The position numbers and the translations under genes are program-made. The notes beneath the pieces are model-generated. The model ran no database searches. It saw only the letters and a program-made list of their open reading frames with translations, and was not told where the DNA came from. Positions 1 to 64,000 of a stretch of 64,000 nt of DNA are shown here, piece by piece. Source of the stretch: Pseudomonas lurida (GTDB taxonomy: Bacteria > Pseudomonadota > Gammaproteobacteria > Pseudomonadales > Pseudomonadaceae); assembly GCF_002563895.1 (NCBI RefSeq), contig NZ_PDJB01000001.1, forward strand, positions 1,781,501-1,845,500, given 5' to 3'. Numbering within the stretch: position 1 is the first letter of the stretch; the number at the start of each line of letters is the position of its first letter.

Positions 1-1044
1 CTTGGCAGAATCCTTTCGGATATGGGGCAATCGCGCCCTTTGGTCTTATGCGACGAGTTCGTCTCGAGGCATCTGTGGCCTGAGGTAGGGAATGCATTGT
101 CAGAGCATGGCTTCGAGGCGAACAGTATCGTTTTTCCTGGTGAATGCACTAAAGCTGCAATTGCGTCTCTCTGTGAGCGATCAGCTGATTACAGGCCAGA
201 CACCATCATCGCTTTGGGCGGGGGTAAGACAATTGACACGGCTAAAGGGATGGCTGCTCAGCTTAACGTCCCCATTGTCGTATGCCCGACCATTGCTTCC
301 AGCGACGCCCCAACCAGCCGTTTGATTGTGCTTTACGACGAAGCGCACAAGGTCGTTGGTGTCGAGTACCTGAACATGAACCCCTCTGCAGTAGTCGTGG
401 ACACCGAAGTGATTGTCCGTGCGCCTGCAAGGTTTTTCGCCGCAGGCATCGGCGACGCCATCAGTAAAAAGTTTGAGGCGCAACAATGTCAGTCTGCCGG
501 AGGCAATAACTCATTTGGTACTCCAGCGTTGAACACTGCATTGCTGCTAACAGAGGCTGTGTTTAAGACGCTTATGACCTACGGGTACAGCGCTTACCAA
601 GCAGTAGGCCGGCACGAGGTTAATGATGATGTCGAGCGGGTTGTTGAAGGAACCGTCCTTATCAGTGGCGTTGGGTTTGAGAGTGGCGGCTTGTCGTTAG
701 CCCATGCGCTTGTGCGAGGTCTTACGTCAATTCCTGCGATTACTTCCATGCTGCATGGTGAGCTTGTCGCATTCGGGACGCTGGTGCAGATGTCCGTCGA
801 AGAGCGCCCAGACTCAGAGATCCTAGAGGTCGCACAGCTTCTGAATGATGTGAATCTTCCCGTCACCCTCGACGGCCTTGGCCAGACCTCTGCGTTTACC
901 TCTGAGGAATTGGACATTGTCGTCCAGGCAACACTGGGTGCGGTGTACGCGAAAAATATGGCGCCACCCCTTACGGCTGAACGACTCATCCGAGGACTCG
1001 CTCGTGCCGACGAGCTGGGACAACGATTTGAACGTTTCAACTAA
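1..1044 (+). CDS. Glycerol-dehydrogenase-like iron-containing alcohol dehydrogenase (5' end outside window)
   Basis: NAD-dependent polyol or alcohol dehydrogenase of the GldA branch of group III metal-dependent dehydrogenases. The reading frame is open from base 1 (LGRILSD before the first internal Met), so the true start lies upstream. Visible motifs are the dinucleotide loop GGGKTIDTAK, the following PTIASSDAPTS, and likely metal ligands in GIGDAISKKFEA (Asp), SLAHALVRGL (His) and MLHGELVAFG (His). The 348 codons seen compare with about 365 for the family, so only some 20-25 residues are missing. It is followed after 47 bases by a cyclase-family gene on the same strand, suggesting one catabolic operon. 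The substrate cannot be read from sequence; glycerol, hydroxyacetone or another small polyol are possible. Confidence 0.88.
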   Translation, partial: LGRILSDMGQSRPLVLCDEFVSRHLWPEVGNALSEHGFEANSIVFPGECTKAAIASLCERSADYRPDTIIALGGGKTIDTAKGMAAQLNVPIVVCPTIASSDAPTSRLIVLYDEAHKVVGVEYLNMNPSAVVVDTEVIVRAPARFFAAGIGDAISKKFEAQQCQSAGGNNSFGTPALNTALLLTEAVFKTLMTYGYSAYQAVGRHEVNDDVERVVEGTVLISGVGFESGGLSLAHALVRGLTSIPAITSMLHGELVAFGTLVQMSVEERPDSEILEVAQLLNDVNLPVTLDGLGQTSAFTSEELDIVVQATLGAVYAKNMAPPLTAERLIRGLARADELGQRFERFN

Positions 1045-1091
1045 ACGCTAAATGCAGCACAGCTAATCCAAGAATAAAAGAGGCTCAGAAA

Positions 1092-2054
1092 ATGACAGAC
1101 AAGACCGTTCCGCATATTCATGACTTGCTCAAAGACTCCCCTAAGAACTGGGGTAAGTGGGGCCCGGATGATGAGGTAGGCTCCCTCAACTACCTTACAG
1201 GTATCGAAGTTCTCCAAGGGGTCAAAGAGGTCAAGCAAGGCAAGACATTTACTTTGCAGGTGCGGATGGCAGATCCTGCTGGTGACCCGGTCTGGCCTGG
1301 TCGCTCCCAGTCAAAACGCATGAATATCATGGATCGTGGTCACTACAACTGTGGCAAAGGCCCACATTTTCCGGGCTCTTATGAGTTCGCCGACGACGTG
1401 ATGTTTTTTCATCTTCAAGGGTCAACTCAGTACGACGCCCTTGGGCATGTCTGGTACGACGATCAGATTTGGAATGGCTACAGCGCCGATACCACTATCG
1501 GTTCCCTGGCCAAGGCGAGCGTTGCTCCATTGGGTGAAAAAGGCATCGTTGGCCGAGGCATTCTGATCGACATAGCGCGCCACCGTGGTAAAGACGTGCT
1601 GGATGCAGGTGAAACGTTCAACCATGAGGATTTAATGGCTGCGGCCCGGGCGCAAGGCGTCTCTATCAACAAGCGCGACATTCTCATCATCCGCACTGGA
1701 TGGATCGGCTCGTTTTATAAACGCGATCCGGAAGAGTTCTACAAAGACTTTATCGAGCCAGGCCTGACCTACAGCCCTGAGCTGGTGAAGTGGTTTCAGG
1801 AGATGGAGATTCCGAACATCGTCACCGACACCATTGCTAACGAAGTCACCGTCGATCCCGTGTCAGGGGTTGCGTTGCCGTTGCACAACGCACTCATGAG
1901 GAACTTGGGCATCACTCTCACTGAGATCGCTCAGCTTGATCCTCTCGCTGAGGACTGCGCTGAGGACGGGCAGTGGACGTTCCTCTACACCGCAGCCCCT
2001 CTAAAGGTCGTTGGCGGAACTGGAGCTCCTGTGAATCCGATAGTCATTAAATAA
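1092..2054 (+). CDS. Cyclase family protein (kynurenine-formamidase-like metal hydrolase)
   Basis: A 320-residue member of the putative cyclase family (PF04199 fold, related to kynurenine formamidase and isatin hydrolase). These are metal-dependent hydrolases that open amide or lactone-type bonds. The family metal motif is present in a variant form, STQYDALGHVWYD, where Gln replaces the first His of the usual HxGTHxDxxxH; this variation occurs in the long (about 320 aa) subfamily. The N-terminal WGPDDEVGSLNYLT is typical of that subfamily. The start is preceded by AGAGG. It sits just downstream of the dehydrogenase, and a LacI gene follows after 160 bases. The reaction is inferred only at family level. 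Confidence 0.85.
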   Translation: MTDKTVPHIHDLLKDSPKNWGKWGPDDEVGSLNYLTGIEVLQGVKEVKQGKTFTLQVRMADPAGDPVWPGRSQSKRMNIMDRGHYNCGKGPHFPGSYEFADDVMFFHLQGSTQYDALGHVWYDDQIWNGYSADTTIGSLAKASVAPLGEKGIVGRGILIDIARHRGKDVLDAGETFNHEDLMAAARAQGVSINKRDILIIRTGWIGSFYKRDPEEFYKDFIEPGLTYSPELVKWFQEMEIPNIVTDTIANEVTVDPVSGVALPLHNALMRNLGITLTEIAQLDPLAEDCAEDGQWTFLYTAAPLKVVGGTGAPVNPIVIK

Positions 2055-2215
2055 GTGTCTTTGCCTGGGGGCAGCAGAAACGCTGTTCTCAGGTTTTTCC
2101 CTCCAATTAACGGCTCCCGAACGGCAGGCTGTTGGCTTATCATCCTCTGCGCAAATCGAGGGCGTTCTTCTGATCGTCCTGTCTCCGCGCTACGATCAAG
2201 GATGCTGAATCTCCA

Positions 2216-3232
2216 ATGAAAAAAATCGAGAAACCGAAGCTCAAGGATGTGGCTGAATTGGCGGGCGTCTCGATGGGGAGTGCTTCAAGAGCATTGGCTG
2301 TCCCGCACTTAGTGAAACCTGCCACGCTGGCCAAAGTACAAGCAGCTGTTCAAGAGCTCGGGTACGTGCGAGACGGGGCCGCGCGTGCTTTGGCATCCAG
2401 GCGCACGCACAGCATCGGAGCCGTTTTTCCTACGTTTAATAACCCTGCGTTCGCTGAAGCCGTCCAGGCCCTCCAGTTAAGGCTAACGGAGCTTGGGTAT
2501 CACTTAATCATTTCTTCCCATGAATACGACCAGGCGCAGGAACTGGTAAACGTAAGGAACATGATTGAGCGGGGCGTTGAAGGCCTACTGTTAGTGGGTA
2601 CTGAACATAGTCCTGAAATTTATGAAGCACTAACTGCCGCTCAATGCCCATTCATTCTCATGTGGTCGCTAGATGGTGCTCACGACCATCACTGCGTGGG
2701 ATTCAGCAATGAGGAGGGTGGTCGATTGATAGCCAGGCACTTGCTTAGCCTTGGTCATCAAAGTATCGCCATGATCAGTGGCGTTGTTTCTAACAACGAA
2801 CGGGCAAAATACCGTCTGAAAGGAATCACCGCTCAGCTACTCGAGTCAGGGATAGAGCTTTCAAGTGAACGGATTATTGAGCAGCCATTCACGATTGAGG
2901 GAGGGCGCGCCGGGCTGCGGATTGCTATGGAGCTTAACCCCAAGCCTACGGCCATTGTCTGCAGCACTGACCTCACCTGTATCGGAGCGTTGGCGGAAGC
3001 GCGCTCCATTGGGATCGACGTCCCCAAAGAACTATCAGTCAGCGGGTTCGATGATATCGAGTTCGCGGCTGCCTGCGTGCCAGCCCTGACGACCGTCAGG
3101 GTGCCGACTTCGAAAATTGGTATCAGCAGCGCCAACAACATCGTTGCGCTGATCGAGGGGCGCCCACTTGCACGCCGCGAGCGCATACAAATCGAACTCG
3201 TCGTCCGAGATAGTACGGCGCCACGGCCCTAG
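2216..3232 (+). CDS. LacI-family transcriptional regulator
   Basis: A 338-residue LacI/GalR repressor. The N-terminal helix-turn-helix is clear (KLKDVAELAGVSMGSASRAL, residues about 8-27), followed by the hinge region and a periplasmic-binding-protein-like effector domain with DLTCIGALAEARSIGIDVP and VSGFDDIEFAA, the standard sugar-binding core signatures. It lies directly after the dehydrogenase and cyclase genes and probably controls them. The effector is unknown. No clear palindromic operator was found in the 160 bases upstream. Confidence 0.93.
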   Translation: MKKIEKPKLKDVAELAGVSMGSASRALAVPHLVKPATLAKVQAAVQELGYVRDGAARALASRRTHSIGAVFPTFNNPAFAEAVQALQLRLTELGYHLIISSHEYDQAQELVNVRNMIERGVEGLLLVGTEHSPEIYEALTAAQCPFILMWSLDGAHDHHCVGFSNEEGGRLIARHLLSLGHQSIAMISGVVSNNERAKYRLKGITAQLLESGIELSSERIIEQPFTIEGGRAGLRIAMELNPKPTAIVCSTDLTCIGALAEARSIGIDVPKELSVSGFDDIEFAAACVPALTTVRVPTSKIGISSANNIVALIEGRPLARRERIQIELVVRDSTAPRP

Positions 3233-3250
3233 AGCGTTTCCAGGAAGGGA

Positions 3251-4198
3251 CTAAGCTCTTGGTGCTTCATTGGCATTGAACCAGCCTGGGCGGTACTCGC
3301 TCCAGGTCAGTTGCCAGAATCCTTCATGCTTGCGACGAAGCCGCATCCGATAATGCGCGCCATAAAGAGGCGTGCCATCTTGCGTGTGTGAGTTTCCAGG
3401 AATGACTCTGCCGACAATCATTTCCGCTACACCCTTTTCCTCGTCAGATTTGATCTCCAGCACCTCCGCGAAATGCTGCATCCACGGCCAGGGCCTGCGA
3501 AATTCTTTGAAGGAGCCGATGATCGCGTGGCGCCCTTCAATAAGGCCCATCGGCTGGAAATCACCATTGGCGTCGTTGGTAAAGCAATGAGCAAGCTGCT
3601 GCATGTCAGCCTGATCCAGCGCCCATGAGTAACGAGCGTAGGTTTCAGCAATACACTCCGCACTGGTCACCGAAGCCGTTGAGTTAGGGAAAGCAAGCCA
3701 TGGCGAATTCAGCTCGCTAACGATTGTGGGGGCTGGATCGCCTATCCTCCATCCGTCGTCACCTGGCGGAAGCTGCCAGTGAATTGCAAGCGAGTAGTCC
3801 CCGGTTACCCAATTCAAGGCAATCAGCACGCTGTCGAGGCGCCAGGTGCCTGCTGTCTTTTTCAGAGAGCCCGTGACAGTCATTCCAAATCCGAGTGTGG
3901 CCGACTTTGTGGCTTTGCTGATATGGCCATAGGCGTAGAAACTGAAAGTGGCGTCGGTTTCTCCACCTCCCACATAGTGATTAGTTGCCTTCACTGAAAA
4001 GCCATCAGCCTTGGCACGGTCTTGCTGGAAAGCTCTGACAATCTTGCGTCCACCCTCATGAGCGGACATGTGGCTTGTCACCAACTGGCAATTGTCAGTG
4101 AATATACCCCCAGCAGATTCCCAAGTATTGCTCTGCCAGGCTTGCAGAAAGGTGGCTATAACGCCCTTAATGTCGATGCGATCACTTGAGCCGGTCAC
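3251..4198 (-). CDS. Tandem NTF2-like (SnoaL-type) protein
   Basis: A 315-residue protein made of two NTF2-like alpha+beta barrels, about residues 8-150 and 175-310. The second half (AETYARYSWALDQADMQQLA, then LIEGRHAIIGSFKEF) is the common nuclear-transport-factor-2-like pattern, and the first shows the same GIFTDNCQLVTSHM plan. Such domains act as small hydrolases, isomerases or dehydratases, or as ligand binders. The gene overlaps the upstream LLM oxidoreductase by ATGA (4 bases), so the two are translationally coupled and probably act on the same compound. No catalytic residues can be assigned. Confidence 0.8.
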   Translation of the reverse strand: MTGSSDRIDIKGVIATFLQAWQSNTWESAGGIFTDNCQLVTSHMSAHEGGRKIVRAFQQDRAKADGFSVKATNHYVGGGETDATFSFYAYGHISKATKSATLGFGMTVTGSLKKTAGTWRLDSVLIALNWVTGDYSLAIHWQLPPGDDGWRIGDPAPTIVSELNSPWLAFPNSTASVTSAECIAETYARYSWALDQADMQQLAHCFTNDANGDFQPMGLIEGRHAIIGSFKEFRRPWPWMQHFAEVLEIKSDEEKGVAEMIVGRVIPGNSHTQDGTPLYGAHYRMRLRRKHEGFWQLTWSEYRPGWFNANEAPRA

Positions 4199-5199
4199 TG
4201 GGTCACCTGCGAGGCAGGTTGGCCTATGGGAAAGTGTGGCAGGACATACTCAGCCATCTCCTCCAGGACATCAGCGGCTGGTCGCTGCAGAGGTTTGATA
4301 TTCAGTGCGACGTGTGAAACACCTTCATCCTGTTGCCGTTTCCAGAGCTCCACGAGAGCATTACGCCCGATCCTTATTCCGTTGTAGCCGCGTTCCAGCG
4401 GTGTGCTCGGATCCTTCGCCAGATCGAAAAACGTCGCGTAGCCGTATGGTTTTACATTGCCGATCTGACTGGCAGAACGGAACTCGCGGATGAGGCCGGG
4501 CAAACGATTGAAGTCGCTCAGATGCCAAATCCAGGCGTCGGCATTATTGGCTATCCACTCAAGCGTCTGACGGGCCCGGCCCACGACAATCATGGGGAGT
4601 CGAGGGCCAACTGGCTTGGGTACCATGTCTAGCAAACCTTTCAGATGGCCGAAAAGTTTGGTTGAGACGCTTGGGAAGCTATTTTCAGTGACTGTCTTAA
4701 TCAGCTCGAAGCCTTCCCGGTATCGTTCTTCTCTCGCTTCGAAATCAATCCCGAATGCTGGATATTCGATCGGGCGATCTCCGCTGGAGAGCCCTAACAA
4801 GAATCGTCCACCGGTGAGCTGGTCAACCGACACAGATTGTTTAGCAACGATCAACGGCTCGCGCAGTGGAAGAACGATTCCTGTGGTTCCCAAAGCAATT
4901 TTTTTAGTTACGGCTGCCAAATATCCAAGGTAGACGAAGGGGTCGATCATCTGCCCTGTGTCACCAAAGCTCGGGTCATAGAAGGGCACATCTCTCATCC
5001 ACAGACTTGCGAATCCAGCCTCGTCCGCGATGCGAGCAAGGCGTTGATGATCCTGCAGCGTGGGAAACGGTGAATTCGGATAGCCCTCCAAGGGCATGAT
5101 GTATCCGAAGGTGAGGCCTTCGGGCTGGAACACTCGCGAATAGGCCGGATGAGCTGCAAGCTCGGGACTGAGCTCAAGGGAAGGGCTGAGAGAAGTCAT
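4195..5199 (-). CDS. LLM-class flavin-dependent oxidoreductase
   Basis: A 334-residue bacterial luciferase-like monooxygenase, probably using FMNH2 or F420-type cofactors. It has the TIM-barrel signatures LARIADEAGFASLWMRDVPF, KKIALGTTGIVLPLREP and the cofactor-site region LTGGRFLLGLSSGDRP. It belongs to the subfamily with RDVPFYDPSFGD near residue 70. It is the first gene of a two-gene operon with the NTF2-like protein. The divergent 5200-5551 gap separates it from the cupin gene. Oxidation of an aromatic or heterocyclic carbon source is a reasonable inference, not a demonstrated role. Confidence 0.88.
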   Translation of the reverse strand: MTSLSPSLELSPELAAHPAYSRVFQPEGLTFGYIMPLEGYPNSPFPTLQDHQRLARIADEAGFASLWMRDVPFYDPSFGDTGQMIDPFVYLGYLAAVTKKIALGTTGIVLPLREPLIVAKQSVSVDQLTGGRFLLGLSSGDRPIEYPAFGIDFEAREERYREGFELIKTVTENSFPSVSTKLFGHLKGLLDMVPKPVGPRLPMIVVGRARQTLEWIANNADAWIWHLSDFNRLPGLIREFRSASQIGNVKPYGYATFFDLAKDPSTPLERGYNGIRIGRNALVELWKRQQDEGVSHVALNIKPLQRPAADVLEEMAEYVLPHFPIGQPASQVTQ

Positions 5200-5427
5200 T
5201 GCTAAACCTCATTATTTCAAGCCGATTTCTACTGTGTAAGCGGCTTTCAGATGAACAGGTCTGCATGGTAGTGAAGGTATTGGGGAAAATGTGTCCCCTC
5301 TGATGGGGCGCGATCCACTGGTCGCCGCTATCCACTCAATGAAAAATCTTCTGGGTCAATCGCTTGAACTCGTCCGTAGTAGGCGTCTTAGATGTGTCGC
5401 GGCCTTCAACGGGATGAGTCTTACGCG

Positions 5428-5446
5428 CTGTGACGAGTGGTCACAG
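5428..5446. promoter_or_regulatory. Inverted repeat CTGTGAC-N5-GTCACAG
   Basis: A perfect 7-bp dyad with a 5-base spacer in the 352-base divergent gap between the LLM gene and the cupin gene, about 105 bases before the cupin start. The LysR gene at 6173 and the LacI gene at 2216 are candidate binders. The spacing differs from the TGTGATCACA sites of the GntR module, so a different regulator is likely. Nothing else recognisable was seen in 5200-5551. Confidence 0.5.
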
Positions 5447-5551
5447 ATGGTGTGAATTTCTGAGTATTCTCCTGTGCGAGAGCATCACCTACTCTCACTC
5501 AGCGATTGAAATCCTGGCTCGCTCGCCAGTCACACGTTGAGAGAAATTATA

Positions 5552-6088
5552 ATGAATACGCCCGTTAAACCTGATGAACTTGCCATTCCTTATGCTTTGC
5601 CGCAGGTGCCTTTCATGTCTCCAGACATGGTGCATCCAGGCGTTATGACCACTTGGCTCGAAGACGATAATCTCTGGGTGCCTGTCACCAAGTCAGTATC
5701 TTTCAAACCACTGCTGCTGAGCGTTAGCGGTGGGTACTACATCAACTTGCTCCGAGTGCGGCAGAGCGGGGTTTTGTCTCGTCACCGCCACTCAGGTGCA
5801 GTACATGCGATCGTGTTGAAGGGGCGTTGGTACTACCTGGAACACGATTGGGTTGCTGATGAAGGCTCCTTTGCATTCGAGCCGCCAGGGGAGACGCACA
5901 CTCTGTTCGTGCCTGAAGATGTCGAAGAAATGATTACTTGGTTCCACGTTCAGGGTGGCTACACTTACGTCGATCCACAGGGGGTCGCGGTTGGCTATGA
6001 AGACGTTTTCACCAAACTGGAAGCTGCCCGCAGCCATTACAAAAATTTGGGCTTGCCGGACGATTATATCGAGCAGTTCATTCGCTGA
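5552..6088 (+). CDS. Cupin dioxygenase, 2,4'-dihydroxyacetophenone dioxygenase-like
   Basis: A 178-residue single-domain cupin. The metal-binding motif shows RHRHSGAVHAIVLKG (His ligands) and, in the second cupin motif, EPPGETHTLFVPED (His). The layout, with an N-terminal WVPVTKSVSFKPL strand and this spacing, is that of 2,4'-dihydroxyacetophenone dioxygenase and acetylacetone-cleaving-type iron cupins, which split C-C bonds next to carbonyl groups. The ATG at 5552 is preferred over an in-frame TTG at 5537. A strong terminator follows, then a LysR gene that probably senses the substrate. The substrate assignment is at family level only. Confidence 0.78.
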   Translation: MNTPVKPDELAIPYALPQVPFMSPDMVHPGVMTTWLEDDNLWVPVTKSVSFKPLLLSVSGGYYINLLRVRQSGVLSRHRHSGAVHAIVLKGRWYYLEHDWVADEGSFAFEPPGETHTLFVPEDVEEMITWFHVQGGYTYVDPQGVAVGYEDVFTKLEAARSHYKNLGLPDDYIEQFIR

Positions 6089-6104
6089 TTTGGGTTCAAA
6101 AAAG

Positions 6105-6127
6105 AACGCGCTACGGCGCGTTTTTTT
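6105..6127 (+). terminator. Rho-independent terminator after the cupin gene
   Basis: Hairpin AACGCGC-TACG-GCGCGTT followed by a run of T residues, 17 bases after the cupin stop codon. Confidence 0.9.
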
Positions 6128-6172
6128 GTGTAGAAAAACAGGTAGATTCAGTCGCGTAAGGAGCGTACCGAA

Positions 6173-7099
6173 ATGGATCAATACTCCCAAATGCTAGCCT
6201 TCATCTGGTCAACAGAGTGCGGAAGTTTTTCTGCTGCCGCCAGGGCGCATGAGATGACTCCGTCGGCCATCAGTAAATTGATAGCGCGGCTAGAGGATCG
6301 GCTTCGAGTTCGACTGTTCCAGAGGGGTTCCCGAGTCCTCACTCTGACGGAGGAGGGGGCTACTTATTTGCGCAGTGCGAAAGCTGTGGTTGAGGCGATG
6401 AGTGAAGCTGACTCTCTGGCAGAAGGGCTTCCTTCAAGGGTAAGTGGCACGCTACGCATCCACACGATGACCTCTTTTGCGAAGCAGCAGATCGTGCCTT
6501 GGTTGCCGGAGTTCCTCGACACTTATCCCGGTCTTGATGTCGAGATTCAGTTAGGCGCTCAGTTCGTTGACCAGTTCGAGCAGGGATTGGACATAGCCAT
6601 CCATAGCGGGATTCTTCCGAGCTCTTCCAGAATCGCAAAGAAGATAGGCGAATGTGAATGGTTGCTGTGTGCTTCACCTGACTACCTGGAAAAGTATGGA
6701 ACACCGCAGCAGCCACAAGACCTGATGAATCATCGATGCTTTAACTTCAGTTTTGCCAGCCCTTGGAACAAATGGGCCTTTATCCAAGATGGCCTAGGTG
6801 TGACGACCCCTGTGAAGCCTCGAGGATCCTTTACCCAGGGTGAGCTGCTGAGAGATATGGCCAAATCAGGTGCGGGTATAGTCCGCCTTGCGGATTTCCA
6901 CATTGGAAAAGACATTCAGGACGGATCGCTGGTGCTCCTGCTTGACGAGTACAAAGCGGAGATCTTAGAGCCTATTTACCTGCTCTACTCGGATAGAAAA
7001 CATCTAAGTCCCCGCATCCGAGTGTTCATCGAGTTTTTCCAAAAAAAATGGATAGCAAATCCATGGAAGGTCGTGAGGGGACTACCCGAAGCGACTTGA
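6173..7099 (+). CDS. LysR-family transcriptional regulator
   Basis: A 308-residue LysR regulator with N-terminal winged HTH (FSAAARAHEMTPSAISKLIA, residues about 19-38, then RLFQRGSRVLTLTEEG) and a periplasmic-binding-like effector domain. AAGGAG lies 10 bases before the ATG. It is of the CrgA/YafC-like branch (PxxxxxSGILPSSSRIAKKIG effector signature). It is placed after the cupin terminator and before the MFS and hydrolase genes, so either could be its target. No palindrome stands out in the 390-base gap that follows (7100-7489), where I see no gene. Confidence 0.92.
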   Translation: MDQYSQMLAFIWSTECGSFSAAARAHEMTPSAISKLIARLEDRLRVRLFQRGSRVLTLTEEGATYLRSAKAVVEAMSEADSLAEGLPSRVSGTLRIHTMTSFAKQQIVPWLPEFLDTYPGLDVEIQLGAQFVDQFEQGLDIAIHSGILPSSSRIAKKIGECEWLLCASPDYLEKYGTPQQPQDLMNHRCFNFSFASPWNKWAFIQDGLGVTTPVKPRGSFTQGELLRDMAKSGAGIVRLADFHIGKDIQDGSLVLLLDEYKAEILEPIYLLYSDRKHLSPRIRVFIEFFQKKWIANPWKVVRGLPEAT

Positions 7100-7489
7100 T
7101 AGCCACTACGGCCCCGCGCTTATTTTCACTTTCCCTCCGCGCAAGCGTGCAACTTTGGCTCCTGCACAAGAGAGCCAATACTACACCTCTCTGTAATTTT
7201 ACCTACTGCTCTGTGCCCAACAGAGCTTTCAAAAAATTAAGACCTATTTCCCAGTAATTATTTAGCCAAATGCTTCGCTGGCGCCTCTCTCATTTTGTGC
7301 CACCGACCTGTTCCTGGCGGTCACAGCAGGTGTGCTTTGCCAGCTATATTCAGCCCTGAAATTGAGCCATAACCTCTGTCCATGGTGAGCAGTACGACAA
7401 GTGCTGGATCATCTCGGATGTTGAGGCGTATGTGTGCAAAACACCGATCCTCAGCCGGAGAATAAAAATAAATACCCGGAGATATCCCC

Positions 7490-8878
7490 ATGGGATTTGC
7501 TCAAGACAAAATCGAACCATTACCTGCGGTCAATCGTGTGCCAAAAGGAGCAGGTGCAGCCTCGTGGGGCGCAATGGCTCTTTTGTGGCTCGTGTATGCC
7601 ATGGATGCCAACTCCCGCCAGATGTTCTTTATGGTATTGCCCTCCATCACCAGCGAGTTCAAGACAAGCGCTGAGCTGACTGGACTGCTTGCCGCGTTCA
7701 TCACGATCGCTACATCTTTGATAGCCGTGCCTTGCATGATTTGGGCTGATAAAGGCGGTCAGGGATGGATGCGTAAATACCGCCACTTGCCAATCGTGAT
7801 TGCTTACACGCTATTCACCTTTCTGACCGGCCTCAATTTCTTGACTGGCTCGCTTGGAGTGCTTGTCGCGCTGCAAGTGATGTCTCACGCATTTGGTGGT
7901 GCTGGCGAAGCCATCGAAGTCACCTCCTTGTCTGAGTGGTGGTCGAAGGAGCGCCGTGGTTTCGCCCTAGGACTTCATCACACCGGATACCCTTGGGGCA
8001 CATTGATCGGTGGCTTGGCGATCAGTGCTCTACTCCACGCTTACGGCCCGGAAAATTGGCGCTTGGCATTCCTGCTGTTCCCTGTACCGATGATCATCAT
8101 CTTTTCGGTCTACTGGTGGTTCAGTACGAAGAGGCGTTACGAATCCTTTGTTGAACACGCTCAAGCCGTGGGTGAGACCCCTCCATCAATGGAAGCGGTA
8201 CAGGGTGTGGTGGAGGTGCCCAAAGGCGCGTTCAAGTCTGCAATGAAAAATCCGAACATCTCCGCTATCGCTCTTATCTCGATGTTCGCAATCGTTGGCT
8301 ACTTCGGCATCAGCTTCTGGCTACCTCAGTACCTGGCCTTTGTTGCCCATTACAACTTCGCAGAGGCGGCTGCTTACTCGGTGCTCTTCACGATCACCGG
8401 TGGTATCGGCCAGATCGTTTGGGGATGGATTTCAGACCGTGCAGGCCGAAAACTTTGCCTAGTGCTTGTTTTCGCGTGGCTTGCGGTGGGCATGTACCTC
8501 TTCAAATACTCATCGGTCAGCCTGACTTGGCTTATCGCGATTCAGTTGTTTGCTGGATTCGCGATGAACGCGCCCTACACGTTGCTGTATGCCATTGCGT
8601 TTGACTCTGCGAAGCAAGGCACCACTGGCCTGGCGGGCTCAATCGTCAACGTCGGTATTTACGCCGGTGGCTTTGGGCCATTCGTGATCGGGATGTTCAT
8701 CGGCGCAGGTGGTGGCTTTGAGCAGGCTGCGGGCTACAACTACGCGCTCTACTTTATCTCCGGCCTCATGGTACTGGCGGCCATCATCACCATTTTCTTC
8801 ACCCGTGAAACTACCGGCTGGTTCCTTAAGTACGACAAGGCGCTGGTATCGAAGTCCTCTTGCAACATGGGTTTGTAA
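7490..8878 (+). CDS. MFS transporter
   Basis: A 462-residue major facilitator with about 12 hydrophobic segments. The loop 2-3 motif is modified (WADKGGQGWMRKYR) and the loop 8-9 copy reads GWISDRAGRKL, which is canonical. GGAG lies 8 bases before the ATG. It is followed after 65 bases by the alpha/beta hydrolase gene, pointing to uptake of an ester, lactone or other hydrolysable substrate. The substrate is unknown. Confidence 0.88.
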   Translation: MGFAQDKIEPLPAVNRVPKGAGAASWGAMALLWLVYAMDANSRQMFFMVLPSITSEFKTSAELTGLLAAFITIATSLIAVPCMIWADKGGQGWMRKYRHLPIVIAYTLFTFLTGLNFLTGSLGVLVALQVMSHAFGGAGEAIEVTSLSEWWSKERRGFALGLHHTGYPWGTLIGGLAISALLHAYGPENWRLAFLLFPVPMIIIFSVYWWFSTKRRYESFVEHAQAVGETPPSMEAVQGVVEVPKGAFKSAMKNPNISAIALISMFAIVGYFGISFWLPQYLAFVAHYNFAEAAAYSVLFTITGGIGQIVWGWISDRAGRKLCLVLVFAWLAVGMYLFKYSSVSLTWLIAIQLFAGFAMNAPYTLLYAIAFDSAKQGTTGLAGSIVNVGIYAGGFGPFVIGMFIGAGGGFEQAAGYNYALYFISGLMVLAAIITIFFTRETTGWFLKYDKALVSKSSCNMGL

Positions 8879-8943
8879 CGAACCGATCGTACCTGCAATT
8901 ACAAGAAAATCCCCTTGGGGATAGCTAAAGCTAGGAGAAAATC

Positions 8944-10164
8944 ATGACCCTTATTAATGATGCCAAATGGTTGAGCCAATTCGCCGACGAGTTAAACGGT
9001 GATGCTGATTGGACTGCCGCTGCTCGCTATTTTGATGGGCGCATTCAATTCAAGCACAGCACAGGTTTCTCAACGCTTGCGGTTCTCGCCGGTAAAGTTG
9101 TTGCGGTTTACCCGGAAGGAAGCCCGTTGGGCGCTGACATCATCGTGTCTGGTGCTGATGATGAGTGGCAGCGCGTTCTTGACGGAAAGATCGACTGGTT
9201 TGAAGCGTTGTCCCCTGGATTGGGAAAACTTGAGCTTGAGGGCAACGTGGTCGCTGCATGGCAGTACGTAGATGTGATGGCCCGCGCGTTCGACGCAATG
9301 AAGCGTGTAGGGAAAGCTAATAATAACCCACCAGTCTCGTACTCTCCCGGGCCTAAGCCGTCGGGGAAAGAGACGGTAGGACGGTACATTACCGTTGATG
9401 GAATTCGCGTTTATTACGAAGAATCAGGGGAGGGGCGTCCACTCGTTTGCTTCCACGCAGCATCACAAGATTCTCTGATGTACAGGCACGTACTGGACGG
9501 CCTCTCAGATGAGTTCCGCGTCATTGCAATTGACGCCCCCGGGCATAGCAAATCAGAGCTACCCGAATCAGGCCCATTCCACAGCCTCACTCGCCATGCG
9601 GAGTTGAATGAGCACCTTATGGAGGCTTTGGGACTTGAGAAACCCGCCATCATGGGATGCTCGATGGGTGGCAATCTGGTGTTGGAATTGGGGGCACGTC
9701 GGCCCGATGCGTACAGCGCGATCATTTCAGCTGAAGGGGCAGATTTTACCCCGACGGTTTCCGAGTTCTTCCTCGATATGTTGCTCATGAATGGGCCAGA
9801 GATCATCGGTGCCTGGTCTCGTTCGATGACGGGCAATCGCACTCCACCAGATCGTGCGAGGGAGGTGGTGTGGCAGATCTCGCGCACCACGCCGCAGGTG
9901 ATGAAAGGTGACCTCACAGGCTATGCGAACTTTGATCAGCGGCAACAAGTTGGAAAAATCAAAGCGCCTGTTTTACTTCTGCGCGGTGACGCAGATTGGT
10001 TGGTGTACCAAGAGAAGGTTGAGGAGACAGCATCTCGCATTCCCGGCAGTAAGATCGCCGTGCTCGCAGGTACTGGCCACTATCCAATGACTGAAAACCC
10101 ATTGGAGTTCTGTGACACGGTACGCGCTTTCCTTCGTGAAGCGGATCACGGCCACGCAGGCTGA
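8944..10164 (+). CDS. SCP2-like domain fused to alpha/beta hydrolase
   Basis: A 406-residue two-domain protein. Residues about 1-125 resemble a sterol-carrier-protein-2-like lipid-binding module (WTAAARYFDGRIQF, then ALSPGLGKLELEGN). Residues about 140-400 are an alpha/beta hydrolase with nucleophile elbow GCSMGG, an acid in LLRGDADWL, and the base in GTGHYPMTENP. The oxyanion region FHAASQD precedes the core. The fusion suggests a hydrophobic ester or carbon-carbon-bond substrate presented by the SCP2 part. It is co-transcribed with the upstream MFS gene and ends at a terminator. Confidence 0.87.
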   Translation: MTLINDAKWLSQFADELNGDADWTAAARYFDGRIQFKHSTGFSTLAVLAGKVVAVYPEGSPLGADIIVSGADDEWQRVLDGKIDWFEALSPGLGKLELEGNVVAAWQYVDVMARAFDAMKRVGKANNNPPVSYSPGPKPSGKETVGRYITVDGIRVYYEESGEGRPLVCFHAASQDSLMYRHVLDGLSDEFRVIAIDAPGHSKSELPESGPFHSLTRHAELNEHLMEALGLEKPAIMGCSMGGNLVLELGARRPDAYSAIISAEGADFTPTVSEFFLDMLLMNGPEIIGAWSRSMTGNRTPPDRAREVVWQISRTTPQVMKGDLTGYANFDQRQQVGKIKAPVLLLRGDADWLVYQEKVEETASRIPGSKIAVLAGTGHYPMTENPLEFCDTVRAFLREADHGHAG

Positions 10165-10180
10165 AAGATCTGATTCAGGA

Positions 10181-10204
10181 GCCCGCTCGTCAGGCGGGCT
10201 TTTC
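10181..10204 (+). terminator. Rho-independent terminator after the hydrolase
   Basis: Stem GCCCGC / GCGGGC with a 7-base loop followed by TTTT, 17 bases after the hydrolase stop codon. Confidence 0.9.
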
Positions 10205-10373
10205 TGCGTTTATTTAACGCTAAGGTTCAATCCCGAAAAAAACCTTTTCTATTCCCGCACAAAAACCTGAAGCGCGCCGACCCACTGAGGCTCAGGCCGT
10301 TGCGGGAGCTATCTCGACCCTCGAATCCCTTCCATAGCCGATCGTCAGACAATCAGAATTATTTTCTTGTGAT

Positions 10374-10385
10374 CTGTGATCACAG
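10374..10385. promoter_or_regulatory. Palindrome CTGTGATCACAG, candidate GntR operator
   Basis: A perfect 12-bp palindrome 101 bases before the dehydrogenase start, with an extra half site (TTGTGATC) just upstream. The same TGTGATCAC core occurs upstream of the GntR gene itself (16267) and of the SDR gene (17261). Binding by the FCD-type GntR protein at 15497 is inferred. Confidence 0.65.
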
Positions 10386-10486
10386 TAGATAGCATCTGTC
10401 TCAGAGCGAACATCTGAGCGTCAGCATTGTTCACCAACCGCTCAAACGATTACTCCTAAACATAAATACAAAATTTGGAGAACATC

Positions 10487-11449
10487 ATGCGAAGTACAAC
10501 TCCATCTGCGACAGAGCGTGGCCCCATTGCAATCGTTGGCGCGGGCCTGATTGGGAGAGCTTGGGCGATTGTTTTTGCTCGGGCAGGACATCCGGTGCGT
10601 TTACACGATATGGATCTGCAGACAATGCAGAACAGCCATGCCTACATCGAAGCGAGGCTTAATGAGCTCGCAGAATTCGATCTTCTTAATGACGCCCCCC
10701 TCACCGTACTGACACGCATTACTTGCGTTCCCGACCTGGCCGAGGCGCTACGTGATGTAGTGCTCGTACAGGAAAACGTTCGGGAAACGGTAGAGGCGAA
10801 AATCGATATTTTCAGTCGAATGGATGCGTTGGCGCCCAAGGACGCGATTCTTGCCAGTTCAACTTCATGGTTACCGGCCTCCGAGTTCACCAAAGATCTA
10901 CCAGGTCGGGGGCGCTGCGTAGTTGCACACCCTACCAACCCACCTTATTTAGTTCCTCTTGTGGAGCTTTGCCCTGCGCCGTGGACAGAATCTGAAGTGA
11001 TGATTCGAGCGCATGAGATCTACACAGCAGCAGGGCAGAGCCCTGTCGTTCTATCCCGAGAGATCCACGGCTTCTTATTGAACCGAGTCCAAGCCGCAGT
11101 CCTCAACGAATGCTTCAAATTGCATGAGGAAGGCTTTGCCAGCTCGGAGGATATTGATCGGGTGCTCAAAGATGGACTCGCCCTCCGCTGGTCATTTATG
11201 GGCCCCTTCGAAACCATCGATCTCAACGCCCCTGCCGGCGTATCTGACTATGCCAAACGCTACGGTCAGCAAAATCGCGAAACGATCAATTCCGAAAATG
11301 CTTTTGACTGGTCGGAATCAGCAGTCGCCCGAGTACATGACGAGCGCCGCCAAAAACTTGAACTTGAAGGAATTGCGTTGCGATCCGCCTGGCGTGACCG
11401 CCGCCTTATGGCTCTCGCTGCGCACAAGCGTCAAGCACCAAATTCCTGA
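10487..11449 (+). CDS. 3-hydroxyacid / 3-hydroxyacyl-CoA dehydrogenase family protein
   Basis: A 320-residue NAD-dependent dehydrogenase of the family of lambda-crystallin (L-gulonate 3-dehydrogenase) and carnitine dehydrogenase. The Rossmann motif IVGAGLIGRAWAIVFARAG is at residues about 15-33. The active-site region AHPTNPPYLVPLVELCP carries the catalytic His, and GFLLNRVQAAVLNE is the C-terminal dimer domain signature. GGAG precedes the ATG at 10487. Next to a beta-keto-acid cleavage enzyme it should oxidise a 3-hydroxy acid to the 3-keto acid consumed by that enzyme. The exact substrate (carnitine-like, sugar acid or other) is open. Confidence 0.88.
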   Translation: MRSTTPSATERGPIAIVGAGLIGRAWAIVFARAGHPVRLHDMDLQTMQNSHAYIEARLNELAEFDLLNDAPLTVLTRITCVPDLAEALRDVVLVQENVRETVEAKIDIFSRMDALAPKDAILASSTSWLPASEFTKDLPGRGRCVVAHPTNPPYLVPLVELCPAPWTESEVMIRAHEIYTAAGQSPVVLSREIHGFLLNRVQAAVLNECFKLHEEGFASSEDIDRVLKDGLALRWSFMGPFETIDLNAPAGVSDYAKRYGQQNRETINSENAFDWSESAVARVHDERRQKLELEGIALRSAWRDRRLMALAAHKRQAPNS

Positions 11450-11499
11450 GGGCATCACTTCATCCTGAACACCAAAATAAAAGTAACCAGGAGGTCACC

Positions 11500-12426
11500 A
11501 TGGCTCGTAAAGTCATCATCACTTGCGCGGTCACCGGCGCAATTCATACACCTTCCATGTCCCGTTACCTGCCGGTAACACCAGGTCAAATTGCCGAAGC
11601 GGCGATTGGTGCCGCTGAGGCTGGCGCCTCAATTGTTCACCTACATGCTCGTAATCCAATTGATGGCAGCCCCTCTCAGGATCCGGAACTGTTTAAGCAG
11701 TTTCTGCCGGCTATCAAAGAGGCTAGCGATGTGGTGATCAACCTGACTACAGGTGGCGCACCGACAATGTCGCTTGAAGATCGACTTCGTCCAGCACATC
11801 AGTTCAAACCGGAAGTGGCCTCACTGAACATGGGCACGATGAACATGGGTCTTTACCCAATGCTCAATCGGTTTAAGGAGTTCAAACACGCTTGGGAGGA
11901 ACCATACCTCGCCGGCAGCCATGACCGCATTTTCAAAAATACATTTACCGACATAGCCCACATCCTCGAGTCATGCAGTGAGAACGGTACCCGTTTTGAA
12001 ATCGAATGCTATGACATTGGGCATCTCTACACTGCTGCACATTTCATTGATCGCGGCCTCATCAAACCTCCATTTTTGATCCAATCGGTTTTCGGCATTT
12101 TGGGCGGTATCGGCGGTCACCCTGAGGATGTCCTGCATATGCGTCGCACAGCTGATCGTCTCTTCGGAGATGACTATCAGTGGTCGGTTCTTCCAGCAGG
12201 AAAGCAGCAGATGAGCATTGGTGCTCAATCAGCCACGCTTGGAGGACACGTGCGTGTGGGTCTTGAAGACTCGCTTTGGGACGGGCCGGGCCAATTGGCA
12301 AAAAGCAACGCCGATCAAGTCTCGCGTATGCGCAAAATTCTCGAAGGGCTTTCACTTGAAGTGGCGACACCTGCTGACGCGAGGGAAATCCTGAAGCTCA
12401 AAGGTGGCGATAACGTCAATTTCTAA
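11500..12426 (+). CDS. Beta-keto acid cleavage enzyme (BKACE, DUF849)
   Basis: A 308-residue TIM-barrel protein of the 3-keto-5-aminohexanoate cleavage enzyme family. Members use Zn2+ to convert a beta-keto acid plus acetyl-CoA into acetoacetate and a new CoA ester, or similar products. Visible are the N-terminal VITCAVTGAIHTP and the metal-binding HLHARNP. Later signatures are NLTTGGAPTMS, FEIECYDIGHL, FGILGGIGG and VRVGLEDSLW. A strong AGGAGG precedes the ATG. It follows the dehydrogenase by 50 bases, forming a two-step oxidise-then-cleave unit. Confidence 0.92.
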   Translation: MARKVIITCAVTGAIHTPSMSRYLPVTPGQIAEAAIGAAEAGASIVHLHARNPIDGSPSQDPELFKQFLPAIKEASDVVINLTTGGAPTMSLEDRLRPAHQFKPEVASLNMGTMNMGLYPMLNRFKEFKHAWEEPYLAGSHDRIFKNTFTDIAHILESCSENGTRFEIECYDIGHLYTAAHFIDRGLIKPPFLIQSVFGILGGIGGHPEDVLHMRRTADRLFGDDYQWSVLPAGKQQMSIGAQSATLGGHVRVGLEDSLWDGPGQLAKSNADQVSRMRKILEGLSLEVATPADAREILKLKGGDNVNF

Positions 12427-12537
12427 GCGCCGGCACTCAGCCCCCATAAAGTCTATCTAGAGGATATTTTGATAATTAAAGGGCGTGGCACAACACCCCC
12501 GGCTTAGCAACTTATCCTCATGAGGAGAAAATGAACC

Positions 12538-13908
12538 ATGTTAGCTACGACCCATACAAAAACACAAAAGGGACAGTCGCTGAACGCTTTAATGTTTCGC
12601 AAACTAATGCCGATGTTAATCTTTGCTTACGTTATAAGCTTTCTAGACAGAACTAACATTTCACTTGCCAAAACACATATGGCAGTAGACTTGGGTATTT
12701 CCGCTGCCGCATACGGTTTTGGTGCAGGGCTCTTCTTCCTTACCTATGCACTCATGGAGGTACCCAGTAACCTGATCATGCACCGGGTAGGTGCCCGACT
12801 CTGGATCACCAGGATCATGATCACCTGGGGTTTGTTGTCTGCCGGTATGGCCTTCATTACCGATGAGACTACGTTTTACATTGCCCGCGCGCTATTGGGG
12901 GCAGCTGAAGCCGGATTATTCCCAGGTGTAATGCTCTATTTAACCTATTGGTTTGGTCGTGAGCAAAGGGCACGAGCCAGTGGCTATTTTCTAATCGGGG
13001 TCTGTCTCGCGAATATCATCAGCGGGCCGGTTGGTGGGCTGCTGTTAGAAATGGATGGAGTCTGGGGGTGGCACGGCTGGCAGTGGCTGTTCTTCTTGGA
13101 GGGAATTCCAGCTGTTCTATTTTCCGTCGTGATTTGGCGAAAGCTTCCGGACGGCCCATCTACTGCAAGTTGGTTATCAAAGGAAGAAGTCACTGAAGTA
13201 GAGCAAGTTCTGAAGAAAGCACATGATGAAGAAATCGCCTCCGGCAATGTAGGTCATTCTTTTAAGGGCGTTCTTAAAATCCCTCAGATTTGGCTTGCGA
13301 TCGCGGTGTACTTCCTCCACCAAGTTAGTGTGTATTCGGTAATTTTCTTCTTGCCGGGCATCATTGGAACATATGGAGGCTTGTCATCTTTACAAATAGG
13401 ATTGTTAAACTCAATCCCATGGATCGCAGCAGCACTCGGGGCAGCGTTTCTTCCGAAATATGCAACTACTCCAAAAATTTCACGCAAAATAATGTTCGGT
13501 GGGCTGCTCCTGATGTCGGCTGGATTGACCCTCGCGGCCTTTACTACTCCACTGATAGCTCTAATAGGATTCACTCTTACGGCATCAATGTTTTTCGTTG
13601 TTCAGCCTGTGATATTCCTCTTTGCCAGTTCAAGGCTGGCCGGAGCAGGTATGGCGGCGGGTCTGGCGTTAGTGAATACCTTCGGTATTACTGGTGGTTT
13701 CTTCGGCCCTTCACTTCTGGGCTTCGTTGAACAAACTACTGGTAGCACAAAGAATGGGCTAATTATTGTAGCGGCTCTTTTAACGCTCGCAGCATTCCTG
13801 AGTTTGAAATTACGTCAGGCACAAGAAACGATTGCTAAAAAAACGCGGGACAACATTGTATTGCCCCAGGCTGCGCCGTGTATTACTGATAATGCGAGTA
13901 CAAAATGA
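12538..13908 (+). CDS. MFS transporter, anion:cation symporter (ACS) family
   Basis: A 456-residue permease with about 12 membrane segments. The N-terminal signature FLDRTNISLAKTHM and the following YALMEVPSNLIMHRVGAR are hallmarks of ACS-family importers of organic and sugar acids (tartrate, hexuronate, phthalate types). Its last codons overlap the dehydratase start by ATGA, so import and dehydration are coupled. Uptake of a hydroxylated carboxylate that feeds the adjacent enzymes is inferred. Confidence 0.9.
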   Translation: MLATTHTKTQKGQSLNALMFRKLMPMLIFAYVISFLDRTNISLAKTHMAVDLGISAAAYGFGAGLFFLTYALMEVPSNLIMHRVGARLWITRIMITWGLLSAGMAFITDETTFYIARALLGAAEAGLFPGVMLYLTYWFGREQRARASGYFLIGVCLANIISGPVGGLLLEMDGVWGWHGWQWLFFLEGIPAVLFSVVIWRKLPDGPSTASWLSKEEVTEVEQVLKKAHDEEIASGNVGHSFKGVLKIPQIWLAIAVYFLHQVSVYSVIFFLPGIIGTYGGLSSLQIGLLNSIPWIAAALGAAFLPKYATTPKISRKIMFGGLLLMSAGLTLAAFTTPLIALIGFTLTASMFFVVQPVIFLFASSRLAGAGMAAGLALVNTFGITGGFFGPSLLGFVEQTTGSTKNGLIIVAALLTLAAFLSLKLRQAQETIAKKTRDNIVLPQAAPCITDNASTK

Positions 13909-15431
13909 AGAGTACATCCCTGGCACTTAAACTACATCCCAACGATAATGTTGCAATCGCACGCGCGTCGATACCTCAAGGAGCCGTGGTTACGGAGTTC
14001 GGTAATATCGTGGTGCTCGCCGATGTGCCCGCAGCGCACAAAATCGCCCTTGCACACGTAAACCCAGGTGATCCTGTTCTGCGTTATGGCCAGATCATTG
14101 GCTTTGCTACTAAATCCATTGAGCCAGGCGATTACGTGCATACGCACAATCTGGAGATGGCTACGTTCGAGCGAGACTACGCGTTCGGCGAGGATGCCAA
14201 AGTCGCGTCGCCTGCTGCCTCTCCTGTGACATTCCAAGGTTTCGTCCGCGCTGACGGGCGAGTAGCAACTCGAAACTACATTGGTGTAGTGAGCACTGTG
14301 AACTGCTCCTCCACTGTTACCAAAATGGTGGTTGAACACTTCTCGCGAAACGGTGTGCTGGATGCTTACCCAAACGTGGACGGTGTGGTGCCGATCACTC
14401 ACAGCTTCGGTTGCTGTATAGAGCACAATGGCGAGGGGGTGAACCAACTGCGGCGCACGCTAGGCGGGTTCATCAAGCACGCCAACTTCGCTGGCGTGGT
14501 TGTCATCGGCCTTGGCTGTGAAGCCAATCAGATGGGCGCTCTGTTCATGGCCCAGGGCATCGAGACCGGCAAGCTTATCGCTCCCGTGGTCATCCAAGAC
14601 GTTGGCGGAACCCGCAACGCAACGGACGCCGCCATTGCCGCCGTAGAATCGATGCTGCCGGTTGCCAACGAGTGCCGACGCGAGCCAGTCTCGGCGCGGC
14701 ACCTGACCGTGGCGCTCCAGTGCGGCGGTTCAGACGGATACTCGGGCATCACGGCCAACCCCGCCCTCGGTGTGGCTGTCGATATGCTCGTAGCGCAGGG
14801 CGGAACGGCCATTCTTAGCGAAACGCCCGAAATCTACGGCGCTGAACACCTCCTGACTCGCCGCGCGGCAACCCGTGAGGTTGGCCAAGGTATCGTCGAC
14901 CTTATCAAATGGTGGGAAAGCTACGCAGACCGCGAAAAAGGCAGCATCGATAACAACCCCACACCTGGCAACAAGGCTGGCGGCTTGACGACCATTCTTG
15001 AAAAGTCTTTAGGCGCAGTTGCCAAAAGCGGCTCCACCGCACTCATGGGGGTGTACCGTTACGCCGAGCCAATCACGGCCCGAGGCTTGGTGTTTATGGA
15101 TGCACCTGGCTACGACCCGATGGGAGCCACTGGCCAAATCGCCAGCGGCGCAAACCTCGTTGCGTTCACCACCGGACGCGGCTCGTGCTTTGGCGCCAAA
15201 CCTGCTCCTTCGATCAAGCTTGCGACGAATACCAAAATGTACACTCGCATGAAGGATGATATGGACATCAACTGCGGGGATGTCATGGATGGCGATGCCA
15301 CCCTTGAATCGAAGGGTAAAGAGATTTTCGACATGCTCATACGAGTGGCTTCTGGAGAAAAATCTAAAAGCGAGGCGTTGGGCGTCGGCAATGAAGAAAC
15401 AGTACCTTGGATGATCGGCGCTCAAATGTAA
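13905..15431 (+). CDS. UxaA-family hydrolase (altronate/galactarate dehydratase type)
   Basis: A 508-residue protein with an N-terminal SAF domain (residues about 1-90, HPNDNVAIARASIPQGAVV) and the altronate/galactarate dehydratase core. Signatures are FVRADGRVATRNYIGVVSTV, a cysteine-bearing THSFGCCIEH, LGCEANQM, QCGGSDGYSGITANPALG and FTTGRGSCFGAKPAPS. The family dehydrates sugar acids such as D-altronate, usually with iron. The length matches full UxaA. The context (ACS permease, 3-hydroxyacid dehydrogenase, BKACE, SDR) suggests a sugar-acid-like substrate, but altronate itself is not shown. Confidence 0.88.
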   Translation: MKSTSLALKLHPNDNVAIARASIPQGAVVTEFGNIVVLADVPAAHKIALAHVNPGDPVLRYGQIIGFATKSIEPGDYVHTHNLEMATFERDYAFGEDAKVASPAASPVTFQGFVRADGRVATRNYIGVVSTVNCSSTVTKMVVEHFSRNGVLDAYPNVDGVVPITHSFGCCIEHNGEGVNQLRRTLGGFIKHANFAGVVVIGLGCEANQMGALFMAQGIETGKLIAPVVIQDVGGTRNATDAAIAAVESMLPVANECRREPVSARHLTVALQCGGSDGYSGITANPALGVAVDMLVAQGGTAILSETPEIYGAEHLLTRRAATREVGQGIVDLIKWWESYADREKGSIDNNPTPGNKAGGLTTILEKSLGAVAKSGSTALMGVYRYAEPITARGLVFMDAPGYDPMGATGQIASGANLVAFTTGRGSCFGAKPAPSIKLATNTKMYTRMKDDMDINCGDVMDGDATLESKGKEIFDMLIRVASGEKSKSEALGVGNEETVPWMIGAQM

Positions 15432-15445
15432 TAAACGAGCGAAAA

Positions 15446-15478
15446 AAAAGAGGTGCCCTGATGCCAGGCGCCTCTTTT
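15446..15478. terminator. Bidirectional terminator between dehydratase and GntR genes
   Basis: A 12-bp stem (AAAAGAGGTGCC with its partner GGCGCCTCTTTT) and a 9-base loop, with A and T runs on either side, lies between the convergent ends at 15431 and 15497, so it can stop transcription from both. Confidence 0.92.
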
Positions 15479-15496
15479 CAAAACATGTTGGTGGAA

Positions 15497-16216
15497 TTAA
15501 TCAGCTTCGGCAGGCTTCTGCGCATCGGCAACGATCAGCGCCCCTGTATTCAGGATAAACTCGGCAGCACTTTTGATGTCATCTTGAAGTGATTCACAGG
15601 CGGCAACGGAGTCACCCTTCTTTAAAGCATCAACCATCGCTGCGTGATGACTGGCTTGCACTCGCTGAACCACACGCTCAGTGCCAGATCGTAGGTCATA
15701 GTTGATGATCGGCCCTATTCTCAGCCACAGGGACTCAACTATCTGGAGCAGGATGGGCATGTCCGCCTGATTATAAATTGCAAAATGCAATTCTTTGTTC
15801 AGCGTAATCAGCCTTGACTCATCGGGAGCACCTTTTGCAAACTCTGCGCAAAATGCCTCGTGTATCTTTTCAATCTCAGCCAGCGCCTGCGAATCAACAA
15901 GTTCCGCAGCACGAGCTGCAGCTTGCCCCTCCAGATTCAACCGGATACTGGTGATTTCCCGGAATTGGCTGACAGTCAGCACAGGCACACGAATATATCG
16001 ATTTGCCGCCATTTCAAGCGCTTGCTCTGCGACCAACCTGTGAACGGCCTCTCGCACTGGCATGACGCTAACACCTAGAGCTTCCGCTATAGATCTGAGC
16101 GAGAGCTTTTCCCCTGGCATAACGCGCCCGCTTATCAGCAGATCACGCAGTTGGGCATAAACGTCCGCACTGAGGGTCTGGCGGATCATGGGCGTTACGA
16201 GTGTGGATAGGTTCAT
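15497..16216 (-). CDS. GntR-family regulator, FCD domain
   Basis: A 239-residue FadR-subfamily regulator. The N-terminal winged HTH is RSIAEALGVSVMPVREAVHR (residues about 41-60), and the C-terminal all-helical FCD domain carries the likely metal or ligand His residues in NKELHFAIYNQA and QASHHAAMVDALKKGD. A TGTGATCAC palindrome lies 51 bases upstream of its own start, suggesting autoregulation. The same site precedes the dehydrogenase operon and the SDR gene. It is the probable local repressor relieved by a carboxylate. Confidence 0.92.
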   Translation of the reverse strand: MNLSTLVTPMIRQTLSADVYAQLRDLLISGRVMPGEKLSLRSIAEALGVSVMPVREAVHRLVAEQALEMAANRYIRVPVLTVSQFREITSIRLNLEGQAAARAAELVDSQALAEIEKIHEAFCAEFAKGAPDESRLITLNKELHFAIYNQADMPILLQIVESLWLRIGPIINYDLRSGTERVVQRVQASHHAAMVDALKKGDSVAACESLQDDIKSAAEFILNTGALIVADAQKPAEAD

Positions 16217-16266
16217 GGCGAGGATTATAGGCAGGTTCGATCAGCCGGCATAGGAAAATGAGACAA

Positions 16267-16278
16267 CTGTGATCACGG
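16267..16278. promoter_or_regulatory. Near-palindrome CTGTGATCACGG upstream of the GntR gene
   Basis: Matches the perfect CTGTGATCACAG site at 10374 in 11 of 12 positions. It sits 51 bases before the GntR start. I see no other feature in the 171-base divergent gap to the SDR stop. Confidence 0.6.
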
Positions 16279-16387
16279 ATGTGTCGGTATAGAAAGTGAC
16301 GGAATTCGGGAGAAACAAGTTCTCTAGCACACGCTCAATAAGCGTCTCGCTACCAAGGTCGATGGCGAGACGTGTAGGTCTGACTAA

Positions 16388-17176
16388 TCAAAGATACTCG
16401 ACATTGCCGTCGATGCTGATCGCTTGTCCTGTCACATTGTTAGCAGCAGGAGAGCATAGAAATAGGGCCATTGCTGCCACGTCTTCGGGTGGAGTCATCC
16501 GGCGCAATGAGATTTTCTTCAATGTTTGTTGGCGCATCTCCGGCTCTGAAATGCCTAACTGTTTGGCGCGATCACTGATGACGCGATCCTGGCGCGGGCC
16601 CTCGACGATGCCTGGCAGCAATGCGTTGACTCGAATGTCTTTTTCGCCCAACTCGGCTGCCAATGACTTCATAAGACCAACGATGGCCCACTTGGTCGCG
16701 GCGTATGGAGTCCGCCAGGCATAGCCTAAGCGCCCTGCGACGGATGAAATATGAATGATGTGTGCGTGTTCTGACTTCGTTAGGAGGGGGACAGCATGAT
16801 GAGCGAAGCGATACTGCGCATTGAGATTGATGTCTATTGTCTGTTCCCATTCTGCATCGCTAATTTTGTCGATTCCGCCGGTCGGCCCTGCTATGCCTGC
16901 ATTGTTGATAAGTACATCGAGCCCATCCACCCAATCCTGTTGTATCTCGAAGACTCGCTTAATTTGAGCAGAGTCGGAGACGTCAGCCAGTGTGGCCAAA
17001 GCCTCTGGATAGCGCTCACGAAATTGTGCGATCGCCTGCTCACTTACATCACATACATGGACTCTTGCCCCAATTTCGAGATATGCAGCCGCGATCGATT
17101 CGCCAATGCCTGCTGCCCCACCGGAAATCAAAACTCTCAATCCGGTATAGGGTGTCAGCCGCTTCATCACGTTCAT
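16388..17176 (-). CDS. SDR-family oxidoreductase
   Basis: A 262-residue classical short-chain dehydrogenase. The cofactor motif is SGGAAGIGES, followed by NNAGIAGP; the catalytic Ser lies in IIHISSVAGRLG and the Tyr-Lys pair in YAATKWAIVG. Length and motifs are complete. The palindrome at 17261 places it in the GntR regulon, so it probably supplies another oxidation or reduction of the same sugar-acid-like substrate. Confidence 0.92.
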   Translation of the reverse strand: MNVMKRLTPYTGLRVLISGGAAGIGESIAAAYLEIGARVHVCDVSEQAIAQFRERYPEALATLADVSDSAQIKRVFEIQQDWVDGLDVLINNAGIAGPTGGIDKISDAEWEQTIDINLNAQYRFAHHAVPLLTKSEHAHIIHISSVAGRLGYAWRTPYAATKWAIVGLMKSLAAELGEKDIRVNALLPGIVEGPRQDRVISDRAKQLGISEPEMRQQTLKKISLRRMTPPEDVAAMALFLCSPAANNVTGQAISIDGNVEYL

Positions 17177-17260
17177 AGCTAATGCGTCCTGTCTTATTTT
17201 TGTTCATGAGTTCTTTCGTGGCTACGGCGTGCGTAGACAAGAAAACCTCATTAAGTGATA

Positions 17261-17270
17261 TGTGATCACA
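17261..17270. promoter_or_regulatory. Palindrome TGTGATCACA upstream of the SDR gene
   Basis: A perfect 10-bp palindrome 85 bases before the SDR start, identical to the core of the site at 10374. Third member of the proposed GntR operator set. Confidence 0.62.
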
Positions 17271-17420
17271 ACTTGCTTGTCAAGACAGGCTTGCCGCAGA
17301 TTTGCAGGTGATAACCGGAGAGGGTGCAGACTCCTACTACGGTTCAGCATTGCTACCTACGGCCCGATTACTCTGCAAGAGGCAGCCGGCGGCGACTGAG
17401 CTTACCTCAGCACTACATCG

Positions 17421-18500
17421 TTATCGAATCTGGGCCATGGTTGGGTAATCCGTGTAACCGCGCTCCTCACCCTGGTAGAAGGTAGTCGGGTCTGCGTCAT
17501 TCAATGCGACACCCTGTTCGAATCGCTCTACCAGATCCGGGTTGGCGAGGAACGCAGTGCCAAAGGACACCAGATCAGCATTTCCTTCTCTGAGGGACGT
17601 TTCTGCGCGTTCCGCGTCATAGCCCCCATTGGCGATGTAGGTGCCTGCGAAACGACGCTTTAGTTCTCTGAAGTCGAATGAACCCGCACCGACTTCTACT
17701 ACGTGAATGTAGGCTAGCCCGTAGCGACTGAGCATTTTCGCTGCGTAGTTGAATGTCGCTTGGGGATCGCTGTCGCTCATGGAGAAGTAATTAAAAATCG
17801 GCGACAGGCGAACGCCCACGCGGCTAGCCCCGAATACTTCGATGACCGACTCCACAACCTCCTTAAGAAACTGAGCTCGATTTTCTGCAGATCCACCGTA
17901 TGAATCGGTTCGGATGTTGGTGCCATCGCGCAGGAACTGATCGATCAAGTAACCGTTCGCACCATGTATTTCCACACCGTCAAAACCTGCACGCTTCGCG
18001 TTTTCAGCACCTTGGCGAAAATCCGCGATCACGCCAGGAATTTCATGCAGACTCAGAGCCCGTGGTGACTCGTAAGGCTTCAATCCTTCAGGCGTGTAGA
18101 TCTCGCCATCAGCCTTGATCGCTGAGGGGGCTACTGGCAGCTGATTATCGATCTGTACTAGGGAGTGTGACAGGCGCCCAACGTGCCAGAGCTGGAGAAA
18201 TATCCGTCCGCCTTCTGCATGCACGGCGTCGGTCACGTGTTTCCAGCCGGCGATTTGCTCGTTGGTGAAAATGCCCGGTGTTCTCATATAGCCTTTGCCT
18301 TGAGCCGAGACCTGAGAACCCTCAGTAATGATGAGGCCGGCGCTTGCACGTTGACGGTAATACTCGACCACTGTGGAAGTTGGAACATCGCCTTGGCCAG
18401 CTCGGCTTCGCGTCAGCGGCGCCATCACCATGTGATTTTTCAGGGGGAGGTTGGCGATTCGGGTGGGGGACAAAAGAAGGTTGAGATTGCTCGCTGTCAT
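17421..18500 (-). CDS. Old Yellow Enzyme-type alkene reductase (NemA-like)
   Basis: A 359-residue FMN-dependent ene-reductase of the N-ethylmaleimide reductase type, reducing activated C=C bonds with NAD(P)H. Signatures: MAPLTRSRA near the N-terminus, IFLQLWHVGRLSH, the substrate-binding pair in EIHGANGYLIDQFLRDGTN (His and Asn), and YGGSAENRAQFL. Full length for the family. A pirin gene lies just upstream on the same strand (72-base gap), a pairing consistent with response to electrophiles. Confidence 0.94.
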   Translation of the reverse strand: MTASNLNLLLSPTRIANLPLKNHMVMAPLTRSRAGQGDVPTSTVVEYYRQRASAGLIITEGSQVSAQGKGYMRTPGIFTNEQIAGWKHVTDAVHAEGGRIFLQLWHVGRLSHSLVQIDNQLPVAPSAIKADGEIYTPEGLKPYESPRALSLHEIPGVIADFRQGAENAKRAGFDGVEIHGANGYLIDQFLRDGTNIRTDSYGGSAENRAQFLKEVVESVIEVFGASRVGVRLSPIFNYFSMSDSDPQATFNYAAKMLSRYGLAYIHVVEVGAGSFDFRELKRRFAGTYIANGGYDAERAETSLREGNADLVSFGTAFLANPDLVERFEQGVALNDADPTTFYQGEERGYTDYPTMAQIR

Positions 18501-18572
18501 GACGTGCCTCAGTATGATTTGGGGTGTTGGATAGTTATCGTCGAGATGATTTTCACGCCGGGTTGAGCGGCG

Positions 18573-19412
18573 CTAGTTGAGCCGTCCTTGCTGCCGCAGC
18601 CGTGTGCCAATCCGCTGTATTTCCGTTTCGCCCTGTGACAGAGCTGCCTTGCTCGTGTGAACCGAGTAGTTACCTGTTACCAGGTCGTACGGATGCTTTA
18701 CCGCCGAGCCCATCACGAAAGAGCAATCGCCTTTCGCGATGAGGTTGATGTGTTGCTCTGACTCTTCGAACACAGCTAATTCGCCGACATTGACCAACCC
18801 CCCTGCATCCAGACTTCCTGAACTAACCGCGAGCCAGGCAATGTTGTGACCCGACGGTGGGGTGTAACGCCAGTGCTCACCGTCTTTTAAACTCACGGCG
18901 AGATAGTTCATTTCACTCGGTACTTCGATCAGGCTTTGGGCTGCCCCGTAACGTCCCAGTAGTACCCGTGCTGGGCCCACTTGTGGAACTTGCGAAGGAT
19001 CAAGGTAGGTACTCATCGCGGGAGCGTTTTCAAGCGGCGGCGGCAATGCCACCCAGAGCTGGAATCCCTGTATTGCGGAATCGCTTGCTAGCTTAGCGTC
19101 GTGCCAAACCCCATTGCCGGCCTGCATCCACTCAACACCACCCGCGAGCAGTAAACCGGTCGCCCCAGTGGTGTCCTCATAAGAGACATCCCCTTTTGTC
19201 ATGAAGGTAACCGTTGCGATTCCTGAGTGCGGATGCATGCCGAAACTCGACTTACCACCACTGGCGTTAAGGCTGAAAATGTCCAGGAAAATAAACGGTT
19301 TCAACAGCTCTCCTAGATCACCTGGACTCATAAGCCTCGTTATGGGGCCATGTGTGGTTCCTTCAGTACGATGGACAATGGCGCGTGGTCGAACTACTAC
19401 GGTGGCGGTCAT
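18573..19412 (-). CDS. Pirin family protein
   Basis: A 279-residue bicupin. The N-terminal cupin holds the metal motif FGMHPHSGIATVTF, followed by GGVEWMQAGNGVWHDAK, which matches the pirin signature with the expected His and Glu ligands. The C-terminal pirin domain includes VSSGSLDAGGLVNVGE. Pirins act as metal-dependent regulators or quercetinase-like dioxygenases. It is divergent from the LysR gene at 19651 across a 238-base gap and precedes the ene-reductase, so all three may be one stress-response unit. Confidence 0.93.
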   Translation of the reverse strand: MTATVVVRPRAIVHRTEGTTHGPITRLMSPGDLGELLKPFIFLDIFSLNASGGKSSFGMHPHSGIATVTFMTKGDVSYEDTTGATGLLLAGGVEWMQAGNGVWHDAKLASDSAIQGFQLWVALPPPLENAPAMSTYLDPSQVPQVGPARVLLGRYGAAQSLIEVPSEMNYLAVSLKDGEHWRYTPPSGHNIAWLAVSSGSLDAGGLVNVGELAVFEESEQHINLIAKGDCSFVMGSAVKHPYDLVTGNYSVHTSKAALSQGETEIQRIGTRLRQQGRLN

Positions 19413-19650
19413 ATGTTTTCTCTTTGTTCTCCCTTGCCGACAGAAGATATCGTCGAGCGGAGTTCCGGCTGCCTGGACTGGATGGGGATTAACTCAGTGA
19501 TGCCGAAAAACCTTGACGGTCAGCCCGTAGGAGATTCCGGCAACTGAAGGTCAGCTGCAGCAATGACTGAAGGATATGCGTCTGTTGATTGCTTTATTAG
19601 ATGGCATAATTGGATTGAACTGATCCATTTTTGGAGTTGGTGGTGGCAAG

Positions 19651-20568
19651 ATGATCGATCTGAATGACGTCGCATTGTTTGTAAAAGTGGTGCGCAGCGG
19701 TAGTTTCGCTGAGGCAGCACGGCAGCTTGGAATGCCCTCAAACACCTTAAGCCGTCGGATTCAACAGCTTGAGGCTCAACTCGGTACAAGGCTGCTGCAG
19801 CGCTCCACGCGCAAGCTCACACTCACCCAGTCTGGCGAGGCTTTTCACGAGCGATGCTGTGGAGCCGTGGATGGACTGATTGACGCTGGTGAGCAGCTGA
19901 TGACAGGAAACCAAGAGCCGAGTGGCACCGTGCGCATTGCGGCAATGGCTGATTTCTTCGACTTCTTTCCTATGGAGTGGGTAGCCGATTTTCTCGAGGC
20001 GCATCCACGGGTACACGTCGACTTTGTGCTGAGTGATGCACGCGCCGATTTGATCGCTGATCGTATCGACATTGCGTTTCGAGGCGGAGCGTTGCAAGAC
20101 TCAGGATATGTTGGTCGCCAACTCCTTGGAGCTGGTAACGAAGGTCTGGTGGCCAGCCCGAATTACCTTAGAAAAAAAGGCGTACCTGATTCGCTTGGAG
20201 ATTTGGTCAATCATGATTGTGTAACTTTTGGCCATCCTAGTGGCGTCACCACCTGGACTCTCCATGGGCCAAATGGTGCAGCGGAAGAAGTGCGGGTCAC
20301 TGGCAGTTTCAATGGAAACACCGCCCAAGCTTTGCGCAAGGCGACGTTGGCCGGGCTAGGAATTGCCTTGCTGCCGCCCGCCATGACTAAGTCTGATCTT
20401 CAGACGGGGCGCCTTGTGTCTGTGCTGCCGCAGTACCATAGAACCGGATACGGCCTGCATGTGCTATACCCCAGCCGGCAACATTTGCCCTTAGCTGTGT
20501 CTGCATTCATTGGGTTGGTGATGGAGAAACTGGAGGGACAAGAATTTCCTGCGACGGCTCTTTCCTGA
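19651..20568 (+). CDS. LysR-family transcriptional regulator
   Basis: A 305-residue LysR protein with HTH FAEAARQLGMPSNTLSRRIQ and the following RLLQRSTRKLTLTQSGEAF, and an effector domain of the CrgA-like subgroup. It is divergent from pirin and the ene-reductase, the usual layout for a LysR regulator and its targets. No catalytic role. Confidence 0.93.
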   Translation: MIDLNDVALFVKVVRSGSFAEAARQLGMPSNTLSRRIQQLEAQLGTRLLQRSTRKLTLTQSGEAFHERCCGAVDGLIDAGEQLMTGNQEPSGTVRIAAMADFFDFFPMEWVADFLEAHPRVHVDFVLSDARADLIADRIDIAFRGGALQDSGYVGRQLLGAGNEGLVASPNYLRKKGVPDSLGDLVNHDCVTFGHPSGVTTWTLHGPNGAAEEVRVTGSFNGNTAQALRKATLAGLGIALLPPAMTKSDLQTGRLVSVLPQYHRTGYGLHVLYPSRQHLPLAVSAFIGLVMEKLEGQEFPATALS

Positions 20569-20785
20569 TCCATGCATTGTCGAAATATCGACAATTGGGT
20601 CGTGCTCGATTGAGAGGAGGGTAGGCGTGATAATGTCTTCACGAGCCCGTGATTCTAGTGCAGGCTGGGGAACGACCTTTCTAATCGCCGCCAGAGGCTT
20701 ATTCTCAATGTAAATTTGAAGCAGTGGTTGGTCAGAACGAATTCGAATGACTAGCAAGGTCTAATAAATACTCAAGGGATCCTTT

Positions 20786-21153
20786 GTGGCTTCAACTTTA
20801 ATAGGCATTATCACCCGCGACCTTGGCGCGGAGGCCTATTCCGAGTACGCAGAGTTCCAGATTAGCGATCCAGATGTAATCGTTAGCGCCGCTAGGCAAA
20901 CGCTCGATTCGATCCCTCCATCATTTGGTTCTTGCGTCATGGTCAGTGCTGGCTTCACTGCCATTCTCAAATCTCAACGGATACCCGCAGTTGTCGTCCT
21001 GGGAGACCTGCTGATTAACGGCCAGTATGCTTTCGAATGCAGGGGAACATTCCAGGGGCAACCTACGAGGGAGAGTTTGTGGACGCCAAGTGGGACGGTC
21101 ACGCCTGGGTAATGCTCGCGGATGTGCTCTGCGACCTATCCATCTTCCGAGTA
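20786..21153 (+). pseudogene. Frameshifted hypothetical gene, 3' end lost at an IS66 remnant
   Basis: A GTG start after AAGGGATCC opens a frame reading MASTLIGIITRD and on to NGQYAFEC at about 21040. A single-base shift then continues it as GNIPGATYEGEFVDAKWDGH and VMLADVLCDLSIF. Beyond IFR the sequence turns into IS66 transposase code. The pieces together resemble a small protein with a buried Cys and a WDGHAWV segment, a pattern seen in transglutaminase-like proteins, but I cannot name the family. Decay by frameshift plus IS truncation is the simplest reading. The 217 bases before it (20569-20785) show no gene. Confidence 0.6.
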
Positions 21154-21154
21154 A

Positions 21155-21621
21155 GCCCTGCGTTATATCCAGTTTCTGTACGAAATCGAAAGCGAAGTCC
21201 GCGATCTGGAGCCGGATTTAAGGCGTCGAATACGACAAGAAAAAGCTGTACGGGTGATGAACATGCTCCATGCCTGGATGAGCGCCCAGCGCGATCTGGT
21301 GCCCGAAGGCTCAGCCATCAGCAGAGCACTCGATACAGCCTGAAACGCTGGGCAGCGCTATCGCTCTACATCGATGACGGGGCAGTACCCATTGACAACA
21401 ATTAGGCCGAAAACCAAATCAGGTCATGTGCTCTTGGGCGCAAAAACTGGCTCTTCGCTGGATCACTACGCAGCGGCAAACGGGCGGCGGCAATCATGAC
21501 CTTGATCCAGTCTGCGCGGCTGAATGGTCATGATCCGTATGCGTATCTGAAGGATGTTCTCACGCGCCTACCGACGCACCGGGCGAGTGAGATCGATCAG
21601 TTGCTACCGCATAGTTGGTGA
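21155..21621 (+). mobile_element. IS66-family TnpC C-terminal remnant
   Basis: Codes for the last roughly 155 residues of an IS66 transposase: LRYIQFLYEIESEVRDLEPD, then LKRWAALSLYIDDGAVPIDN, GRKNWLFAGSLRSGKRAAA, IMTLIQSARLNGHDPYAYLK and a terminal IDQLLPHSW. It carries one frameshift (near 21340) and one in-frame TAG (21404), so it is inactive. No terminal inverted repeat or other IS66 ORF is left. It abuts the broken gene at 20786. Confidence 0.88.
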
Positions 21622-21681
21622 CCAATTAATCACAACTGGTAGGGGTAGTCAGTATTCCTGTCGCTATAGCATCTTTGCGAG

Positions 21682-22626
21682 TTAAACAGCCGGAGAGTGA
21701 CGGGGAGTACGATGACAATTCAGACACCACACGACACCGGTGACCAGAAGTGCAATCGCCGCAATTTCATATGAGTCGGGCAGCCGATGCTCCCATAGAA
21801 ATCCAAAAACCAGCGCCGCTAACGTCTCAATCACGAGCACTTGTCCGCTTAGTGCCAGTGGTAGAAGTCGGCTCGCCTGATTCCAGCACGCATTACCCAC
21901 AACCGAAGATAAAAACGCTACGCCACCGGCTACCATGACAAAGTGTAGCCATTCGGAGTTGCCATGCGTTCCGACCTGCCAGCCTAGGACAGGTACCGCC
22001 AAAAGCAGTGACTGAGCGCCAGTCATGACCCCTGTCAGCAGTGCCCAGTCATGAGCGGAAACGCTTGCTACTTGAGCCAGCCGCCGGGCGTTGCTCACTG
22101 CGAACCAACTCCATGTCACTAACGCGCCCGCTGCGCATAGAATTCCGGCGACGTTTGTCAGTATGTCTGGCTTGTCGCCGTTGATCAGTGCGTGCCAGCT
22201 GATGAGTACGACCCCGCCCACAGCGCAGAACAGCGAGGGAGTGAGCTTGCGCAAAGAAATTGCGTTGACGTCATGACGACCTGCCAGCGTGACGAACACC
22301 GGAATGAGTCCGACGATCAGAGACGTTGTGGCAATGCCAACCAACTGCACACCGGTGCCGACTAGCGTGTAGTAAATGAGGTTCCCAATCAGGCTAAGCC
22401 AGAAGAGTGACTTCCAGTCGGCGGTAGTGAGATTGGCGCAAACGCGCCTCCAGCGGGGCATAAGCAAGGCCACCGAAATCGCGCCGTAGCAGAGAAATCT
22501 CAGAACGGCGAATTGCAGGCCGCTCAGCCCCGGGGTGAGCTGGGGGCCGAGGAAGATCACTCCCCAACACAGGCCCGCGCAAACTCCGTAGACAATGCCC
22601 TTTAGCAGTAATCGATCAGCAAGCAT
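21682..22626 (-). CDS. EamA/DMT-superfamily transporter
   Basis: A protein of about 314 residues with ten predicted membrane segments, in two EamA repeats (residues about 5-140 and 160-300). The end of each repeat shows the usual pattern (FCAVGGVVLISWHALINGD and AIALLVTGVVWCLNCHR). The start at MLADRLLLKG (22626) is preferred over one 42 bases upstream. Export of a metabolite is the usual role. It neighbours an AraC-type gene on the same strand, 79 bases upstream, which may control it. Confidence 0.9.
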   Translation of the reverse strand: MLADRLLLKGIVYGVCAGLCWGVIFLGPQLTPGLSGLQFAVLRFLCYGAISVALLMPRWRRVCANLTTADWKSLFWLSLIGNLIYYTLVGTGVQLVGIATTSLIVGLIPVFVTLAGRHDVNAISLRKLTPSLFCAVGGVVLISWHALINGDKPDILTNVAGILCAAGALVTWSWFAVSNARRLAQVASVSAHDWALLTGVMTGAQSLLLAVPVLGWQVGTHGNSEWLHFVMVAGGVAFLSSVVGNACWNQASRLLPLALSGQVLVIETLAALVFGFLWEHRLPDSYEIAAIALLVTGVVWCLNCHRTPRHSPAV

Positions 22627-22705
22627 TTCATCCCCGCTCCAAAGCGTTATGGGTAAAGTCTGGAGCAACTGATTCGGGGAGTATTGTCGGTAACTGCGGG
22701 ATTTT

Positions 22706-23434
22706 TTACCCAGACTGTTTTTGCGTTTTACGATAAACCGCCGGGGTCGTGGCCCTCACGCGCTGCATGGCACGGGTCAGCGATGCCTGGTCGCTAAAGC
22801 CGGCACGCAAGGCAATCTCGGATATGGTCAATGAGGTTCCACGCAACCATCGTTGAGCTTCTTGCAGGCGTAAATCAGTCAACCAAACTTGAGGACTCAT
22901 CTCGAACATTAGCCGGAAACGTTGGTGCATCTGACTCATGCTCATTTTTGCTACTTGAGCCATGCTTTCATTGCTCCAGTTCGCTCCAGGATCCGCCTGA
23001 ATACGAGCGATCAACTGCTTCATGGGGTCTGGAAAGCGGGAGATATCCGGATTTAGAGACGATAAAAGCAGAGGCCCCAATTGGGAGGCCGCGATGGACA
23101 ATTGTGCATTGCCGATTAGCTCAGCGAACTCTATAAGCCGACGAGTAGCGGGGGAAATGGGCACATATATTTTCTGAGCAAGACGCTCGATCTGGAGCGT
23201 TTCCATAATCGTCGGCGCACAGTCCAAAACTAAAAAACGGCTATCAAGGTTAGTCTGCTGCGAATGGATCGAGCCAGGTGTCACAAGCGCTGCCAATGAC
23301 TGATCAATGCAGCCGCCGCGACCGTTTACGTCAATTTCCATTTCGCCACGAATCGGCAGTACCAATTGAGCATGCTCGTGGTGGTGGTGACGGTCTTCCC
23401 TCTCATAGCTGCGAACTTCAAGACTAAGAAACAT
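22706..23434 (-). CDS. AraC-family transcriptional regulator
   Basis: A 242-residue protein with an N-terminal cupin-like sensor (histidine-rich EDRHHHHEHAQLVLPIRGEM) and a C-terminal double HTH (MAQVAKMSMSQMHQRFRLMF, then ISEIALRAGFSDQASLTRAM). Complete for this short AraC class. Probable regulator of the downstream EamA transporter on the same strand. Confidence 0.9.
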   Translation of the reverse strand: MFLSLEVRSYEREDRHHHHEHAQLVLPIRGEMEIDVNGRGGCIDQSLAALVTPGSIHSQQTNLDSRFLVLDCAPTIMETLQIERLAQKIYVPISPATRRLIEFAELIGNAQLSIAASQLGPLLLSSLNPDISRFPDPMKQLIARIQADPGANWSNESMAQVAKMSMSQMHQRFRLMFEMSPQVWLTDLRLQEAQRWLRGTSLTISEIALRAGFSDQASLTRAMQRVRATTPAVYRKTQKQSG

Positions 23435-23647
23435 TACTGCACCTTCCGGCCCGTCTGGTTATCCAAGGTTGACGTCCCAAAACGCCCAATGCGCGCCCGC
23501 GTTAGGTCAGACTTGCCACTGATTCTAACATCTACGGATCAGCCCGTTGGTCGCACAACCTGTATTGGCCATACACTTACGGAACAACAGCGTATCAGGC
23601 CGGCATACAGGCAAATCATGTCAAGAAGGTTACTTAAGCCACGATGA

Positions 23648-24997
23648 TTATGTGGGAATAATCGCAGAGTCGGTTCGACCCAATGATTTCAAGTACAAAG
23701 ATACGACTGTTCCCTTGTCGGGTGCATTATCCACCATGACCGTGCCCCCAGCGTTCTCTGCGAACTTACGGACTTGCGATAAGCCCAAGCCCGTACCTTT
23801 TCCTCTTTCCTTTGTGGTGAAAAAAGGATCAAAAATTTTAGCCGCCAGGTCATCTGGTATACCTGGCCCGGTATCAGTGACGCTGAGCACGACGTAATTG
23901 CCTCCAGCCAGTGTTACGTCATCATCAACCCGCATCAGTCGCGTTGAAATGCAGATACTTCCTGCTGGCCCGAGCGCATCCCTGGCATTTGTGAGAAGGT
24001 TCAAGACAGCTGCATTCAACTGGGCTTCTTCACACATCACTGCGGTGTCGGGGGCTGACAGGTCGAAAGTCAGCTCAACACTTTCGGTCGCGGTGCGAGA
24101 CAACACATCGCGCATTGCATCAAGTCGAGCATTAACGTCAACGCACACCAAATTTGGGCTGTCGAGTCGAACACAAGAAAGCAGATGATTGACCAACTGC
24201 CGTCCCTGTTCGACCGTCTGCAATCCGGTATCACTAAATTGCTCGACATCTTTTGGTCGTCTGGCGCGCAAGCGGATCATCTGCAAACTTGCGCTTAGCG
24301 CTTGAAGAATATTGTTGAAGTCGTGCGCAATACTGGCCGTGACCATTCCCAAGGAGGAGATACGCTTGGCGTGACGCAGTGACTCTTCGGCCACTTGATT
24401 AAGTGCATTCGCCTGAGCCAGTTCTTGTTCAAGCATTTCTGCTCGCCGCTCTATTTGATGTCTGAGCAGGCGCAATTGCAACAACGAAGCGGTCTGTCTC
24501 GCCAATGCCAACAATGCCGTGCGCTGTGGTGCTGTCAGGGTTCGCGGCTTGGTATCAATCACGCACACCGTACCCAGAGCGTGCCCCGTATCGTCAATGA
24601 TAGGAGCTCCCGCGTAAAAGCGAATGTAGGGCGGGCCAAGCACCAGCGCGCTGTGTTCAAAGCGCGGGTCGAGTCTGGCATCTTCGACAGTCAACACATC
24701 GGCGGTAGCCAGGATCGCGTGCGCGCAAAACGCCAGATCCCGATGCGTCTCCCTCACGTCCAGCCCGACGCACGCCTTGAACCACTGGCGTTCTCTATCC
24801 ACCAGAGAAACCAGCGCGACCGGCACTTCACACAAGGTGCTCGCGAGCACGACGATATCGTCGAATTCTTTCTCCGGAGCTGAGTCCAGCACCCCGAGAT
24901 GCTCTAGCGACAGGGCTCTTTCATCCTCGTTCGGAGGAAAGGGGGCAGGAATGTGGGGCATCTGATTATGCATCGCTGAGGGCAGTAGGGCGATCAT
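23648..24997 (-). CDS. GAF-domain sensor histidine kinase
   Basis: Up to 449 residues. A GAF domain covers about residues 30-190 (VALVSLVDRERQWFKACVG, DLAFCAHAIL). A coiled linker leads to a HisKA box SIAHDFNNILQAL and an HATPase domain with NLLTNARDAL (N box), DTGPGIPDDLA (G1) and FDPFFTTKERGKGTGLGLS (F/G2). No membrane segment, so it is cytoplasmic. No response regulator lies next to it, making it an orphan. Several in-frame Met codons (24997, 24973, 24961) lack a clear ribosome site, so the exact start is uncertain. Confidence 0.9.
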   Translation of the reverse strand: MIALLPSAMHNQMPHIPAPFPPNEDERALSLEHLGVLDSAPEKEFDDIVVLASTLCEVPVALVSLVDRERQWFKACVGLDVRETHRDLAFCAHAILATADVLTVEDARLDPRFEHSALVLGPPYIRFYAGAPIIDDTGHALGTVCVIDTKPRTLTAPQRTALLALARQTASLLQLRLLRHQIERRAEMLEQELAQANALNQVAEESLRHAKRISSLGMVTASIAHDFNNILQALSASLQMIRLRARRPKDVEQFSDTGLQTVEQGRQLVNHLLSCVRLDSPNLVCVDVNARLDAMRDVLSRTATESVELTFDLSAPDTAVMCEEAQLNAAVLNLLTNARDALGPAGSICISTRLMRVDDDVTLAGGNYVVLSVTDTGPGIPDDLAAKIFDPFFTTKERGKGTGLGLSQVRKFAENAGGTVMVDNAPDKGTVVSLYLKSLGRTDSAIIPT

Positions 24998-25180
24998 GCT
25001 GTTTTGATAGCTTGGACAGCAAGAAATTGTTTCTCCATCCGAACAGCGATGTATCTGTTTCCAGATAGCACTCGAAGGGCCGGCGACGAGTGGTAGTCGT
25101 CAACCGTGGAACTCCCGGTCGCAGTCGCCAGTCAATTTTTCTGTCCAGATAGGACACCTATTCCTAACCGGGAGACAACC

Positions 25181-25360
25181 ATGAGTGGTACTTCAGACAA
25201 AATCAAAGGCCTGGCCAACGAAGCTATCGGTAACGTGAAGCAAGGTGTCGGCAAGGTCACAGGCAATGAGAAGCTACAGGTCGAAGGTGCCATCCAAGAA
25301 AAGAAAGGTGAAGCACAGCAAGTGGCTGGCAAGGTCAAAGACGCCGTAGACAAAAAGTAG
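25181..25360 (+). CDS. CsbD-family stress protein
   Basis: A 59-residue, highly charged CsbD-like protein: SDKIKGLANEAIGNVKQG followed by KGEAQQVAGKVKDAVDKK. The start at 25181 follows GGGAG. CsbD proteins are induced in general stress in bacteria; the molecular role is unknown. Followed by a long hairpin and then a second CsbD-like gene. Confidence 0.9.
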   Translation: MSGTSDKIKGLANEAIGNVKQGVGKVTGNEKLQVEGAIQEKKGEAQQVAGKVKDAVDKK

Positions 25361-25383
25361 TTCTAGGCGGTAACACCGTTTCG

Positions 25384-25415
25384 CTGCGATGGCTATCGGA
25401 TGGTAGCCATCGCAG
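25384..25415 (+). terminator. Hairpin between the two CsbD-like genes
   Basis: A perfect 12-bp stem (CTGCGATGGCTA with TAGCCATCGCAG) around an 8-base loop, 23 bases after the first CsbD stop. There is no T run, so it may be an mRNA-stabilising or attenuating hairpin rather than a full terminator. Confidence 0.6.
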
Positions 25416-25460
25416 TTCACTCATTCTGAGCTTCCAACTTATACGAAGGTTTAATCAATC

Positions 25461-25709
25461 ATGAGAAGTGAGCAGGTAGAAGGTGTTGTAGAAAAGGTTG
25501 CCGGTAAAGCCCAAAGCGCAGTCGGAAAACTGCTTGGTGATTCGAAGCTGGAAGCCGAAGGTGCGGGACGCCAAGCTGCCGGTCAGCTGACTCAAACCTA
25601 TGGCGATGCCCTGGACAGCGTATCCACGTTCGTTAAAGAGAAACCAGTTGCTGCAATCGCGATTGGTGCAATTGCTCTGCTGGTTCTAGACCGTCTCTTT
25701 CGCCGCTGA
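25461..25709 (+). CDS. CsbD-like protein with C-terminal membrane anchor
   Basis: An 82-residue protein: a CsbD-like N-terminal half (VEKVAGKAQSAVGKLLGDSK), then KEKPVAAIAIGAIALLVLDR, a short hydrophobic anchor ending in Arg-Arg, as in ElaB/YqjD-type inner-membrane-tethered proteins. It pairs with the soluble CsbD gene upstream and probably shares its stress control. It is the last ordinary chromosomal gene before the accessory region. Confidence 0.85.
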   Translation: MRSEQVEGVVEKVAGKAQSAVGKLLGDSKLEAEGAGRQAAGQLTQTYGDALDSVSTFVKEKPVAAIAIGAIALLVLDRLFRR

Positions 25710-25902
25710 GTAAGGAAAAGGACGTTTCGACAGGGGTGCTCCCTTTAACGTTTATCGCCTCCGTCCCCTAGAACTGTCCATCAGCGGGCTGCGGGGGTAC
25801 GAGGGCAGGTATGCACAACTCACTTCCATCCAAGCAGCACGTCCAAATTACGACGAGGCTATTGGGCCACAAATCTCTTGGAAGGGTGACTAGGGGTCAG
25901 TA

Positions 25903-26003
25903 GCAAGCGGAGCGCGCAGGCGGGAGGATGGAAGCCCACAGGGCCAAGACTCGGCAACATCGAGGCTTGGTTTACGACAGCCGTCCTCGTAGAGGCCCGT
26001 TCG
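25903..26003 (+). repeat. Structured island repeat, copy A
   Basis: First of five copies of a roughly 100-nt element sharing the blocks AAGCGGAGCGC, GATGGAAGCCC, AGGGCC and TTTACGACA. Copy A folds as GCCC-ACA-GGGC, then CCAAG(A)CTCG / CGAG(G)CTTGG with an A opposed to G, then CCTC-GTA-GAGG. It ends 12 bases from the stop codon of the minus-strand phosphatase gene and marks the left limit of the accessory region. The family name is unknown to me. Confidence 0.8.
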
Positions 26004-26014
26004 AACTTGGCTCC

Positions 26015-27166
26015 CTAGAGCGCTTTCAGGAGACGCTCAAGCGTCTGATGTTCCCAAGTGCTGAGCAACGCTATTGGGTCAGTACCAAAGCGATCTCCAG
26101 AGTCAAACGACCAGCGTCGCCCATCAGAGCTGATGCACTCTTCGCAGTAGTCGAGCGTGTCACAGTCGTTGTAGATCGATATCCGCCAACCCTCGACGCT
26201 CACCACGAAATGGCCCGCATAAATCTCATCCCAAGACGGCTGACTGACCTTGGTCATCGACCGTCGCTCGAAGATGACCTCTCGCAATAATTGGCATACC
26301 TTTCTCGCTGAGATCTCCGCCGTAGTGTTTCCGCTAACGCTACCTACTTGGGATGAACGAGCTGCGGTTCTGGCCTCTTTCAGCCTTTGCTCAGCGTACA
26401 TAGCCGGATCATCGTCTGGCGGAGGGTAGCCTGCTGCTGCGAGAGTTTCGGCGCGCTCCTCAATGAGCAGACGTTCTGGATCTCGAGTGACTTGATAAGC
26501 TCTGCCCGGCACGCGCCAAGTGGGGTCCATTCGTGGCTCCCTAGTGGCTGACCGGCTTACTTTCCAACCGGCTTCGTCGGTATCTTTCGAAAGCAGACAC
26601 TCACCACAATTGGGCACGTGGTTTGCGATCTCATACTCACGCCAGTCCACCATAGCTCCGCCGTCAATGCCGAGCGATTTGCGCTCAATTAGCCAGGCTA
26701 CAGCGTTAATGAACTGGCCATGAGAGTACGCAACGATGTCTTGGGCGGGATGCTTTGCAACATACTCCAAGAAAGACTGAGCTCTAGCTATGAAATCTAG
26801 AAATGACTCAGCGCCTTCACCATCCGTGAAACCAGGATCTGCTTTGGCCCAATACGCCTCAACCCATTCTCGTCTTTGAGCGACGGTTGTATTAGCGCAA
26901 CGCTCAGGTTCGAGGTAAGTGAATTCGTGGATGGGCCAGGTTTCAAAAGGGATAAGAGGAAACACCGCTGCGGTCGCCATAGCGGTTGAGTGCGCTCGGG
27001 TGAAAGGCGAGGCAACGATCAGAGCCGGAGCATGGTTGAACGACAATGCCACCAGCTGCGCTTGCTCAACTCCTCTTGGGGTGAGAGTAATGGTCGCGTG
27101 ATCTAAAGTGGCTTCGCCCGCGTTCGCAGCGCTTTCTCCATGTCGTATTAGTCTCACATGCTTCAT
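26015..27166 (-). CDS. Histidine phosphatase family protein with extra C-terminal domain
   Basis: A 383-residue protein. Residues about 1-190 are a phosphoglycerate-mutase-like histidine phosphatase: catalytic LIRHGESAANAGEA, a second Arg in ASPFTRAHSTAMA, the acid region HEFTYLEPERC and the second His in VAYSHGQFINA. Residues about 290-383 form a separate small domain (HFVVSVEGWRISIYNDCDTL, then DYCEECISSDGRRW) of unknown role. It shares the A-B repeat interval with a metallophosphatase. A decayed start of a homologue lies at 45258-45326. The substrate is unknown. Confidence 0.85.
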   Translation of the reverse strand: MKHVRLIRHGESAANAGEATLDHATITLTPRGVEQAQLVALSFNHAPALIVASPFTRAHSTAMATAAVFPLIPFETWPIHEFTYLEPERCANTTVAQRREWVEAYWAKADPGFTDGEGAESFLDFIARAQSFLEYVAKHPAQDIVAYSHGQFINAVAWLIERKSLGIDGGAMVDWREYEIANHVPNCGECLLSKDTDEAGWKVSRSATREPRMDPTWRVPGRAYQVTRDPERLLIEERAETLAAAGYPPPDDDPAMYAEQRLKEARTAARSSQVGSVSGNTTAEISARKVCQLLREVIFERRSMTKVSQPSWDEIYAGHFVVSVEGWRISIYNDCDTLDYCEECISSDGRRWSFDSGDRFGTDPIALLSTWEHQTLERLLKAL

Positions 27167-27234
27167 TTACGAACTACTCGCACAGATTCGGCCATCATTT
27201 CTGTTAGATCCCCAAGGTTACTGGTACTCAACCC

Positions 27235-28236
27235 TCAATCAAGAAGCCTCGACAGCAATCCCTCAATCTGGGTGCCGGCATGCTTGAATTTCAGCTCTTC
27301 GAGCTTAGCTTCCCTTCGTTCGCCGGTGAGCAAGCTGAGTCCGTGAAGCGCATTAAGTAACTTCTGAGACTCACCAATTTCCGAACGCAAAGTCAGCCAG
27401 GTAGTGTTCACTCGACGAGCTAACTCGTCGGCCTCATGGCTCAAGCGTTGTGACTCAATTAGCTTGTTAGCGTTGGTGGTGGCCTTAAGATGACCTAAAG
27501 CCTGCTCAAGTTCGTCCAGTAGCTCGGTAACAGCCTCCGATTGGTCAAGTGACACGGGGCGCCCCTCCACATAAATCGTGTCCGCCTGAACGCAATAGAC
27601 AGCTAGTGGCCCTTCACCCCCTCCGGTGCAATCAAGTGCAAGAACGTTCCCTAGCCGAACAGGCTCTGGAATCCAGGTGTGCCCCGTGCACACACGCCAG
27701 ACCCCTTTGACACCTTCTCGATGGTGCTTTTTGATCCGCTCGCGCCCCCATAGCGCGATCTCTTCTACAGCAGGGATTGATATGTCTCGAGTGAACTCGA
27801 CCCATGACATCCCGGCAGGGACATCAGCATGAACAACGCCAACCAAACCGCGAGGGGACTCGATTTCTATGACTGTGGGAAGGCTCTCGAGCTTCCCAAT
27901 GACCATCTCTTTCGATTCGTCAGCGATGGTCGACCACCAGCCTGCACCATGAGCTACATAACGAGCGCTGGGGTCTTCCCTATAAGCGTTGATAAGCATC
28001 TGCTCATGGTTACCTTGAACGGTGAAGAACCACGGCTCACCAAGAAGCTTCAGACCGTCGAGGACTCCAGGCCCGCGATCTATGAGATCACCCACCCCAA
28101 TGACTCGGTCGATAGCTTTGTCGAAACCTAGCTTCAACAATCCTTTATGAAGATCAATCGTCTTGAAATGGATGTCACCGACGACAAAGTCGCGACCGAC
28201 CTCGTTCCGAGGAAGCCTTAGGACTTTCTGACTCAT
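27235..28236 (-). CDS. Metallophosphatase (calcineurin-like) with C-terminal helical extension
   Basis: A 333-residue protein. Residues about 1-215 carry the binuclear-metal phosphoesterase motifs: GDIHFK (usually GDIHG), GVGDLIDRGP, QGNHEQM, and late His residues in VVHADVP and CTGHTW. This is the PrpA/serine-threonine phosphatase or ApaH-like type. Residues 225-333 are an added, probably helical segment with many Glu and Leu. It lies 68 bases upstream of the histidine phosphatase, same strand; together they form the whole content between repeats A and B. Confidence 0.87.
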   Translation of the reverse strand: MSQKVLRLPRNEVGRDFVVGDIHFKTIDLHKGLLKLGFDKAIDRVIGVGDLIDRGPGVLDGLKLLGEPWFFTVQGNHEQMLINAYREDPSARYVAHGAGWWSTIADESKEMVIGKLESLPTVIEIESPRGLVGVVHADVPAGMSWVEFTRDISIPAVEEIALWGRERIKKHHREGVKGVWRVCTGHTWIPEPVRLGNVLALDCTGGGEGPLAVYCVQADTIYVEGRPVSLDQSEAVTELLDELEQALGHLKATTNANKLIESQRLSHEADELARRVNTTWLTLRSEIGESQKLLNALHGLSLLTGERREAKLEELKFKHAGTQIEGLLSRLLD

Positions 28237-28399
28237 GCGCGGGGTTCCTTCCTCAATGGCGAGCTACCAGGTGGCCAAACCCGTATTGTCCACCCAGCAA
28301 TTGCACCTTCCAACAGAAATCTGGACGGACAGGATGACTACACTCTATTGCGCAGGGCTGAGGTATACCGAATTTCTTCCGTCGATGAAAATAACCAGA

Positions 28400-28514
28400 G
28401 CAAGCGGAGCGCGCAGGCCAGTAAGGCCGGAGATGCGAGGATGGAAGCCCAGAGGGCCATGACTTGGCGTCAGCCATGGCATGGTTTACGACAACCGACC
28501 CGATAGGGCGCGCC
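28400..28514 (+). repeat. Structured island repeat, copy B
   Basis: Same element as copy A, with an extra hairpin (GGCC-AGTAA-GGCC). It has GCCC-AGA-GGGC, a CCATG(A)C / G(G)CATGG stem with the same A-G opposition, and CCC-GATA-GGG. It lies 164 bases upstream of the metallophosphatase start and 49 bases past the stop of the next minus-strand gene. Confidence 0.8.
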
Positions 28515-28562
28515 ATAAACCGCGATTTGCTTAGATTGCAGGATTGCTGATGTTCTGCAGGC

Positions 28563-29030
28563 TTATGTATTCCAATATTTTTGGACTGTGCTTCTGGCAA
28601 TGCCGAGCTTTTCAGCGATTGTTTTCCTGTCGAAACCTTGCGCTCTCAAGGCTCGAATGTATTCCGCATTAAGCGGTTGCTTAGGCTTTCCCTGGGAGCG
28701 CTTGATGAGCTTTCCATCACTGAATTGCTCCTCTACTAACTGCCACCCTCCCGACATCTCAAACTCCCTGATTCGCAACGCAGTACGTTGCAAAGCCTCG
28801 GATGGAAGTTCGTCACCCTGCGCAGCAATGGCGAGAGTGACCATAGTCAAAAGGTCGAGGCCTAAGTAGTCAGCGATCTCGTCCAGTTTCTCCAGCGTCG
28901 GCGTCGTCCTGGCCTGTTCAAGCTTCCCTACATTCGTTCTATGCGTTGCTCCCGCCAGATCCTCGTAACTCAACCCTTGGTGTGCACGGGCTCCGCGTAA
29001 TGCCCCCGCCAGCGCTTCCTTCAGATTCAT
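28563..29030 (-). CDS. XRE-type HTH protein with second C-terminal HTH
   Basis: About 155 residues from the ATG at 29030. The N-terminal HTH_XRE domain reads HQGLSYEDLAGATHRTNVGK, and the C-terminus ends in a resolvase-type HTH, LRAQGFDRKTIAEKLGIARS followed by TVQKYW. No catalytic resolvase domain is present. Probably a DNA-binding regulator of this island. The 304 bases before the next gene (29031-29334) show no gene. Confidence 0.8.
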   Translation of the reverse strand: MNLKEALAGALRGARAHQGLSYEDLAGATHRTNVGKLEQARTTPTLEKLDEIADYLGLDLLTMVTLAIAAQGDELPSEALQRTALRIREFEMSGGWQLVEEQFSDGKLIKRSQGKPKQPLNAEYIRALRAQGFDRKTIAEKLGIARSTVQKYWNT

Positions 29031-29334
29031 GAGTCGGATCCCCAAAAGCGAGGATAGAGCCACGGCAAGCGTGTTTCGATAAACAGACTATAGTGATATT
29101 ATCGTGACATATGGTTTGCCAAGCAGTCGTTTGATCATAACGGCGGGATGTTTGGATTGGTGATGGATTGGTCATGAGAGCAGCACCTAAGACACGGTCA
29201 AGGGCGTCTCGATGGGAGACGCGCTCATCAAGTCCTCCGTTTATGGCCTGCGTAAGCCCGCCTGCATTCGTCACTGAGCGACGTCTTGGCAAAAACCAGA
29301 TCCACTTTTTAAGCGAAGTCAGGGATAGTGAGTG

Positions 29335-29889
29335 ATGAAGTTCGATTGCGTGAAAGTTTCAGGAAAAGTTGACTACGTTCGATCTGTTGATCGAATGAAC
29401 GGCGGACATAAAGCTAAAGTCAGCATTGACGGTGCAGTTATCCCAAATTTGCAAGTGTCGAATAAGCTTTACGAAGAGTTAGAAGCCGGCGAGAGTGTAA
29501 CTTTGTATGGGCTTTTTAAAAGAAGTAATGACAAGGAAAAAAACACAGGCATCTTGTACGGCCTAGCGAAGCAGAACGGCGAGAAATCATTTGCTACCCA
29601 GTATAGATATCAAGTCCCGCTTTTTCTGATGGTCACTGCGGTCATCGCATTTTGCTTAACTTTCGTCGCCGGCTGGATAGCTTCGATATTTCCAGTGCTT
29701 TTCTTATTTGGAGAAAATTCAGATTATATGTATACCACTACGGTATTTGCAGTAATTGAGTCGAGCTTGGTTGCCGCCTTTTTCCTGTGGAGGGCATGGG
29801 TGATGTTTAACGCTACGTCTGATCCTGAAGCTTGGGAAACTACCGAAGCTGCAGTGCTATCGAGTCGCTTCAGTAAGCTCCATAAGTAA
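29335..29889 (+). CDS. Hypothetical membrane protein
   Basis: 184 residues. The soluble N-terminal half (about 1-95) looks like a small beta-rich domain (GKVDYVRSVDRMNGGHKAKV, then GESVTLYGLFKRS). Two hydrophobic segments follow (VPLFLMVTAVIAFCLTFVAG and TTVFAVIESSLVAAFFLW). Low GC compared with the neighbours. I do not recognise the family; the arrangement suggests an inner-membrane protein with a cytoplasmic OB-like head. Confidence 0.6.
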   Translation: MKFDCVKVSGKVDYVRSVDRMNGGHKAKVSIDGAVIPNLQVSNKLYEELEAGESVTLYGLFKRSNDKEKNTGILYGLAKQNGEKSFATQYRYQVPLFLMVTAVIAFCLTFVAGWIASIFPVLFLFGENSDYMYTTTVFAVIESSLVAAFFLWRAWVMFNATSDPEAWETTEAAVLSSRFSKLHK

Positions 29890-29902
29890 TAATCCTGTAC
29901 GT

Positions 29903-29972
29903 AGGGCACGGTTACACCTGCCCCGGCTCCGGTCTCGCTGCGCCAGCCTTCCGCCGCAGGCGGCACGCCATA
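29903..29972 (-). repeat. Possible partial relative of the structured repeat (minus strand)
   Basis: Read on the minus strand it shows GCCGC-CT-GCGGC, then GGAAG and GCTG-GCG-CAGC, then GAGACC, in the same order as the GGAAG / GCCC-N3-GGGC / GAGACC blocks of copies A-E. The 5' AAGCGGAGCGC block is absent. It lies between the membrane protein and the 133-residue protein. Relationship is suggestive only. Confidence 0.35.
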
Positions 29973-30011
29973 GCTACTGCCCGATATCAAATCAACAAGG
30001 ATGCGGCTGAA

Positions 30012-30413
30012 ATGACCCACGATGAACTCCGTCAGCTTGAGGGCGCTAGGCGAAGGACTCTGTGGGCACTTGCCAGCCTCCGTCCTGGTGATCCCAAAGC
30101 ATCCTACCTCCTTGGCATCCTCGATGATCTTGACGACCAAGAGCGAAACGACACCCCCTGTAGCGATAAGCCACGCGAACTCATTGAGGTTCGTAACTCT
30201 GTCTCGATGATGCGTCATAACTCCGGAATCGACATCATCTTGGAGCGGACTATTCCGCAGCCCTGGCGAGAACGCTTTCTGCAAGCGAGCATCGGATCAA
30301 CCAGGATTCCTGAGGGGCCCTACGCCGCAGACTGGGATAAATTTCTGACTGAATGGGAGCGTGAGATGCAGCATCTGAAAAATCACCGAGCTGCACAGGC
30401 TGCTAACAGTTAG
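30012..30413 (+). CDS. Hypothetical protein, paralogue of the 48257 gene
   Basis: 133 residues, no known domain. The C-terminal half is nearly the same as in the gene at 48257: IPQPWRERFLQASIGSTR is identical in both, followed by GPYAxDWxKFL and a W-x2-EMxHL tail. The N-terminal half shares RR(K/R)xLWxLxxLxPGDP and LDDxxDQER. It is followed after 86 bases by a DEDDh exonuclease; the other copy follows one. A conserved partnership with the exonuclease is inferred. Confidence 0.78.
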   Translation: MTHDELRQLEGARRRTLWALASLRPGDPKASYLLGILDDLDDQERNDTPCSDKPRELIEVRNSVSMMRHNSGIDIILERTIPQPWRERFLQASIGSTRIPEGPYAADWDKFLTEWEREMQHLKNHRAAQAANS

Positions 30414-30499
30414 AACTGCTGGTTCGAGCGATGGCGGCGCAAACACATAAGCAGTCGGTGTAGCCGCTGAAGATCGCAGCCTCAAACAGGAGCAGCAAG

Positions 30500-30964
30500 G
30501 TGGAACGGCCTTCTTTTTTTATTGATTTTGAAGCTTCTGGAATAGCTCCTGACAGCTATCCGATTGAAGTTGCCGTCGTGTCGAGTGAGGCCACCTTCAG
30601 CTCGCTTATCAAGCCCGTCCGGTACTGGACGCACTGGTCGTTTGACGCGCAAGACATGCACGGTCTCACTCAAGATCAGTTACATCAAGAAGGTGAGACC
30701 CCAGTCGCTATGGCGACAAATATGAACAGGCTGTTTTCAGGGCAAGTGCTTTGCAGTGATTCACCTCAGGACGGTTTTTGGCTCGATGTGCTCTACGAGG
30801 CAGCAGATCTGATACCTACCTTCGAGTTGAAGCCTTTGGAGGTTTTTGTGGGCCGGGAGGCTGCCAGTGAAATCTACCGGCGACTGGCGACAGCCAGGCA
30901 CCACCGAGCTCTAAATGACGCAACTGCTCTGATGAACGCCTGCCGTGCTTTTTTCGAAGCTTGA
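30500..30964 (+). CDS. DEDDh-type 3'-5' exonuclease-like protein
   Basis: 154 residues with an RNase H-like exonuclease pattern: FIDFEASG (Asp-x-Glu), CSDSPQDGFWLD (Asp), and HHRALNDATAL (His and Asp, Exo III epsilon). All four acidic positions and the His appear to be present. Single-domain, short for the family. Its neighbour at 30012 has a paralogue beside a similar exonuclease at 47761. Confidence 0.8.
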   Translation: MERPSFFIDFEASGIAPDSYPIEVAVVSSEATFSSLIKPVRYWTHWSFDAQDMHGLTQDQLHQEGETPVAMATNMNRLFSGQVLCSDSPQDGFWLDVLYEAADLIPTFELKPLEVFVGREAASEIYRRLATARHHRALNDATALMNACRAFFEA

Positions 30965-30975
30965 ACTACTTTGCG

Positions 30976-30997
30976 GGACGGTTATCTGAAACCGTCC
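30976..30997 (+). terminator. Hairpin after the exonuclease gene
   Basis: An 8-bp stem GGACGGTT / AACCGTCC with a 6-base loop, 12 bases after the stop codon. There is no clear T run, so termination strength is uncertain. Confidence 0.55.
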
Positions 30998-31094
30998 GGC
31001 CAAGTTATCTATTCGTAGATCCAGAGGTGACACACGTGCTCGATATTCTCGAGCGAGACATCCTGCCCGCCCGTGGACGGCTTTAGCTCATTAA

Positions 31095-32048
31095 TCAATC
31101 GGCTGGTGAGCCTGATGCCAGATTTGCCTGCGCCCACTCCTGAGCGGTCGTGACTAGAATCGCCTGCTGCGCGTTGAAGGTACCCGCTTTAGGCCAGGCC
31201 ACGCCGCTGCCCTGGGCGAATACAGCGCGGTACTTCTTGATGTGATGCGTTGGGTCTTTCTCCAACTCTTGGAGCAAGTACGGAACAGTCCACACGTTAC
31301 GTTTGAATGGACGGCCCAGTACGCGTTCGAGAAGGCTTGCAACCTCTTCATACGTCACTGTGTCTCCTGAGAGATAAACGATTTCATTGCTAAAGCGCGG
31401 TTCGAAAAAAACGATTTCCGCTGTCAATGCACCGATGTCGTCTGGAGTCGTGAGTGTCACGCTGGTCTCGAGGCTACCAAGCGCGTTTACTGTATCGTTT
31501 TCGAAATCAACCACCTCGAATACTGGCTCGAACAGAAAGCTCGTGAACATACCAGTCGAGATGATTACCCATTCAGTTTTATCCTGGGCACGAAGCAATT
31601 CGCGAACATCAAGCTGAGCATCGAACAGATCCTGAGGACTGCCCCGACCGATTACTTCGAAGTCGACACCAAACTGCCAAGGGAAGTAGCGCTTCACACC
31701 GGACTTGAGCGCAGCGGTAGCCAGCTTCATCGGAGTTTCCCGGCCTGCGACCATGCCCGCACAGCCTATTACGGTATCGAAGCGTGCGAATACCTCAGCC
31801 AGTTGATCGATAGAGTCGTTCACAAGGTCTGCGGCCACCATCTGGATGCCTAGGCCACGAAGCCCATCGATTTCGGCCTTTTTCTCAGGCACTTCAGTGT
31901 TGATGGTCGAGTCCCTGAGAAGGACGCTGATTGTGGAACCGGGCGCGCGCGCTGCCACGCTCGCGAGATTGCGCAAGACCGGGAGCCCAAGCTCACCGGC
32001 GCCTAGAACCAGAATGGATTGCGGGGAAAATTGGGTCACTTCGGTCAT
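31095..32048 (-). CDS. NmrA-like NAD(P)-binding reductase
   Basis: About 317 residues from the ATG at 32048, which has AGGAG 7 bases before it. An atypical SDR / isoflavone-reductase-like protein: Rossmann motif ILVLGAGELGLPVLRNLA, then TVIGCAGMVAGRE and KRYFPWQFGVDFEVIG, the usual region replacing the SDR active site. NmrA-like proteins reduce aromatic or enone compounds or act as redox sensors. Divergent from an HxlR regulator 78 bases away, a common regulator-target pair. Confidence 0.87.
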   Translation of the reverse strand: MTEVTQFSPQSILVLGAGELGLPVLRNLASVAARAPGSTISVLLRDSTINTEVPEKKAEIDGLRGLGIQMVAADLVNDSIDQLAEVFARFDTVIGCAGMVAGRETPMKLATAALKSGVKRYFPWQFGVDFEVIGRGSPQDLFDAQLDVRELLRAQDKTEWVIISTGMFTSFLFEPVFEVVDFENDTVNALGSLETSVTLTTPDDIGALTAEIVFFEPRFSNEIVYLSGDTVTYEEVASLLERVLGRPFKRNVWTVPYLLQELEKDPTHHIKKYRAVFAQGSGVAWPKAGTFNAQQAILVTTAQEWAQANLASGSPAD

Positions 32049-32126
32049 GATTTCTCCTGAGACCTGTTGCCTGTAAGATGAACCAATGCTTGCACGATTA
32101 GGCAACGCTCGTAAGAAGGCACACCT

Positions 32127-32588
32127 GTGATACCAGACAATGAAATGACCGATCAGGAGGCTCTTAGTCAGGCAGAGACAATCTGCCGAACGTTGAGAGA
32201 AGATGATGATGGTGTCAGGCGGGAAGTGCTTGCTCACGCAGGCAGCCGCTGGTCGTTGGGCATCCTGCACGCCTTGGGGGTGTACGGCACCATGCGTCAT
32301 GCCGAAATAAAAAGGCAGATGACTGGTGTAACTCAGCGGATGTTGACCAAGACGCTACGCTCCATGGAGCGAGATGGCCTAGTGGTTCGCCGCGAGTTCG
32401 GTGAGGTTCCGCCACGTGTCGAGTATGAGCTGACTCCGCTCGGTATGGGGCTGTTGGTTCGTATGTCCCCTATCTGGACTTGGGTAGTCGAGAACGTCGA
32501 GGATTTCCGCAAGGCCCGGCAGATTTTCGACAGCCAGGTTGATAAAAAACCTGAATGGCAAATACCCACGTCGATTCCATTAGATTGA
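32127..32588 (+). CDS. HxlR-family transcriptional regulator
   Basis: 153 residues with a winged HTH of the HxlR type: GSRWSLGILHALGVYGTMRH, GVTQRMLTKTLRSMERDGLV and RVEYELTPLGMGLL. The GTG start at 32127 has GAAGG upstream; ATG at 32145 is the alternative. HxlR proteins sense electrophiles such as quinones or aldehydes. Likely controls the divergent NmrA-like gene. Confidence 0.9.
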   Translation: MIPDNEMTDQEALSQAETICRTLREDDDGVRREVLAHAGSRWSLGILHALGVYGTMRHAEIKRQMTGVTQRMLTKTLRSMERDGLVVRREFGEVPPRVEYELTPLGMGLLVRMSPIWTWVVENVEDFRKARQIFDSQVDKKPEWQIPTSIPLD

Positions 32589-32629
32589 GAACCGCCTCGA
32601 TAATCATTGCTCACACCGCTCGAATGGGC

Positions 32630-32812
32630 CTGTGACCATTGGCAAAGTCGTTGCTGTTCAAGCTTTCTCGCCACCTGCGCTCGCAGGCTCGCCAACCGTC
32701 CCTGAGATATTCACACAGATTCAGCCCATCGAAGCGCGCCGACTGGATAAGACCCATGATCACGGTCGGCCCGGTAGCTGCCACGCAGGGAGCCGGCGAC
32801 AGCCAATTGGAT
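32630..32812 (-). mobile_element. Second IS66 TnpC C-terminal remnant
   Basis: Read on the minus strand, with frameshifts: NWL, AGSLRGS, VIMGLIQSARFDG, EYLRD, then RLASLRAQVARKLEQQRLC ending in QW. This parallels the end of the IS66 remnant at 21155 (NWLFAGSLRSGKRAAA, IMTLIQSARLNG, YLKD, ending SW). Two or more frameshifts show advanced decay. It lies between two convergent genes. Confidence 0.65.
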
Positions 32813-32823
32813 TGTTCAAGCGC

Positions 32824-33309
32824 CTAGCTGAAGGTTTGCGTACACAGCCACGATTCCACTTTTTGCCATCGGCCAACCTCGGAAAGCTTTGACCTTCCTG
32901 TATCTAGAATCTCAAGCAGTCGCTCTCTCTCCGCACGAGAGGGAAACCAATCATCGATCTCGACGTTGCAGTGGATAGACTCACTCAATGCCCATCTAAC
33001 GATCATGTCCGCAGCGGCTCGGTAGTGATCGGCCATGAACAGACGTCGGCCCTCCACAGACCATCCACGCTTTGCTAGCTCATCGGTCACGTCGATGATG
33101 CCAAGGTCACCAAAGTAGGCTGCGGTGTCAGGATAATGGATGCCTGCCAATGACACTTTGGTCTCGCCGGATTCCCGATCAAAATAGGAAAGGAAATGCC
33201 ACCCACCCGTGGTGCTTCCTGGATGGGGGAAATTGATGGCGGCTTTGCCTGTTATGTAGTGCTGGTGCGAGACGCGTTTGAGGTCAAAGTCGAAGAGCGG
33301 CCTGTTCAT
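32824..33309 (-). CDS. Hypothetical protein
   Basis: 161 residues, no recognised domain. Starts MNRPLFDFDLKRVSHQHYI, and has HFLSYFDRESGETKVSLAGI and DWFPSRAERERLLEILDTGR. Looks globular and soluble. The first roughly 20 codons have a decayed homologue at 42515-42576, so the family was once duplicated within the island. The 192 bases upstream to 33501 contain no gene but hold a short hairpin (CAGGCT-GGA-AGCCTG) that may be a diverged structured repeat. Confidence 0.6.
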   Translation of the reverse strand: MNRPLFDFDLKRVSHQHYITGKAAINFPHPGSTTGGWHFLSYFDRESGETKVSLAGIHYPDTAAYFGDLGIIDVTDELAKRGWSVEGRRLFMADHYRAAADMIVRWALSESIHCNVEIDDWFPSRAERERLLEILDTGRSKLSEVGRWQKVESWLCTQTFS

Positions 33310-33501
33310 GCGTTTCGACCCACTTGTTTATGTAAGCATCTTATAGATCTCAGTATTGACGGAATGGCGCTACCGCCTTTCCGAGCTCCGAGGATGTAGA
33401 GGCAGGCTGGAAGCCTGACGATACCTACTAAGGGCCGAAGCCTGCGGGTGAGCTGATCAAAGACAAAGTTGCTGGCGGCGCCCTTCGTCTAATTAGTTCA
33501 T

Positions 33502-35676
33502 TCACCGCTTTACTCGACCTAGCGCTCTATCGATGAAATGCCGCTCAAGCAAGGTTAGGCTTTGGAGTCGATCCAGGTTTTCACGCAAGATTCGAGAAGC
33601 ATCGTCTACGCTTGCCTCTTCTGCAAATGGAAATCGTGTTCCGAGCTTATGAAGCAATTGGACAGGGATTCCCATCTCTTCAAGCCCGGCCCATGCCGGA
33701 TGCAAATGATAGTTTTCGAAAACACTGCGCAGATGCCCATAGGATACCCGGTAGTCTTTACCCCTCTCCTCTAGCTTGAGGTTGACGATGTCCTCAAGTA
33801 GAGCTAGTGCTTTAGGTATGGCATAACCAAATATCCGACTCGCAAAGTTTAGGGCATGATTTATTTGCTCGGATAATTCTTCGCTATCGACACTGGATGG
33901 TATGCGAGATATTTGTTGGGTTAGGTAGCTTTCGTGGCTGGTCGCCATTAGGTAGGCAGAGACTCTGGCATTGATAACGCTGATGTTATTGATCAGCCCT
34001 AGTTTTTTAAATGAGCCAGAGCAAACACGATCAACGAAACGAGACAGGAAATTTGCGAATCCTGCTTTGGGGACGCCTGAGAATAAGCAACTGTGGAATT
34101 CACTTTCATCGGACATGTCTACGAAGCTGAATGCTGCTTCAATAATTTCCAGTTTGAATGAGGCATGTTTCCTCAGAAAATCCTTCCCAGCCCTGCTGGC
34201 TGACGTCCCGGCATCGAACCTGGATTGGGAGAAATCTGTCAAATGTTCCGGCTGAATGCCTGCGAGGAAATTTAAGGGCAGCTCTTCTGTTTGTTTTCCT
34301 AGAGGTATCACTACCTCAAAACAGTCGCTTTGTTTTGGTAGTTCTTCCATGCAAAAAACCTTACCGACGAAATGCTCACCCATCCGTCCTGCTCGGCCTT
34401 TTATATTCCCATGCGTGAACCGATCAATGCTGAAGTTACCGGCTCGATTATCGTAAATAAATACGTTCTTAGCGACAGTGTTTACGCCTTCAATGATAGT
34501 TGAAGTGCAGATCAGAAATGGGAGTTCGCCACGGTTAAACTTATCGATAGTGTATTGCTGCATAGCTCTGGGTAGTCCACCGTAGTGAAGGCCTATCCCA
34601 TTTCGAAAAGCGCGCGTGTACTCCCACTTGGGATGGTAGTGTTGATCTAACCAGCTGAGGTAGTCATCTTCGATGGCTTTCATAAAGCCGGATTTTAGTA
34701 GAAATTTAGCAACCTGTACCGCGCGGCCTGGAGATTTGCAGTAAATGATGGTAGGCCCATGGATCTGCTCGAGTGTTGTCGCTAATGCCTCATTCTTCTC
34801 ATTCACGCTATCAGGTTTAATGTTGAAGAATTTGACGTCCACAGCTACCGTGTTGTAGTCGGTAGGGATAAACGTGTAATGCAGGTTGGACGACGGCAGT
34901 CCGCTTACACCGTTGATAAATGGCCCTGTCATGAAAAACTGCTTGGAACAGCGAAGTAGTTTGCTCAGTGCCGAATTTAGAGCTGGTACTCTTTCATCTT
35001 CATCGTCTATCTCGCCGTCCTTCTTGCGTTTGAAGGCGAGCTTGTAAAATTCATCAAGTACGAATAGGTCGATGTCGATCAGATCGTCCCGGTCATTAAC
35101 ACGCTCTTGTGTCAACACATATAGAATGTGCTCCTGTCGAGAACGCTGTGTGCCATGGTGAATTATTTGAAATGTTTGTCCAAAACGCTCTTCAAGTCGA
35201 CGTCGTGTTTCGTCGACCAAGGCGACAGTGGGGAGGACAATTACGAGTTTATTAAATTTCCCAGACGCGATCAGCGAGTCAACGATAGCGCTCTTACCCA
35301 TGCTAGTCGGTGCACTCAGGATCACGTTTCGATATTCAAGAAGCAACTCGTAGATTTTGAATTGCATGGAGTGAAAGACGATATCTGTTGATATAGGCGT
35401 CTGATATGCCTCTAAGACAAACTCCTCCGCAAGCGACAGATCTTGAAACTGTGTTTTCAAATATGGATATAGCCCAGATTTCCGAACTAGGTGGCGTAGT
35501 AATGCATGAACTCCCGAAAATTGGCTTCGAGAGTCCAAGGCTCGAATGACAAGCTCTCGCCCGGAGCTCCTGTACTTCGGATTAGATAGGAGCTGCTCAG
35601 CGGTTTTGAGGTAGGCAAAGGCCGAGAAGTTTGGATGTTGCAGGCTTTGGAGCGCGGATTCGTAGTTTTCAAGCAC
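33502..35676 (-). CDS. HamB-like superfamily 2 helicase (Hachiman-type)
   Basis: 724 residues. Motif I is SAPTSMGKSA (about 121-130), motif II LDEFY (about 207-211, a non-canonical DExx box), motif V TSTIIEGVNT and motif VI GRAGRMG (about 427-433), followed by a long helical C-terminus. This is the Ski2/HamB-like architecture. The GTG start overlaps the end of the upstream nuclease/HamA-like gene by 8 bases, so the two are translated together. By analogy with Hachiman, the helicase would sense damaged or foreign DNA and control the nuclease. The unusual motif II and the different partner make this a divergent member. Confidence 0.82.
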   Translation of the reverse strand: MLENYESALQSLQHPNFSAFAYLKTAEQLLSNPKYRSSGRELVIRALDSRSQFSGVHALLRHLVRKSGLYPYLKTQFQDLSLAEEFVLEAYQTPISTDIVFHSMQFKIYELLLEYRNVILSAPTSMGKSAIVDSLIASGKFNKLVIVLPTVALVDETRRRLEERFGQTFQIIHHGTQRSRQEHILYVLTQERVNDRDDLIDIDLFVLDEFYKLAFKRKKDGEIDDEDERVPALNSALSKLLRCSKQFFMTGPFINGVSGLPSSNLHYTFIPTDYNTVAVDVKFFNIKPDSVNEKNEALATTLEQIHGPTIIYCKSPGRAVQVAKFLLKSGFMKAIEDDYLSWLDQHYHPKWEYTRAFRNGIGLHYGGLPRAMQQYTIDKFNRGELPFLICTSTIIEGVNTVAKNVFIYDNRAGNFSIDRFTHGNIKGRAGRMGEHFVGKVFCMEELPKQSDCFEVVIPLGKQTEELPLNFLAGIQPEHLTDFSQSRFDAGTSASRAGKDFLRKHASFKLEIIEAAFSFVDMSDESEFHSCLFSGVPKAGFANFLSRFVDRVCSGSFKKLGLINNISVINARVSAYLMATSHESYLTQQISRIPSSVDSEELSEQINHALNFASRIFGYAIPKALALLEDIVNLKLEERGKDYRVSYGHLRSVFENYHLHPAWAGLEEMGIPVQLLHKLGTRFPFAEEASVDDASRILRENLDRLQSLTLLERHFIDRALGRVKR

Positions 35677-37333
35677 AAGCCTTCTCCAGCGCCTTCTTTA
35701 CTTCGGATAACAATCTATCTATGTTCGGTACAGGGTAAAGGTGAAGATCGATCACTACCTCTCCGAACCCGCTGGTTTTTAAGTCTGACGAAAAATTATC
35801 GAATAGTTTCTTAGTTTCTGTATAAAGTTCTGGCTCATAACCCGGTGTCTCGGGCTCGGTCAGCAAAATGGAGTTGTAACCAAGAAAAATTATAAAACGA
35901 TACCTGTTTAGGTGGATATCGAAAGTTTGACTGGTTTCGAGGAGCTCATCAATATCGTGCTGGAGCAAGTAGGAGTCTTGTTTGATTTCAAGAATTTTGG
36001 AACGAGCCGAATCGATATTTTCGATGATGTCTGTGTATAGAATCGTTCGAAGATTGTTCAAACATTCGGCTAGGTCGGAACCGTTGTAAAGGTGGCTAAA
36101 CCCTACCCAAAGCTCATCACCTCCTGAGGCTCTTGGGACGATATGAACATTCTCGAGGACTTTTACCTCGAAGGGTTTCTCAATATATAGAGAGGCAGGT
36201 ATTGGCTGGCTCGTATGTTGGCTTCGGATACAAGAGTGAAGTAATACTTTTCCAAGAAAATCCCCAAGCTCGCTCATGGATGCTTCCAATCGAGATAACA
36301 AGATCCGGTATCGATCACTTGTTGATATGCCTGTGATGTCCGCTATTTCCTCTGGCATCAGTAGGATTTCATCAATCCATTTAATTACACTTTCTGAGAT
36401 GTAGCTATATCTGTAGTTTCTAATGCTGTAATGCTGGTGCATTACTTTTCCGCATCTTGTGATGCTTCCGCAGCTGGGCGCATGCGTGTGGAGGTGCACG
36501 AGAATGGGTTGGAGTTTTTTGTTTGCGTATATTTTTGTACTCGTATATGCGGATTTCTCGTGTATCAAAATCTCAGATTTAAACCAGTCGATGAGATTGT
36601 TTCGATAGTAGGTCTTATCGTCTTCGCAGTAGACTTTTCTGGAAAGCGCACTTTTCTTGGTTAGTGTGTAAACGATGTCTCGCCAAATTGCCTCGGCAGC
36701 GACATCGGAACTCAGGCTTACGCCAACGACCTCTAGAGCCGCGTTGCGGATATTTTTAATACCCATAAGTTCGATTTCGTGTACCGACGCATATACCTGC
36801 CACCAAGTCGAATCTACCCAATGCCCGATATCGTTTTTGGATGCGGCAACAAAGTTAGCAGTTCGCTGGTTGAGGTCGTCGACTAGCTCTTGTCGTCCTG
36901 GCCTGCCAATTCGCGAGGTCGGCAATACTCGGAGGTACTCCAAGAGGCCCGTCGGGCGCTCTGCTGAAACGATCCGAAATCTGCATTTGCCAATTGGGAT
37001 GTTCGCTTGCTTCATCGATTTATGCACCATCGATGAATCAGGTATGCGTTTTTTCCGTGGCTTGCCCCCGGACTTGCTCTTCGCCGAGGAGACAGCAGTG
37101 CTTGTTGAATTATCTGTGATTGTGGTCGGTGTCCACTTCTTCTCGGCAGCAGCCTTGACTTGGATGAACTCTGTGAAACCTGCCCAGACGATATCTACAT
37201 CATCAACGGTCTCGACACGCACGGCACGCATTTCCCTGTCCATGAGCATCTCAGTTGCAAGCCAGGCAGCGACACAGTCCTGATATAGGAAGCCGTATTT
37301 TGCTGCTACGCCCCCCGAGTCGGTTATTTCCAT
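35669..37333 (-). CDS. DUF4297/Cap4-like nuclease fused to a degenerate HamA-like domain
   Basis: 554 residues from Met at 37333. Residues 1-62 carry the DUF4297/Cap4-type dsDNA nuclease pattern: GGVAAKYGFLYQDCVAAWLA, then Glu41, Asp45/Asp47 and QVK (58-60), a complete PD-(D/E)xK set. Residues about 355-554 resemble the HamA (DUF1837) domain: LGKVLLHS, ENVHI, LWVGFSHLYNG and the C-terminal FLGYNSILLTEPE with LYPVPNIDRLL. The usual HamA catalytic GExK segment reads GFSH (411-414), so that active site appears lost. The C-terminal domain would then dock the HamB-like helicase while the N-terminal nuclease cuts. The domain calls are by motif memory and need HMM confirmation. Confidence 0.72.
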   Translation of the reverse strand: MEITDSGGVAAKYGFLYQDCVAAWLATEMLMDREMRAVRVETVDDVDIVWAGFTEFIQVKAAAEKKWTPTTITDNSTSTAVSSAKSKSGGKPRKKRIPDSSMVHKSMKQANIPIGKCRFRIVSAERPTGLLEYLRVLPTSRIGRPGRQELVDDLNQRTANFVAASKNDIGHWVDSTWWQVYASVHEIELMGIKNIRNAALEVVGVSLSSDVAAEAIWRDIVYTLTKKSALSRKVYCEDDKTYYRNNLIDWFKSEILIHEKSAYTSTKIYANKKLQPILVHLHTHAPSCGSITRCGKVMHQHYSIRNYRYSYISESVIKWIDEILLMPEEIADITGISTSDRYRILLSRLEASMSELGDFLGKVLLHSCIRSQHTSQPIPASLYIEKPFEVKVLENVHIVPRASGGDELWVGFSHLYNGSDLAECLNNLRTILYTDIIENIDSARSKILEIKQDSYLLQHDIDELLETSQTFDIHLNRYRFIIFLGYNSILLTEPETPGYEPELYTETKKLFDNFSSDLKTSGFGEVVIDLHLYPVPNIDRLLSEVKKALEKACA

Positions 37334-37589
37334 TGCGCTCGTATTCCATGGCACTTTGCTATGCCCAGCGTATGGGATTGTACTCTGCCAGTCTATGGGC
37401 GGAATGGAGGCTTTCGTAGCCAATAGGGACACGGCGCTAATCCGGATGGAAGGTAGCTGATCCCAGCTCGAGGAAGTAGCCTCGTTCAGGCACCTCAAAA
37501 GCAACAAGCTTCATTCCACGCTGTTTAGAAACGCTACCGAATACACCCCGTTGGTTTCGCCTCCTGGCCGCAGTCGCACGGGCGTATCC

Positions 37590-38375
37590 CTAGCTCGGCT
37601 CATCCTCACAGGTTGTACCTTCATCAGCAGGCCGCCATCTTGGGAACATCCAGTTCGCAATGAACCAGTCTTGCTGGAGGCTACCATCTTTGGCAAATAT
37701 GTCTTTTCCTTCAGCTAGCCTAAAACTGAATGTCTGCAATTCCTCGCGATTCCCCGAAAAAACGGTGACCTTCAGAGCAGCTTCAGAGCCGTAGAGCTCG
37801 CCAAATTTTCGATTTACCTCATCGACAAAAAAGTTCTCGGTGATGGTGGATGGGTCTTCAGGTGTGGGGACGTGTACGTCTTGAAGGGTTTCCTCAGTCA
37901 GCCAAGTAGACAAGCCCTGTAGGTGAATGCTCTTTGAGACCCGAACCCAAACACTTGCACCTGGTTCAACCTTGATAGGCGTGTTGGCGTTCGGGTTTTC
38001 GGACAATACGCACATTCCCGCTGCACCGGCTAGGCCGAGCGTTGCCGTATTGCTTTTGGTGACTTCAATTTGAGCCGACGTCAGGTAGACGGGATCCTTT
38101 CCATAGTTCCTCAGCTGCAGCTGAACAAATACGTCATCTTGGTTTTCAGGCATCACGGCGTTAATTCTGAAAGGCTTTAGCCTTGCTCGGACAACGGCTA
38201 GTGGGGCTTTGTCCTGTCCTCGCAACTGACTCACGAACGATATGAGGGAAGACCCGTCACTCAAAAAGCCAACGAAGGCGAAGAGGGCACCGACCGACAG
38301 CATATTTCGAATTGCGGGGCGGCTCCGGATTGATGACAAGGCTGAGACAAGCTTTTCTAACAAAATAAACTCCAC
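37590..38375 (-). CDS. Hypothetical membrane-anchored protein
   Basis: 261 residues. A hydrophobic segment near residues 24-48 (MLSVGALFAFVGFLSDGSSL) is followed by a beta-rich domain (VFVQLQLRNYGKDPVYLTSA, VEPGASVWVRVSKSIHLQGL). The start may be GTG at 38375 or TTG at 38363, the latter with GGAG at a good distance. Same strand as the Hachiman-like operon but 256 bases upstream of it, so membership is uncertain. I do not recognise the family. Confidence 0.6.
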   Translation of the reverse strand: MEFILLEKLVSALSSIRSRPAIRNMLSVGALFAFVGFLSDGSSLISFVSQLRGQDKAPLAVVRARLKPFRINAVMPENQDDVFVQLQLRNYGKDPVYLTSAQIEVTKSNTATLGLAGAAGMCVLSENPNANTPIKVEPGASVWVRVSKSIHLQGLSTWLTEETLQDVHVPTPEDPSTITENFFVDEVNRKFGELYGSEAALKVTVFSGNREELQTFSFRLAEGKDIFAKDGSLQQDWFIANWMFPRWRPADEGTTCEDEPS

Positions 38376-38674
38376 CCTTTCAGGATTTTCATTGCTGCAC
38401 GGGATCTTTAAAATCGTTCATGCGTATACCTGTCGGCATGTAACGAGGAAATATTAATTGCATAGATTCCGATTTGAACAGAAGGCGCAATGATTACGAC
38501 GGGGAGCTTGCTGAGGAGCGCTGGTAGCCTTGCCAGCGTGCCCTCTGTCGATGAGCGCTTAGCGACTATCCAACAGCGGGACGCAAGCGCGTGGACGTGC
38601 TGACGGCACTCAGATAATGTCTCAAGCATGAAGACGCGCAGGTCGCGTGACGCCTCATGAAAGGGATAGACGCG

Positions 38675-39841
38675 ATGATTTATCAATGCAATGGATGCAA
38701 TAGGACTACCTTCGAGATCGCATGCCCCTGGTGCATGGGCTCTCAAGTTTCACCATCATCAGAGCTTACGTTGCGACACCTTACGCCACTGGATCCTTCT
38801 TTTTATCCCGACTTTCAATACAGATCCAAAGGCTTGATCCAAGACTTCTTCGGGAAGAAAAAGGAGCAAGCCCAGCTCAACGAGCTCCTGAATAACGTTT
38901 TGAGAAAGTACGCAGAGCTAAAGCAGCCATACTTCACGAACTTCATCCACACCACTCGCGAAAGCGCAGGTAGTAGCGATGACGCGGGCGTGCCTGGGCC
39001 ACGATTGGATGGTGTGTACAGCGAGAGGGAATTGTTCAGGGAAGTCTTGATTCGCAAAGGCTTTGACGAGCTTGAAGGTCTTCCATCCCTCTTGGACAAA
39101 CTGTTGCAGACCACAGCCTTCAACTCTGCATATCTGGGTTTCTCCAGAGAACTGACCCGCCACATTCGAAATGACCTTGCCGACACCTTACGTTCTTGGA
39201 TTGAAGAAGCAGGGACGACTTTCAGGTCTGACTTGGCTCTGTTCTATTACTACCTTTGGGAAAATGACCTGGCTTTCCCCAATGTTCAATTCAATCCCCA
39301 GGCGGCTTCGACGTCTGGTGTACCGCTCCTCCCGATACAGGTTTTCCGGAATGGCCTGAGCCTCTGCGAGGAGATTTATTTCGATATTCTCGTCGAGCGG
39401 CTGGGATCTCAGCTGGAACATTTCAATCCGAATCAGTTCATCACCATGTATCTGGTTGACGCTATGGACGGATTTCAGTTTGAGACCTTCCTGGTTGAGA
39501 TCTTCCAGACCATTGGCTATGACGTCAAAGAGACCAAGAAGACGGCTGATCAAGGCGCCGACCTTTTCGTTACCCGGTTCGGTAAAAACATGGTCATCCA
39601 GGCTAAGAACTACTCTGGCTCTGTAGGAAACGCGGCTGTGCAGCAAGCCATCTCTGCTAAAGCGTTCTACGGGTGCGACGAGGCTATGGTAGTCACGAAC
39701 TCCTATTACACAAAGTCTGCAAAAGAATTGGCCGGCACGGCGGGCGTGCGGCTGATCGACCGGGATGGGCTTCAGAGTTATCTGGATGATTACAACCAGA
39801 AGCTCATTGAGGCCTTCCAGGCCGAGGAAGAAAGCGCCTAA
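38675..39841 (+). CDS. Mrr-like restriction endonuclease with N-terminal zinc finger
   Basis: 388 residues from ATG at 38675 (AAGGGA 8 bases before). The N-terminus is a four-cysteine zinc ribbon (CNGC and CPWC, Cys 5, 8, 17, 20). The middle is helical. The C-terminal roughly 120 residues are an Mrr-type PD-(D/E)xK domain: FETFLVEIFQTIGYDVKETK, ADQGADLFVT (Asp) and IQAKNYSG (Gln-x-Lys). Mrr-like enzymes cut modified or foreign DNA. Only 30 bases separate it from thsB1, same strand, suggesting that this nuclease is part of the Thoeris operon. Confidence 0.87.
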   Translation: MIYQCNGCNRTTFEIACPWCMGSQVSPSSELTLRHLTPLDPSFYPDFQYRSKGLIQDFFGKKKEQAQLNELLNNVLRKYAELKQPYFTNFIHTTRESAGSSDDAGVPGPRLDGVYSERELFREVLIRKGFDELEGLPSLLDKLLQTTAFNSAYLGFSRELTRHIRNDLADTLRSWIEEAGTTFRSDLALFYYYLWENDLAFPNVQFNPQAASTSGVPLLPIQVFRNGLSLCEEIYFDILVERLGSQLEHFNPNQFITMYLVDAMDGFQFETFLVEIFQTIGYDVKETKKTADQGADLFVTRFGKNMVIQAKNYSGSVGNAAVQQAISAKAFYGCDEAMVVTNSYYTKSAKELAGTAGVRLIDRDGLQSYLDDYNQKLIEAFQAEEESA

Positions 39842-39871
39842 CCTTTTCCATAAGCCTAGAAGGAATTATCC

Positions 39872-40375
39872 ATGGCTCGAAATGTGTTCTTCAGTTTCCA
39901 CTTCGCTAACGACTTCTGGCGTACTCAGCAGGTACGCAATATCGGCGCTTTGGAAGGGCAAAAGCTCTACACCGCCAATGAATGGGAGGAGGTCAAAAAA
40001 AAGGGTGACGCGGCGATTAGGAAATGGATCGACGATAGCCTGGTCGGAAAATCATGTGTAGTTGTCCTCGTGGGCTCAGAAACCGCTACCCGGCCTTGGG
40101 TATTGGAGGAGGTCATTAAGGGGTGGAACGCAGGAAAAGGCGTTGTCGCCATTCGGATCAACCGTCTTTTAGACAACCATCAGAATACGTCCGTCGCTGG
40201 CTCTAACCCCTTCGATGCCGTCACGCTAAAAAATGGCACGGTGAGGCTATCCGGCTATGCGAAGCTGATGACTCCAGCGGGGAACGATAGCAAACAGGTT
40301 TATGCTTCCATCCAGGCCAATATCGAAAGCTGGATCGAGGACGCCATCACTATTCGTAAAAATTACAAACCTTAA
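39872..40375 (+). CDS. thsB: Thoeris ThsB1, TIR-like (MTH538/DUF1863) protein
   Basis: 167 residues. MARNVFFSFHFANDFWRTQQ at the N-terminus and VVVLVGSETATRPWVLEEVI in the middle are the TIR-like fold of the MTH538/DUF1863 family, the classic ThsB. The conserved Glu follows RPWVL. In Thoeris, ThsB proteins sense phage and make a cyclic ADP-ribose-type signal from NAD+. AAGGA precedes the start. Next gene is thsA, 61 bases downstream. Confidence 0.87.
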   Translation: MARNVFFSFHFANDFWRTQQVRNIGALEGQKLYTANEWEEVKKKGDAAIRKWIDDSLVGKSCVVVLVGSETATRPWVLEEVIKGWNAGKGVVAIRINRLLDNHQNTSVAGSNPFDAVTLKNGTVRLSGYAKLMTPAGNDSKQVYASIQANIESWIEDAITIRKNYKP

Positions 40376-40436
40376 AACCTCACTACTCGTCCGTATGGGT
40401 GGTTTAGCCTGCCAATTGCACATATAAGAGCCCGAT

Positions 40437-41900
40437 ATGACCAAAGTGGCCATGAATCGTTTTCTCACCGAGTATCCTGACGCTTTGAATGATGGGCTCG
40501 GAGCTGTATTTATAGGCGCTGGTGTCTCCATGGCTGCAGGCTACCCTTCGTGGTCGGGCCTACTGAGTGACATCGCCGATGAGCTGGAAATCAATTCAAG
40601 AAATGTACACGACCTCGCCGCTCTGGCTCAGTGGAGCATCCAGGAGAGCGGTGGTGCCACTCGTGTTCGCAATGTCATCAGAAAAGAGATTGGCCCAGAC
40701 AAGCCTATTCCTGAAACTCTGGATATCCTCGCCCGACTGCCTGTCAGGCATATTTGGACGACTAACTATGACCGGCTCGTGGAGCGTGCATTTGCGGCCA
40801 TTAGCCGCCCGCTCAACTCTATTTCCGCCCCAAAAGATCTTGCTCTAAGAACCACCCCTGGCGCGGCATTGCTCTACAAAATGCACGGTTCGGTGGATCG
40901 TCTCGACGATATTGTGATATCCACAGATGACTACGAGCTTTTCCGATCCCGGCGTGGCCAATACCTCCCTCTATTCCAAGCACATCTGACCAGCATGTCG
41001 ATGCTGTTCATCGGCATCAGTTTCACTGACCCAAATGTTAGACATGTGCTTTCGCTGATCAGAGAAAGTTTCACTGAGTCGCCCCCAGAACACTTTGCCA
41101 TCGTCAGAGCGCCGAAAAGATCAGATTTCAAAACTAAGGATGAGTTCTCAGCCAGGCTCGCTCAGCATAATCTTTGGACTAAAGACCTGAAGCGCTATGG
41201 TCTCCTTGCAGTAGAGATTGATAACTATGACGAGGTGCCCGCTCTCCTTCGGCAGATCGAAAGGCGAGTAGCCGCGCGCAGAATTTGGGTAAGCGGTAGC
41301 TGGCCACTTGAACACGGAGGCACGGAGCCTGCGAATATTTATGCCTTGGCCGAAGAAGTTGGCCGCAAGGTAGGTGAGACCAATAGATATCTGGTCACGG
41401 GTGCTGGCTTATTGGTCGGCTCCGCTTCTCTGTCTGGCTTTCTTGCTGCTCTGCGCAACGGTGGAGGTTGGGATTTAGATCGCCGACTGATCGCTAGACC
41501 GTTTCCTCAGCCACTTAAGGGAGGAGTTCCCAAGGATAAGGAGTGGGCTGCCCTTCGTCAGGAGTTAGCCCGCCAGGCGGGTATTGCGATTTTCATTGGT
41601 GGTGCAAAGTTAGTTGAAGGCCTCCCCACACCTGCAGAGGGAGTTGAACGAGAGTTCGAGTTTGCAAAGGCCGCTGGCGTTTTCGTTCTGCCTATTGGTG
41701 CTGCAGGCGGGGCTGCCGAAAAAATATGTAACCAGCTTCAAGGTTCAGCACTTTCCTACAAGGGGAGCTCACCGATGCGACCTACCGATAAGGAGCTAAA
41801 AGCTCTGGCAGATACTAATGCTTTAGCTACCGCAGAAGGCCGGACATCCTTGGTGAATTTAGTATTTCAGATCATTGATAGGGTCGCCCGTGTTGGTTGA
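40437..41900 (+). CDS. thsA: Thoeris ThsA, SIR2 NADase with C-terminal SLOG domain
   Basis: 487 residues. SIR2-like domain (about 1-275): FIGAGVSMAAGYPSWSGLL, WTTNYDRLVERA (Asn110, Asp112) and the catalytic-type His150 in YKMHGSVD. From about residue 281 a SLOG domain (IWVSGSWPLEHGG, YLVTGAGLLVGSASL, IAIFIGGAKLVEG) that in ThsA binds the cyclic ADP-ribose signal. Activation degrades NAD+ and stops the infected cell. All expected residues are present. Flanked by two different TIR genes. Confidence 0.92.
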   Translation: MTKVAMNRFLTEYPDALNDGLGAVFIGAGVSMAAGYPSWSGLLSDIADELEINSRNVHDLAALAQWSIQESGGATRVRNVIRKEIGPDKPIPETLDILARLPVRHIWTTNYDRLVERAFAAISRPLNSISAPKDLALRTTPGAALLYKMHGSVDRLDDIVISTDDYELFRSRRGQYLPLFQAHLTSMSMLFIGISFTDPNVRHVLSLIRESFTESPPEHFAIVRAPKRSDFKTKDEFSARLAQHNLWTKDLKRYGLLAVEIDNYDEVPALLRQIERRVAARRIWVSGSWPLEHGGTEPANIYALAEEVGRKVGETNRYLVTGAGLLVGSASLSGFLAALRNGGGWDLDRRLIARPFPQPLKGGVPKDKEWAALRQELARQAGIAIFIGGAKLVEGLPTPAEGVEREFEFAKAAGVFVLPIGAAGGAAEKICNQLQGSALSYKGSSPMRPTDKELKALADTNALATAEGRTSLVNLVFQIIDRVARVG

Positions 41901-41923
41901 TATCATTATTTCAGGAAAGAAGT

Positions 41924-42475
41924 ATGGCTCGTAATGTCACAACGGCGGAGCTAAGAAATATCTCCGCTAACAGCTCTCAAGCTACTCGCGATCACGTATT
42001 CAAATCTTTAGCAGCCACGGCATCGATGAGTACGTTTCTATCGCACTCCAGTAAAGATAAGGAAGTTCTACCTGGCGCGATTCAGGTACTTCAGAATCAT
42101 GGGGCTTCTGTGTACATCGATGAAATCGACCCCGAAATGCCACCTTACACAGCCGAGGAAACAGCAGCTTTACTCAAACAACGTATTGCGCAGACGAAAA
42201 GATTCGTGCTCCTTACTACTAAAAACAGCAAGGAGAGCAGGTGGGTGCCTTGGGAGTTAGGCATCGCTGATGGAGCGAAGGGGCTCTCAAAAATTGCAAT
42301 ATTTCCAGCCTCGGATTCTGCATACGATGATAGCTGGGTCAGCTGGGAGTACCTGGGTCTGTATCAAAGAGTCGTGTGGGGCTTATTGCAAGGACATCCG
42401 CAAGAGCTTTGGATGGTGCTCGATACGAAAGCAAATACGGCTGTCCCGTTGAAAGACTGGCTAGCGGGGTACTGA
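41924..42475 (+). CDS. thsB: Thoeris ThsB2, canonical TIR-domain protein
   Basis: 183 residues from ATG at 41924 (GGAAAG upstream). A canonical TIR fold: STFLSHSSKDKEVLPGAIQV, HGASVYIDEIDPEMPPYTAE and SRWVPWELGIADGAKG with the catalytic-type Glu. It is unrelated in detail to the TIR-like ThsB1, so the system has two sensor types feeding one ThsA. The start lies 24 bases after the thsA stop, in the same operon. Confidence 0.9.
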   Translation: MARNVTTAELRNISANSSQATRDHVFKSLAATASMSTFLSHSSKDKEVLPGAIQVLQNHGASVYIDEIDPEMPPYTAEETAALLKQRIAQTKRFVLLTTKNSKESRWVPWELGIADGAKGLSKIAIFPASDSAYDDSWVSWEYLGLYQRVVWGLLQGHPQELWMVLDTKANTAVPLKDWLAGY

Positions 42476-42514
42476 CCGAACCTCGTTGGCATGGTGTGCC
42501 CAAGTAGATTGTGC

Positions 42515-42576
42515 CTAGATGAGTGCTGGCGAGAAACGCGCAGAAGATCAAAATCAAATAGCCGCACGTTGCGCAC
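42515..42576 (-). pseudogene. Relic start of a gene homologous to the 32824-33309 gene
   Basis: On the minus strand GTG at 42576 opens VRNVRLFDFDLLRVSRQH, which aligns with NRPLFDFDLKRVSHQH at the start of the gene ending at 33309 (11 identical of 14 over LFDFDL-RVS-QH). Similarity then stops. Only the first roughly 20 codons survive, so this is a truncated duplicate. Confidence 0.6.
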
Positions 42577-42674
42577 TAGCGACCTCAGACATTGGAGCCC
42601 CTAGAGTCGTCCGAAGCCACAAAGCCTCACAACGCGAGGCTGAGCGGAAAAAAGCACAACTACGCACACATCCA

Positions 42675-42854
42675 TTAGGTGAGCGTCGGACGGAAGAAGC
42701 GTGGCGGACGGCGTCGGTGCAGCCGCTCATCGAAGAGAATACATCCCAAGCCGCTGAGTAATGCGAGACCCCCACCTATACCCAATGCGACCAGCCCCAG
42801 ACCGAAGGTCGCAGGCACCTGCCATCCAAATGTTGAATTCAACCATTGAGGCAT
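42675..42854 (-). CDS. Possible small membrane protein
   Basis: 59 residues: ATG at 42854, stop at 42675. A hydrophobic run (VPATFGLGLVALGIGGGLAL then LSGLGCILF) is followed by a basic tail DERLHRRRPPRFFRP, the layout of a single-pass inner-membrane protein with a cytoplasmic positive end. GGAG lies 10 bases upstream. No relative recognised. It lies antiparallel between thsB2 and rnlB. The rest of 42855-43058 has nothing recognisable. Confidence 0.45.
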   Translation of the reverse strand: MPQWLNSTFGWQVPATFGLGLVALGIGGGLALLSGLGCILFDERLHRRRPPRFFRPTLT

Positions 42855-43058
42855 CAGCCCAAAAACTCCAACCCTCGCTCAAGACTGCACAAACTCATAA
42901 TCCAAAACTTTAGGTCAATTGCGTCAGTCCCGGTAGAGATTGACTGGATGACATTGTTGTATTAGTTGGCGCCAACAATTCATTCAAAATTAATATCTTG
43001 CGAGCTTATGAAATTGTCGCTTCTGGTCAAGGCTTGGAGATGAATTGCAATAACCTGC

Positions 43059-43391
43059 TTAACTCAATACGGAATCAAGCAAGTATTCTGGGTGTTTGTC
43101 AAAGAAACGGCTCTGGGTTTCTATAAAGTCGGCAGGAATAGCGCACTTCGAAATAATATGGAGTGTATTTTTCTCGAACTCGGTACCGTTGTAATTCATG
43201 GAGGCGAATCGATTCCACTCTTCGCCGTTTGAGCAGAGTAGATCGAACAAAACAATTTCTTTGCTAGAGTGACACGTGTTACGCATCTCACTAGCAATTA
43301 TAGGAAGACTAGCAAGGGGGTTCTCATAACTGGTAGCGGTGACTACCGTCATGGTTCCTGTCCTAGTTTCTAGTCTTCGTATGTCAAACAT
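43059..43391 (-). CDS. rnlB: RnlB-type antitoxin
   Basis: 110 residues from ATG at 43391, starting MFDIRRLETRTG like E. coli RnlB (MFEIT...). Shared pieces: TATSYENPLAS, VLFDLLCSNGEEWNRFASM and FDKHPEYLLDSVLS. RnlB neutralises the RNase RnlA. The start lies 15 bases past the rnlA stop, in the toxin-antitoxin operon order rnlA-rnlB. Confidence 0.9.
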   Translation of the reverse strand: MFDIRRLETRTGTMTVVTATSYENPLASLPIIASEMRNTCHSSKEIVLFDLLCSNGEEWNRFASMNYNGTEFEKNTLHIISKCAIPADFIETQSRFFDKHPEYLLDSVLS

Positions 43392-43406
43392 TTGCTGTAC
43401 CAATAT

Positions 43407-44480
43407 TTAGCTATACAGATTCTTAATGTGGACGTAAGCCTCATCACACAATGCCACGGCGTGAGTGATGTTGCTAATCACCCGGCTCGCGGAAGCCATT
43501 TCTTCCATGTGGAACAAGCCGTGGCGTTGCTTGTTGAAAAACGTATAAGCATTGCCAAAATCTCCCGTCAGTTTAGCATCATCCACGTGACCATGGTATT
43601 CCTGCTTAAGATTGAACTGGTTACCGGTCTTGGCGAAGAAACCGCCAAAGCTATCTTCCTGATGTGAAAGGTTTTTCTCGGAAAGTCTCTGTTTGATTGC
43701 ACCTTCAAGGCTGCGGAGCTCTGGGTAGACCAGCATGCAGTAGTCCGGCAGCGTTGGGCTCGCCAGCCTCACGCAGAGGCTTGCGAGCAGGAGCTTGCGG
43801 GTGGTTATTGGCAGACTGGCGAAGCAGGTACCAAAGCTAGCCTTAAGCACACTCTCCGCGACCTCGGCGCAGACGAACTCGGAGCGATTTTCGTCCTTTT
43901 TGAACAGGATGCTCTCGAGGGCGTTGATCTCCAGGATCTCGGTGAGCAAATAGCTCAACTGCTGATAGCAACTGAGTGGACGGCCTTGGATCTGCAACTT
44001 GTTGGTGGTCTCATACTGGGTGACGGTCAGCTCGTCGGAGTGCTTCTTGGACTTGAGCTTCCAAATATGCCGCCGGTCAAGGCCTGTATACGAGTCGATC
44101 CCAATGTCCGCTTCGGCTGATTCGGTGAGTTCTTTGATCAGTGCCTCGGCATCAGACAGATCGATGCCTTTGATAGCAAGGTTGATCGTCACGAATTCAT
44201 CAGGGTGGATCGTTTCGTAAAGAGCGTCCGCTAGCTTCTGGCCGAGCTCTTGGTTCTTCCCCACCTTGTATTGCAGGGTGGACGCACCTTTGTTCGTGAA
44301 GAAGATGTCAAGCGTTGCGTCTTCAATCCCTGTACTTCCAACGACTACACGAAGGCCGGAAGTCCCAGGTTTATCGCCATACGCCCTGAGCTTCAGTCCA
44401 TTTTCTCCGAGGAAGCGGTGAGTCGTTTCCTCAATGATGCACCGTTTCAGGTTGATGTTTTTGTAGTCGCGTTCGGTCAC
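43407..44480 (-). CDS. rnlA: RnlA-type endoribonuclease toxin (RNase LS)
   Basis: 357 residues from GTG at 44480, the same length as E. coli RnlA; AAGGA lies 7 bases before. Closely parallel segments: SYKNLNL versus DYKNINL, DELTVTQYETTNKLQIQGRP, LPDYCMLVYPELRSLEG, and AYTFFNKQRHGLFHMEEM. RHGLFH is the R-x4-H motif of the HEPN nuclease domain. In E. coli RnlA degrades mRNA during T4 infection when RnlB is lost, blocking phage growth. Upstream in-frame codons to 44582 are not needed for the family length. Confidence 0.95.
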   Translation of the reverse strand: MTERDYKNINLKRCIIEETTHRFLGENGLKLRAYGDKPGTSGLRVVVGSTGIEDATLDIFFTNKGASTLQYKVGKNQELGQKLADALYETIHPDEFVTINLAIKGIDLSDAEALIKELTESAEADIGIDSYTGLDRRHIWKLKSKKHSDELTVTQYETTNKLQIQGRPLSCYQQLSYLLTEILEINALESILFKKDENRSEFVCAEVAESVLKASFGTCFASLPITTRKLLLASLCVRLASPTLPDYCMLVYPELRSLEGAIKQRLSEKNLSHQEDSFGGFFAKTGNQFNLKQEYHGHVDDAKLTGDFGNAYTFFNKQRHGLFHMEEMASASRVISNITHAVALCDEAYVHIKNLYS

Positions 44481-44813
44481 GTCACAGTCCTTTGCAGGGT
44501 TCGGTAGAGCAGGGAGACCGGAAATATGGCACGACGAGAACCAGGCGTCCAATAGGCAGCCAGCCTGATGCGAGCGCATCACTGTCGTAGATCAACAGGA
44601 TGGGGGAAGCACAGAACGTTCAGCATTTCGTCCACTGGGGCGTTGCGGTGTAAGGCTTTTTTAAGACTTCGGCATTAAACTCGTTATGGTGCGGCTCACA
44701 AAAATTGATGACAATCTCGCACTCCTTCGAAAGCGCTGTCTCCGAAATGGTGGAGTGCGGTTCACCGACAAACTTACCTTATTCTGTCGATGCTTCGCGG
44801 GATGAGCGAGCAT

Positions 44814-45062
44814 TTAACGAACGTTGGAATTTTTGTAGTGAGCGATAATGTTGTTGAGATGATAATCAGATTTTATTTTCAGCAGTTGGTCTTCGATGTT
44901 GGTGTCAATTATTTTATTGATAATTGGGTGTGTGTTAAAGTTCTGGCGAATGAAAATTAGATAACTCGAATCCAGCTCTTCAAGAATCTTGACCAAGGTC
45001 GGAAGATTGTGAAGTTCTGGTGCCTCTCCGAGAAGGCAGCTCTTGAAGTTGTGAGTTTGCAT
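44814..45062 (-). CDS. Hypothetical small protein
   Basis: 82 residues, AGAGG 5 bases before the ATG. Mostly helical, AT-rich (LPTLVKILEELDSSYLIFIR, then DTNIEDQLLKIKSDYHLNN). No family recognised. It sits between rnlA and the STAND gene on the rnlA strand. The 333 bases between it and rnlA show no gene. Confidence 0.5.
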   Translation of the reverse strand: MQTHNFKSCLLGEAPELHNLPTLVKILEELDSSYLIFIRQNFNTHPIINKIIDTNIEDQLLKIKSDYHLNNIIAHYKNSNVR

Positions 45063-45257
45063 GTCGGCCTCTAAGTTAATAAATAAAGTTGGCCGAATTA
45101 GTAGCGTCTTGAGGCAACAGTCAGCGTCACTTGTCGCTACTGTTCGGCTGAATTGTTGAAGCGGTTTTCAGCGGTTTCATTAATTGCTTAGGCCTGAGTA
45201 ATTTGGTAAGCCTAGAGCTCGGTATAGCCTATTTTTTTCACCTTGACAAATTCCATT

Positions 45258-45326
45258 GTGCTCCAGGCTGGCATCGCCGACGTTGGCAGCGCTTTCTTCA
45301 TGGCGGATCAGCCTGATATGTCTCAT
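45258..45326 (-). pseudogene. Relic start of a histidine phosphatase gene
   Basis: Minus strand ATG at 45326 reads MRHIRLIRHEESAANVGDAS followed by LEH. It parallels MKHVRLIRHGESAANAGEAT / LDH at the start of the intact gene at 27166. The catalytic RHGE has become RHEE, and similarity ends after about 23 codons, showing a truncated duplicate. It underlies the false upstream extension of the STAND gene. Confidence 0.75.
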
Positions 45327-45459
45327 TGACCAAATACCCTCCAGTTTTGTCCCGCCTGTACGTGACGCAATGCGGCTTCTGCTAACACAGCCCCGGCATT
45401 TTCACAGTTCCGCTATGATGGCTTTCTGTCCGACCTCTAGATTTTGCTGCAAGGATCGA

Positions 45460-47724
45460 ATGCTCATGACGCCCCCAAAATACGACCTTCATCTCTTAGG
45501 TTGGCATGGTTTTCAGCAACTTTGCATGGCAGTAGCCTCAACAGTTTTGGGCCAAACAGTCGAGACGTTCCTTGAAGGAAATGACGGAGGCCGCGATGGT
45601 GGGTTCAAGGGAACGTGGTCTCCTCAGCCTAACGAGTTGTATGCAGGCGAATTCGTCATCCAGTGCAAGTTCACATCTCGCCGTGATCACAATCTCACTC
45701 TATCTGATGTGACTGGTGAGCTTGAAAAGGTGCGCAGACTCGTCGCCAAGGGAAAGTGTGATGTCTATGTCCTGATGACAAACGCAGGCTGGACAGGGGA
45801 TAGCAATCTCAAAATACGGTTGGCGTTTGAGCATGCTGGGGCCGAGCACGTGCTTTTGCTGGGCTCTACCTGGATCTGCGAGAAGATCCAGCTGAACAGT
45901 GATCTGCGCATGAACGTGCCCCGACTCTATGGTCTTGGCGACCTTAGCCAGATCTTGGATGGGAGACGTTACAAGCAGACGAAGGCGTTGCTGACGGAGC
46001 TTCCCGACCTTTCAAAGCTAGTGGTGACGGGCACCTATCGCAAAGCGCTTCAAGCCCTTCAGCAGCATGGCTTTGTTCTTTTGGTTGGAGAACCCGCAGC
46101 AGGTAAGACAACGATTGCATCACTCATGGCCATGTGTGCGATGGATAAATGGGGGAGCCTAGTATTGAAGCTGGAGAGGCCTGAGCAGATAAGAGATCAC
46201 TGGAATACTGAAGAAGCATCGCAGTTCGTATGGGTTGATGACGCCTTCGGGGCCATGCAGTACGAAGCAGACTTGGTGATGGAGTGGAACCGGATTCTTC
46301 CCGCTCTCACGACCATGATCCGAGGTGGGCATCGGATAGTTCTGACCAGCCGTGACTACATTTACAACAGCGCACGACGTGATCTCAAGAAAACAGCATT
46401 TCCTCTAATGGAAGAGAGCCAAGTTGTCATCGACGTGAAAGAGCTGACCTCCCAGGAAAGGTCAGAAATCCTCTACAACCATGTGAAGCTTGGAAACCAA
46501 CCACAGCGGGTTCGGACGGTCTTGAAGGAGTTTCTTCCTGCAGTGGCAGCTCACAGTAGGTTCGCTCCCGAGACTGCTCGGCGCTTGGGGAGCGTTGAAT
46601 TCACCAAAGCGCTAAAGATTGACCAGAAAAATATTGACGAATTTGTCGCGAAGCAGGAGCGATGGCTCGTCGAGACGATGCAGGGAATGGATGACGAGAG
46701 CCAGGCCGCACTTGCTCTTCTCTACATGAAACATGGAGCAATCGAAAGCCCGGTGAGTCTGTCTAGTGGCGAGATGCAGACAATTGAGAGGCTGGGCGGT
46801 AGCCAGCCCGGGTGTATCCGAGCCCTAGAGAGCCTCCGGGGTAGTTTTCTTCAGATGGCAGATACGGCTGATGGGCGTTTCTGGCGATATAAGCACCCGA
46901 CGATTGGGGATGCGTTTGCGTTGATACTCGCCCAGAGTCCTGAGCATCTGCAGATCTTTGTGGATGGAACACCGATTGAGCGGTTGATGGAACTGGTGAC
47001 ATGCGGCAACGCAGGGGTTCAAAACGCTACGATTTTGCCTTCAAGCATGTTCGCAGAAATCGCGAACCGGTGCTGTGGATACGTTGAATGCGAGGGCGAC
47101 ATGGAGCGGACGAGGCGGGGAAGGCTGTATTCTTTTCTGCAGCGCAGGACAAATGACGTGTTCTTGGACATCTACTTGAAAACTGATGGAAAGCTGCTTT
47201 CCAGCTTGGTTCGTGACTTCGCGATAAACTTGTTCACGAGGTCGTCTGATCTAGCTCTCCGTCTGCTACGGCAAGGGCTTTTAGCTGAGTCAGCGAGAGA
47301 AGCGATTTCCACCAAGATTCGGGACTTTGTCTTTGATCATGATGAGCTCGGGCACATCTACGATAACGAGATGCATGAGTTCTTCACTAGCCAGGAGCGT
47401 GAAGACTTCTACAGCGATGTACAGAAACATGTGCTGCCTGACCTGGACAGGGTTCGCAAGTCCCTGCAGGAATCGTATTGCTACGAAAACGATCCTGATA
47501 ACCACTTTTCTGATTTTATTGATGAGCTTGAGGGTATTTACGCTGCCTTTCCGGAATGGCCCGGTATCGAGGATGTGGTCGATACCCAACGGCGTCGAGT
47601 TGACGATTGGGTGAGTGAGGTCTCGCAAGAGCGGTATGAGGAACCAGCAGTCGGACGGAGCGATCTGATTCGGCCCTCTGCAACGGGGGGAGGACGTAAC
47701 ATCTTTGACGATGTAGATCTCTAA
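45460..47724 (+). CDS. Nuclease-nSTAND NTPase (Avs-like defence protein)
   Basis: 754 residues from ATG at 45460 (AAGG 6 bases upstream). N-terminal nuclease-like domain: EGNDGGRDGGFKG (Asp46) and FVIQCKFTS (Gln-x-Lys 68-70), an Mrr-type PD-(D/E)xK pattern. A P-loop follows near residue 210 (LLVGEPAAGKTTIASLMA) with Walker B FVWVDDAFG and sensor-like TSRDYIYNSARRDLK, as in novel STAND NTPases (nSTAND3). The C-terminal roughly 350 residues are helical and probably sense a phage component. Such proteins oligomerise and cut DNA on infection. The specific trigger is unknown. Confidence 0.85.
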   Translation: MLMTPPKYDLHLLGWHGFQQLCMAVASTVLGQTVETFLEGNDGGRDGGFKGTWSPQPNELYAGEFVIQCKFTSRRDHNLTLSDVTGELEKVRRLVAKGKCDVYVLMTNAGWTGDSNLKIRLAFEHAGAEHVLLLGSTWICEKIQLNSDLRMNVPRLYGLGDLSQILDGRRYKQTKALLTELPDLSKLVVTGTYRKALQALQQHGFVLLVGEPAAGKTTIASLMAMCAMDKWGSLVLKLERPEQIRDHWNTEEASQFVWVDDAFGAMQYEADLVMEWNRILPALTTMIRGGHRIVLTSRDYIYNSARRDLKKTAFPLMEESQVVIDVKELTSQERSEILYNHVKLGNQPQRVRTVLKEFLPAVAAHSRFAPETARRLGSVEFTKALKIDQKNIDEFVAKQERWLVETMQGMDDESQAALALLYMKHGAIESPVSLSSGEMQTIERLGGSQPGCIRALESLRGSFLQMADTADGRFWRYKHPTIGDAFALILAQSPEHLQIFVDGTPIERLMELVTCGNAGVQNATILPSSMFAEIANRCCGYVECEGDMERTRRGRLYSFLQRRTNDVFLDIYLKTDGKLLSSLVRDFAINLFTRSSDLALRLLRQGLLAESAREAISTKIRDFVFDHDELGHIYDNEMHEFFTSQEREDFYSDVQKHVLPDLDRVRKSLQESYCYENDPDNHFSDFIDELEGIYAAFPEWPGIEDVVDTQRRRVDDWVSEVSQERYEEPAVGRSDLIRPSATGGGRNIFDDVDL

Positions 47725-47760
47725 ACTAGGTGAAAAAGGGTAAGGGCTACGGAGGAGAGG

Positions 47761-48264
47761 ATGAAGCTATTTTTGGACTGTGAGTTCACTCGGCTCAACC
47801 GAGATACGAAGTTGATTTCGCTGGCACTCGTGTCCGAAGCCGGGCACGAATACTACGTCGAGCTCACAGACACGTACGTCACTCAGGACTGCAGCGACTT
47901 CGTGATTCAAAATGTCCTGCCACAGCTTAATCTGCCTGAACATGGGCAACCCTTGGTCGAAGCTCAAACCTCACTGCTCGCTTTCTTGAGCAACCTTGAA
48001 GGCCCGCTCGAGATTTGCTCGGACGCGCCGGATTGGGACTGGGATCTCTTCTGCCAATTGGCCTACGTAAATCACCGTTGGCCAGCTAACGTTGCCAATC
48101 GTCCAACCAACCTGATCCTGCTATTCAGGCATCTCGAAGCGGAGGATATCGGCGACGTGACGCTCCCGGAACTTCCACATCACGCGCTGCTGGATGCTCG
48201 TCTCTTAGCCGAACTTTATCGTCGACTGACTGCCGGTTCCAATCGAGGCACTGAACATGGCTGA
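47761..48264 (+). CDS. DEDDh 3'-5' exonuclease-like protein (DUF5051 type)
   Basis: 167 residues: LFLDCEFT (Asp-x-Glu), CSDAPDWDWDLF (Asp) and HHALLDARLLAELYRRL (His, Asp), so the four-acid exonuclease site is complete. GGAG precedes the ATG. It overlaps the start of the next gene by 8 bases, and that gene is a paralogue of the one at 30012. The same two gene families occur at 30012-30964 in the reverse order. Confidence 0.83.
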   Translation: MKLFLDCEFTRLNRDTKLISLALVSEAGHEYYVELTDTYVTQDCSDFVIQNVLPQLNLPEHGQPLVEAQTSLLAFLSNLEGPLEICSDAPDWDWDLFCQLAYVNHRWPANVANRPTNLILLFRHLEAEDIGDVTLPELPHHALLDARLLAELYRRLTAGSNRGTEHG

Positions 48265-48658
48265 TGATCTTCGTACGCGTGAGTCTGTTAGGCGCAAAGC
48301 CCTCTGGACACTTTCGCACCTGGTGCCGGGCGACCCACAAGCTGCCACTATTTTGAATGTGCTTGACGACATTGAAGACCAAGAGCGCGTCGACTTAAAC
48401 CAGAGTCATCCACATCTCGATATTGATGCTGTCCGCAAAGCAGTCCTGATTGAGCGCCACAGTTCCGGTATCAACATCGTTGACGAGGCCAGTATTCCGC
48501 AGCCGTGGCGTGAGCGTTTTCTACAAGCGAGCATCGGCTCGACCCGCCTGATCGATGGCCCATACGCCCATGATTGGGAAAAATTTCTGGCTCAATGGCA
48601 GGCTGAGATGAAGCACTTGGATGCTCACATGTCTGCAAGGCGAGCGCGTCAGCGTTAG
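48257..48658 (+). CDS. Hypothetical protein, paralogue of the 30012 gene
   Basis: 133 residues, the same length as the gene at 30012 and identical over IPQPWRERFLQASIGSTR. Translationally coupled (8-base overlap) to the exonuclease upstream. No known domain; rich in charged residues, with a predicted helical N-terminus. A partner or regulator of the exonuclease is the natural inference. Confidence 0.8.
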   Translation: MADDLRTRESVRRKALWTLSHLVPGDPQAATILNVLDDIEDQERVDLNQSHPHLDIDAVRKAVLIERHSSGINIVDEASIPQPWRERFLQASIGSTRLIDGPYAHDWEKFLAQWQAEMKHLDAHMSARRARQR

Positions 48659-48735
48659 GCGTCGGAGGGCACCTTCGATTGTCTACTTTGGATAGTGCTG
48701 ACTATACTGGCAACACTAAATATCTGAGGTGTTAC

Positions 48736-49104
48736 ATGTCCCGTCTCGCTGAATTCCGCGCTCTTGAACAACAGCTTGCTGCCCAATTGGCAGAGCTTGA
48801 AACGCTGAAAAACGATGATGGTCTGAAGCGTGAGATTGAATTCGAAACGAAACTTCGTGATCTGCTGGGTGAGTATGGTTACAGCTTGCGCAACATTGTC
48901 GCGATTCTCGATCCGCATTCTTCAAACCGCCGTTCTCCAACAGCGGCTGAAACCAAGGGCACCCGTAAAGCTCGCGCTGTGAAGGTTTACAAAAATCCTC
49001 ACTCGGGCGAAGTTGTCGAGACGAAGGGCGGCAACCACAAGGTTCTGAAGGAGTGGAAAGCTGAATACGGTTCCGACACCGTCGAGAGCTGGCTGGCTCA
49101 GTAA
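48736..49104 (+). CDS. MvaT-family H-NS-like xenogeneic silencer
   Basis: 122 residues from ATG at 48736 (GAGGT 5 bases before). N-terminal oligomerising coiled coil (MSRLAEFRALEQQLAAQLAE) and C-terminal DNA-binding domain with KVYKNPHSGEVVETKGGNHK and LKEWKAEYGSDTVESW; the GGNHK segment corresponds to the AT-pincer/minor-groove element. MvaT proteins silence AT-rich acquired DNA in Pseudomonas. An island-borne copy could modulate the host silencers or repress the island itself. A strong terminator follows. Confidence 0.92.
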   Translation: MSRLAEFRALEQQLAAQLAELETLKNDDGLKREIEFETKLRDLLGEYGYSLRNIVAILDPHSSNRRSPTAAETKGTRKARAVKVYKNPHSGEVVETKGGNHKVLKEWKAEYGSDTVESWLAQ

Positions 49105-49124
49105 ATTCGGTTGAGTACAAATAG

Positions 49125-49147
49125 AGGGCCCTGCGGGGCCCTTCTTT
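49125..49147 (+). terminator. Rho-independent terminator after the MvaT gene
   Basis: Stem AGGGCCC / GGGCCCT with a 4-base loop followed by TCTTT, 20 bases after the stop codon. Nothing recognisable was seen in the 242 bases after it. Confidence 0.88.
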
Positions 49148-49389
49148 ATGAGTGATAGGTACTGTCGTTCAGGAGCGCTTGAGCTGGTTAGCAACGGCAG
49201 CAATATTCGTCACGCCAATGCGGATGGCCTGGCGATAAAGTTAGTCATCTACTAATTTTCGTGCGTGGTACGGGGTGTTATGCCCGTATCTAGACGTCTG
49301 GATAGACACCGTCATGCCGTCTATTCTCTAGGAAGCAAGGAGGCGGACTAAATGCAGTCTGCGGCCAATTAGAGCGAAAGGAGCAACCA

Positions 49390-49917
49390 GTGAAGGTTCC
49401 ATCAAGTAGAAATCCATCCATCTCCACTTCGAAAAATCCGTTCATAGCAACCTCGCTGAACCCTACGGTGGCTACGTCGCTGAATCCAAACGTAGCGACG
49501 AGCAAAAACCCGTTCGTGGCCACCAGCCTGAATCCTCATGTTGCTACTAGCAACAACCCGCTGATCGCTACGAGTCTTAATTACAAGGTTGCCTCAAGCC
49601 TCAATCCAAGGGTGTCGTCACGTCTTAATCCTAAGGTCAGCAGCTCGTTGAACCCGAACGTATCGTCCAACATTGAAGGGTTGTATCTATGGAATCTCGA
49701 CCTTGTGCAGGATGGGTTCACCGCCCGAGCAAACGACCGTGTTGTGCTGATGTACGACGTCAATGCCGAGTTCAATGGGGTGCTGATCTCGGCAAAGGCG
49801 AACCATTGGAATCAGTTTGACCTCGATAACCAGTGGGTTGGGTATTGGGTGCATGCTAGGGAAAACACGTGGCTGCGTTACACGTTGCGCAATCAGTGGT
49901 ACGGCTTTACCACCTGA
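49390..49917 (+). CDS. Octapeptide-repeat protein of unknown function
   Basis: 175 residues, GTG start with AAAGGAG 6 bases before. Residues 8-95 are eleven uninterrupted 8-residue repeats with consensus NP-x-(V/I)-(A/S)-(T/S)-S-L, for example NPTVATSL, NPHVATSN, NPKVSSSL. The C-terminal roughly 80 residues are a different aromatic-rich domain (LYLWNLDLVQDGFTARANDR, then QWVGYWVHARENTWLRYTL). No signal peptide or membrane segment. The strict register suggests a small solenoid or stacked-turn fold. Proteins with similar Asn-Pro repeats are known only as hypotheticals. Confidence 0.75.
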   Translation: MKVPSSRNPSISTSKNPFIATSLNPTVATSLNPNVATSKNPFVATSLNPHVATSNNPLIATSLNYKVASSLNPRVSSRLNPKVSSSLNPNVSSNIEGLYLWNLDLVQDGFTARANDRVVLMYDVNAEFNGVLISAKANHWNQFDLDNQWVGYWVHARENTWLRYTLRNQWYGFTT

Positions 49918-50017
49918 ATACCGATTCACAAGTCAGTGGGGGAGGAGGGAAGCATCTAGCGTCGCTTCCTCATCCATGACAAAGCTAAGATTTACCCGTT
50001 GATTTATGCGCTCGCAT

Positions 50018-50112
50018 GCAAGCGGAGCGCACGGGCACGGACACGAGGATGAAACCGCGTAGCGCCGAAACTTTAACCCGGTTCACGACAGCCGCTCCCG
50101 AAGGGTACGCAA
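50018..50112 (+). repeat. Structured island repeat, copy C
   Basis: Same element, the shortest copy. Blocks AAGCGGAGCGC, GAGGATG, GCCGAAAC and TTCACGACAGCCGCTCCC are present; hairpins CGC-GTA-GCG and CCC-GAA-GGG replace the GCCC-N3-GGGC and terminal stems of the other copies. It lies 100 bases after the repeat-protein gene. Confidence 0.75.
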
Positions 50113-50316
50113 CGACCACAATGTACGTGGAGAGTCCGATGGGCATAACAGACGATGACGACACAGTGTACTGCAACGTTCAAATGCCCCTGGCTCAGGG
50201 CACACTGAATTGGGGGCTATGGCGTCAGTGAATAGACCTCCATTGAGCACCATTTTTAAATTTCTGAACCCGTGCGAATGGGCTGTGGCTGCAAGCAGGT
50301 TGCCTGCTCACTACCG

Positions 50317-50508
50317 TTATTTTTGAACCAGGTCTTTGTATAACTCTCGCGCCGCAAGAATCTGATCCCTGAGCTCTTCAGGATCAATCCTCATGCCACC
50401 ACGAGGCGTGACCTGAAGCGTCTTTAAGCGGTTCGCAGCCTTGATGAATTCCCGTTCCTCTGCCTGAACCCAGGCGGGCCGCTTGTCTTTCCAAAATAGC
50501 CAACCCAT
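50317..50508 (-). CDS. Hypothetical small protein
   Basis: 63 residues: MGWLFWKDKRPAWVQAEERE, then MRIDPEELRDQILAARELYK. GAGG lies 9 bases before the ATG. Soluble, helical, charged. No family recognised. It is the only gene between repeats C and D. Confidence 0.55.
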   Translation of the reverse strand: MGWLFWKDKRPAWVQAEEREFIKAANRLKTLQVTPRGGMRIDPEELRDQILAARELYKDLVQK

Positions 50509-50595
50509 TTGCCCGGCCTCATCTTTGATCGGATGCTCAGCAGTATGTGGGAGTGATAGCTAATGTCCAAGCAAGAAGGTGAGTCGGATCGCTCT

Positions 50596-50712
50596 GCAAG
50601 CGGAGCGCGCAGACCATGATGGTCGAAGAGCGTAAGGATGGAAGCCCGAAGGGCCGAGACCCAGCGTAGCGGGGCTCGGTTTACGACAGCCGCTCCCGAG
50701 GGGATACGCCCG
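50596..50712 (+). repeat. Structured island repeat, copy D
   Basis: Best-formed copy: GCG-GAG-CGC, the variable hairpin GACCA-TGA-TGGTC, GCCC-GAA-GGGC, the long stem CCGAG(A)CCC / GGG(G)CTCGG, and TCCC-GAG-GGGA after TTTACGACAGCCGC. It ends 19 bases from the stop of the DUF262 gene on the minus strand and 88 bases from the start of the 50317-50508 gene. Confidence 0.82.
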
Positions 50713-50730
50713 AGCGCCTTGATTAAAAGG

Positions 50731-51333
50731 TTACCGAACAGCTCGTTGATCAAATGACCGAGGCACTACGCCCAGCGCGCAAAGATCGTATGTCCTGCGC
50801 AATGCCACCTCGTCACCAGACGGCACCCTGACATGGGTAAAGATCGTCGACAGAAAGCGTTTCCTTTCGCTGTTGCCGAGCTCAGACCAGATCCGTGGCT
50901 GCCCTTGTGCATCAGGAATCGCGAGACGGTCGAGGAAATACTCTTCCAGGCTGTGCAGACGTTGTTGGCCATCAATCAAAATTTCACTGTTTTCGGCCAA
51001 TGCCCTGCTACCGCTCCCTGATTCGTACCAGTCATTCGTGAGGTAGCTCCCCAGATCCCCGCCTGACCATACTGCGGAGATAAAGCGAGACTTCTGTCCG
51101 ATGTTCCATTCCAGCCCGCGCGACCAGGTTGGCACGGGCATGCCCATAACGAATCGCGCTGCCCATGGACAATGCTCATGAGTGGAGGAGGGATCTACTA
51201 GATACTTTTCCCAGTGGCCCACTAAGACCTCGATGGGACAATGACTGACGGTCGTGGGCAGAAGACGCTGCGGCATATGGATGTGTAGGTCTGATGTTCC
51301 GCCGTCGGCGTAACGTTTAAAAAGCGAGGTCAT
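50731..51333 (-). CDS. DUF262-domain protein
   Basis: 200 residues from ATG at 51333 (AGGAA 5 bases before). It holds the ParB/sulfiredoxin-like DUF262 core with the hallmark EILIDGQQRLHSLEEYFLDR, preceded by SGGDLGSYLTNDWYE. It lacks the C-terminal nuclease (DUF1524, HNH) found in GmrSD-type restriction enzymes. Short DUF262 proteins occur in phage-defence and phage genomes. It overlaps the upstream gene by ATGA. Confidence 0.8.
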   Translation of the reverse strand: MTSLFKRYADGGTSDLHIHMPQRLLPTTVSHCPIEVLVGHWEKYLVDPSSTHEHCPWAARFVMGMPVPTWSRGLEWNIGQKSRFISAVWSGGDLGSYLTNDWYESGSGSRALAENSEILIDGQQRLHSLEEYFLDRLAIPDAQGQPRIWSELGNSERKRFLSTIFTHVRVPSGDEVALRRTYDLCALGVVPRSFDQRAVR

Positions 51334-51641
51334 AGTTTTCCTGGGCAGCTCAGGTTGGTCGAAGTATTCGGGTAAGTACGAGTGCATCGCCATGCATCCA
51401 CCGTTGCAATGATCAGCAGATCCCGATCTGTGGAAATATCGATCTGCCCGCTATCGGCCAAAGCATGTGCATAGCCCTCGGAATAGGCTGCCGCCTTGTT
51501 GAATTCGGATGTGCAGGCTGAGGATTCGAGGTAGCCGATCAGCCGCTCCCATGTCCGCCGTTGGCGGTTGCCGATAATCGTGTAGGGGAACGATAAGGCG
51601 CTGTTCAGGCGCTGTGCGAAGTCATGTGTAGAGAAGGTCAA
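51330..51641 (-). CDS. Hypothetical protein coupled to the DUF262 gene
   Basis: 103 residues: MTFSTHDFAQRLNSALSFPY, RRTWERLIGYLESSACTSEF, then LLIIATVDAWRCTRTY. Soluble, mostly helical, no known domain. Its stop overlaps the DUF262 start by ATGA, so the two are translationally coupled and form the content of the D-E interval. Confidence 0.65.
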   Translation of the reverse strand: MTFSTHDFAQRLNSALSFPYTIIGNRQRRTWERLIGYLESSACTSEFNKAAAYSEGYAHALADSGQIDISTDRDLLIIATVDAWRCTRTYPNTSTNLSCPGKL

Positions 51642-51784
51642 AGCCGTCGCTCAAAAAGGGTACTTACTCATCACAAACGGTTGGTTTCGGAAAACCTTGA
51701 GCCTGAAGCGATTTTTTTTTAAGAGATACAGATTTGCCCAAGCACGGCAGCTGGGACTGATGCGTTGGAGGACTGTCACATCAG

Positions 51785-51886
51785 GCAAGCGGAGCACGCA
51801 GGCACGAAGATGGAAGCCCGGAGGGGCAAGATAGCCATTGAAAATGGTTGGCTTGATTCACGACAGCTGGCCCGAAGGGCGTGCCA
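51785..51886 (+). repeat. Structured island repeat, copy E
   Basis: Same element: AAGCGGAGCACGC, GATGGAAGCCC, GCCC-GGA-GGGGC, then the longest stem, CAAG(A)TAGCCATT / AATGGTTG(G)CTTG, again with the A-G opposition and otherwise paired by wobbles, then GCCC-GAA-GGGC after TTCACGACAGCTG. It starts 144 bases before the 51641 gene start. The remaining bases to 52130 show no gene. Confidence 0.82.
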
Positions 51887-52130
51887 AATGCCGTTCTGCA
51901 TGAATAAGCTCTCTGACTGAATTTGCATGCTGTCAGCATTACTCAAATACCCTGTTCCAGGCCCGTTTATACAGCTCGTTGCAGGCATCTGGTGAGCCAC
52001 CGAATACACCTCCAGCTACCCTTTAAGCGCCAATATCTTCTACTGAGCCAAAGCCATAGAGTCCAAGATAGAAGGCGCAGTAAAGGAAGGCTGACTCAGC
52101 CCTACTGCGTACTAACTGACTAACGAGATC

Positions 52131-53285
52131 TTATAGCGCTGGAGCCAGTTCCTCTTCTAGCTCCAGCGGCTGGCCTGGTATGTACTCTATGTAACTGCGT
52201 ATCAACCTGCACTCCCTTGGCTTAAATAGCTCATCAAAAATAGCATCCAGCAGCTCCAGAATCTCCTGAATCATTTTCTGGACGTCATAGTCTTTTGCCG
52301 TGAATCTGACGTAGACAGGCTTTCTTCTGCTCCCGTTAACTGCGATGAATTCATAGTAGTAGATTCTAGCTCTTTCTTGTTCCTCGCTATCTCGGCGAGC
52401 AATTTCAACCTGAAGTTGATGAACGGTTTCTGGGTCATAGTGAATTCCCTCTTGTGTGGTTAGTTTGTGCCACGTCAGTCTGGAGCGCTTTAGTTGTCTG
52501 CCGCTTATATGATTGCCGTCAAACTCAAACGAAATGCCCTTGGGCTCGCCTTTGCCGTTGAGCGTCAGGTTGATGTAGACCTTTTGCTTCCTGAGCAGCC
52601 GGGTGAACGTGAACATATCGCCATCGACGGCGTTGGTGGCTTCGATAGCGCCTGCGATCTTGGCGATCATTTTGTGCTTGAGCGGTAGGTCACCGTCCCG
52701 GATCGATGCTTGTAGCTCTGCGTGGGTAATGGAAACGCCCCAGGTGTCCTTCGGCTTCGGTGCTTTTGACAGGCTGAAGCGGGCTTCTATGGCCGACACT
52801 GAGTCCAGGCTGATGCTTCGCTCGTTGCTGTCTTTGACCATGGAGAACTCGTCATTGAGGCGAATCCTGTTGGCGACGATGTGGACGTGTTGGTGGTCTT
52901 TGTCCTGATGCATCACAGCGACGTATTGGTTGGTTTCGTCGAAGCCCAGGTCTGTCATGTATTTCTCGACAGCTGAGCGCCACTGAGGGGTTGTCAGGGA
53001 CTCGCCGGGGCGCAGGCTTATCATCGCGTGGAAGACCGGCTTGATGGGCTTGTCGGAGTCGATAGCGAAGCGCCTGAGCGTCTCGACTTGGTCGAACTCT
53101 CTAATCATCTCTGCGAGATCGTCTTCGTTACCCTGGAGAACACATGGCAGGGGATCGCGGCTCATTGTGTTGAAGCTGATGGTTCGGATGCCACTGATCT
53201 CGTGGTCGTGCTTCGTGCAGCCGAAAATGTACCTGATGCGGTTCTTGAAAGACCCTGCGGACTTGGGAAATATCTTGCCGATCAT
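52131..53285 (-). CDS. MOB-type relaxase / mobilization nuclease
   Basis: 384 residues. The relaxase domain (PF03432-like) is shown by KNRIRYIFGCTKHD at the N-terminus and the metal-binding HxHxxxN triad in QHVHIVANRIRLN. The Tyr in the first motif is a candidate nicking residue. The C-terminal part (RKQKVYINLTLNGKGEPKGI, then FTAKDYDVQKMIQEILELLD) matches relaxases of small mobilizable elements. It overlaps mobC by ATGA. It would nick oriT and pilot a strand through a conjugation apparatus supplied in trans; no such apparatus is in the window. Confidence 0.9.
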   Translation of the reverse strand: MIGKIFPKSAGSFKNRIRYIFGCTKHDHEISGIRTISFNTMSRDPLPCVLQGNEDDLAEMIREFDQVETLRRFAIDSDKPIKPVFHAMISLRPGESLTTPQWRSAVEKYMTDLGFDETNQYVAVMHQDKDHQHVHIVANRIRLNDEFSMVKDSNERSISLDSVSAIEARFSLSKAPKPKDTWGVSITHAELQASIRDGDLPLKHKMIAKIAGAIEATNAVDGDMFTFTRLLRKQKVYINLTLNGKGEPKGISFEFDGNHISGRQLKRSRLTWHKLTTQEGIHYDPETVHQLQVEIARRDSEEQERARIYYYEFIAVNGSRRKPVYVRFTAKDYDVQKMIQEILELLDAIFDELFKPRECRLIRSYIEYIPGQPLELEEELAPAL

Positions 53286-53575
53286 TTCACACCCCCAAGA
53301 TTCACTTGAGCGATGTACTTCACTTTCTCAAGCAGTTCGGAGCCTGGACGGTCGGCGTTGATCATTGATGCCAGATTCATGAGCTCACGGGCGATCTGAA
53401 CAACGTCCTGGCCGACTTTAGGCTTCACTTGTCCGTTAGCAACGAAATCGCGAATGAACGCTCCAGCGGACTTGTATCCTGCCTCAACGACTTTAGCATT
53501 CATGGCATCGAGCTCCGTTTTGTTTAGTCGCAGGGTGATGCGGGATTCTTTGTTTTGTCTCTCAATAGTTTTCAT
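53282..53575 (-). CDS. MobC-like relaxosome protein
   Basis: 97 residues with an N-terminal ribbon-helix-helix (RITLRLNKTELDAMNAKVVE) and the MobC-like VVQIARELMNLASMINAD. It binds near oriT and helps the relaxase melt and nick the strand. First gene of the mobC-relaxase operon. Confidence 0.88.
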   Translation of the reverse strand: MKTIERQNKESRITLRLNKTELDAMNAKVVEAGYKSAGAFIRDFVANGQVKPKVGQDVVQIARELMNLASMINADRPGSELLEKVKYIAQVNLGGVK

Positions 53576-53626
53576 CTTGGCTCACCTTTATCGTTTTTAT
53601 ATGAGCTTTGCTCTAACGCAACACCC

Positions 53627-53652
53627 GTAGGGATGTGAGTATCTAGCCCTAC
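53627..53652. other. Candidate oriT inverted repeat
   Basis: GTAGGG and CCCTAC separated by 14 bases, within 80 bases upstream of mobC on the expected side of the operon. Relaxase nick sites of this class lie next to such repeats. The nick base cannot be assigned. Confidence 0.45.
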
Positions 53653-53771
53653 TTGTCTGACATAGACACAACTGGCTAAAAAGAAGCTCTAGATCTATTG
53701 TGCAAAAGGAGTTTTAGGTGGGTCTAGTGGTTTTGCTAATTATTTTGATTTATTTGCTTGTATACCGAAAC

Positions 53772-53904
53772 TTTCGCAAGGTGTGAATGCGAAATCGTAG
53801 TATTGGAGTGCGAAATCACTCTGGTCGAGTGCGGTTTTACTTTAGGTAAGTCCGGAGCTCGCAAGGGATGAGTGCGAAATCGCAGTATGGTCTTGCGACT
53901 TCGC
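53772..53904. repeat. Iteron-like TGCGAAATCG repeats
   Basis: Five or six spaced copies of a short motif: TTTCGCAA (reverse, 53772), TGCGAAATCG (53788), GTGCGAAATC (53809), GTGCGGTTTT (53829), GTGCGAAATCGCAGTATGG (53872, holding the near-palindrome TGCGAAATCGCA) and TTGCGACTTCGC (53893). Two copies are extended by AGTATNGG. They fill the gap between mobC and the nuclease-like gene. They could be binding sites of an element-encoded protein or part of the transfer or replication origin. Confidence 0.6.
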
Positions 53905-53932
53905 TTTGACAGTAAGTAATATGGAAGGTATA

Positions 53933-55129
53933 TCAGTTGTAGAAGGTTATACTTGGGAATATACCAGTCTCTTTACCTTCTTCAACGATACTGTCAAATG
54001 GATCAAAGAACTTCTCTGGTGTACTGAGCTTTGCTGTCCATGTCACAAGCTCTGGATATCCCATTACGTAACATGAAGAATTCATTTCTTTACCCAGCCC
54101 AAGAACTCGTTCCGAGTAGCTCTCCCATTCATTGATGAAAGTTTCCTGGACAACTATAAGGTTTCGGATCACTTTGTCGTGCGTTTCAATCTCAAAGATA
54201 TCTTCGCCAAAGTGAAACTGCAGGTTCTCACCACGTCTGAGGTACTTAATCGCTCCTCTCGTTTGATCAATAGCTTTATCAAGAGCCTTTGAAACTGTCG
54301 AGATCTTTCTTTTTAGAGTTCGATCTAAGGACTTCTCCGTGTTTGGGCTGTCCTTGGCCTGAATCAGCAGCAGATATTCATCGGAGGCAACTAAAACGTC
54401 GACGAACTCTTCATTGTTATCTGTGCGAAGTGGGTTCAGGAATATTGAGTCTTCATGAAATACTTTCTGAAGTAGCTTAACAATATCCATCTCTTGAAAG
54501 CTACCTGGCTCTAGCCTCTCAAGGGTCGAGTGGCTCACAGGTGGGCCTTTTTGAAACAGATTGTTCATGGGTACTGCGTCTAGAATGAATAAATCCTCGA
54601 TCATTAGTGGTTCAAGGAAGTTAACCTTGATCGAGTTCTTATCATCCTGAAGCGATCTGCGCATGAACCAGTGATTAGTTAAGTCACGAATTTCATAAGC
54701 AGCCTCAAGGCTTGATGGGGCAAGCTTGTATTGGCTTTTGTCGAACTCTGCGAATTTTGTGTTCTGCGACCTGTAGCCAAGAAGTTCGCGATTGTTGTCG
54801 TCAAAGAAATGAATGTCGAAGCTTTCCGATGAAAGCAGGTCAAATATGGAGTGTCCCATTTCATCGTCTAGCAGGGGAGTAACAACCATCAGTGGGTTGA
54901 GCTCATCATCTTCATATGTAGTGACCAGACCGTGGTAAGTCTCTCCGTTCATCCGACATGGGGCTAGATAGAACCCGATGCGCTGCTTGGCTTTTGCGGC
55001 TAGTACGGCCTCCTTGGGCACTTTAATTATGAGGAGGAGCGTACCTTCCTTGTCGTTTGCAATCGTACTTATCCCGTGATGTAGGTCTCTCACGTGCTGC
55101 ATCAGATGTGGATAGCGGATGGTCAGCAT
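53933..55129 (-). CDS. Hypothetical protein with PD-(D/E)xK-like nuclease core
   Basis: 398 residues, no close family recognised. Residues about 230-290 look like a PD-(D/E)xK core: VFHEDSIFLN (Glu), NNEEFVDVLVAS (Asp) and LLLIQAKDSPN (Gln-x-Lys), then the basic helix LDRTLKRKISTVSKALDKAI. The N-terminal half is beta-rich. AT-rich compared with the neighbours. It is cargo of the mobilizable segment and a plausible stand-alone defence nuclease. The 461 bases from 55130 to 55590 show no gene. Confidence 0.6.
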   Translation of the reverse strand: MLTIRYPHLMQHVRDLHHGISTIANDKEGTLLLIIKVPKEAVLAAKAKQRIGFYLAPCRMNGETYHGLVTTYEDDELNPLMVVTPLLDDEMGHSIFDLLSSESFDIHFFDDNNRELLGYRSQNTKFAEFDKSQYKLAPSSLEAAYEIRDLTNHWFMRRSLQDDKNSIKVNFLEPLMIEDLFILDAVPMNNLFQKGPPVSHSTLERLEPGSFQEMDIVKLLQKVFHEDSIFLNPLRTDNNEEFVDVLVASDEYLLLIQAKDSPNTEKSLDRTLKRKISTVSKALDKAIDQTRGAIKYLRRGENLQFHFGEDIFEIETHDKVIRNLIVVQETFINEWESYSERVLGLGKEMNSSCYVMGYPELVTWTAKLSTPEKFFDPFDSIVEEGKETGIFPSITFYN

Positions 55130-55656
55130 TGTGTCTCCATGAGGCTGGCATAGATCAATGTGCCACTACTCATAGCATGAAAGTGGCAGCTATTCACTGT
55201 GCAGGAGAGGGGAAAAGTAGGTAGTGCCAGTCGGTAGTGCTATGGCTGGAGGCACTGGCGCTCAGCGTGGAGTCCAATCGGTCTGTCCAATGTTTTCGCT
55301 GTCAGGGTAGGAGGGCGGTATCGATGTCTGCACACAGAATGTACACGATCACAGCAAACCCCAATGAATTAAGGATTTGGTGATCCAATCCATCATCGGG
55401 GCGACGGAGAAGCGGCGGGAGAGTGACTTCGGTGAGGCGCTGATCAGGGGCATTGGACAATCTGAGTGGGTAGGGCGGAATGCGTGAGTTTATCAGGAAT
55501 GGGCGTGCAGGTTTTGTGCTCAGGCTGAGAGGGTTCTTCTGTCCATAATGCGACTGCGGCCTTGGCGTTCGACGTTGACGAACCTGGCGAGTGAAGGGGG
55601 AAGCGTGCGTGCTGTTTTCAGCAAAAAATTACCGTGAAAAAAGGCAGGCACGGTGC

Positions 55657-55679
55657 AATAATGGCTTAGGGCCATTATT
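55657..55679 (+). terminator. Perfect hairpin upstream of a small ORF
   Basis: AATAATGGC-TTAGG-GCCATTATT: a perfect 9-bp stem and 5-base loop, followed by TTTAC. It may terminate transcription from the left or act as a leader hairpin for the 30-residue frame at 55702. Confidence 0.55.
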
Positions 55680-55701
55680 TTACTTTATAAAAGTATCCTT
55701 G

Positions 55702-55794
55702 ATGAAAACAACATTTTCCGCGAAATTGTTTATTGTTTTTATTGCTTCCCTGCTGGTCTGCGTTGTTTATTTCCTGGTTGAAGAATTCCTGTAG
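55702..55794 (+). CDS. Possible 30-residue membrane peptide
   Basis: MKTTFSAKLFIVFIASLLVC and a short end LVEEFL: one hydrophobic helix with a charged N-terminus, the shape of small single-pass peptides. The Shine-Dalgarno is weak. Real coding status is uncertain, and the upstream in-frame extension from 55591 is less convincing. Confidence 0.35.
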   Translation: MKTTFSAKLFIVFIASLLVCVVYFLVEEFL

Positions 55795-55805
55795 CGTTAC
55801 GACGC

Positions 55806-56462
55806 TCAGTTCGACTGTTTGTATTGTCGAATGAAGAACCTGCCGAGCACAAAGACACTCCCTAGCACCAGTCCTAAAAAGGCGCCGAGAAAGGCAAACT
55901 TTTTAGTGCTCTTGGTGGAGGACGTTTTTATTTCATCAAGGGCGTTAAAGGCTTTTAGCGTATTGCCTGCGGCCAGGGCCGGCAGGTTAAGTGCTATCGA
56001 CTCGGCGTTGGCCGTTTCCATCGCGGACTTCAACTGGGCAGACGCCAGTGCTGCTGTCGTAGCGGTGGTTGAGGCGACATAGAGTACAGGCTCATTACCT
56101 CCCGACTTAGGTGGGGTGTCTTTCAAGGCAATGGAGTTGGCGGCCATCACGCCCATCGCAGAATAGAAAATATCATTCTGTATCGTGCTGTACAGCTTGG
56201 TTTCCAATGACAGCGGGCTGGCCTTCGCGGGCGCGTCCTTTTCATTGATTTCTTTATATAAGCTGTAGAGGGAAGGTTTAGTGATGTAAGTGCTGGCAGT
56301 CCATTGTTCAGGCGACGTGACAGAGAGAGCCAAAGAAGCAACTGTACCCAACACCGTGGTTGCAATAATCGTGGTCTTGCTAGTCCACAGTGCCTGAATA
56401 AGCGGTATCAGATCTATCTCATCATGGTTGGAACGGTCGTTTGAATTCGTAGGGCTGCTCAC
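55806..56462 (-). CDS. Short Wzz-like (chain-length-determinant family) protein
   Basis: 218 residues from GTG at 56462 (AAGGAA 6 bases before). It begins with a cytoplasmic head and IDLIPLIQALWTSKTTIIAT (first membrane segment), then a periplasmic stretch with SPEQWTASTYITKPSLYSLY, and ends with a second membrane segment (FAFLGAFLGLVLGSVFVLGR). This is the Wzz/PCP topology, but full Wzz proteins are usually well over 300 residues, so the periplasmic domain is reduced. It may modulate O-antigen length or be a degenerate relative. Confidence 0.8.
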   Translation of the reverse strand: MSSPTNSNDRSNHDEIDLIPLIQALWTSKTTIIATTVLGTVASLALSVTSPEQWTASTYITKPSLYSLYKEINEKDAPAKASPLSLETKLYSTIQNDIFYSAMGVMAANSIALKDTPPKSGGNEPVLYVASTTATTAALASAQLKSAMETANAESIALNLPALAAGNTLKAFNALDEIKTSSTKSTKKFAFLGAFLGLVLGSVFVLGRFFIRQYKQSN

Positions 56463-56652
56463 GAAAAATTCCTTTATTTGCGTTTGCAAATTGTAGAGAA
56501 AAAAACACAATGCGCCCACGTAAAAGTACGCGTCGTATTAGATGCGAATAGTTCTTGTCTGTTAAGCTCGGCGGACTCTAATAGCGTCGCGCCGACTCAG
56601 TACACTTGCCGTAGGATCATTTCTACGACGCATTCGTTCATCTACCAACGGC

Positions 56653-57840
56653 TCAATGTCCGCCACGCATCCTTCGTGCGATGAGATAAACACCGAGACC
56701 CACCAAAGCCGTTACCGCACCGATATAACCGGTACTCGTCCAGCCATAACCTGCGGTAATCGCCATCCCACCAAACCACGGCCCCAACGCGTTCGCCAGG
56801 TTGAACGCCGCGTGGTTCGACGCTGCCGCCAGGCTTGGCGCTTCATGGGCGATGTCCATCAGGCGGATTTGCAGCGGTGCGGCCAGGGCCACCATGGTGC
56901 CGACCAGGCCCATGCTCAGCAGCACGCCCCACAGCGACGATGCCGCGAAGGGGAAGAACAGCAGCACGGCCATCGACCACACCAGGATCAAGCCCACTGC
57001 ACGGAACTGCATGCGGTCAAACAGCTTGCCGCCGGCAATGTTGCCGATGATCCCGCCCACGCCAAACGCCGCCAGGCCGAAGGGAATCCACTGGGGTGAC
57101 ACTTTGGTCACCTCGAGCATGGTCGGGGCCAGGTAGCTGAACACGCAGAACATCCCGGCAAACCCGATCGCGCCAATCGACAGCGCCATCCACACCTGCG
57201 GTTTGGTGAATGCGCGCAGTTCCTTGCGCGGGTCGCTGCGTTGTTCGTCGTGGCGATGGGGCACGAATTGCCAGACCAGCGCGATGGTGCACAGGGCGAT
57301 GACGCTGACCAGTGCAAAGGCCGAGCGCCAGCCCAGGTGCTGGCCGAGGAAGGTGGCGATGGGGTTGCCGAGCAGCATGGCCAGGGTCAAACCCATCATT
57401 ACGCGGGCCACGGCGCCAGCGCGTTTGTCGTTGGGCACCATGCTCGAGGCGACCACGGCGGCAATCCCGAAGTAGGCGCCATGGGGCAGGCCGCTGATGA
57501 AGCGGAAGGCCACCAGCGAGCCAAAGGTCGGGGTGAAGGCCGTGGCGAGGTTGCCCAGGGCGTACAGGCCCATCAACAGCAACAACATGTGTTTGCGCAG
57601 CAGCTTGGCGCCGAGGATGGCCAGCAGCGGGGCGCCGACCATCACGCCGAGGGCGTAGGCGCTGATGGCGTGGCCGACCTGCGGTTCGCTTAACCCCAGG
57701 TTCTGGGCGATGTCGGGCATCAGGCCCATGATGGCAAATTCGCCGGTGCCGATCGCGAAGGCGCCCACGGCCATGGCAGCTTCCATTTTGGCGGCGCTGC
57801 GCGCGGGCAGCACGTGCCCGGGTGTTTGCTGGATAGTCAT
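56653..57840 (-). CDS. MFS transporter, arabinose-efflux (AraJ-like) family
   Basis: 395 residues from ATG at 57840. Twelve membrane segments with the AraJ/YdhP-type signature GTGEFAIMGLMPDIAQNLGL, VMVGAPLLAILGAKLLRKH and FISGLPHGAYFGIAAVVASS. A proton-driven exporter of sugars, drugs or small metabolites. High-GC core-like codon use, unlike the island to its left. No regulator adjoins it. Confidence 0.92.
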   Translation of the reverse strand: MTIQQTPGHVLPARSAAKMEAAMAVGAFAIGTGEFAIMGLMPDIAQNLGLSEPQVGHAISAYALGVMVGAPLLAILGAKLLRKHMLLLLMGLYALGNLATAFTPTFGSLVAFRFISGLPHGAYFGIAAVVASSMVPNDKRAGAVARVMMGLTLAMLLGNPIATFLGQHLGWRSAFALVSVIALCTIALVWQFVPHRHDEQRSDPRKELRAFTKPQVWMALSIGAIGFAGMFCVFSYLAPTMLEVTKVSPQWIPFGLAAFGVGGIIGNIAGGKLFDRMQFRAVGLILVWSMAVLLFFPFAASSLWGVLLSMGLVGTMVALAAPLQIRLMDIAHEAPSLAAASNHAAFNLANALGPWFGGMAITAGYGWTSTGYIGAVTALVGLGVYLIARRMRGGH

Positions 57841-58015
57841 GGGTAACTCTATTTGGAAGGATTGCACGAAGGACAGTCGCCGATGCTACGCAAGCAACGG
57901 CGAAGGTGTCTAGAACAGCCATTTGCACGAGAGTTCCAGGCCTGTGACCTCAGGTCGCGCCTGCCACCCTTGACATCGACACGGCAAAACATGCGATTTG
58001 GAGCTGTCAATTGGC

Positions 58016-58039
58016 CAAACAGCGCATATCGGCTGTTTG
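58016..58039. promoter_or_regulatory. Inverted repeat CAAACAGC-N8-GCTGTTTG
   Basis: A perfect 8-bp dyad in the 482-base divergent gap between the MFS gene and mqo, 176 bases before the MFS start. It may be an operator. I see no gene in the gap. Confidence 0.4.
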
Positions 58040-58322
58040 CCGTGATATTCTGCGCGCCGTCTTGGTCTAGTCTTTCTCTGGTACGTACACCCGTATACGT
58101 CCCAGCGATTGGCTGTCGCCCAGGTAGCTGAAGCCAATAATGATAAGAAGTCAGCGCAGAAGGGACATAAAAGTGAGGTCGATACGTCGGCCTTGTGTGC
58201 CCACCCTGCGGCCCTCTAGTGAATGTGTGAACCCCGCGGTGCGTTGCCTGGCGCAGCGTGATCGAGGGTTGCCCATGATCAGGGGCGGTAGGGCGGATGG
58301 CGTTTTATCATAGGTGCTACTG

Positions 58323-59969
58323 ATGTTTAAAAAAGTAAACACTGCCCTGCTGGGGCTGGCTTTGTCGATGGGGATCACGTCCGTTCAGGCGGAAGAGGCA
58401 AAGAAAGTCGATGTGCTGCTGATCGGCGGCGGCATCATGAGTGCGACCCTGGGTGTATGGCTCAATGAGCTGGAGCCGGGTTGGTCGATGGAGATGGTCG
58501 AGCGCCTCGATGGCGTGGCCGAAGAAAGCTCCAACGGCTGGAACAACGCCGGTACCGGTCACTCGGCCCTGGCTGAGCTGAACTACACCCCGGAAGACAA
58601 GAACGGCAACGTTGAGATCCCGAAAGCGGTCGAGATCAACGAAGCGTTCCAGATCTCCCGTCAGTTCTGGTCCTGGCAGGTCCAGCAGGGCGTGCTGAAG
58701 AACCCGCGTTCGTTCATCAACTCCACACCGCACATGAGCTTTGTGTGGGGCGATGACAACATCAAGTTCCTGAAAAAGCGCTACGAAGCCCTGCAAGCGA
58801 GCCCGCTGTTCGCCGGCATGCAGTATTCCGAAGACCCGGCGCAGATCGCCAAGTGGGTTCCGCTGATGATGGAAGGGCGTGACCCGAACCAGAAAATCGC
58901 GGCCACCTGGACCCCGATCGGCACCGACGTTAACTTCGGCGAGATCACCCGCCAGTTCGTCGCTCACCTGCAAACCACTCCTAAGTTCGACCTGAAACTG
59001 TCGAGCGAAGTGCAGGACATCACCAAGAACGCCGACGGTTCGTGGCGTGTGAGCTACAAAAACCTGAAAGACGGCACCAAGACTGAAACCGACGCCAAGT
59101 TCGTGTTCATCGGCGCCGGCGGCGGTGCACTGCACCTGCTGCAGAAGTCGGGCATTCCTGAAGCCAAGGAATACGCTGGCTTCCCAGTGGGCGGTTCGTT
59201 CCTGGTGACCGATAACCCAACCATCGCCGAGCAACACCTGGCCAAGGCCTACGGTAAAGCTTCGGTTGGCGCGCCACCGATGTCGGTTCCGCACCTGGAC
59301 ACCCGTGTGCTGGATGGCAAGCGCGTGATTCTGTTTGGCCCATTCGCAACCTTCTCGACCAAGTTCCTGAAAGAAGGCTCGTACCTGGACCTGCTGACCA
59401 GCACCACCACCCACAACATCTGGCCAATGACCAAAGTGGGTATTCGTGAATACCCACTGGTCGAGTACCTCGCCGGCCAACTGATGCTGTCGGATGACGA
59501 CCGCTTCAAGGCGCTGCAAGAGTACTTCCCGAACGCCAAGCAATCCGACTGGCGCCTGTGGCAAGCCGGTCAGCGCGTGCAGATCATCAAGCGTGACGAA
59601 GAGCAGGGCGGCGTCCTGAAACTCGGTACCGAAGTGGTCAGCTCCGCCGACAACACCATTGCTGGCCTGTTGGGTGCATCGCCAGGCGCGTCCACCGCGG
59701 CTCCGATCATGCTGACCGTGCTGCAGAAAGTGTTCAAGGACAAGGTCGCGACCCCTGAGTGGCAGACCAAGTTGCACCAGATCGTACCGAGCTACGGCAC
59801 CAAGCTGAACGACAATCCTGAGGCTGTTGCCAAGGAATGGGCCTACACCGCCGGTATCCTGCAACTGACGCCGCCACCTGCTATCCCGCAAGTGACCGCG
59901 CCAAAGGCCACCGAGGCTGCCAAGCCTGCGGCTGCGCCGAGCAAGCCGGCCTCTGACCTGGCGCTGTAA
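58323..59969 (+). CDS. mqo: Malate:quinone oxidoreductase
   Basis: 548 residues. FAD-dependent membrane-associated enzyme oxidising L-malate to oxaloacetate with quinone reduction, bypassing NAD-malate dehydrogenase. The N-terminus [20 protein letters not shown] resembles a signal or anchor segment, a trait of one Pseudomonas mqo. FAD-binding [14 protein letters not shown], then [20 protein letters not shown] and ELNYTPE are the Mqo signatures. The C-terminus is an Ala/Pro/Lys-rich tail ([20 protein letters not shown]). ATG at 58323 is preferred over GTG at 58314. Very strong codon bias suggests high expression. Confidence 0.97.
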
Positions 59970-59993
59970 GCCCAGTAACGAGCCGATGTCACA

Positions 59994-60030
59994 AGCCCGC
60001 TGAACCGGTCACGGTCAGCGGGCTTTTTTG
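59994..60030. terminator. Strong terminator between mqo and a convergent gene
   Basis: An 11-bp stem (AAGCCCGCTGA with TCAGCGGGCTT) with an 11-base loop, followed by TTTT, 25 bases after the mqo stop and 12 bases from the stop of the opposite gene. Works best in the + direction. Confidence 0.93.
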
Positions 60031-60041
60031 TGGGCGGGTGT

Positions 60042-60713
60042 TTAAGCGTGGGTGTGCTCGCGGTTGACGGGCGGCAGCTCGACCGTGCGCTCGGCCGCTT
60101 GCAGGGCAGCCTTCAGCCTCGGCTGGTCCAGCGCCACGCAATACGCGGGCTTGGCGCGCTCGAACCGCCAGCTTTCATCCAGGCTGCCGGCATCGACGGC
60201 GTCAAAGCCCAGTTCGTCGAGCAGGGTAATCACCAGCGCTTTAGCGACAGCTTCGTCGCCCGCCACCGGCAATGCGCGGCGGTCAGGTGCGCCGTGGGGG
60301 CGGGCATCATCGATAAGGTCTGCGGCGAAGATCGCGTTGAACACCTTGACCACCGTTGACTGGGAAAAATGCTCGGCGAGCAGCCGGCTGGTGGTGGCTT
60401 CAAAGCGATCCAGCACGGGGAAGTGCCCGTCACGCTCCGGGTAGTAATTGTTCGCGTCCAGTACGGTCTTGCCTGCCAACCACTGCGCAGGGACGCTGCG
60501 GTAGTGTTCAAACGGAATCGCCACCAGCACCACGTCACCAAACTGTGCAGCATCTTCTGCACTGCCCACTTTGACGCCGCGTATGCCGCTGAGCACGCTG
60601 CTCATGGTCTGCGGGCCGCGCGAGTTGCTCAGCATCACTTCATGCCCTGCGGCCAGCGCCAGTTGTGCCACGGCACGTCCGATAAAACCGGCTCCAATCA
60701 CGCCAATTTTCAT
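60042..60713 (-). CDS. NADPH-dependent F420-reductase-like oxidoreductase
   Basis: 223 residues from ATG at 60713 (CAGGAG 8 bases before). Rossmann MKIGVIGAGFIGRAVAQLAL, LSNSRGPQ, VLVAIPFEHYRSVPA, LDANNYYPERDG and KVFNAIFAADL are signatures of the FNO-like NAD(P)-binding family. Divergent from a LysR gene about 100 bases away, which probably regulates it. The substrate is unknown. Confidence 0.88.
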   Translation of the reverse strand: MKIGVIGAGFIGRAVAQLALAAGHEVMLSNSRGPQTMSSVLSGIRGVKVGSAEDAAQFGDVVLVAIPFEHYRSVPAQWLAGKTVLDANNYYPERDGHFPVLDRFEATTSRLLAEHFSQSTVVKVFNAIFAADLIDDARPHGAPDRRALPVAGDEAVAKALVITLLDELGFDAVDAGSLDESWRFERAKPAYCVALDQPRLKAALQAAERTVELPPVNREHTHA

Positions 60714-60812
60714 GGTCTTGCTCCTGTCGAAAGGGGGAGCGGCTATGATGATTGGCAACCAGCGGGTGATAAATAAGCGTTCCAGCGGGGGTGTTGTTAC
60801 TGGGAGTGGGGA

Positions 60813-61709
60813 ATGATGGATCGTCTATCGAGCATGAATGCGTTTGTGATCGCCGCCGAGTTGGGCTCTTACGCCCGCGCGGCGGAGCGTTTGAACATGT
60901 CGGCGCAGATGGTCGCCAAACATGTGACCGCGCTGGAGCAGCGTCTCGGCGCGCGTTTGCTCAATCGCACCACGCGCAGGCAAAGCCTTACGGAGTTGGG
61001 GGGCGCGTATTACGAGCGGTGCAAACATATCCTCGCGGAAGCCGAGGCTGCGGACTCCCTGGCGCAGATCATGAATGACACGCCGCGCGGCAAGCTGAAA
61101 CTCACTGCACCCGTGACCTTCGGCTCTTACAGCCTGATGCCGCTGATTACTGCGTTCCTGCGCGATAACCCGGACGTGGACATCGACCTGCACCTGACGG
61201 ATCGTTTTGTCGACCTGGTGGAAGAGGGATACGAAGCGGCCTTTCGCATCGGCCCCTTGGCCACCACTGGCCTGACGGCTCGGCCATTGGCGCCTTATCG
61301 CTTGGTGGCTTGCGCTTCCCCTGCGTACCTGGCGGCGCGGGGTACGCCGCAGTTGCCGGCCGACCTTGAGCAGCACGAATGCCTGGGCTACGCCTTTTGG
61401 TCACGTCCTGCGGACCGCGAATGGATGTTTTATCAAGGTTCGACGCAGCACACCGTTCAGGTGAACAGCCGTCTGCAGATCAACGAAAGCAGGGCGTTGA
61501 TGTCGGCAGCGCTGGATGGTTTTGGCATTGTCCTCGGCCCCTTGGACTTCCTGGGTACGGCGATTGGCAGGGGGGAGCTGGTGCAGGTGCTGCCGGACTT
61601 CGAGGCGCCGAGCCGGCCGATGCATCTGGTCTACACCGCCAATCGGCAGCGTACCGCCAAGTTGCGGCGATTTGTCGAGGCGGTGCTGGTGCGCTTCGGT
61701 CCGGCTTGA
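60813..61709 (+). CDS. LysR-family transcriptional regulator
   Basis: 298 residues with HTH YARAAERLNMSAQMVAKHVT and RLLNRTTRRQSLTELG, and a CrgA-like effector domain (DIDLHLTDRFVDLVEEGYEA, FRIGPLATTGLTARPL). ATG at 60813 or 60816. Likely regulator of the divergent NADPH oxidoreductase. Confidence 0.93.
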   Translation: MMDRLSSMNAFVIAAELGSYARAAERLNMSAQMVAKHVTALEQRLGARLLNRTTRRQSLTELGGAYYERCKHILAEAEAADSLAQIMNDTPRGKLKLTAPVTFGSYSLMPLITAFLRDNPDVDIDLHLTDRFVDLVEEGYEAAFRIGPLATTGLTARPLAPYRLVACASPAYLAARGTPQLPADLEQHECLGYAFWSRPADREWMFYQGSTQHTVQVNSRLQINESRALMSAALDGFGIVLGPLDFLGTAIGRGELVQVLPDFEAPSRPMHLVYTANRQRTAKLRRFVEAVLVRFGPA

Positions 61710-61883
61710 ACGCTCACCTATGGCAGCGACCGACCGTCGCGTGCGCGACTTGAGCACCGCAGGTTCAGCAAGCTGACAGACACCACCTGTTAAAAATACC
61801 CAATGCCAAGCAGGAGCGAGGCTGCAACAAGGGGGCATTTTTTACCGGTGTAAGTGTTGGGCGCCAGCGCCCGAGGGTTTTGT

Positions 61884-62213
61884 ATGTTGCTACGTTACGC
61901 AGCATTGGCGGCCATGGTCGTCGCGGCATCCGGGTGTGTACAAGAGCGCGTCGTGCATGAGCGCAGGCCGGTGCAACGTGAGTATGTCGAAGTCGTCGCG
62001 CCGCAACCGCCGCCGGTGCAAGTGATCGAAGTCGAGCCGCCAGTGCGTTACGGCTATATATGGTCACGCGGTTACTGGCGCTGGGAAGGCGGGCGCTATG
62101 TCGCGGTGCATGGCCATTGGGAGCCGGTGCGCGAGGGCTATCGCTATGTGCATCCGCATTGGGTGCAGCGTAATGATGGCTACCACTGGCAGGGTGGCGG
62201 CTGGGTTCGCTGA
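61884..62213 (+). CDS. YXWGXW-type lipoprotein
   Basis: 109 residues: lipoprotein signal MLLRYAALAAMVVAASGC with lipobox Cys at position 18, a Pro/Val-rich linker (VVAPQPPPVQVIEVEPPV), and repeats of the GYW/GHW type (WSRGYWRWEGGRYVAVHGHW, then DGYHWQGGGWVR). The family is common in envelopes of Gammaproteobacteria; function unknown. The 174 bases before it show no gene. Confidence 0.85.
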   Translation: MLLRYAALAAMVVAASGCVQERVVHERRPVQREYVEVVAPQPPPVQVIEVEPPVRYGYIWSRGYWRWEGGRYVAVHGHWEPVREGYRYVHPHWVQRNDGYHWQGGGWVR

Positions 62214-62220
62214 ATAGCGG

Positions 62221-62589
62221 CTAAATAGGCTTCTGGGTGCCCAGCAGCCGCACCTCCCGCAGTAGCGCGGCACCGAGCTGATCGGTGCCCAGTTCCCTGT
62301 AGCCTACTGCCTTGACCTCGCCATTCTCCTCCGCCTGGATGAGGATCACCGGGGTTTCCTTGCTGGTGGCTTCGTCCACGTGCATGGCGTACTGGGGAAT
62401 ATCCAGCTTGATCGGCGTACCCGCCGCCTGGCCTTTCACATTGATCAGGAAGGCGGCGCAACCGGTATCCACATCTGCGCTGGTGGCGGAGCGGCCGCTG
62501 ACGAAGCAGGTTTTTGGCAGGTCCGGCCAAGTGATGGTGTCGGCCAGGGCGGGTATGGAGGCCGTGGCCAAGGCTGCGAGTAGAAACAT
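62221..62589 (-). CDS. Hypothetical exported protein
   Basis: 122 residues from ATG at 62589: signal peptide MFLLAALATASIPALA, then DTITWPDLPKTCFVSGRSAT and HVDEATSKETPVILIQAEEN. Two Cys residues could form a disulphide. Convergent with the lipoprotein gene, 8 bases apart. Family not recognised. Confidence 0.75.
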   Translation of the reverse strand: MFLLAALATASIPALADTITWPDLPKTCFVSGRSATSADVDTGCAAFLINVKGQAAGTPIKLDIPQYAMHVDEATSKETPVILIQAEENGEVKAVGYRELGTDQLGAALLREVRLLGTQKPI

Positions 62590-62666
62590 GCGCACGTCAG
62601 TCTTTCTCTCGATCAAGGTTGGAAGCGTTTTTTACCAAAGCCCGCCCGCTGTCGCAACGCGACGGT

Positions 62667-62941
62667 TCAGGCCAGCCGCTTCATGCCGGTGGTCTTGATC
62701 GCATTGAGGACGAAGGTGGCCGTGTACTTGCAGCCAGCGGCATGGCCACAGCGCTCGATCGGGCCGTCTGCAACGTCAGCCTTGTTGGCCACAAACTTGC
62801 GCAGTGCCTGCCAGACAATCTCCGCATGTTCTACGGTCAATTCGCGGGTACGGAGCACGGGTTCCAGTACCGTCACGCCTCGCTCCTGGCCGACGGGTAG
62901 CAGCTTTGCAGCACCCAGACCAACGCCACGATGGAAACCAT
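62667..62941 (-). pseudogene. Decayed PIN-domain (VapC-like) toxin
   Basis: Two frames join into one PIN-type C-terminus: MVSIVALVWVLQSCYPSARS (from 62941), a frameshift near 62876, then VTVLEPVLRTRELTVEHAEI and KADVADGPIERCGHAAGCKY ending TATFVLNAIKTTGMKRL. In working VapC-like toxins the pattern is KADFADALI and TFD; here ADVADGPI and TFV show loss of acidic residues, and the N-terminal catalytic Asp is missing. Remnant of a type II toxin-antitoxin pair with the next feature. Confidence 0.65.
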
Positions 62942-62978
62942 GCTGACGAAGCCTGGCGAGGCGGAGGCAGTGATTCGA

Positions 62979-63128
62979 TCAGCCCGGACTGGCGGGTTTA
63001 CGGATCAACCCCTTGAGGTCTTGAACCGTGTGGCTTGCGGCAATGATGGAAAACTGCCCGTCTTCCATTTCAACAAATTCGGCCCGGTCACCTGTTTCCA
63101 GGCCAAGGGCGGTCGCTATGGTGAACAT
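62979..63128 (-). pseudogene. Truncated AbrB/MazE-type antitoxin
   Basis: 49 codons from ATG at 63128: TALGLETGDRAEFVEMEDGQ, then FSIIAASHTVQDLKGLIRKP. This is the C-terminal two-thirds of a swapped-hairpin AbrB-family antitoxin; the N-terminal SKGQ-ITIP strand is absent and an in-frame stop lies just upstream. It precedes the broken PIN toxin in the usual antitoxin-toxin order. Confidence 0.68.
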
Positions 63129-63279
63129 CTCAATCGCTATATTCCTTACCTTAGGCTAAGGAGTGGCAGAGGAGGATAGGCGTTGGTCCATAGGTCTCTC
63201 ATCTGGTGCGGGTGAGTCGGAACAGGTAAAACACTCGTCCGAACTGTGCTCGCCCACTGGGTTTAAAGAGATACAAACC

Positions 63280-63672
63280 ATGACCGACCGCCACCTCATC
63301 ATCCCTCCTGCCATGCACCCCATCGTCGAGCGCGCCGGCTACGTGCCCGCGGTCAAAGTTGGCAAGACGCTGTACTGCGCAGGGCAGGTCGGGCGTACGG
63401 AAGGGTTGGCGGTGATCGAGGACCCCGAGGCGCAATTCGTCGCGGCCTGGGAGAACCTGCGGCAGGTATTGGAAGAGGGCGGCTGCACCTTCGACGACGT
63501 GGTGGACATGACCACCTACCACGTGAACATGAGCCAGCACATGGCGGTTTTTCGCGAAGTGAAAAACCGCCTGTTTCCACGCGGGCATTGCGCCTGGACC
63601 ACGATCGGGGTGTCGGAACTGGCACACCCCGGTCTGTTGGTGGAAATCAAATGTGTGGCAGTACAACGCTAA
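63280..63672 (+). CDS. RidA family protein
   Basis: 130 residues from ATG at 63280 (AAAGAG 9 bases before). YjgF/RidA fold: YCAGQVGRTEGLAVIEDPEA, NLRQVLEEGGCTFDDVVDMT, then PRGHCAWTTIGVSELAHPGL and LVEIKCVAV. RidA enzymes hydrolyse reactive enamine/imine intermediates; the classical Arg105-type residue is replaced here, so this belongs to another Rid subgroup. Convergent with ppnN. Confidence 0.9.
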   Translation: MTDRHLIIPPAMHPIVERAGYVPAVKVGKTLYCAGQVGRTEGLAVIEDPEAQFVAAWENLRQVLEEGGCTFDDVVDMTTYHVNMSQHMAVFREVKNRLFPRGHCAWTTIGVSELAHPGLLVEIKCVAVQR

Positions 63673-63673
63673 T

Positions 63674-64000
63674 TCATTGCACCACGCGGTAGCACGGCAC
63701 ATACGCCGCGCCACCCGGCAACTTCATGCGGTGCTGGGCGACAAATGCCTGTAGCAATTCGTCCAGCGGTTTCATGATGGCCGGGTCGCCGTGGATCTCG
63801 TACGGGCCGTTCTGCTCGATCAGGCGAATACCCTTGTCCTTCACATTACCCGCCACGATCCCCGAGAATGCACGACGCAAGTTGGCGGCGAGTTCGTGGG
63901 GCGGCAGCGCGTGGCTCAGTTGCAGGCTGGCCATGTTTTCGTGGGTCGGGTCGAACGGGCGCTGGAAGCCCTCGTCGATCTTCAGCAGCCAGTTGAAGTG
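63674..64000 (-). CDS. ppnN: Pyrimidine/purine nucleotide 5'-monophosphate nucleosidase, C-terminal part (5' end outside window)
   Basis: The frame runs from the window edge to a stop at 63674: [20 protein letters not shown], then [40 protein letters not shown] and [18 protein letters not shown]. This closely parallels the end of E. coli PpnN (YgdH), ...[18 protein letters not shown]... and MKLPGSAYIPCYEI. PpnN cleaves nucleoside monophosphates to base and ribose-5-phosphate and is bound by (p)ppGpp. Only the last roughly 108 residues are visible; the catalytic LOG core is outside. Confidence 0.88.

Follow-up and report, generated by a model that had tools for sequence, protein, structure and literature searches.

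A structured element of about 115 nt, present in five intact copies in accessory DNA of Pseudomonas lurida, is best read from its sequence as a fold of single-stranded DNA rather than of RNA, probably of the transferred strand. It likely works on the T-strand as single-stranded DNA. The full explanation, a T-strand DNA fold of conjugative and mobilizable elements that acts while single-stranded, is favoured with modest confidence. The window, which is the whole stretch of 64,000 nucleotides analysed, contains the following features.

25443..55501, no strand assigned: mobilizable island (approximate, from the ends of homology in relatives)
25903..26003, + strand: element copy A, without hp1 (model E 3.7e-21)
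28400..28514, + strand: element copy B, with hp1 (model E 8.2e-23)
29941..29969, + strand: 3' remnant of a sixth copy, comprising the last hairpin and the 3' strand of P0 (from alignment)
50018..50112, + strand: element copy C, the most divergent, with a poor P0 (model E 6.8e-10)
50596..50712, + strand: element copy D, with hp1 (model E 3.0e-23)
51785..51886, + strand: element copy E, with a perfect P0 (model E 1.9e-15)
52131..53285, − strand: relaxase, PF03432, MobA/VirD2-like, on the strand opposite to the elements
53282..53575, − strand: NikA-like relaxosome accessory protein, PF21983
53653..53677, + strand: putative oriT, inverted repeat TTGTCT..AGACACAA, then CTGGCT

The five copies lie on the + strand exactly where the preliminary description had placed them and carry the blocks it had listed as common. 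Its statement that all copies share one orientation holds within the window but not genome-wide: another island holds two more copies, both − strand, 16 and 26 kb left of the window. It had overlooked the closing helix P0 and the partial sixth copy, at the place of which six relatives carry an intact copy. The remnant in the window is what a deletion left, and on that ground a MITE-like insertion of the element is rejected. A chromosomal lagging-strand site is likewise rejected, since both orientations occur less than 80 kb apart in the P. lurida genome. Between the 3' end of copy A and the stop of a − strand ORF (26015-27166) lie about 12 bp.

P0 closes a junction that holds hp2, P3 and hp4, with hp1 being optional. 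An invariant 5' GCAAGCGGAGCGCGCAG is drawn unpaired, and AGGATGGAAG and TTYACGACAG form further conserved blocks. Hairpin 2, the long stem, the last hairpin and the extra hairpin of copies B and D, all proposed earlier, are present, and the A opposite G in the long stem recurs in 65 of 77 copies of a wider set. P0, which was identified by reading the copies and not by folding programs, pairs the 6 nt 5' of AGGATGG with the 6 nt 3' of the last hairpin (CGGG/CCCG in A, GCGTA/TACGC in D and GGCACG/CGTGCC in E; badly formed in C as judged by eye). It is fully paired (6/6) in 29 of 80 parsed copies, compared with 11.7 expected from re-dealt partners. These 80 derive from 189 matched sequences, of which 170 passed a stricter pattern and 82 were non-redundant, two of the latter remaining unparsed; 53 of the 80 together with copy C make up the model alignment.

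In this alignment of 54 sequences the compensatory change claimed from the five copies is supported far above chance. Paired cells amount to 87.9%, against 79.4% after shuffling, while no slid control exceeds 48.4%, and both sides change at 20 of 25 pairs (10.1 shuffled). Double-change cells number 105 against 29.4 shuffled (reached in 0/500 shuffles; no slid control exceeds 31). Taken one at a time, the copies have unremarkable folding energies, with −2.42 (copy B) as the best DNA z, and copy C folds worse than most of its shuffles; neither single-sequence folding nor RNAalifold on a MAFFT alignment recovered the consensus. The evidence for the predicted fold is comparative, not energetic.

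The same covariation bears out the earlier suggestion of a conserved RNA or single-strand DNA fold, with the DNA option favoured here because there is no wobble preference, the loops are of DNA type and no promoter is conserved. Over the entire structure G-T and A-C oppositions number 39 and 45, contrary to the outer stem of P3 alone (16 and 3 in the 80-copy count). Among the 156 hp2 loops with a C-G closing pair, 102 are GNA triloops, and the 30 tetraloops comprise 23 GNYA, four GNRA and no UNCG; loops of the GNA and cGNNAg kinds form stably in DNA. The covariation and the invariant blocks would be equally compatible with a structured regulatory RNA transcribed from the + strand, and T4 runs are twofold enriched in the 60 nt that follow the element (19 of 81 versus 9.45 shuffled). 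Such an RNA is nevertheless very improbable given that G-U is not preferred and the loops are GNYA rather than GNRA. Moreover, no flank of the element is conserved and sigma-70 promoters are not enriched there, the upstream count being 20 of 81 versus 23.95 shuffled. Comparison with the Rfam covariance models, C4 antisense RNA included, gave no match at gathering level over the window and, near the copies, none even with E allowed up to 5, which also argues against an RNA and agrees with the earlier interpretation of the fold as unassigned; its proposed restriction to accessory DNA is supported as well. None of the literature titles and abstract openings found describes the fold; an earlier account as part of an ssi or CUP may exist.

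Matches to the covariance model occur in 135 of 398 Pseudomonas genomes, and a distant class is present on 669 plasmid records, 574 of them typed as conjugative. Relaxase searches covered 74 of the 135 matching genomes and the P. lurida genome. Where a relaxase match lay 40 kb or less from a listed element, it was on the opposite strand in ten of 11 genomic replicons, the ten holding 27 elements among the matches listed. No MOBH match was found within 40 kb of the listed elements, and in many element-bearing genomes none of the three relaxase families occurs near the copies. The relaxase is also opposite to the element in all nine fetched plasmids with one annotated in the fetched stretch, and a tenth agrees if the LPD7-domain gene beside mobC is taken as the relaxase. 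On 11 fetched plasmid loci all 25 model matches with E < 0.05 keep to a single strand per record, nine of these loci having been oriented beforehand by one of their own matches. The element strand is therefore probably the transferred strand.

Several observations run against this assignment. At least 17 contigs among the matches listed carry copies on either strand in a stretch of about 110 kb or less, with opposite-strand copies just 2.7 and 4.8 kb apart in genomes G136 and G309. In nearly all of these contigs the − copies lie to the left of the + copies, pointing apart; the contig of the P. lurida genome, the one inspected of the 17, resolves into two separate islands. Copies also share the strand of a linked relaxase at 63 kb in genome G067 and at 69-79 kb in the P. 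lurida genome. On plasmid pSDM007 a weak PF03432 match about 35 kb away and the main relaxase (MOBH, 111 kb away) are both on the strand of the element. In its favour, the element is placed in the leading region and on the transferred strand on plasmids and on F, and for the window island by way of the putative oriT only. In excerpts of a published account, IncW, IncN and IncP-9 have stbABC at their leading region (PMC3098194).

The window island is defence-carrying and mobilizable, with the element standing alone. Across its ends (25443/55501) no direct repeat of at least 10 bp was found. The relaxase at 52131..53285 has in addition a weak match, below the family cut-off, to NCBIfam TraI/MobA(P). 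The putative oriT, placed by its resemblance to the ColE1-type nic CTGGCTTA and not by mapping, is on the strand of the elements. A similar motif is present in five of 69 genomes (six MOBF genomes left out), always on the elements' strand, and these five are the ones with a linked PF03432 frame of 395-412 aa.

The element is not wholly unrelated to known systems, since it adjoins the Frpo regions of F. Two strong model matches (58081-58205 and 63469-63594; E 4e-12 and 7e-12) lie there next to Frpo2, which precedes ssb, and Frpo1, which precedes ygeAB; the leading genes run on the other strand. Like the element, Frpo1 and Frpo2 of F and ssi of ColIb-P9 are folded T-strand features of the leading region with several copies per plasmid. 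Unlike Frpo, the element has almost no −10/−35 boxes in a linear scan, and on Pseudomonas and Betaproteobacterial plasmids and in the window it occurs without a blast-detectable Frpo segment. An F region aligns to ColIb-P9 over positions 183-526, with the model match at about 495-619 and its core starting at 534; this common segment, taken as the ~328-nt Frpo/ssi, overlaps only the 5' tail of the element. Because this segment stops before the core, the element is a separable leading-region module. Bases 1-50000 of ColIb-P9 gave no model match up to E = 10.

These relations raise the alternative that the element is a conserved upstream module of a Frpo-type single-strand promoter and would position or activate RNA polymerase for leading genes on the T-strand 5' side, which we regard as rather unlikely. 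The element does have a Frpo-like segment next to it on F and Serratia pKC081. Between it and the next leading gene (ssb, DUF932, methyltransferase and others), 20 hand-picked plasmid gaps of 332-662 nt show strong folding of the T-strand, with z of −2.2 to −7.8 from mononucleotide shuffles, which may inflate z. A −35/−10 pair with at most three mismatches is found in 13 of the 20, versus shuffled means of 3.8-4.7. Within the element itself, however, a linear scan gives promoter boxes in one of 81 per strand versus 6.45 shuffled, a scan that is weak for folded promoters, as the real F Frpo gaps also fail it (five mismatches). In addition, the window gaps at copies B and E (163 and 143 nt) are unstructured (z 0.3 and 0.1). 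The left neighbour is on the + strand in 91 and on the − strand in 78 cases (crude ORF scan, 189 sequences), so that often no gene lies downstream of the element.

The attC sites of integrons, which are folded single DNA strands behind genes, suggest another comparison. Since attC sites are placed behind cassette genes, a single-strand recombination site bounding gene cassettes could account for the frequent position of the element directly after an opposite-strand stop (right neighbour − in 141 and + in 35, crude ORF scan) and for the nine of 12 copies on four IncP-9-type plasmids whose ends are about 60 bp or less from such a stop. This identity is nonetheless very improbable. In 13 loci the flanks of copies are kept in relatives and gene indels fall elsewhere, so that, unlike at attC, no cassette exchange is seen at the element in this small sample. 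Two half-copies look like ordinary deletions, one of them at a short repeat, and no dedicated recombinase was identified.

For the T-strand DNA fold, a single-strand initiation mechanism is the likeliest job suggested by the sequences, which we put forward tentatively. In the recipient, the SSB-coated T-strand would fold at the element, and the folded element would recruit host machinery for single-strand initiation, the start of complementary-strand synthesis. Early leading-gene transcription could possibly be coupled where a Frpo-like region follows the element, and the five stand-alone copies of the window island would serve initiation on incoming defence cargo. The element may in this way help incoming DNA to become established. 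The chances appear evenly balanced that a covariation-kept single-stranded DNA fold serves conjugation in Gamma- and Betaproteobacteria as a general establishment device, Frpo-independent on the incoming strand and recruiting replication-start or early-expression machinery. With the same even weight, this device would span MOBF and MOBP elements from F, R46, pWW0 and, weakly, R388 (E 0.038) to defence islands.

Priming of the incoming strand and the switching on of its first genes have been worked out in detail for only a few plasmids. A study of RP4 states that its authors did not identify single-strand promoters for the zygotically induced genes (PMC7314908). The element provides a handle defined by sequence and structure in Pseudomonas plasmids, IncN plasmids, F and mobilizable islands, making deletion tests straightforward, and a strongly covarying DNA fold is of interest as a structure in itself.

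Two further systems resemble the element. The phiX174-type primosome assembly sites (PriA) are structured single-stranded DNA that starts complementary-strand synthesis, as proposed here; the hexamer AAGCGG, which we take to be a feature of primosome sites, is absent from phiX174 2250-2500 and present in all five window copies. The CUP repeats of the IncN leading region, reportedly described by Delver and Belogurov in 1997, are likewise conserved sequences upstream of leading-region operons. CUPs are presented as ArdK-regulated promoter regions in excerpts of two papers (PMC5371602, PMC6289460). On R46, ccgAI is preceded by one copy of the element (23761-23890, E 0.0068 to 0.014).

All five copies of the ∼115-nucleotide element listed in the preliminary description are present, on the + strand:

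25903–26003 (+), copy A
28400–28514 (+), copy B
50018–50112 (+), copy C
50596–50712 (+), copy D
51785–51886 (+), copy E

The compensatory changes claimed for their helices were upheld in an alignment of 54 sequences, with both-side changes at 20 of 25 pairs. This alignment comprised copy C and 53 sequences of a non-redundant set of 82. The pattern had matched 189 sequences in the fetched loci, and the set was drawn from the 170 of these that passed a stricter test. Double-change cells numbered 105, compared with 29.4 after shuffling (none of 500 shuffles reached the observed count); slid controls gave no more than 31. An additional helix, P0, absent from the first list of pairings, pairs the bases that precede AGGATGG with those that follow the last hairpin, with variants including GGCTTG/CAAGCC, GGCATG/CATGCC, GGCACG/CGTGCC and GGTGGG/CCCACC; all six pairs form in 29 of 80 copies, with 11.7 expected from re-dealt partners. 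Single-copy folding energies were not unusual among the window copies except for B.

Over the whole structure there are 39 G–T and 45 A–C cells, indicating no wobble preference, and an earlier count restricted to the outer part of the long stem, P3, gave 16 G–T versus 3 A–C. Loops of the second hairpin, hp2, with a C–G closure have the form GNA in 102 of 156 instances, and its 30 tetraloops comprise 23 GNYA, four GNRA and no UNCG sequences. GNA and cGNNAg are stable DNA loops.

A covariance model of the element (R1) identified seven copies in this genome, five in the window and two on the opposite strand, 16 and 26 kb to its left in a separate integrase-bearing island. R1 matched 135 of 398 Pseudomonas genomes (E up to 0.001; filtering was strict and each genome had few candidates scored) and, in a family sample, 15 of 119 genomes from eight of 19 genera, with several of these matches weak. 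Scanning GTDB contigs for the exact pattern gave 116 stretches, the 80 listed being from Pseudomonas (77), Burkholderia sp. (two) and Paraburkholderia (one). A BLAST search with copy B matched 60 plasmid records, 51 typed as conjugative, and no phage record. A copy of a distant class (L026) matched 669 plasmid records at 1121 places (574 conjugative), with hosts including Escherichia, Pseudomonas, Klebsiella, Xanthomonas and Aeromonas.

Plasmid F contains two R1 matches, at 63469–63594 (E = 3.8 × 10−12) and 58081–58205 (E = 6.7 × 10−12), in both cases with the leading genes on the other strand. Of its single-strand promoter regions, Couturier et al. (PMC9849209) locate Frpo1 upstream of the ygeA/ygeB genes and Frpo2 upstream of ssb, and report that the fusions they tested lost all detectable expression upon deletion. 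The part of the Frpo2 region shared with ColIb-P9 ends at base 526; its ColIb-P9 counterparts lie upstream of ssb and at a second place, and are presumably the single-strand initiation (ssi) sites. The R1 match spans approximately bases 495–619 with its GATGG core from 534, such that only the 5′ tail overlaps the shared part. The Pseudomonas and Betaproteobacterial plasmids compared match this region from base 463 or later to 618 at most, setting aside matches at 2–70, where the ssb gene lies. In the window, copy D aligns with the equivalent part of the Frpo1 region, and in Serratia pKC081 the Frpo-like part and the element are adjacent. Judged from sequence comparison, the element is separable from Frpo, which it adjoins, as indicated by the limited overlap on F, the element-only matches elsewhere and the pKC081 arrangement. 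The transferred strand (T-strand) is strongly folded between the element and the next leading gene in 20 hand-picked plasmid gaps (z of −2.2 to −7.8 from mononucleotide shuffles); the window gaps at B and E have no strong T-strand fold.

The best fit for the element is a candidate single-strand initiation site, which is favoured by its strand, the several copies per replicon, the adjacency to Frpo and a frequent position directly behind genes, where no downstream gene is required. The main rival is a candidate promoter-assisting module. The upstream flank of the element is almost without conservation (10-nucleotide means of 0.02–0.08 bits) and shows no enrichment of sigma-70-like pairs (20 of 81 versus 23.95 shuffled). 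Such pairs are rare inside the element (1 of 81 per strand versus 6.45), and T4 runs are enriched downstream (19 of 81 versus 9.45).

The strand of the element can be compared with that of the relaxase gene. In plasmids including IncW, IncN and IncP-9, stbABC is located at the leading region (PMC3098194). Nine of the fetched plasmids have an annotated relaxase within the part retrieved (pWW0, CP102430, R46, R388, pYLMB50b, pAOVO01, pKPC-SMH, X. albilineans plasmII and pKC081). In all nine the elements are opposite in strand to the relaxase gene, whose strand also encodes most of the adjacent leading genes (ssb, DUF932, methyltransferase). The P. hydrolytica plasmid would be a tenth agreeing case if the LPD7-domain gene beside mobC is a relaxase. 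A genomic search covering 74 of the 135 genomes with matches, together with this genome, placed a relaxase match no more than 40 kb from a listed element in eleven replicons: PF03432 is opposite to the elements in five (G000, G067, G083, G207 and G306), PF08751 is opposite in five (G023, G059, G105, G349 and G387), and the exception, G052, has a weak PF03432 match on the elements' strand. In the mobilizable island of the window, an inverted repeat followed by CTGGCT is probably the nic motif; it resembles the ColE1 nic site CTGGCTTA (PMC5703827). This motif was found in five of 69 genomes, each time on the elements' strand. If the island circularizes at a length of ∼30 kb, copy A would follow nic into the recipient by ∼2.3 kb and copy B by ∼4.8 kb, with C–E arriving near the end; these distances rest on approximate island ends.

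Among the matches listed, 17 contigs have both + and − copies in a span of about 110 kb, which counts against such placement on the single T-strand. These contigs belong to G000, G067, G136 and, with copies as if pointing outward from a centre, G050, G055, G122, G153, G157, G171, G234, G235 (two), G245, G309, G322, G375 and G386. Except in G136, the − copies are to the left of the + copies; opposite copies are only 4.8 kb apart in G309 and 2.7 kb in G136. Among these contigs, only those of G000 and G067 have a relaxase match within 40 kb of a copy. In this genome, the one case examined, the arrangement is explained by two islands side by side, the second lying left of the window:

L199 5669–6811, 8539–9036; genome 1755776, 1765567: phage-type integrase, two − strand copies, and an HTH_3 plus resolvase-HTH regulator whose make-up matches that of window 28563–29063

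No integrase was recognized among the scanned ORFs of the window island, which were part of the total. The genes and ORFs that it carries include

33502–35676, Hachiman HamB (PADLOC), cargo
35669–37507, Hachiman HamA (best PADLOC E = 7.5 × 10−222), cargo
39872–40375, Thoeris ThsB (PADLOC), cargo
40437–41900, Thoeris ThsA (best PADLOC E = 1 × 10−155), cargo
41897–42475, second Thoeris ThsB (PADLOC), cargo
43407–44582, RnlA-like RNase LS toxin
45256–47724, nSTAND3 (STAND) NTPase (PADLOC PDC-S73 match)
53933–55129 (−), 398-residue ORF at the right end, next to the putative oriT (no match in Pfam or in NCBIfam)

L156 (IMGVR_UViG_3300031372_000451), a contig catalogued as viral, contains the element together with DNA that matches the NikA–oriT stretch of this island at 88% identity, and may represent a mobilizable island instead of a virus. 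R388 (L231) has two weak R1 matches in near-identical stretches (20041–20155 and 24047–24161; E = 0.019 in one R1 search and 0.038 in another), one of them upstream of a zincin-like metallopeptidase gene. In NZ_CP070507.1 (28902–50448), an IncP-9-type leading block with elements adjoins mer and resistance units on a MOBH-typed plasmid, which suggests that leading regions pass from one plasmid type to another.
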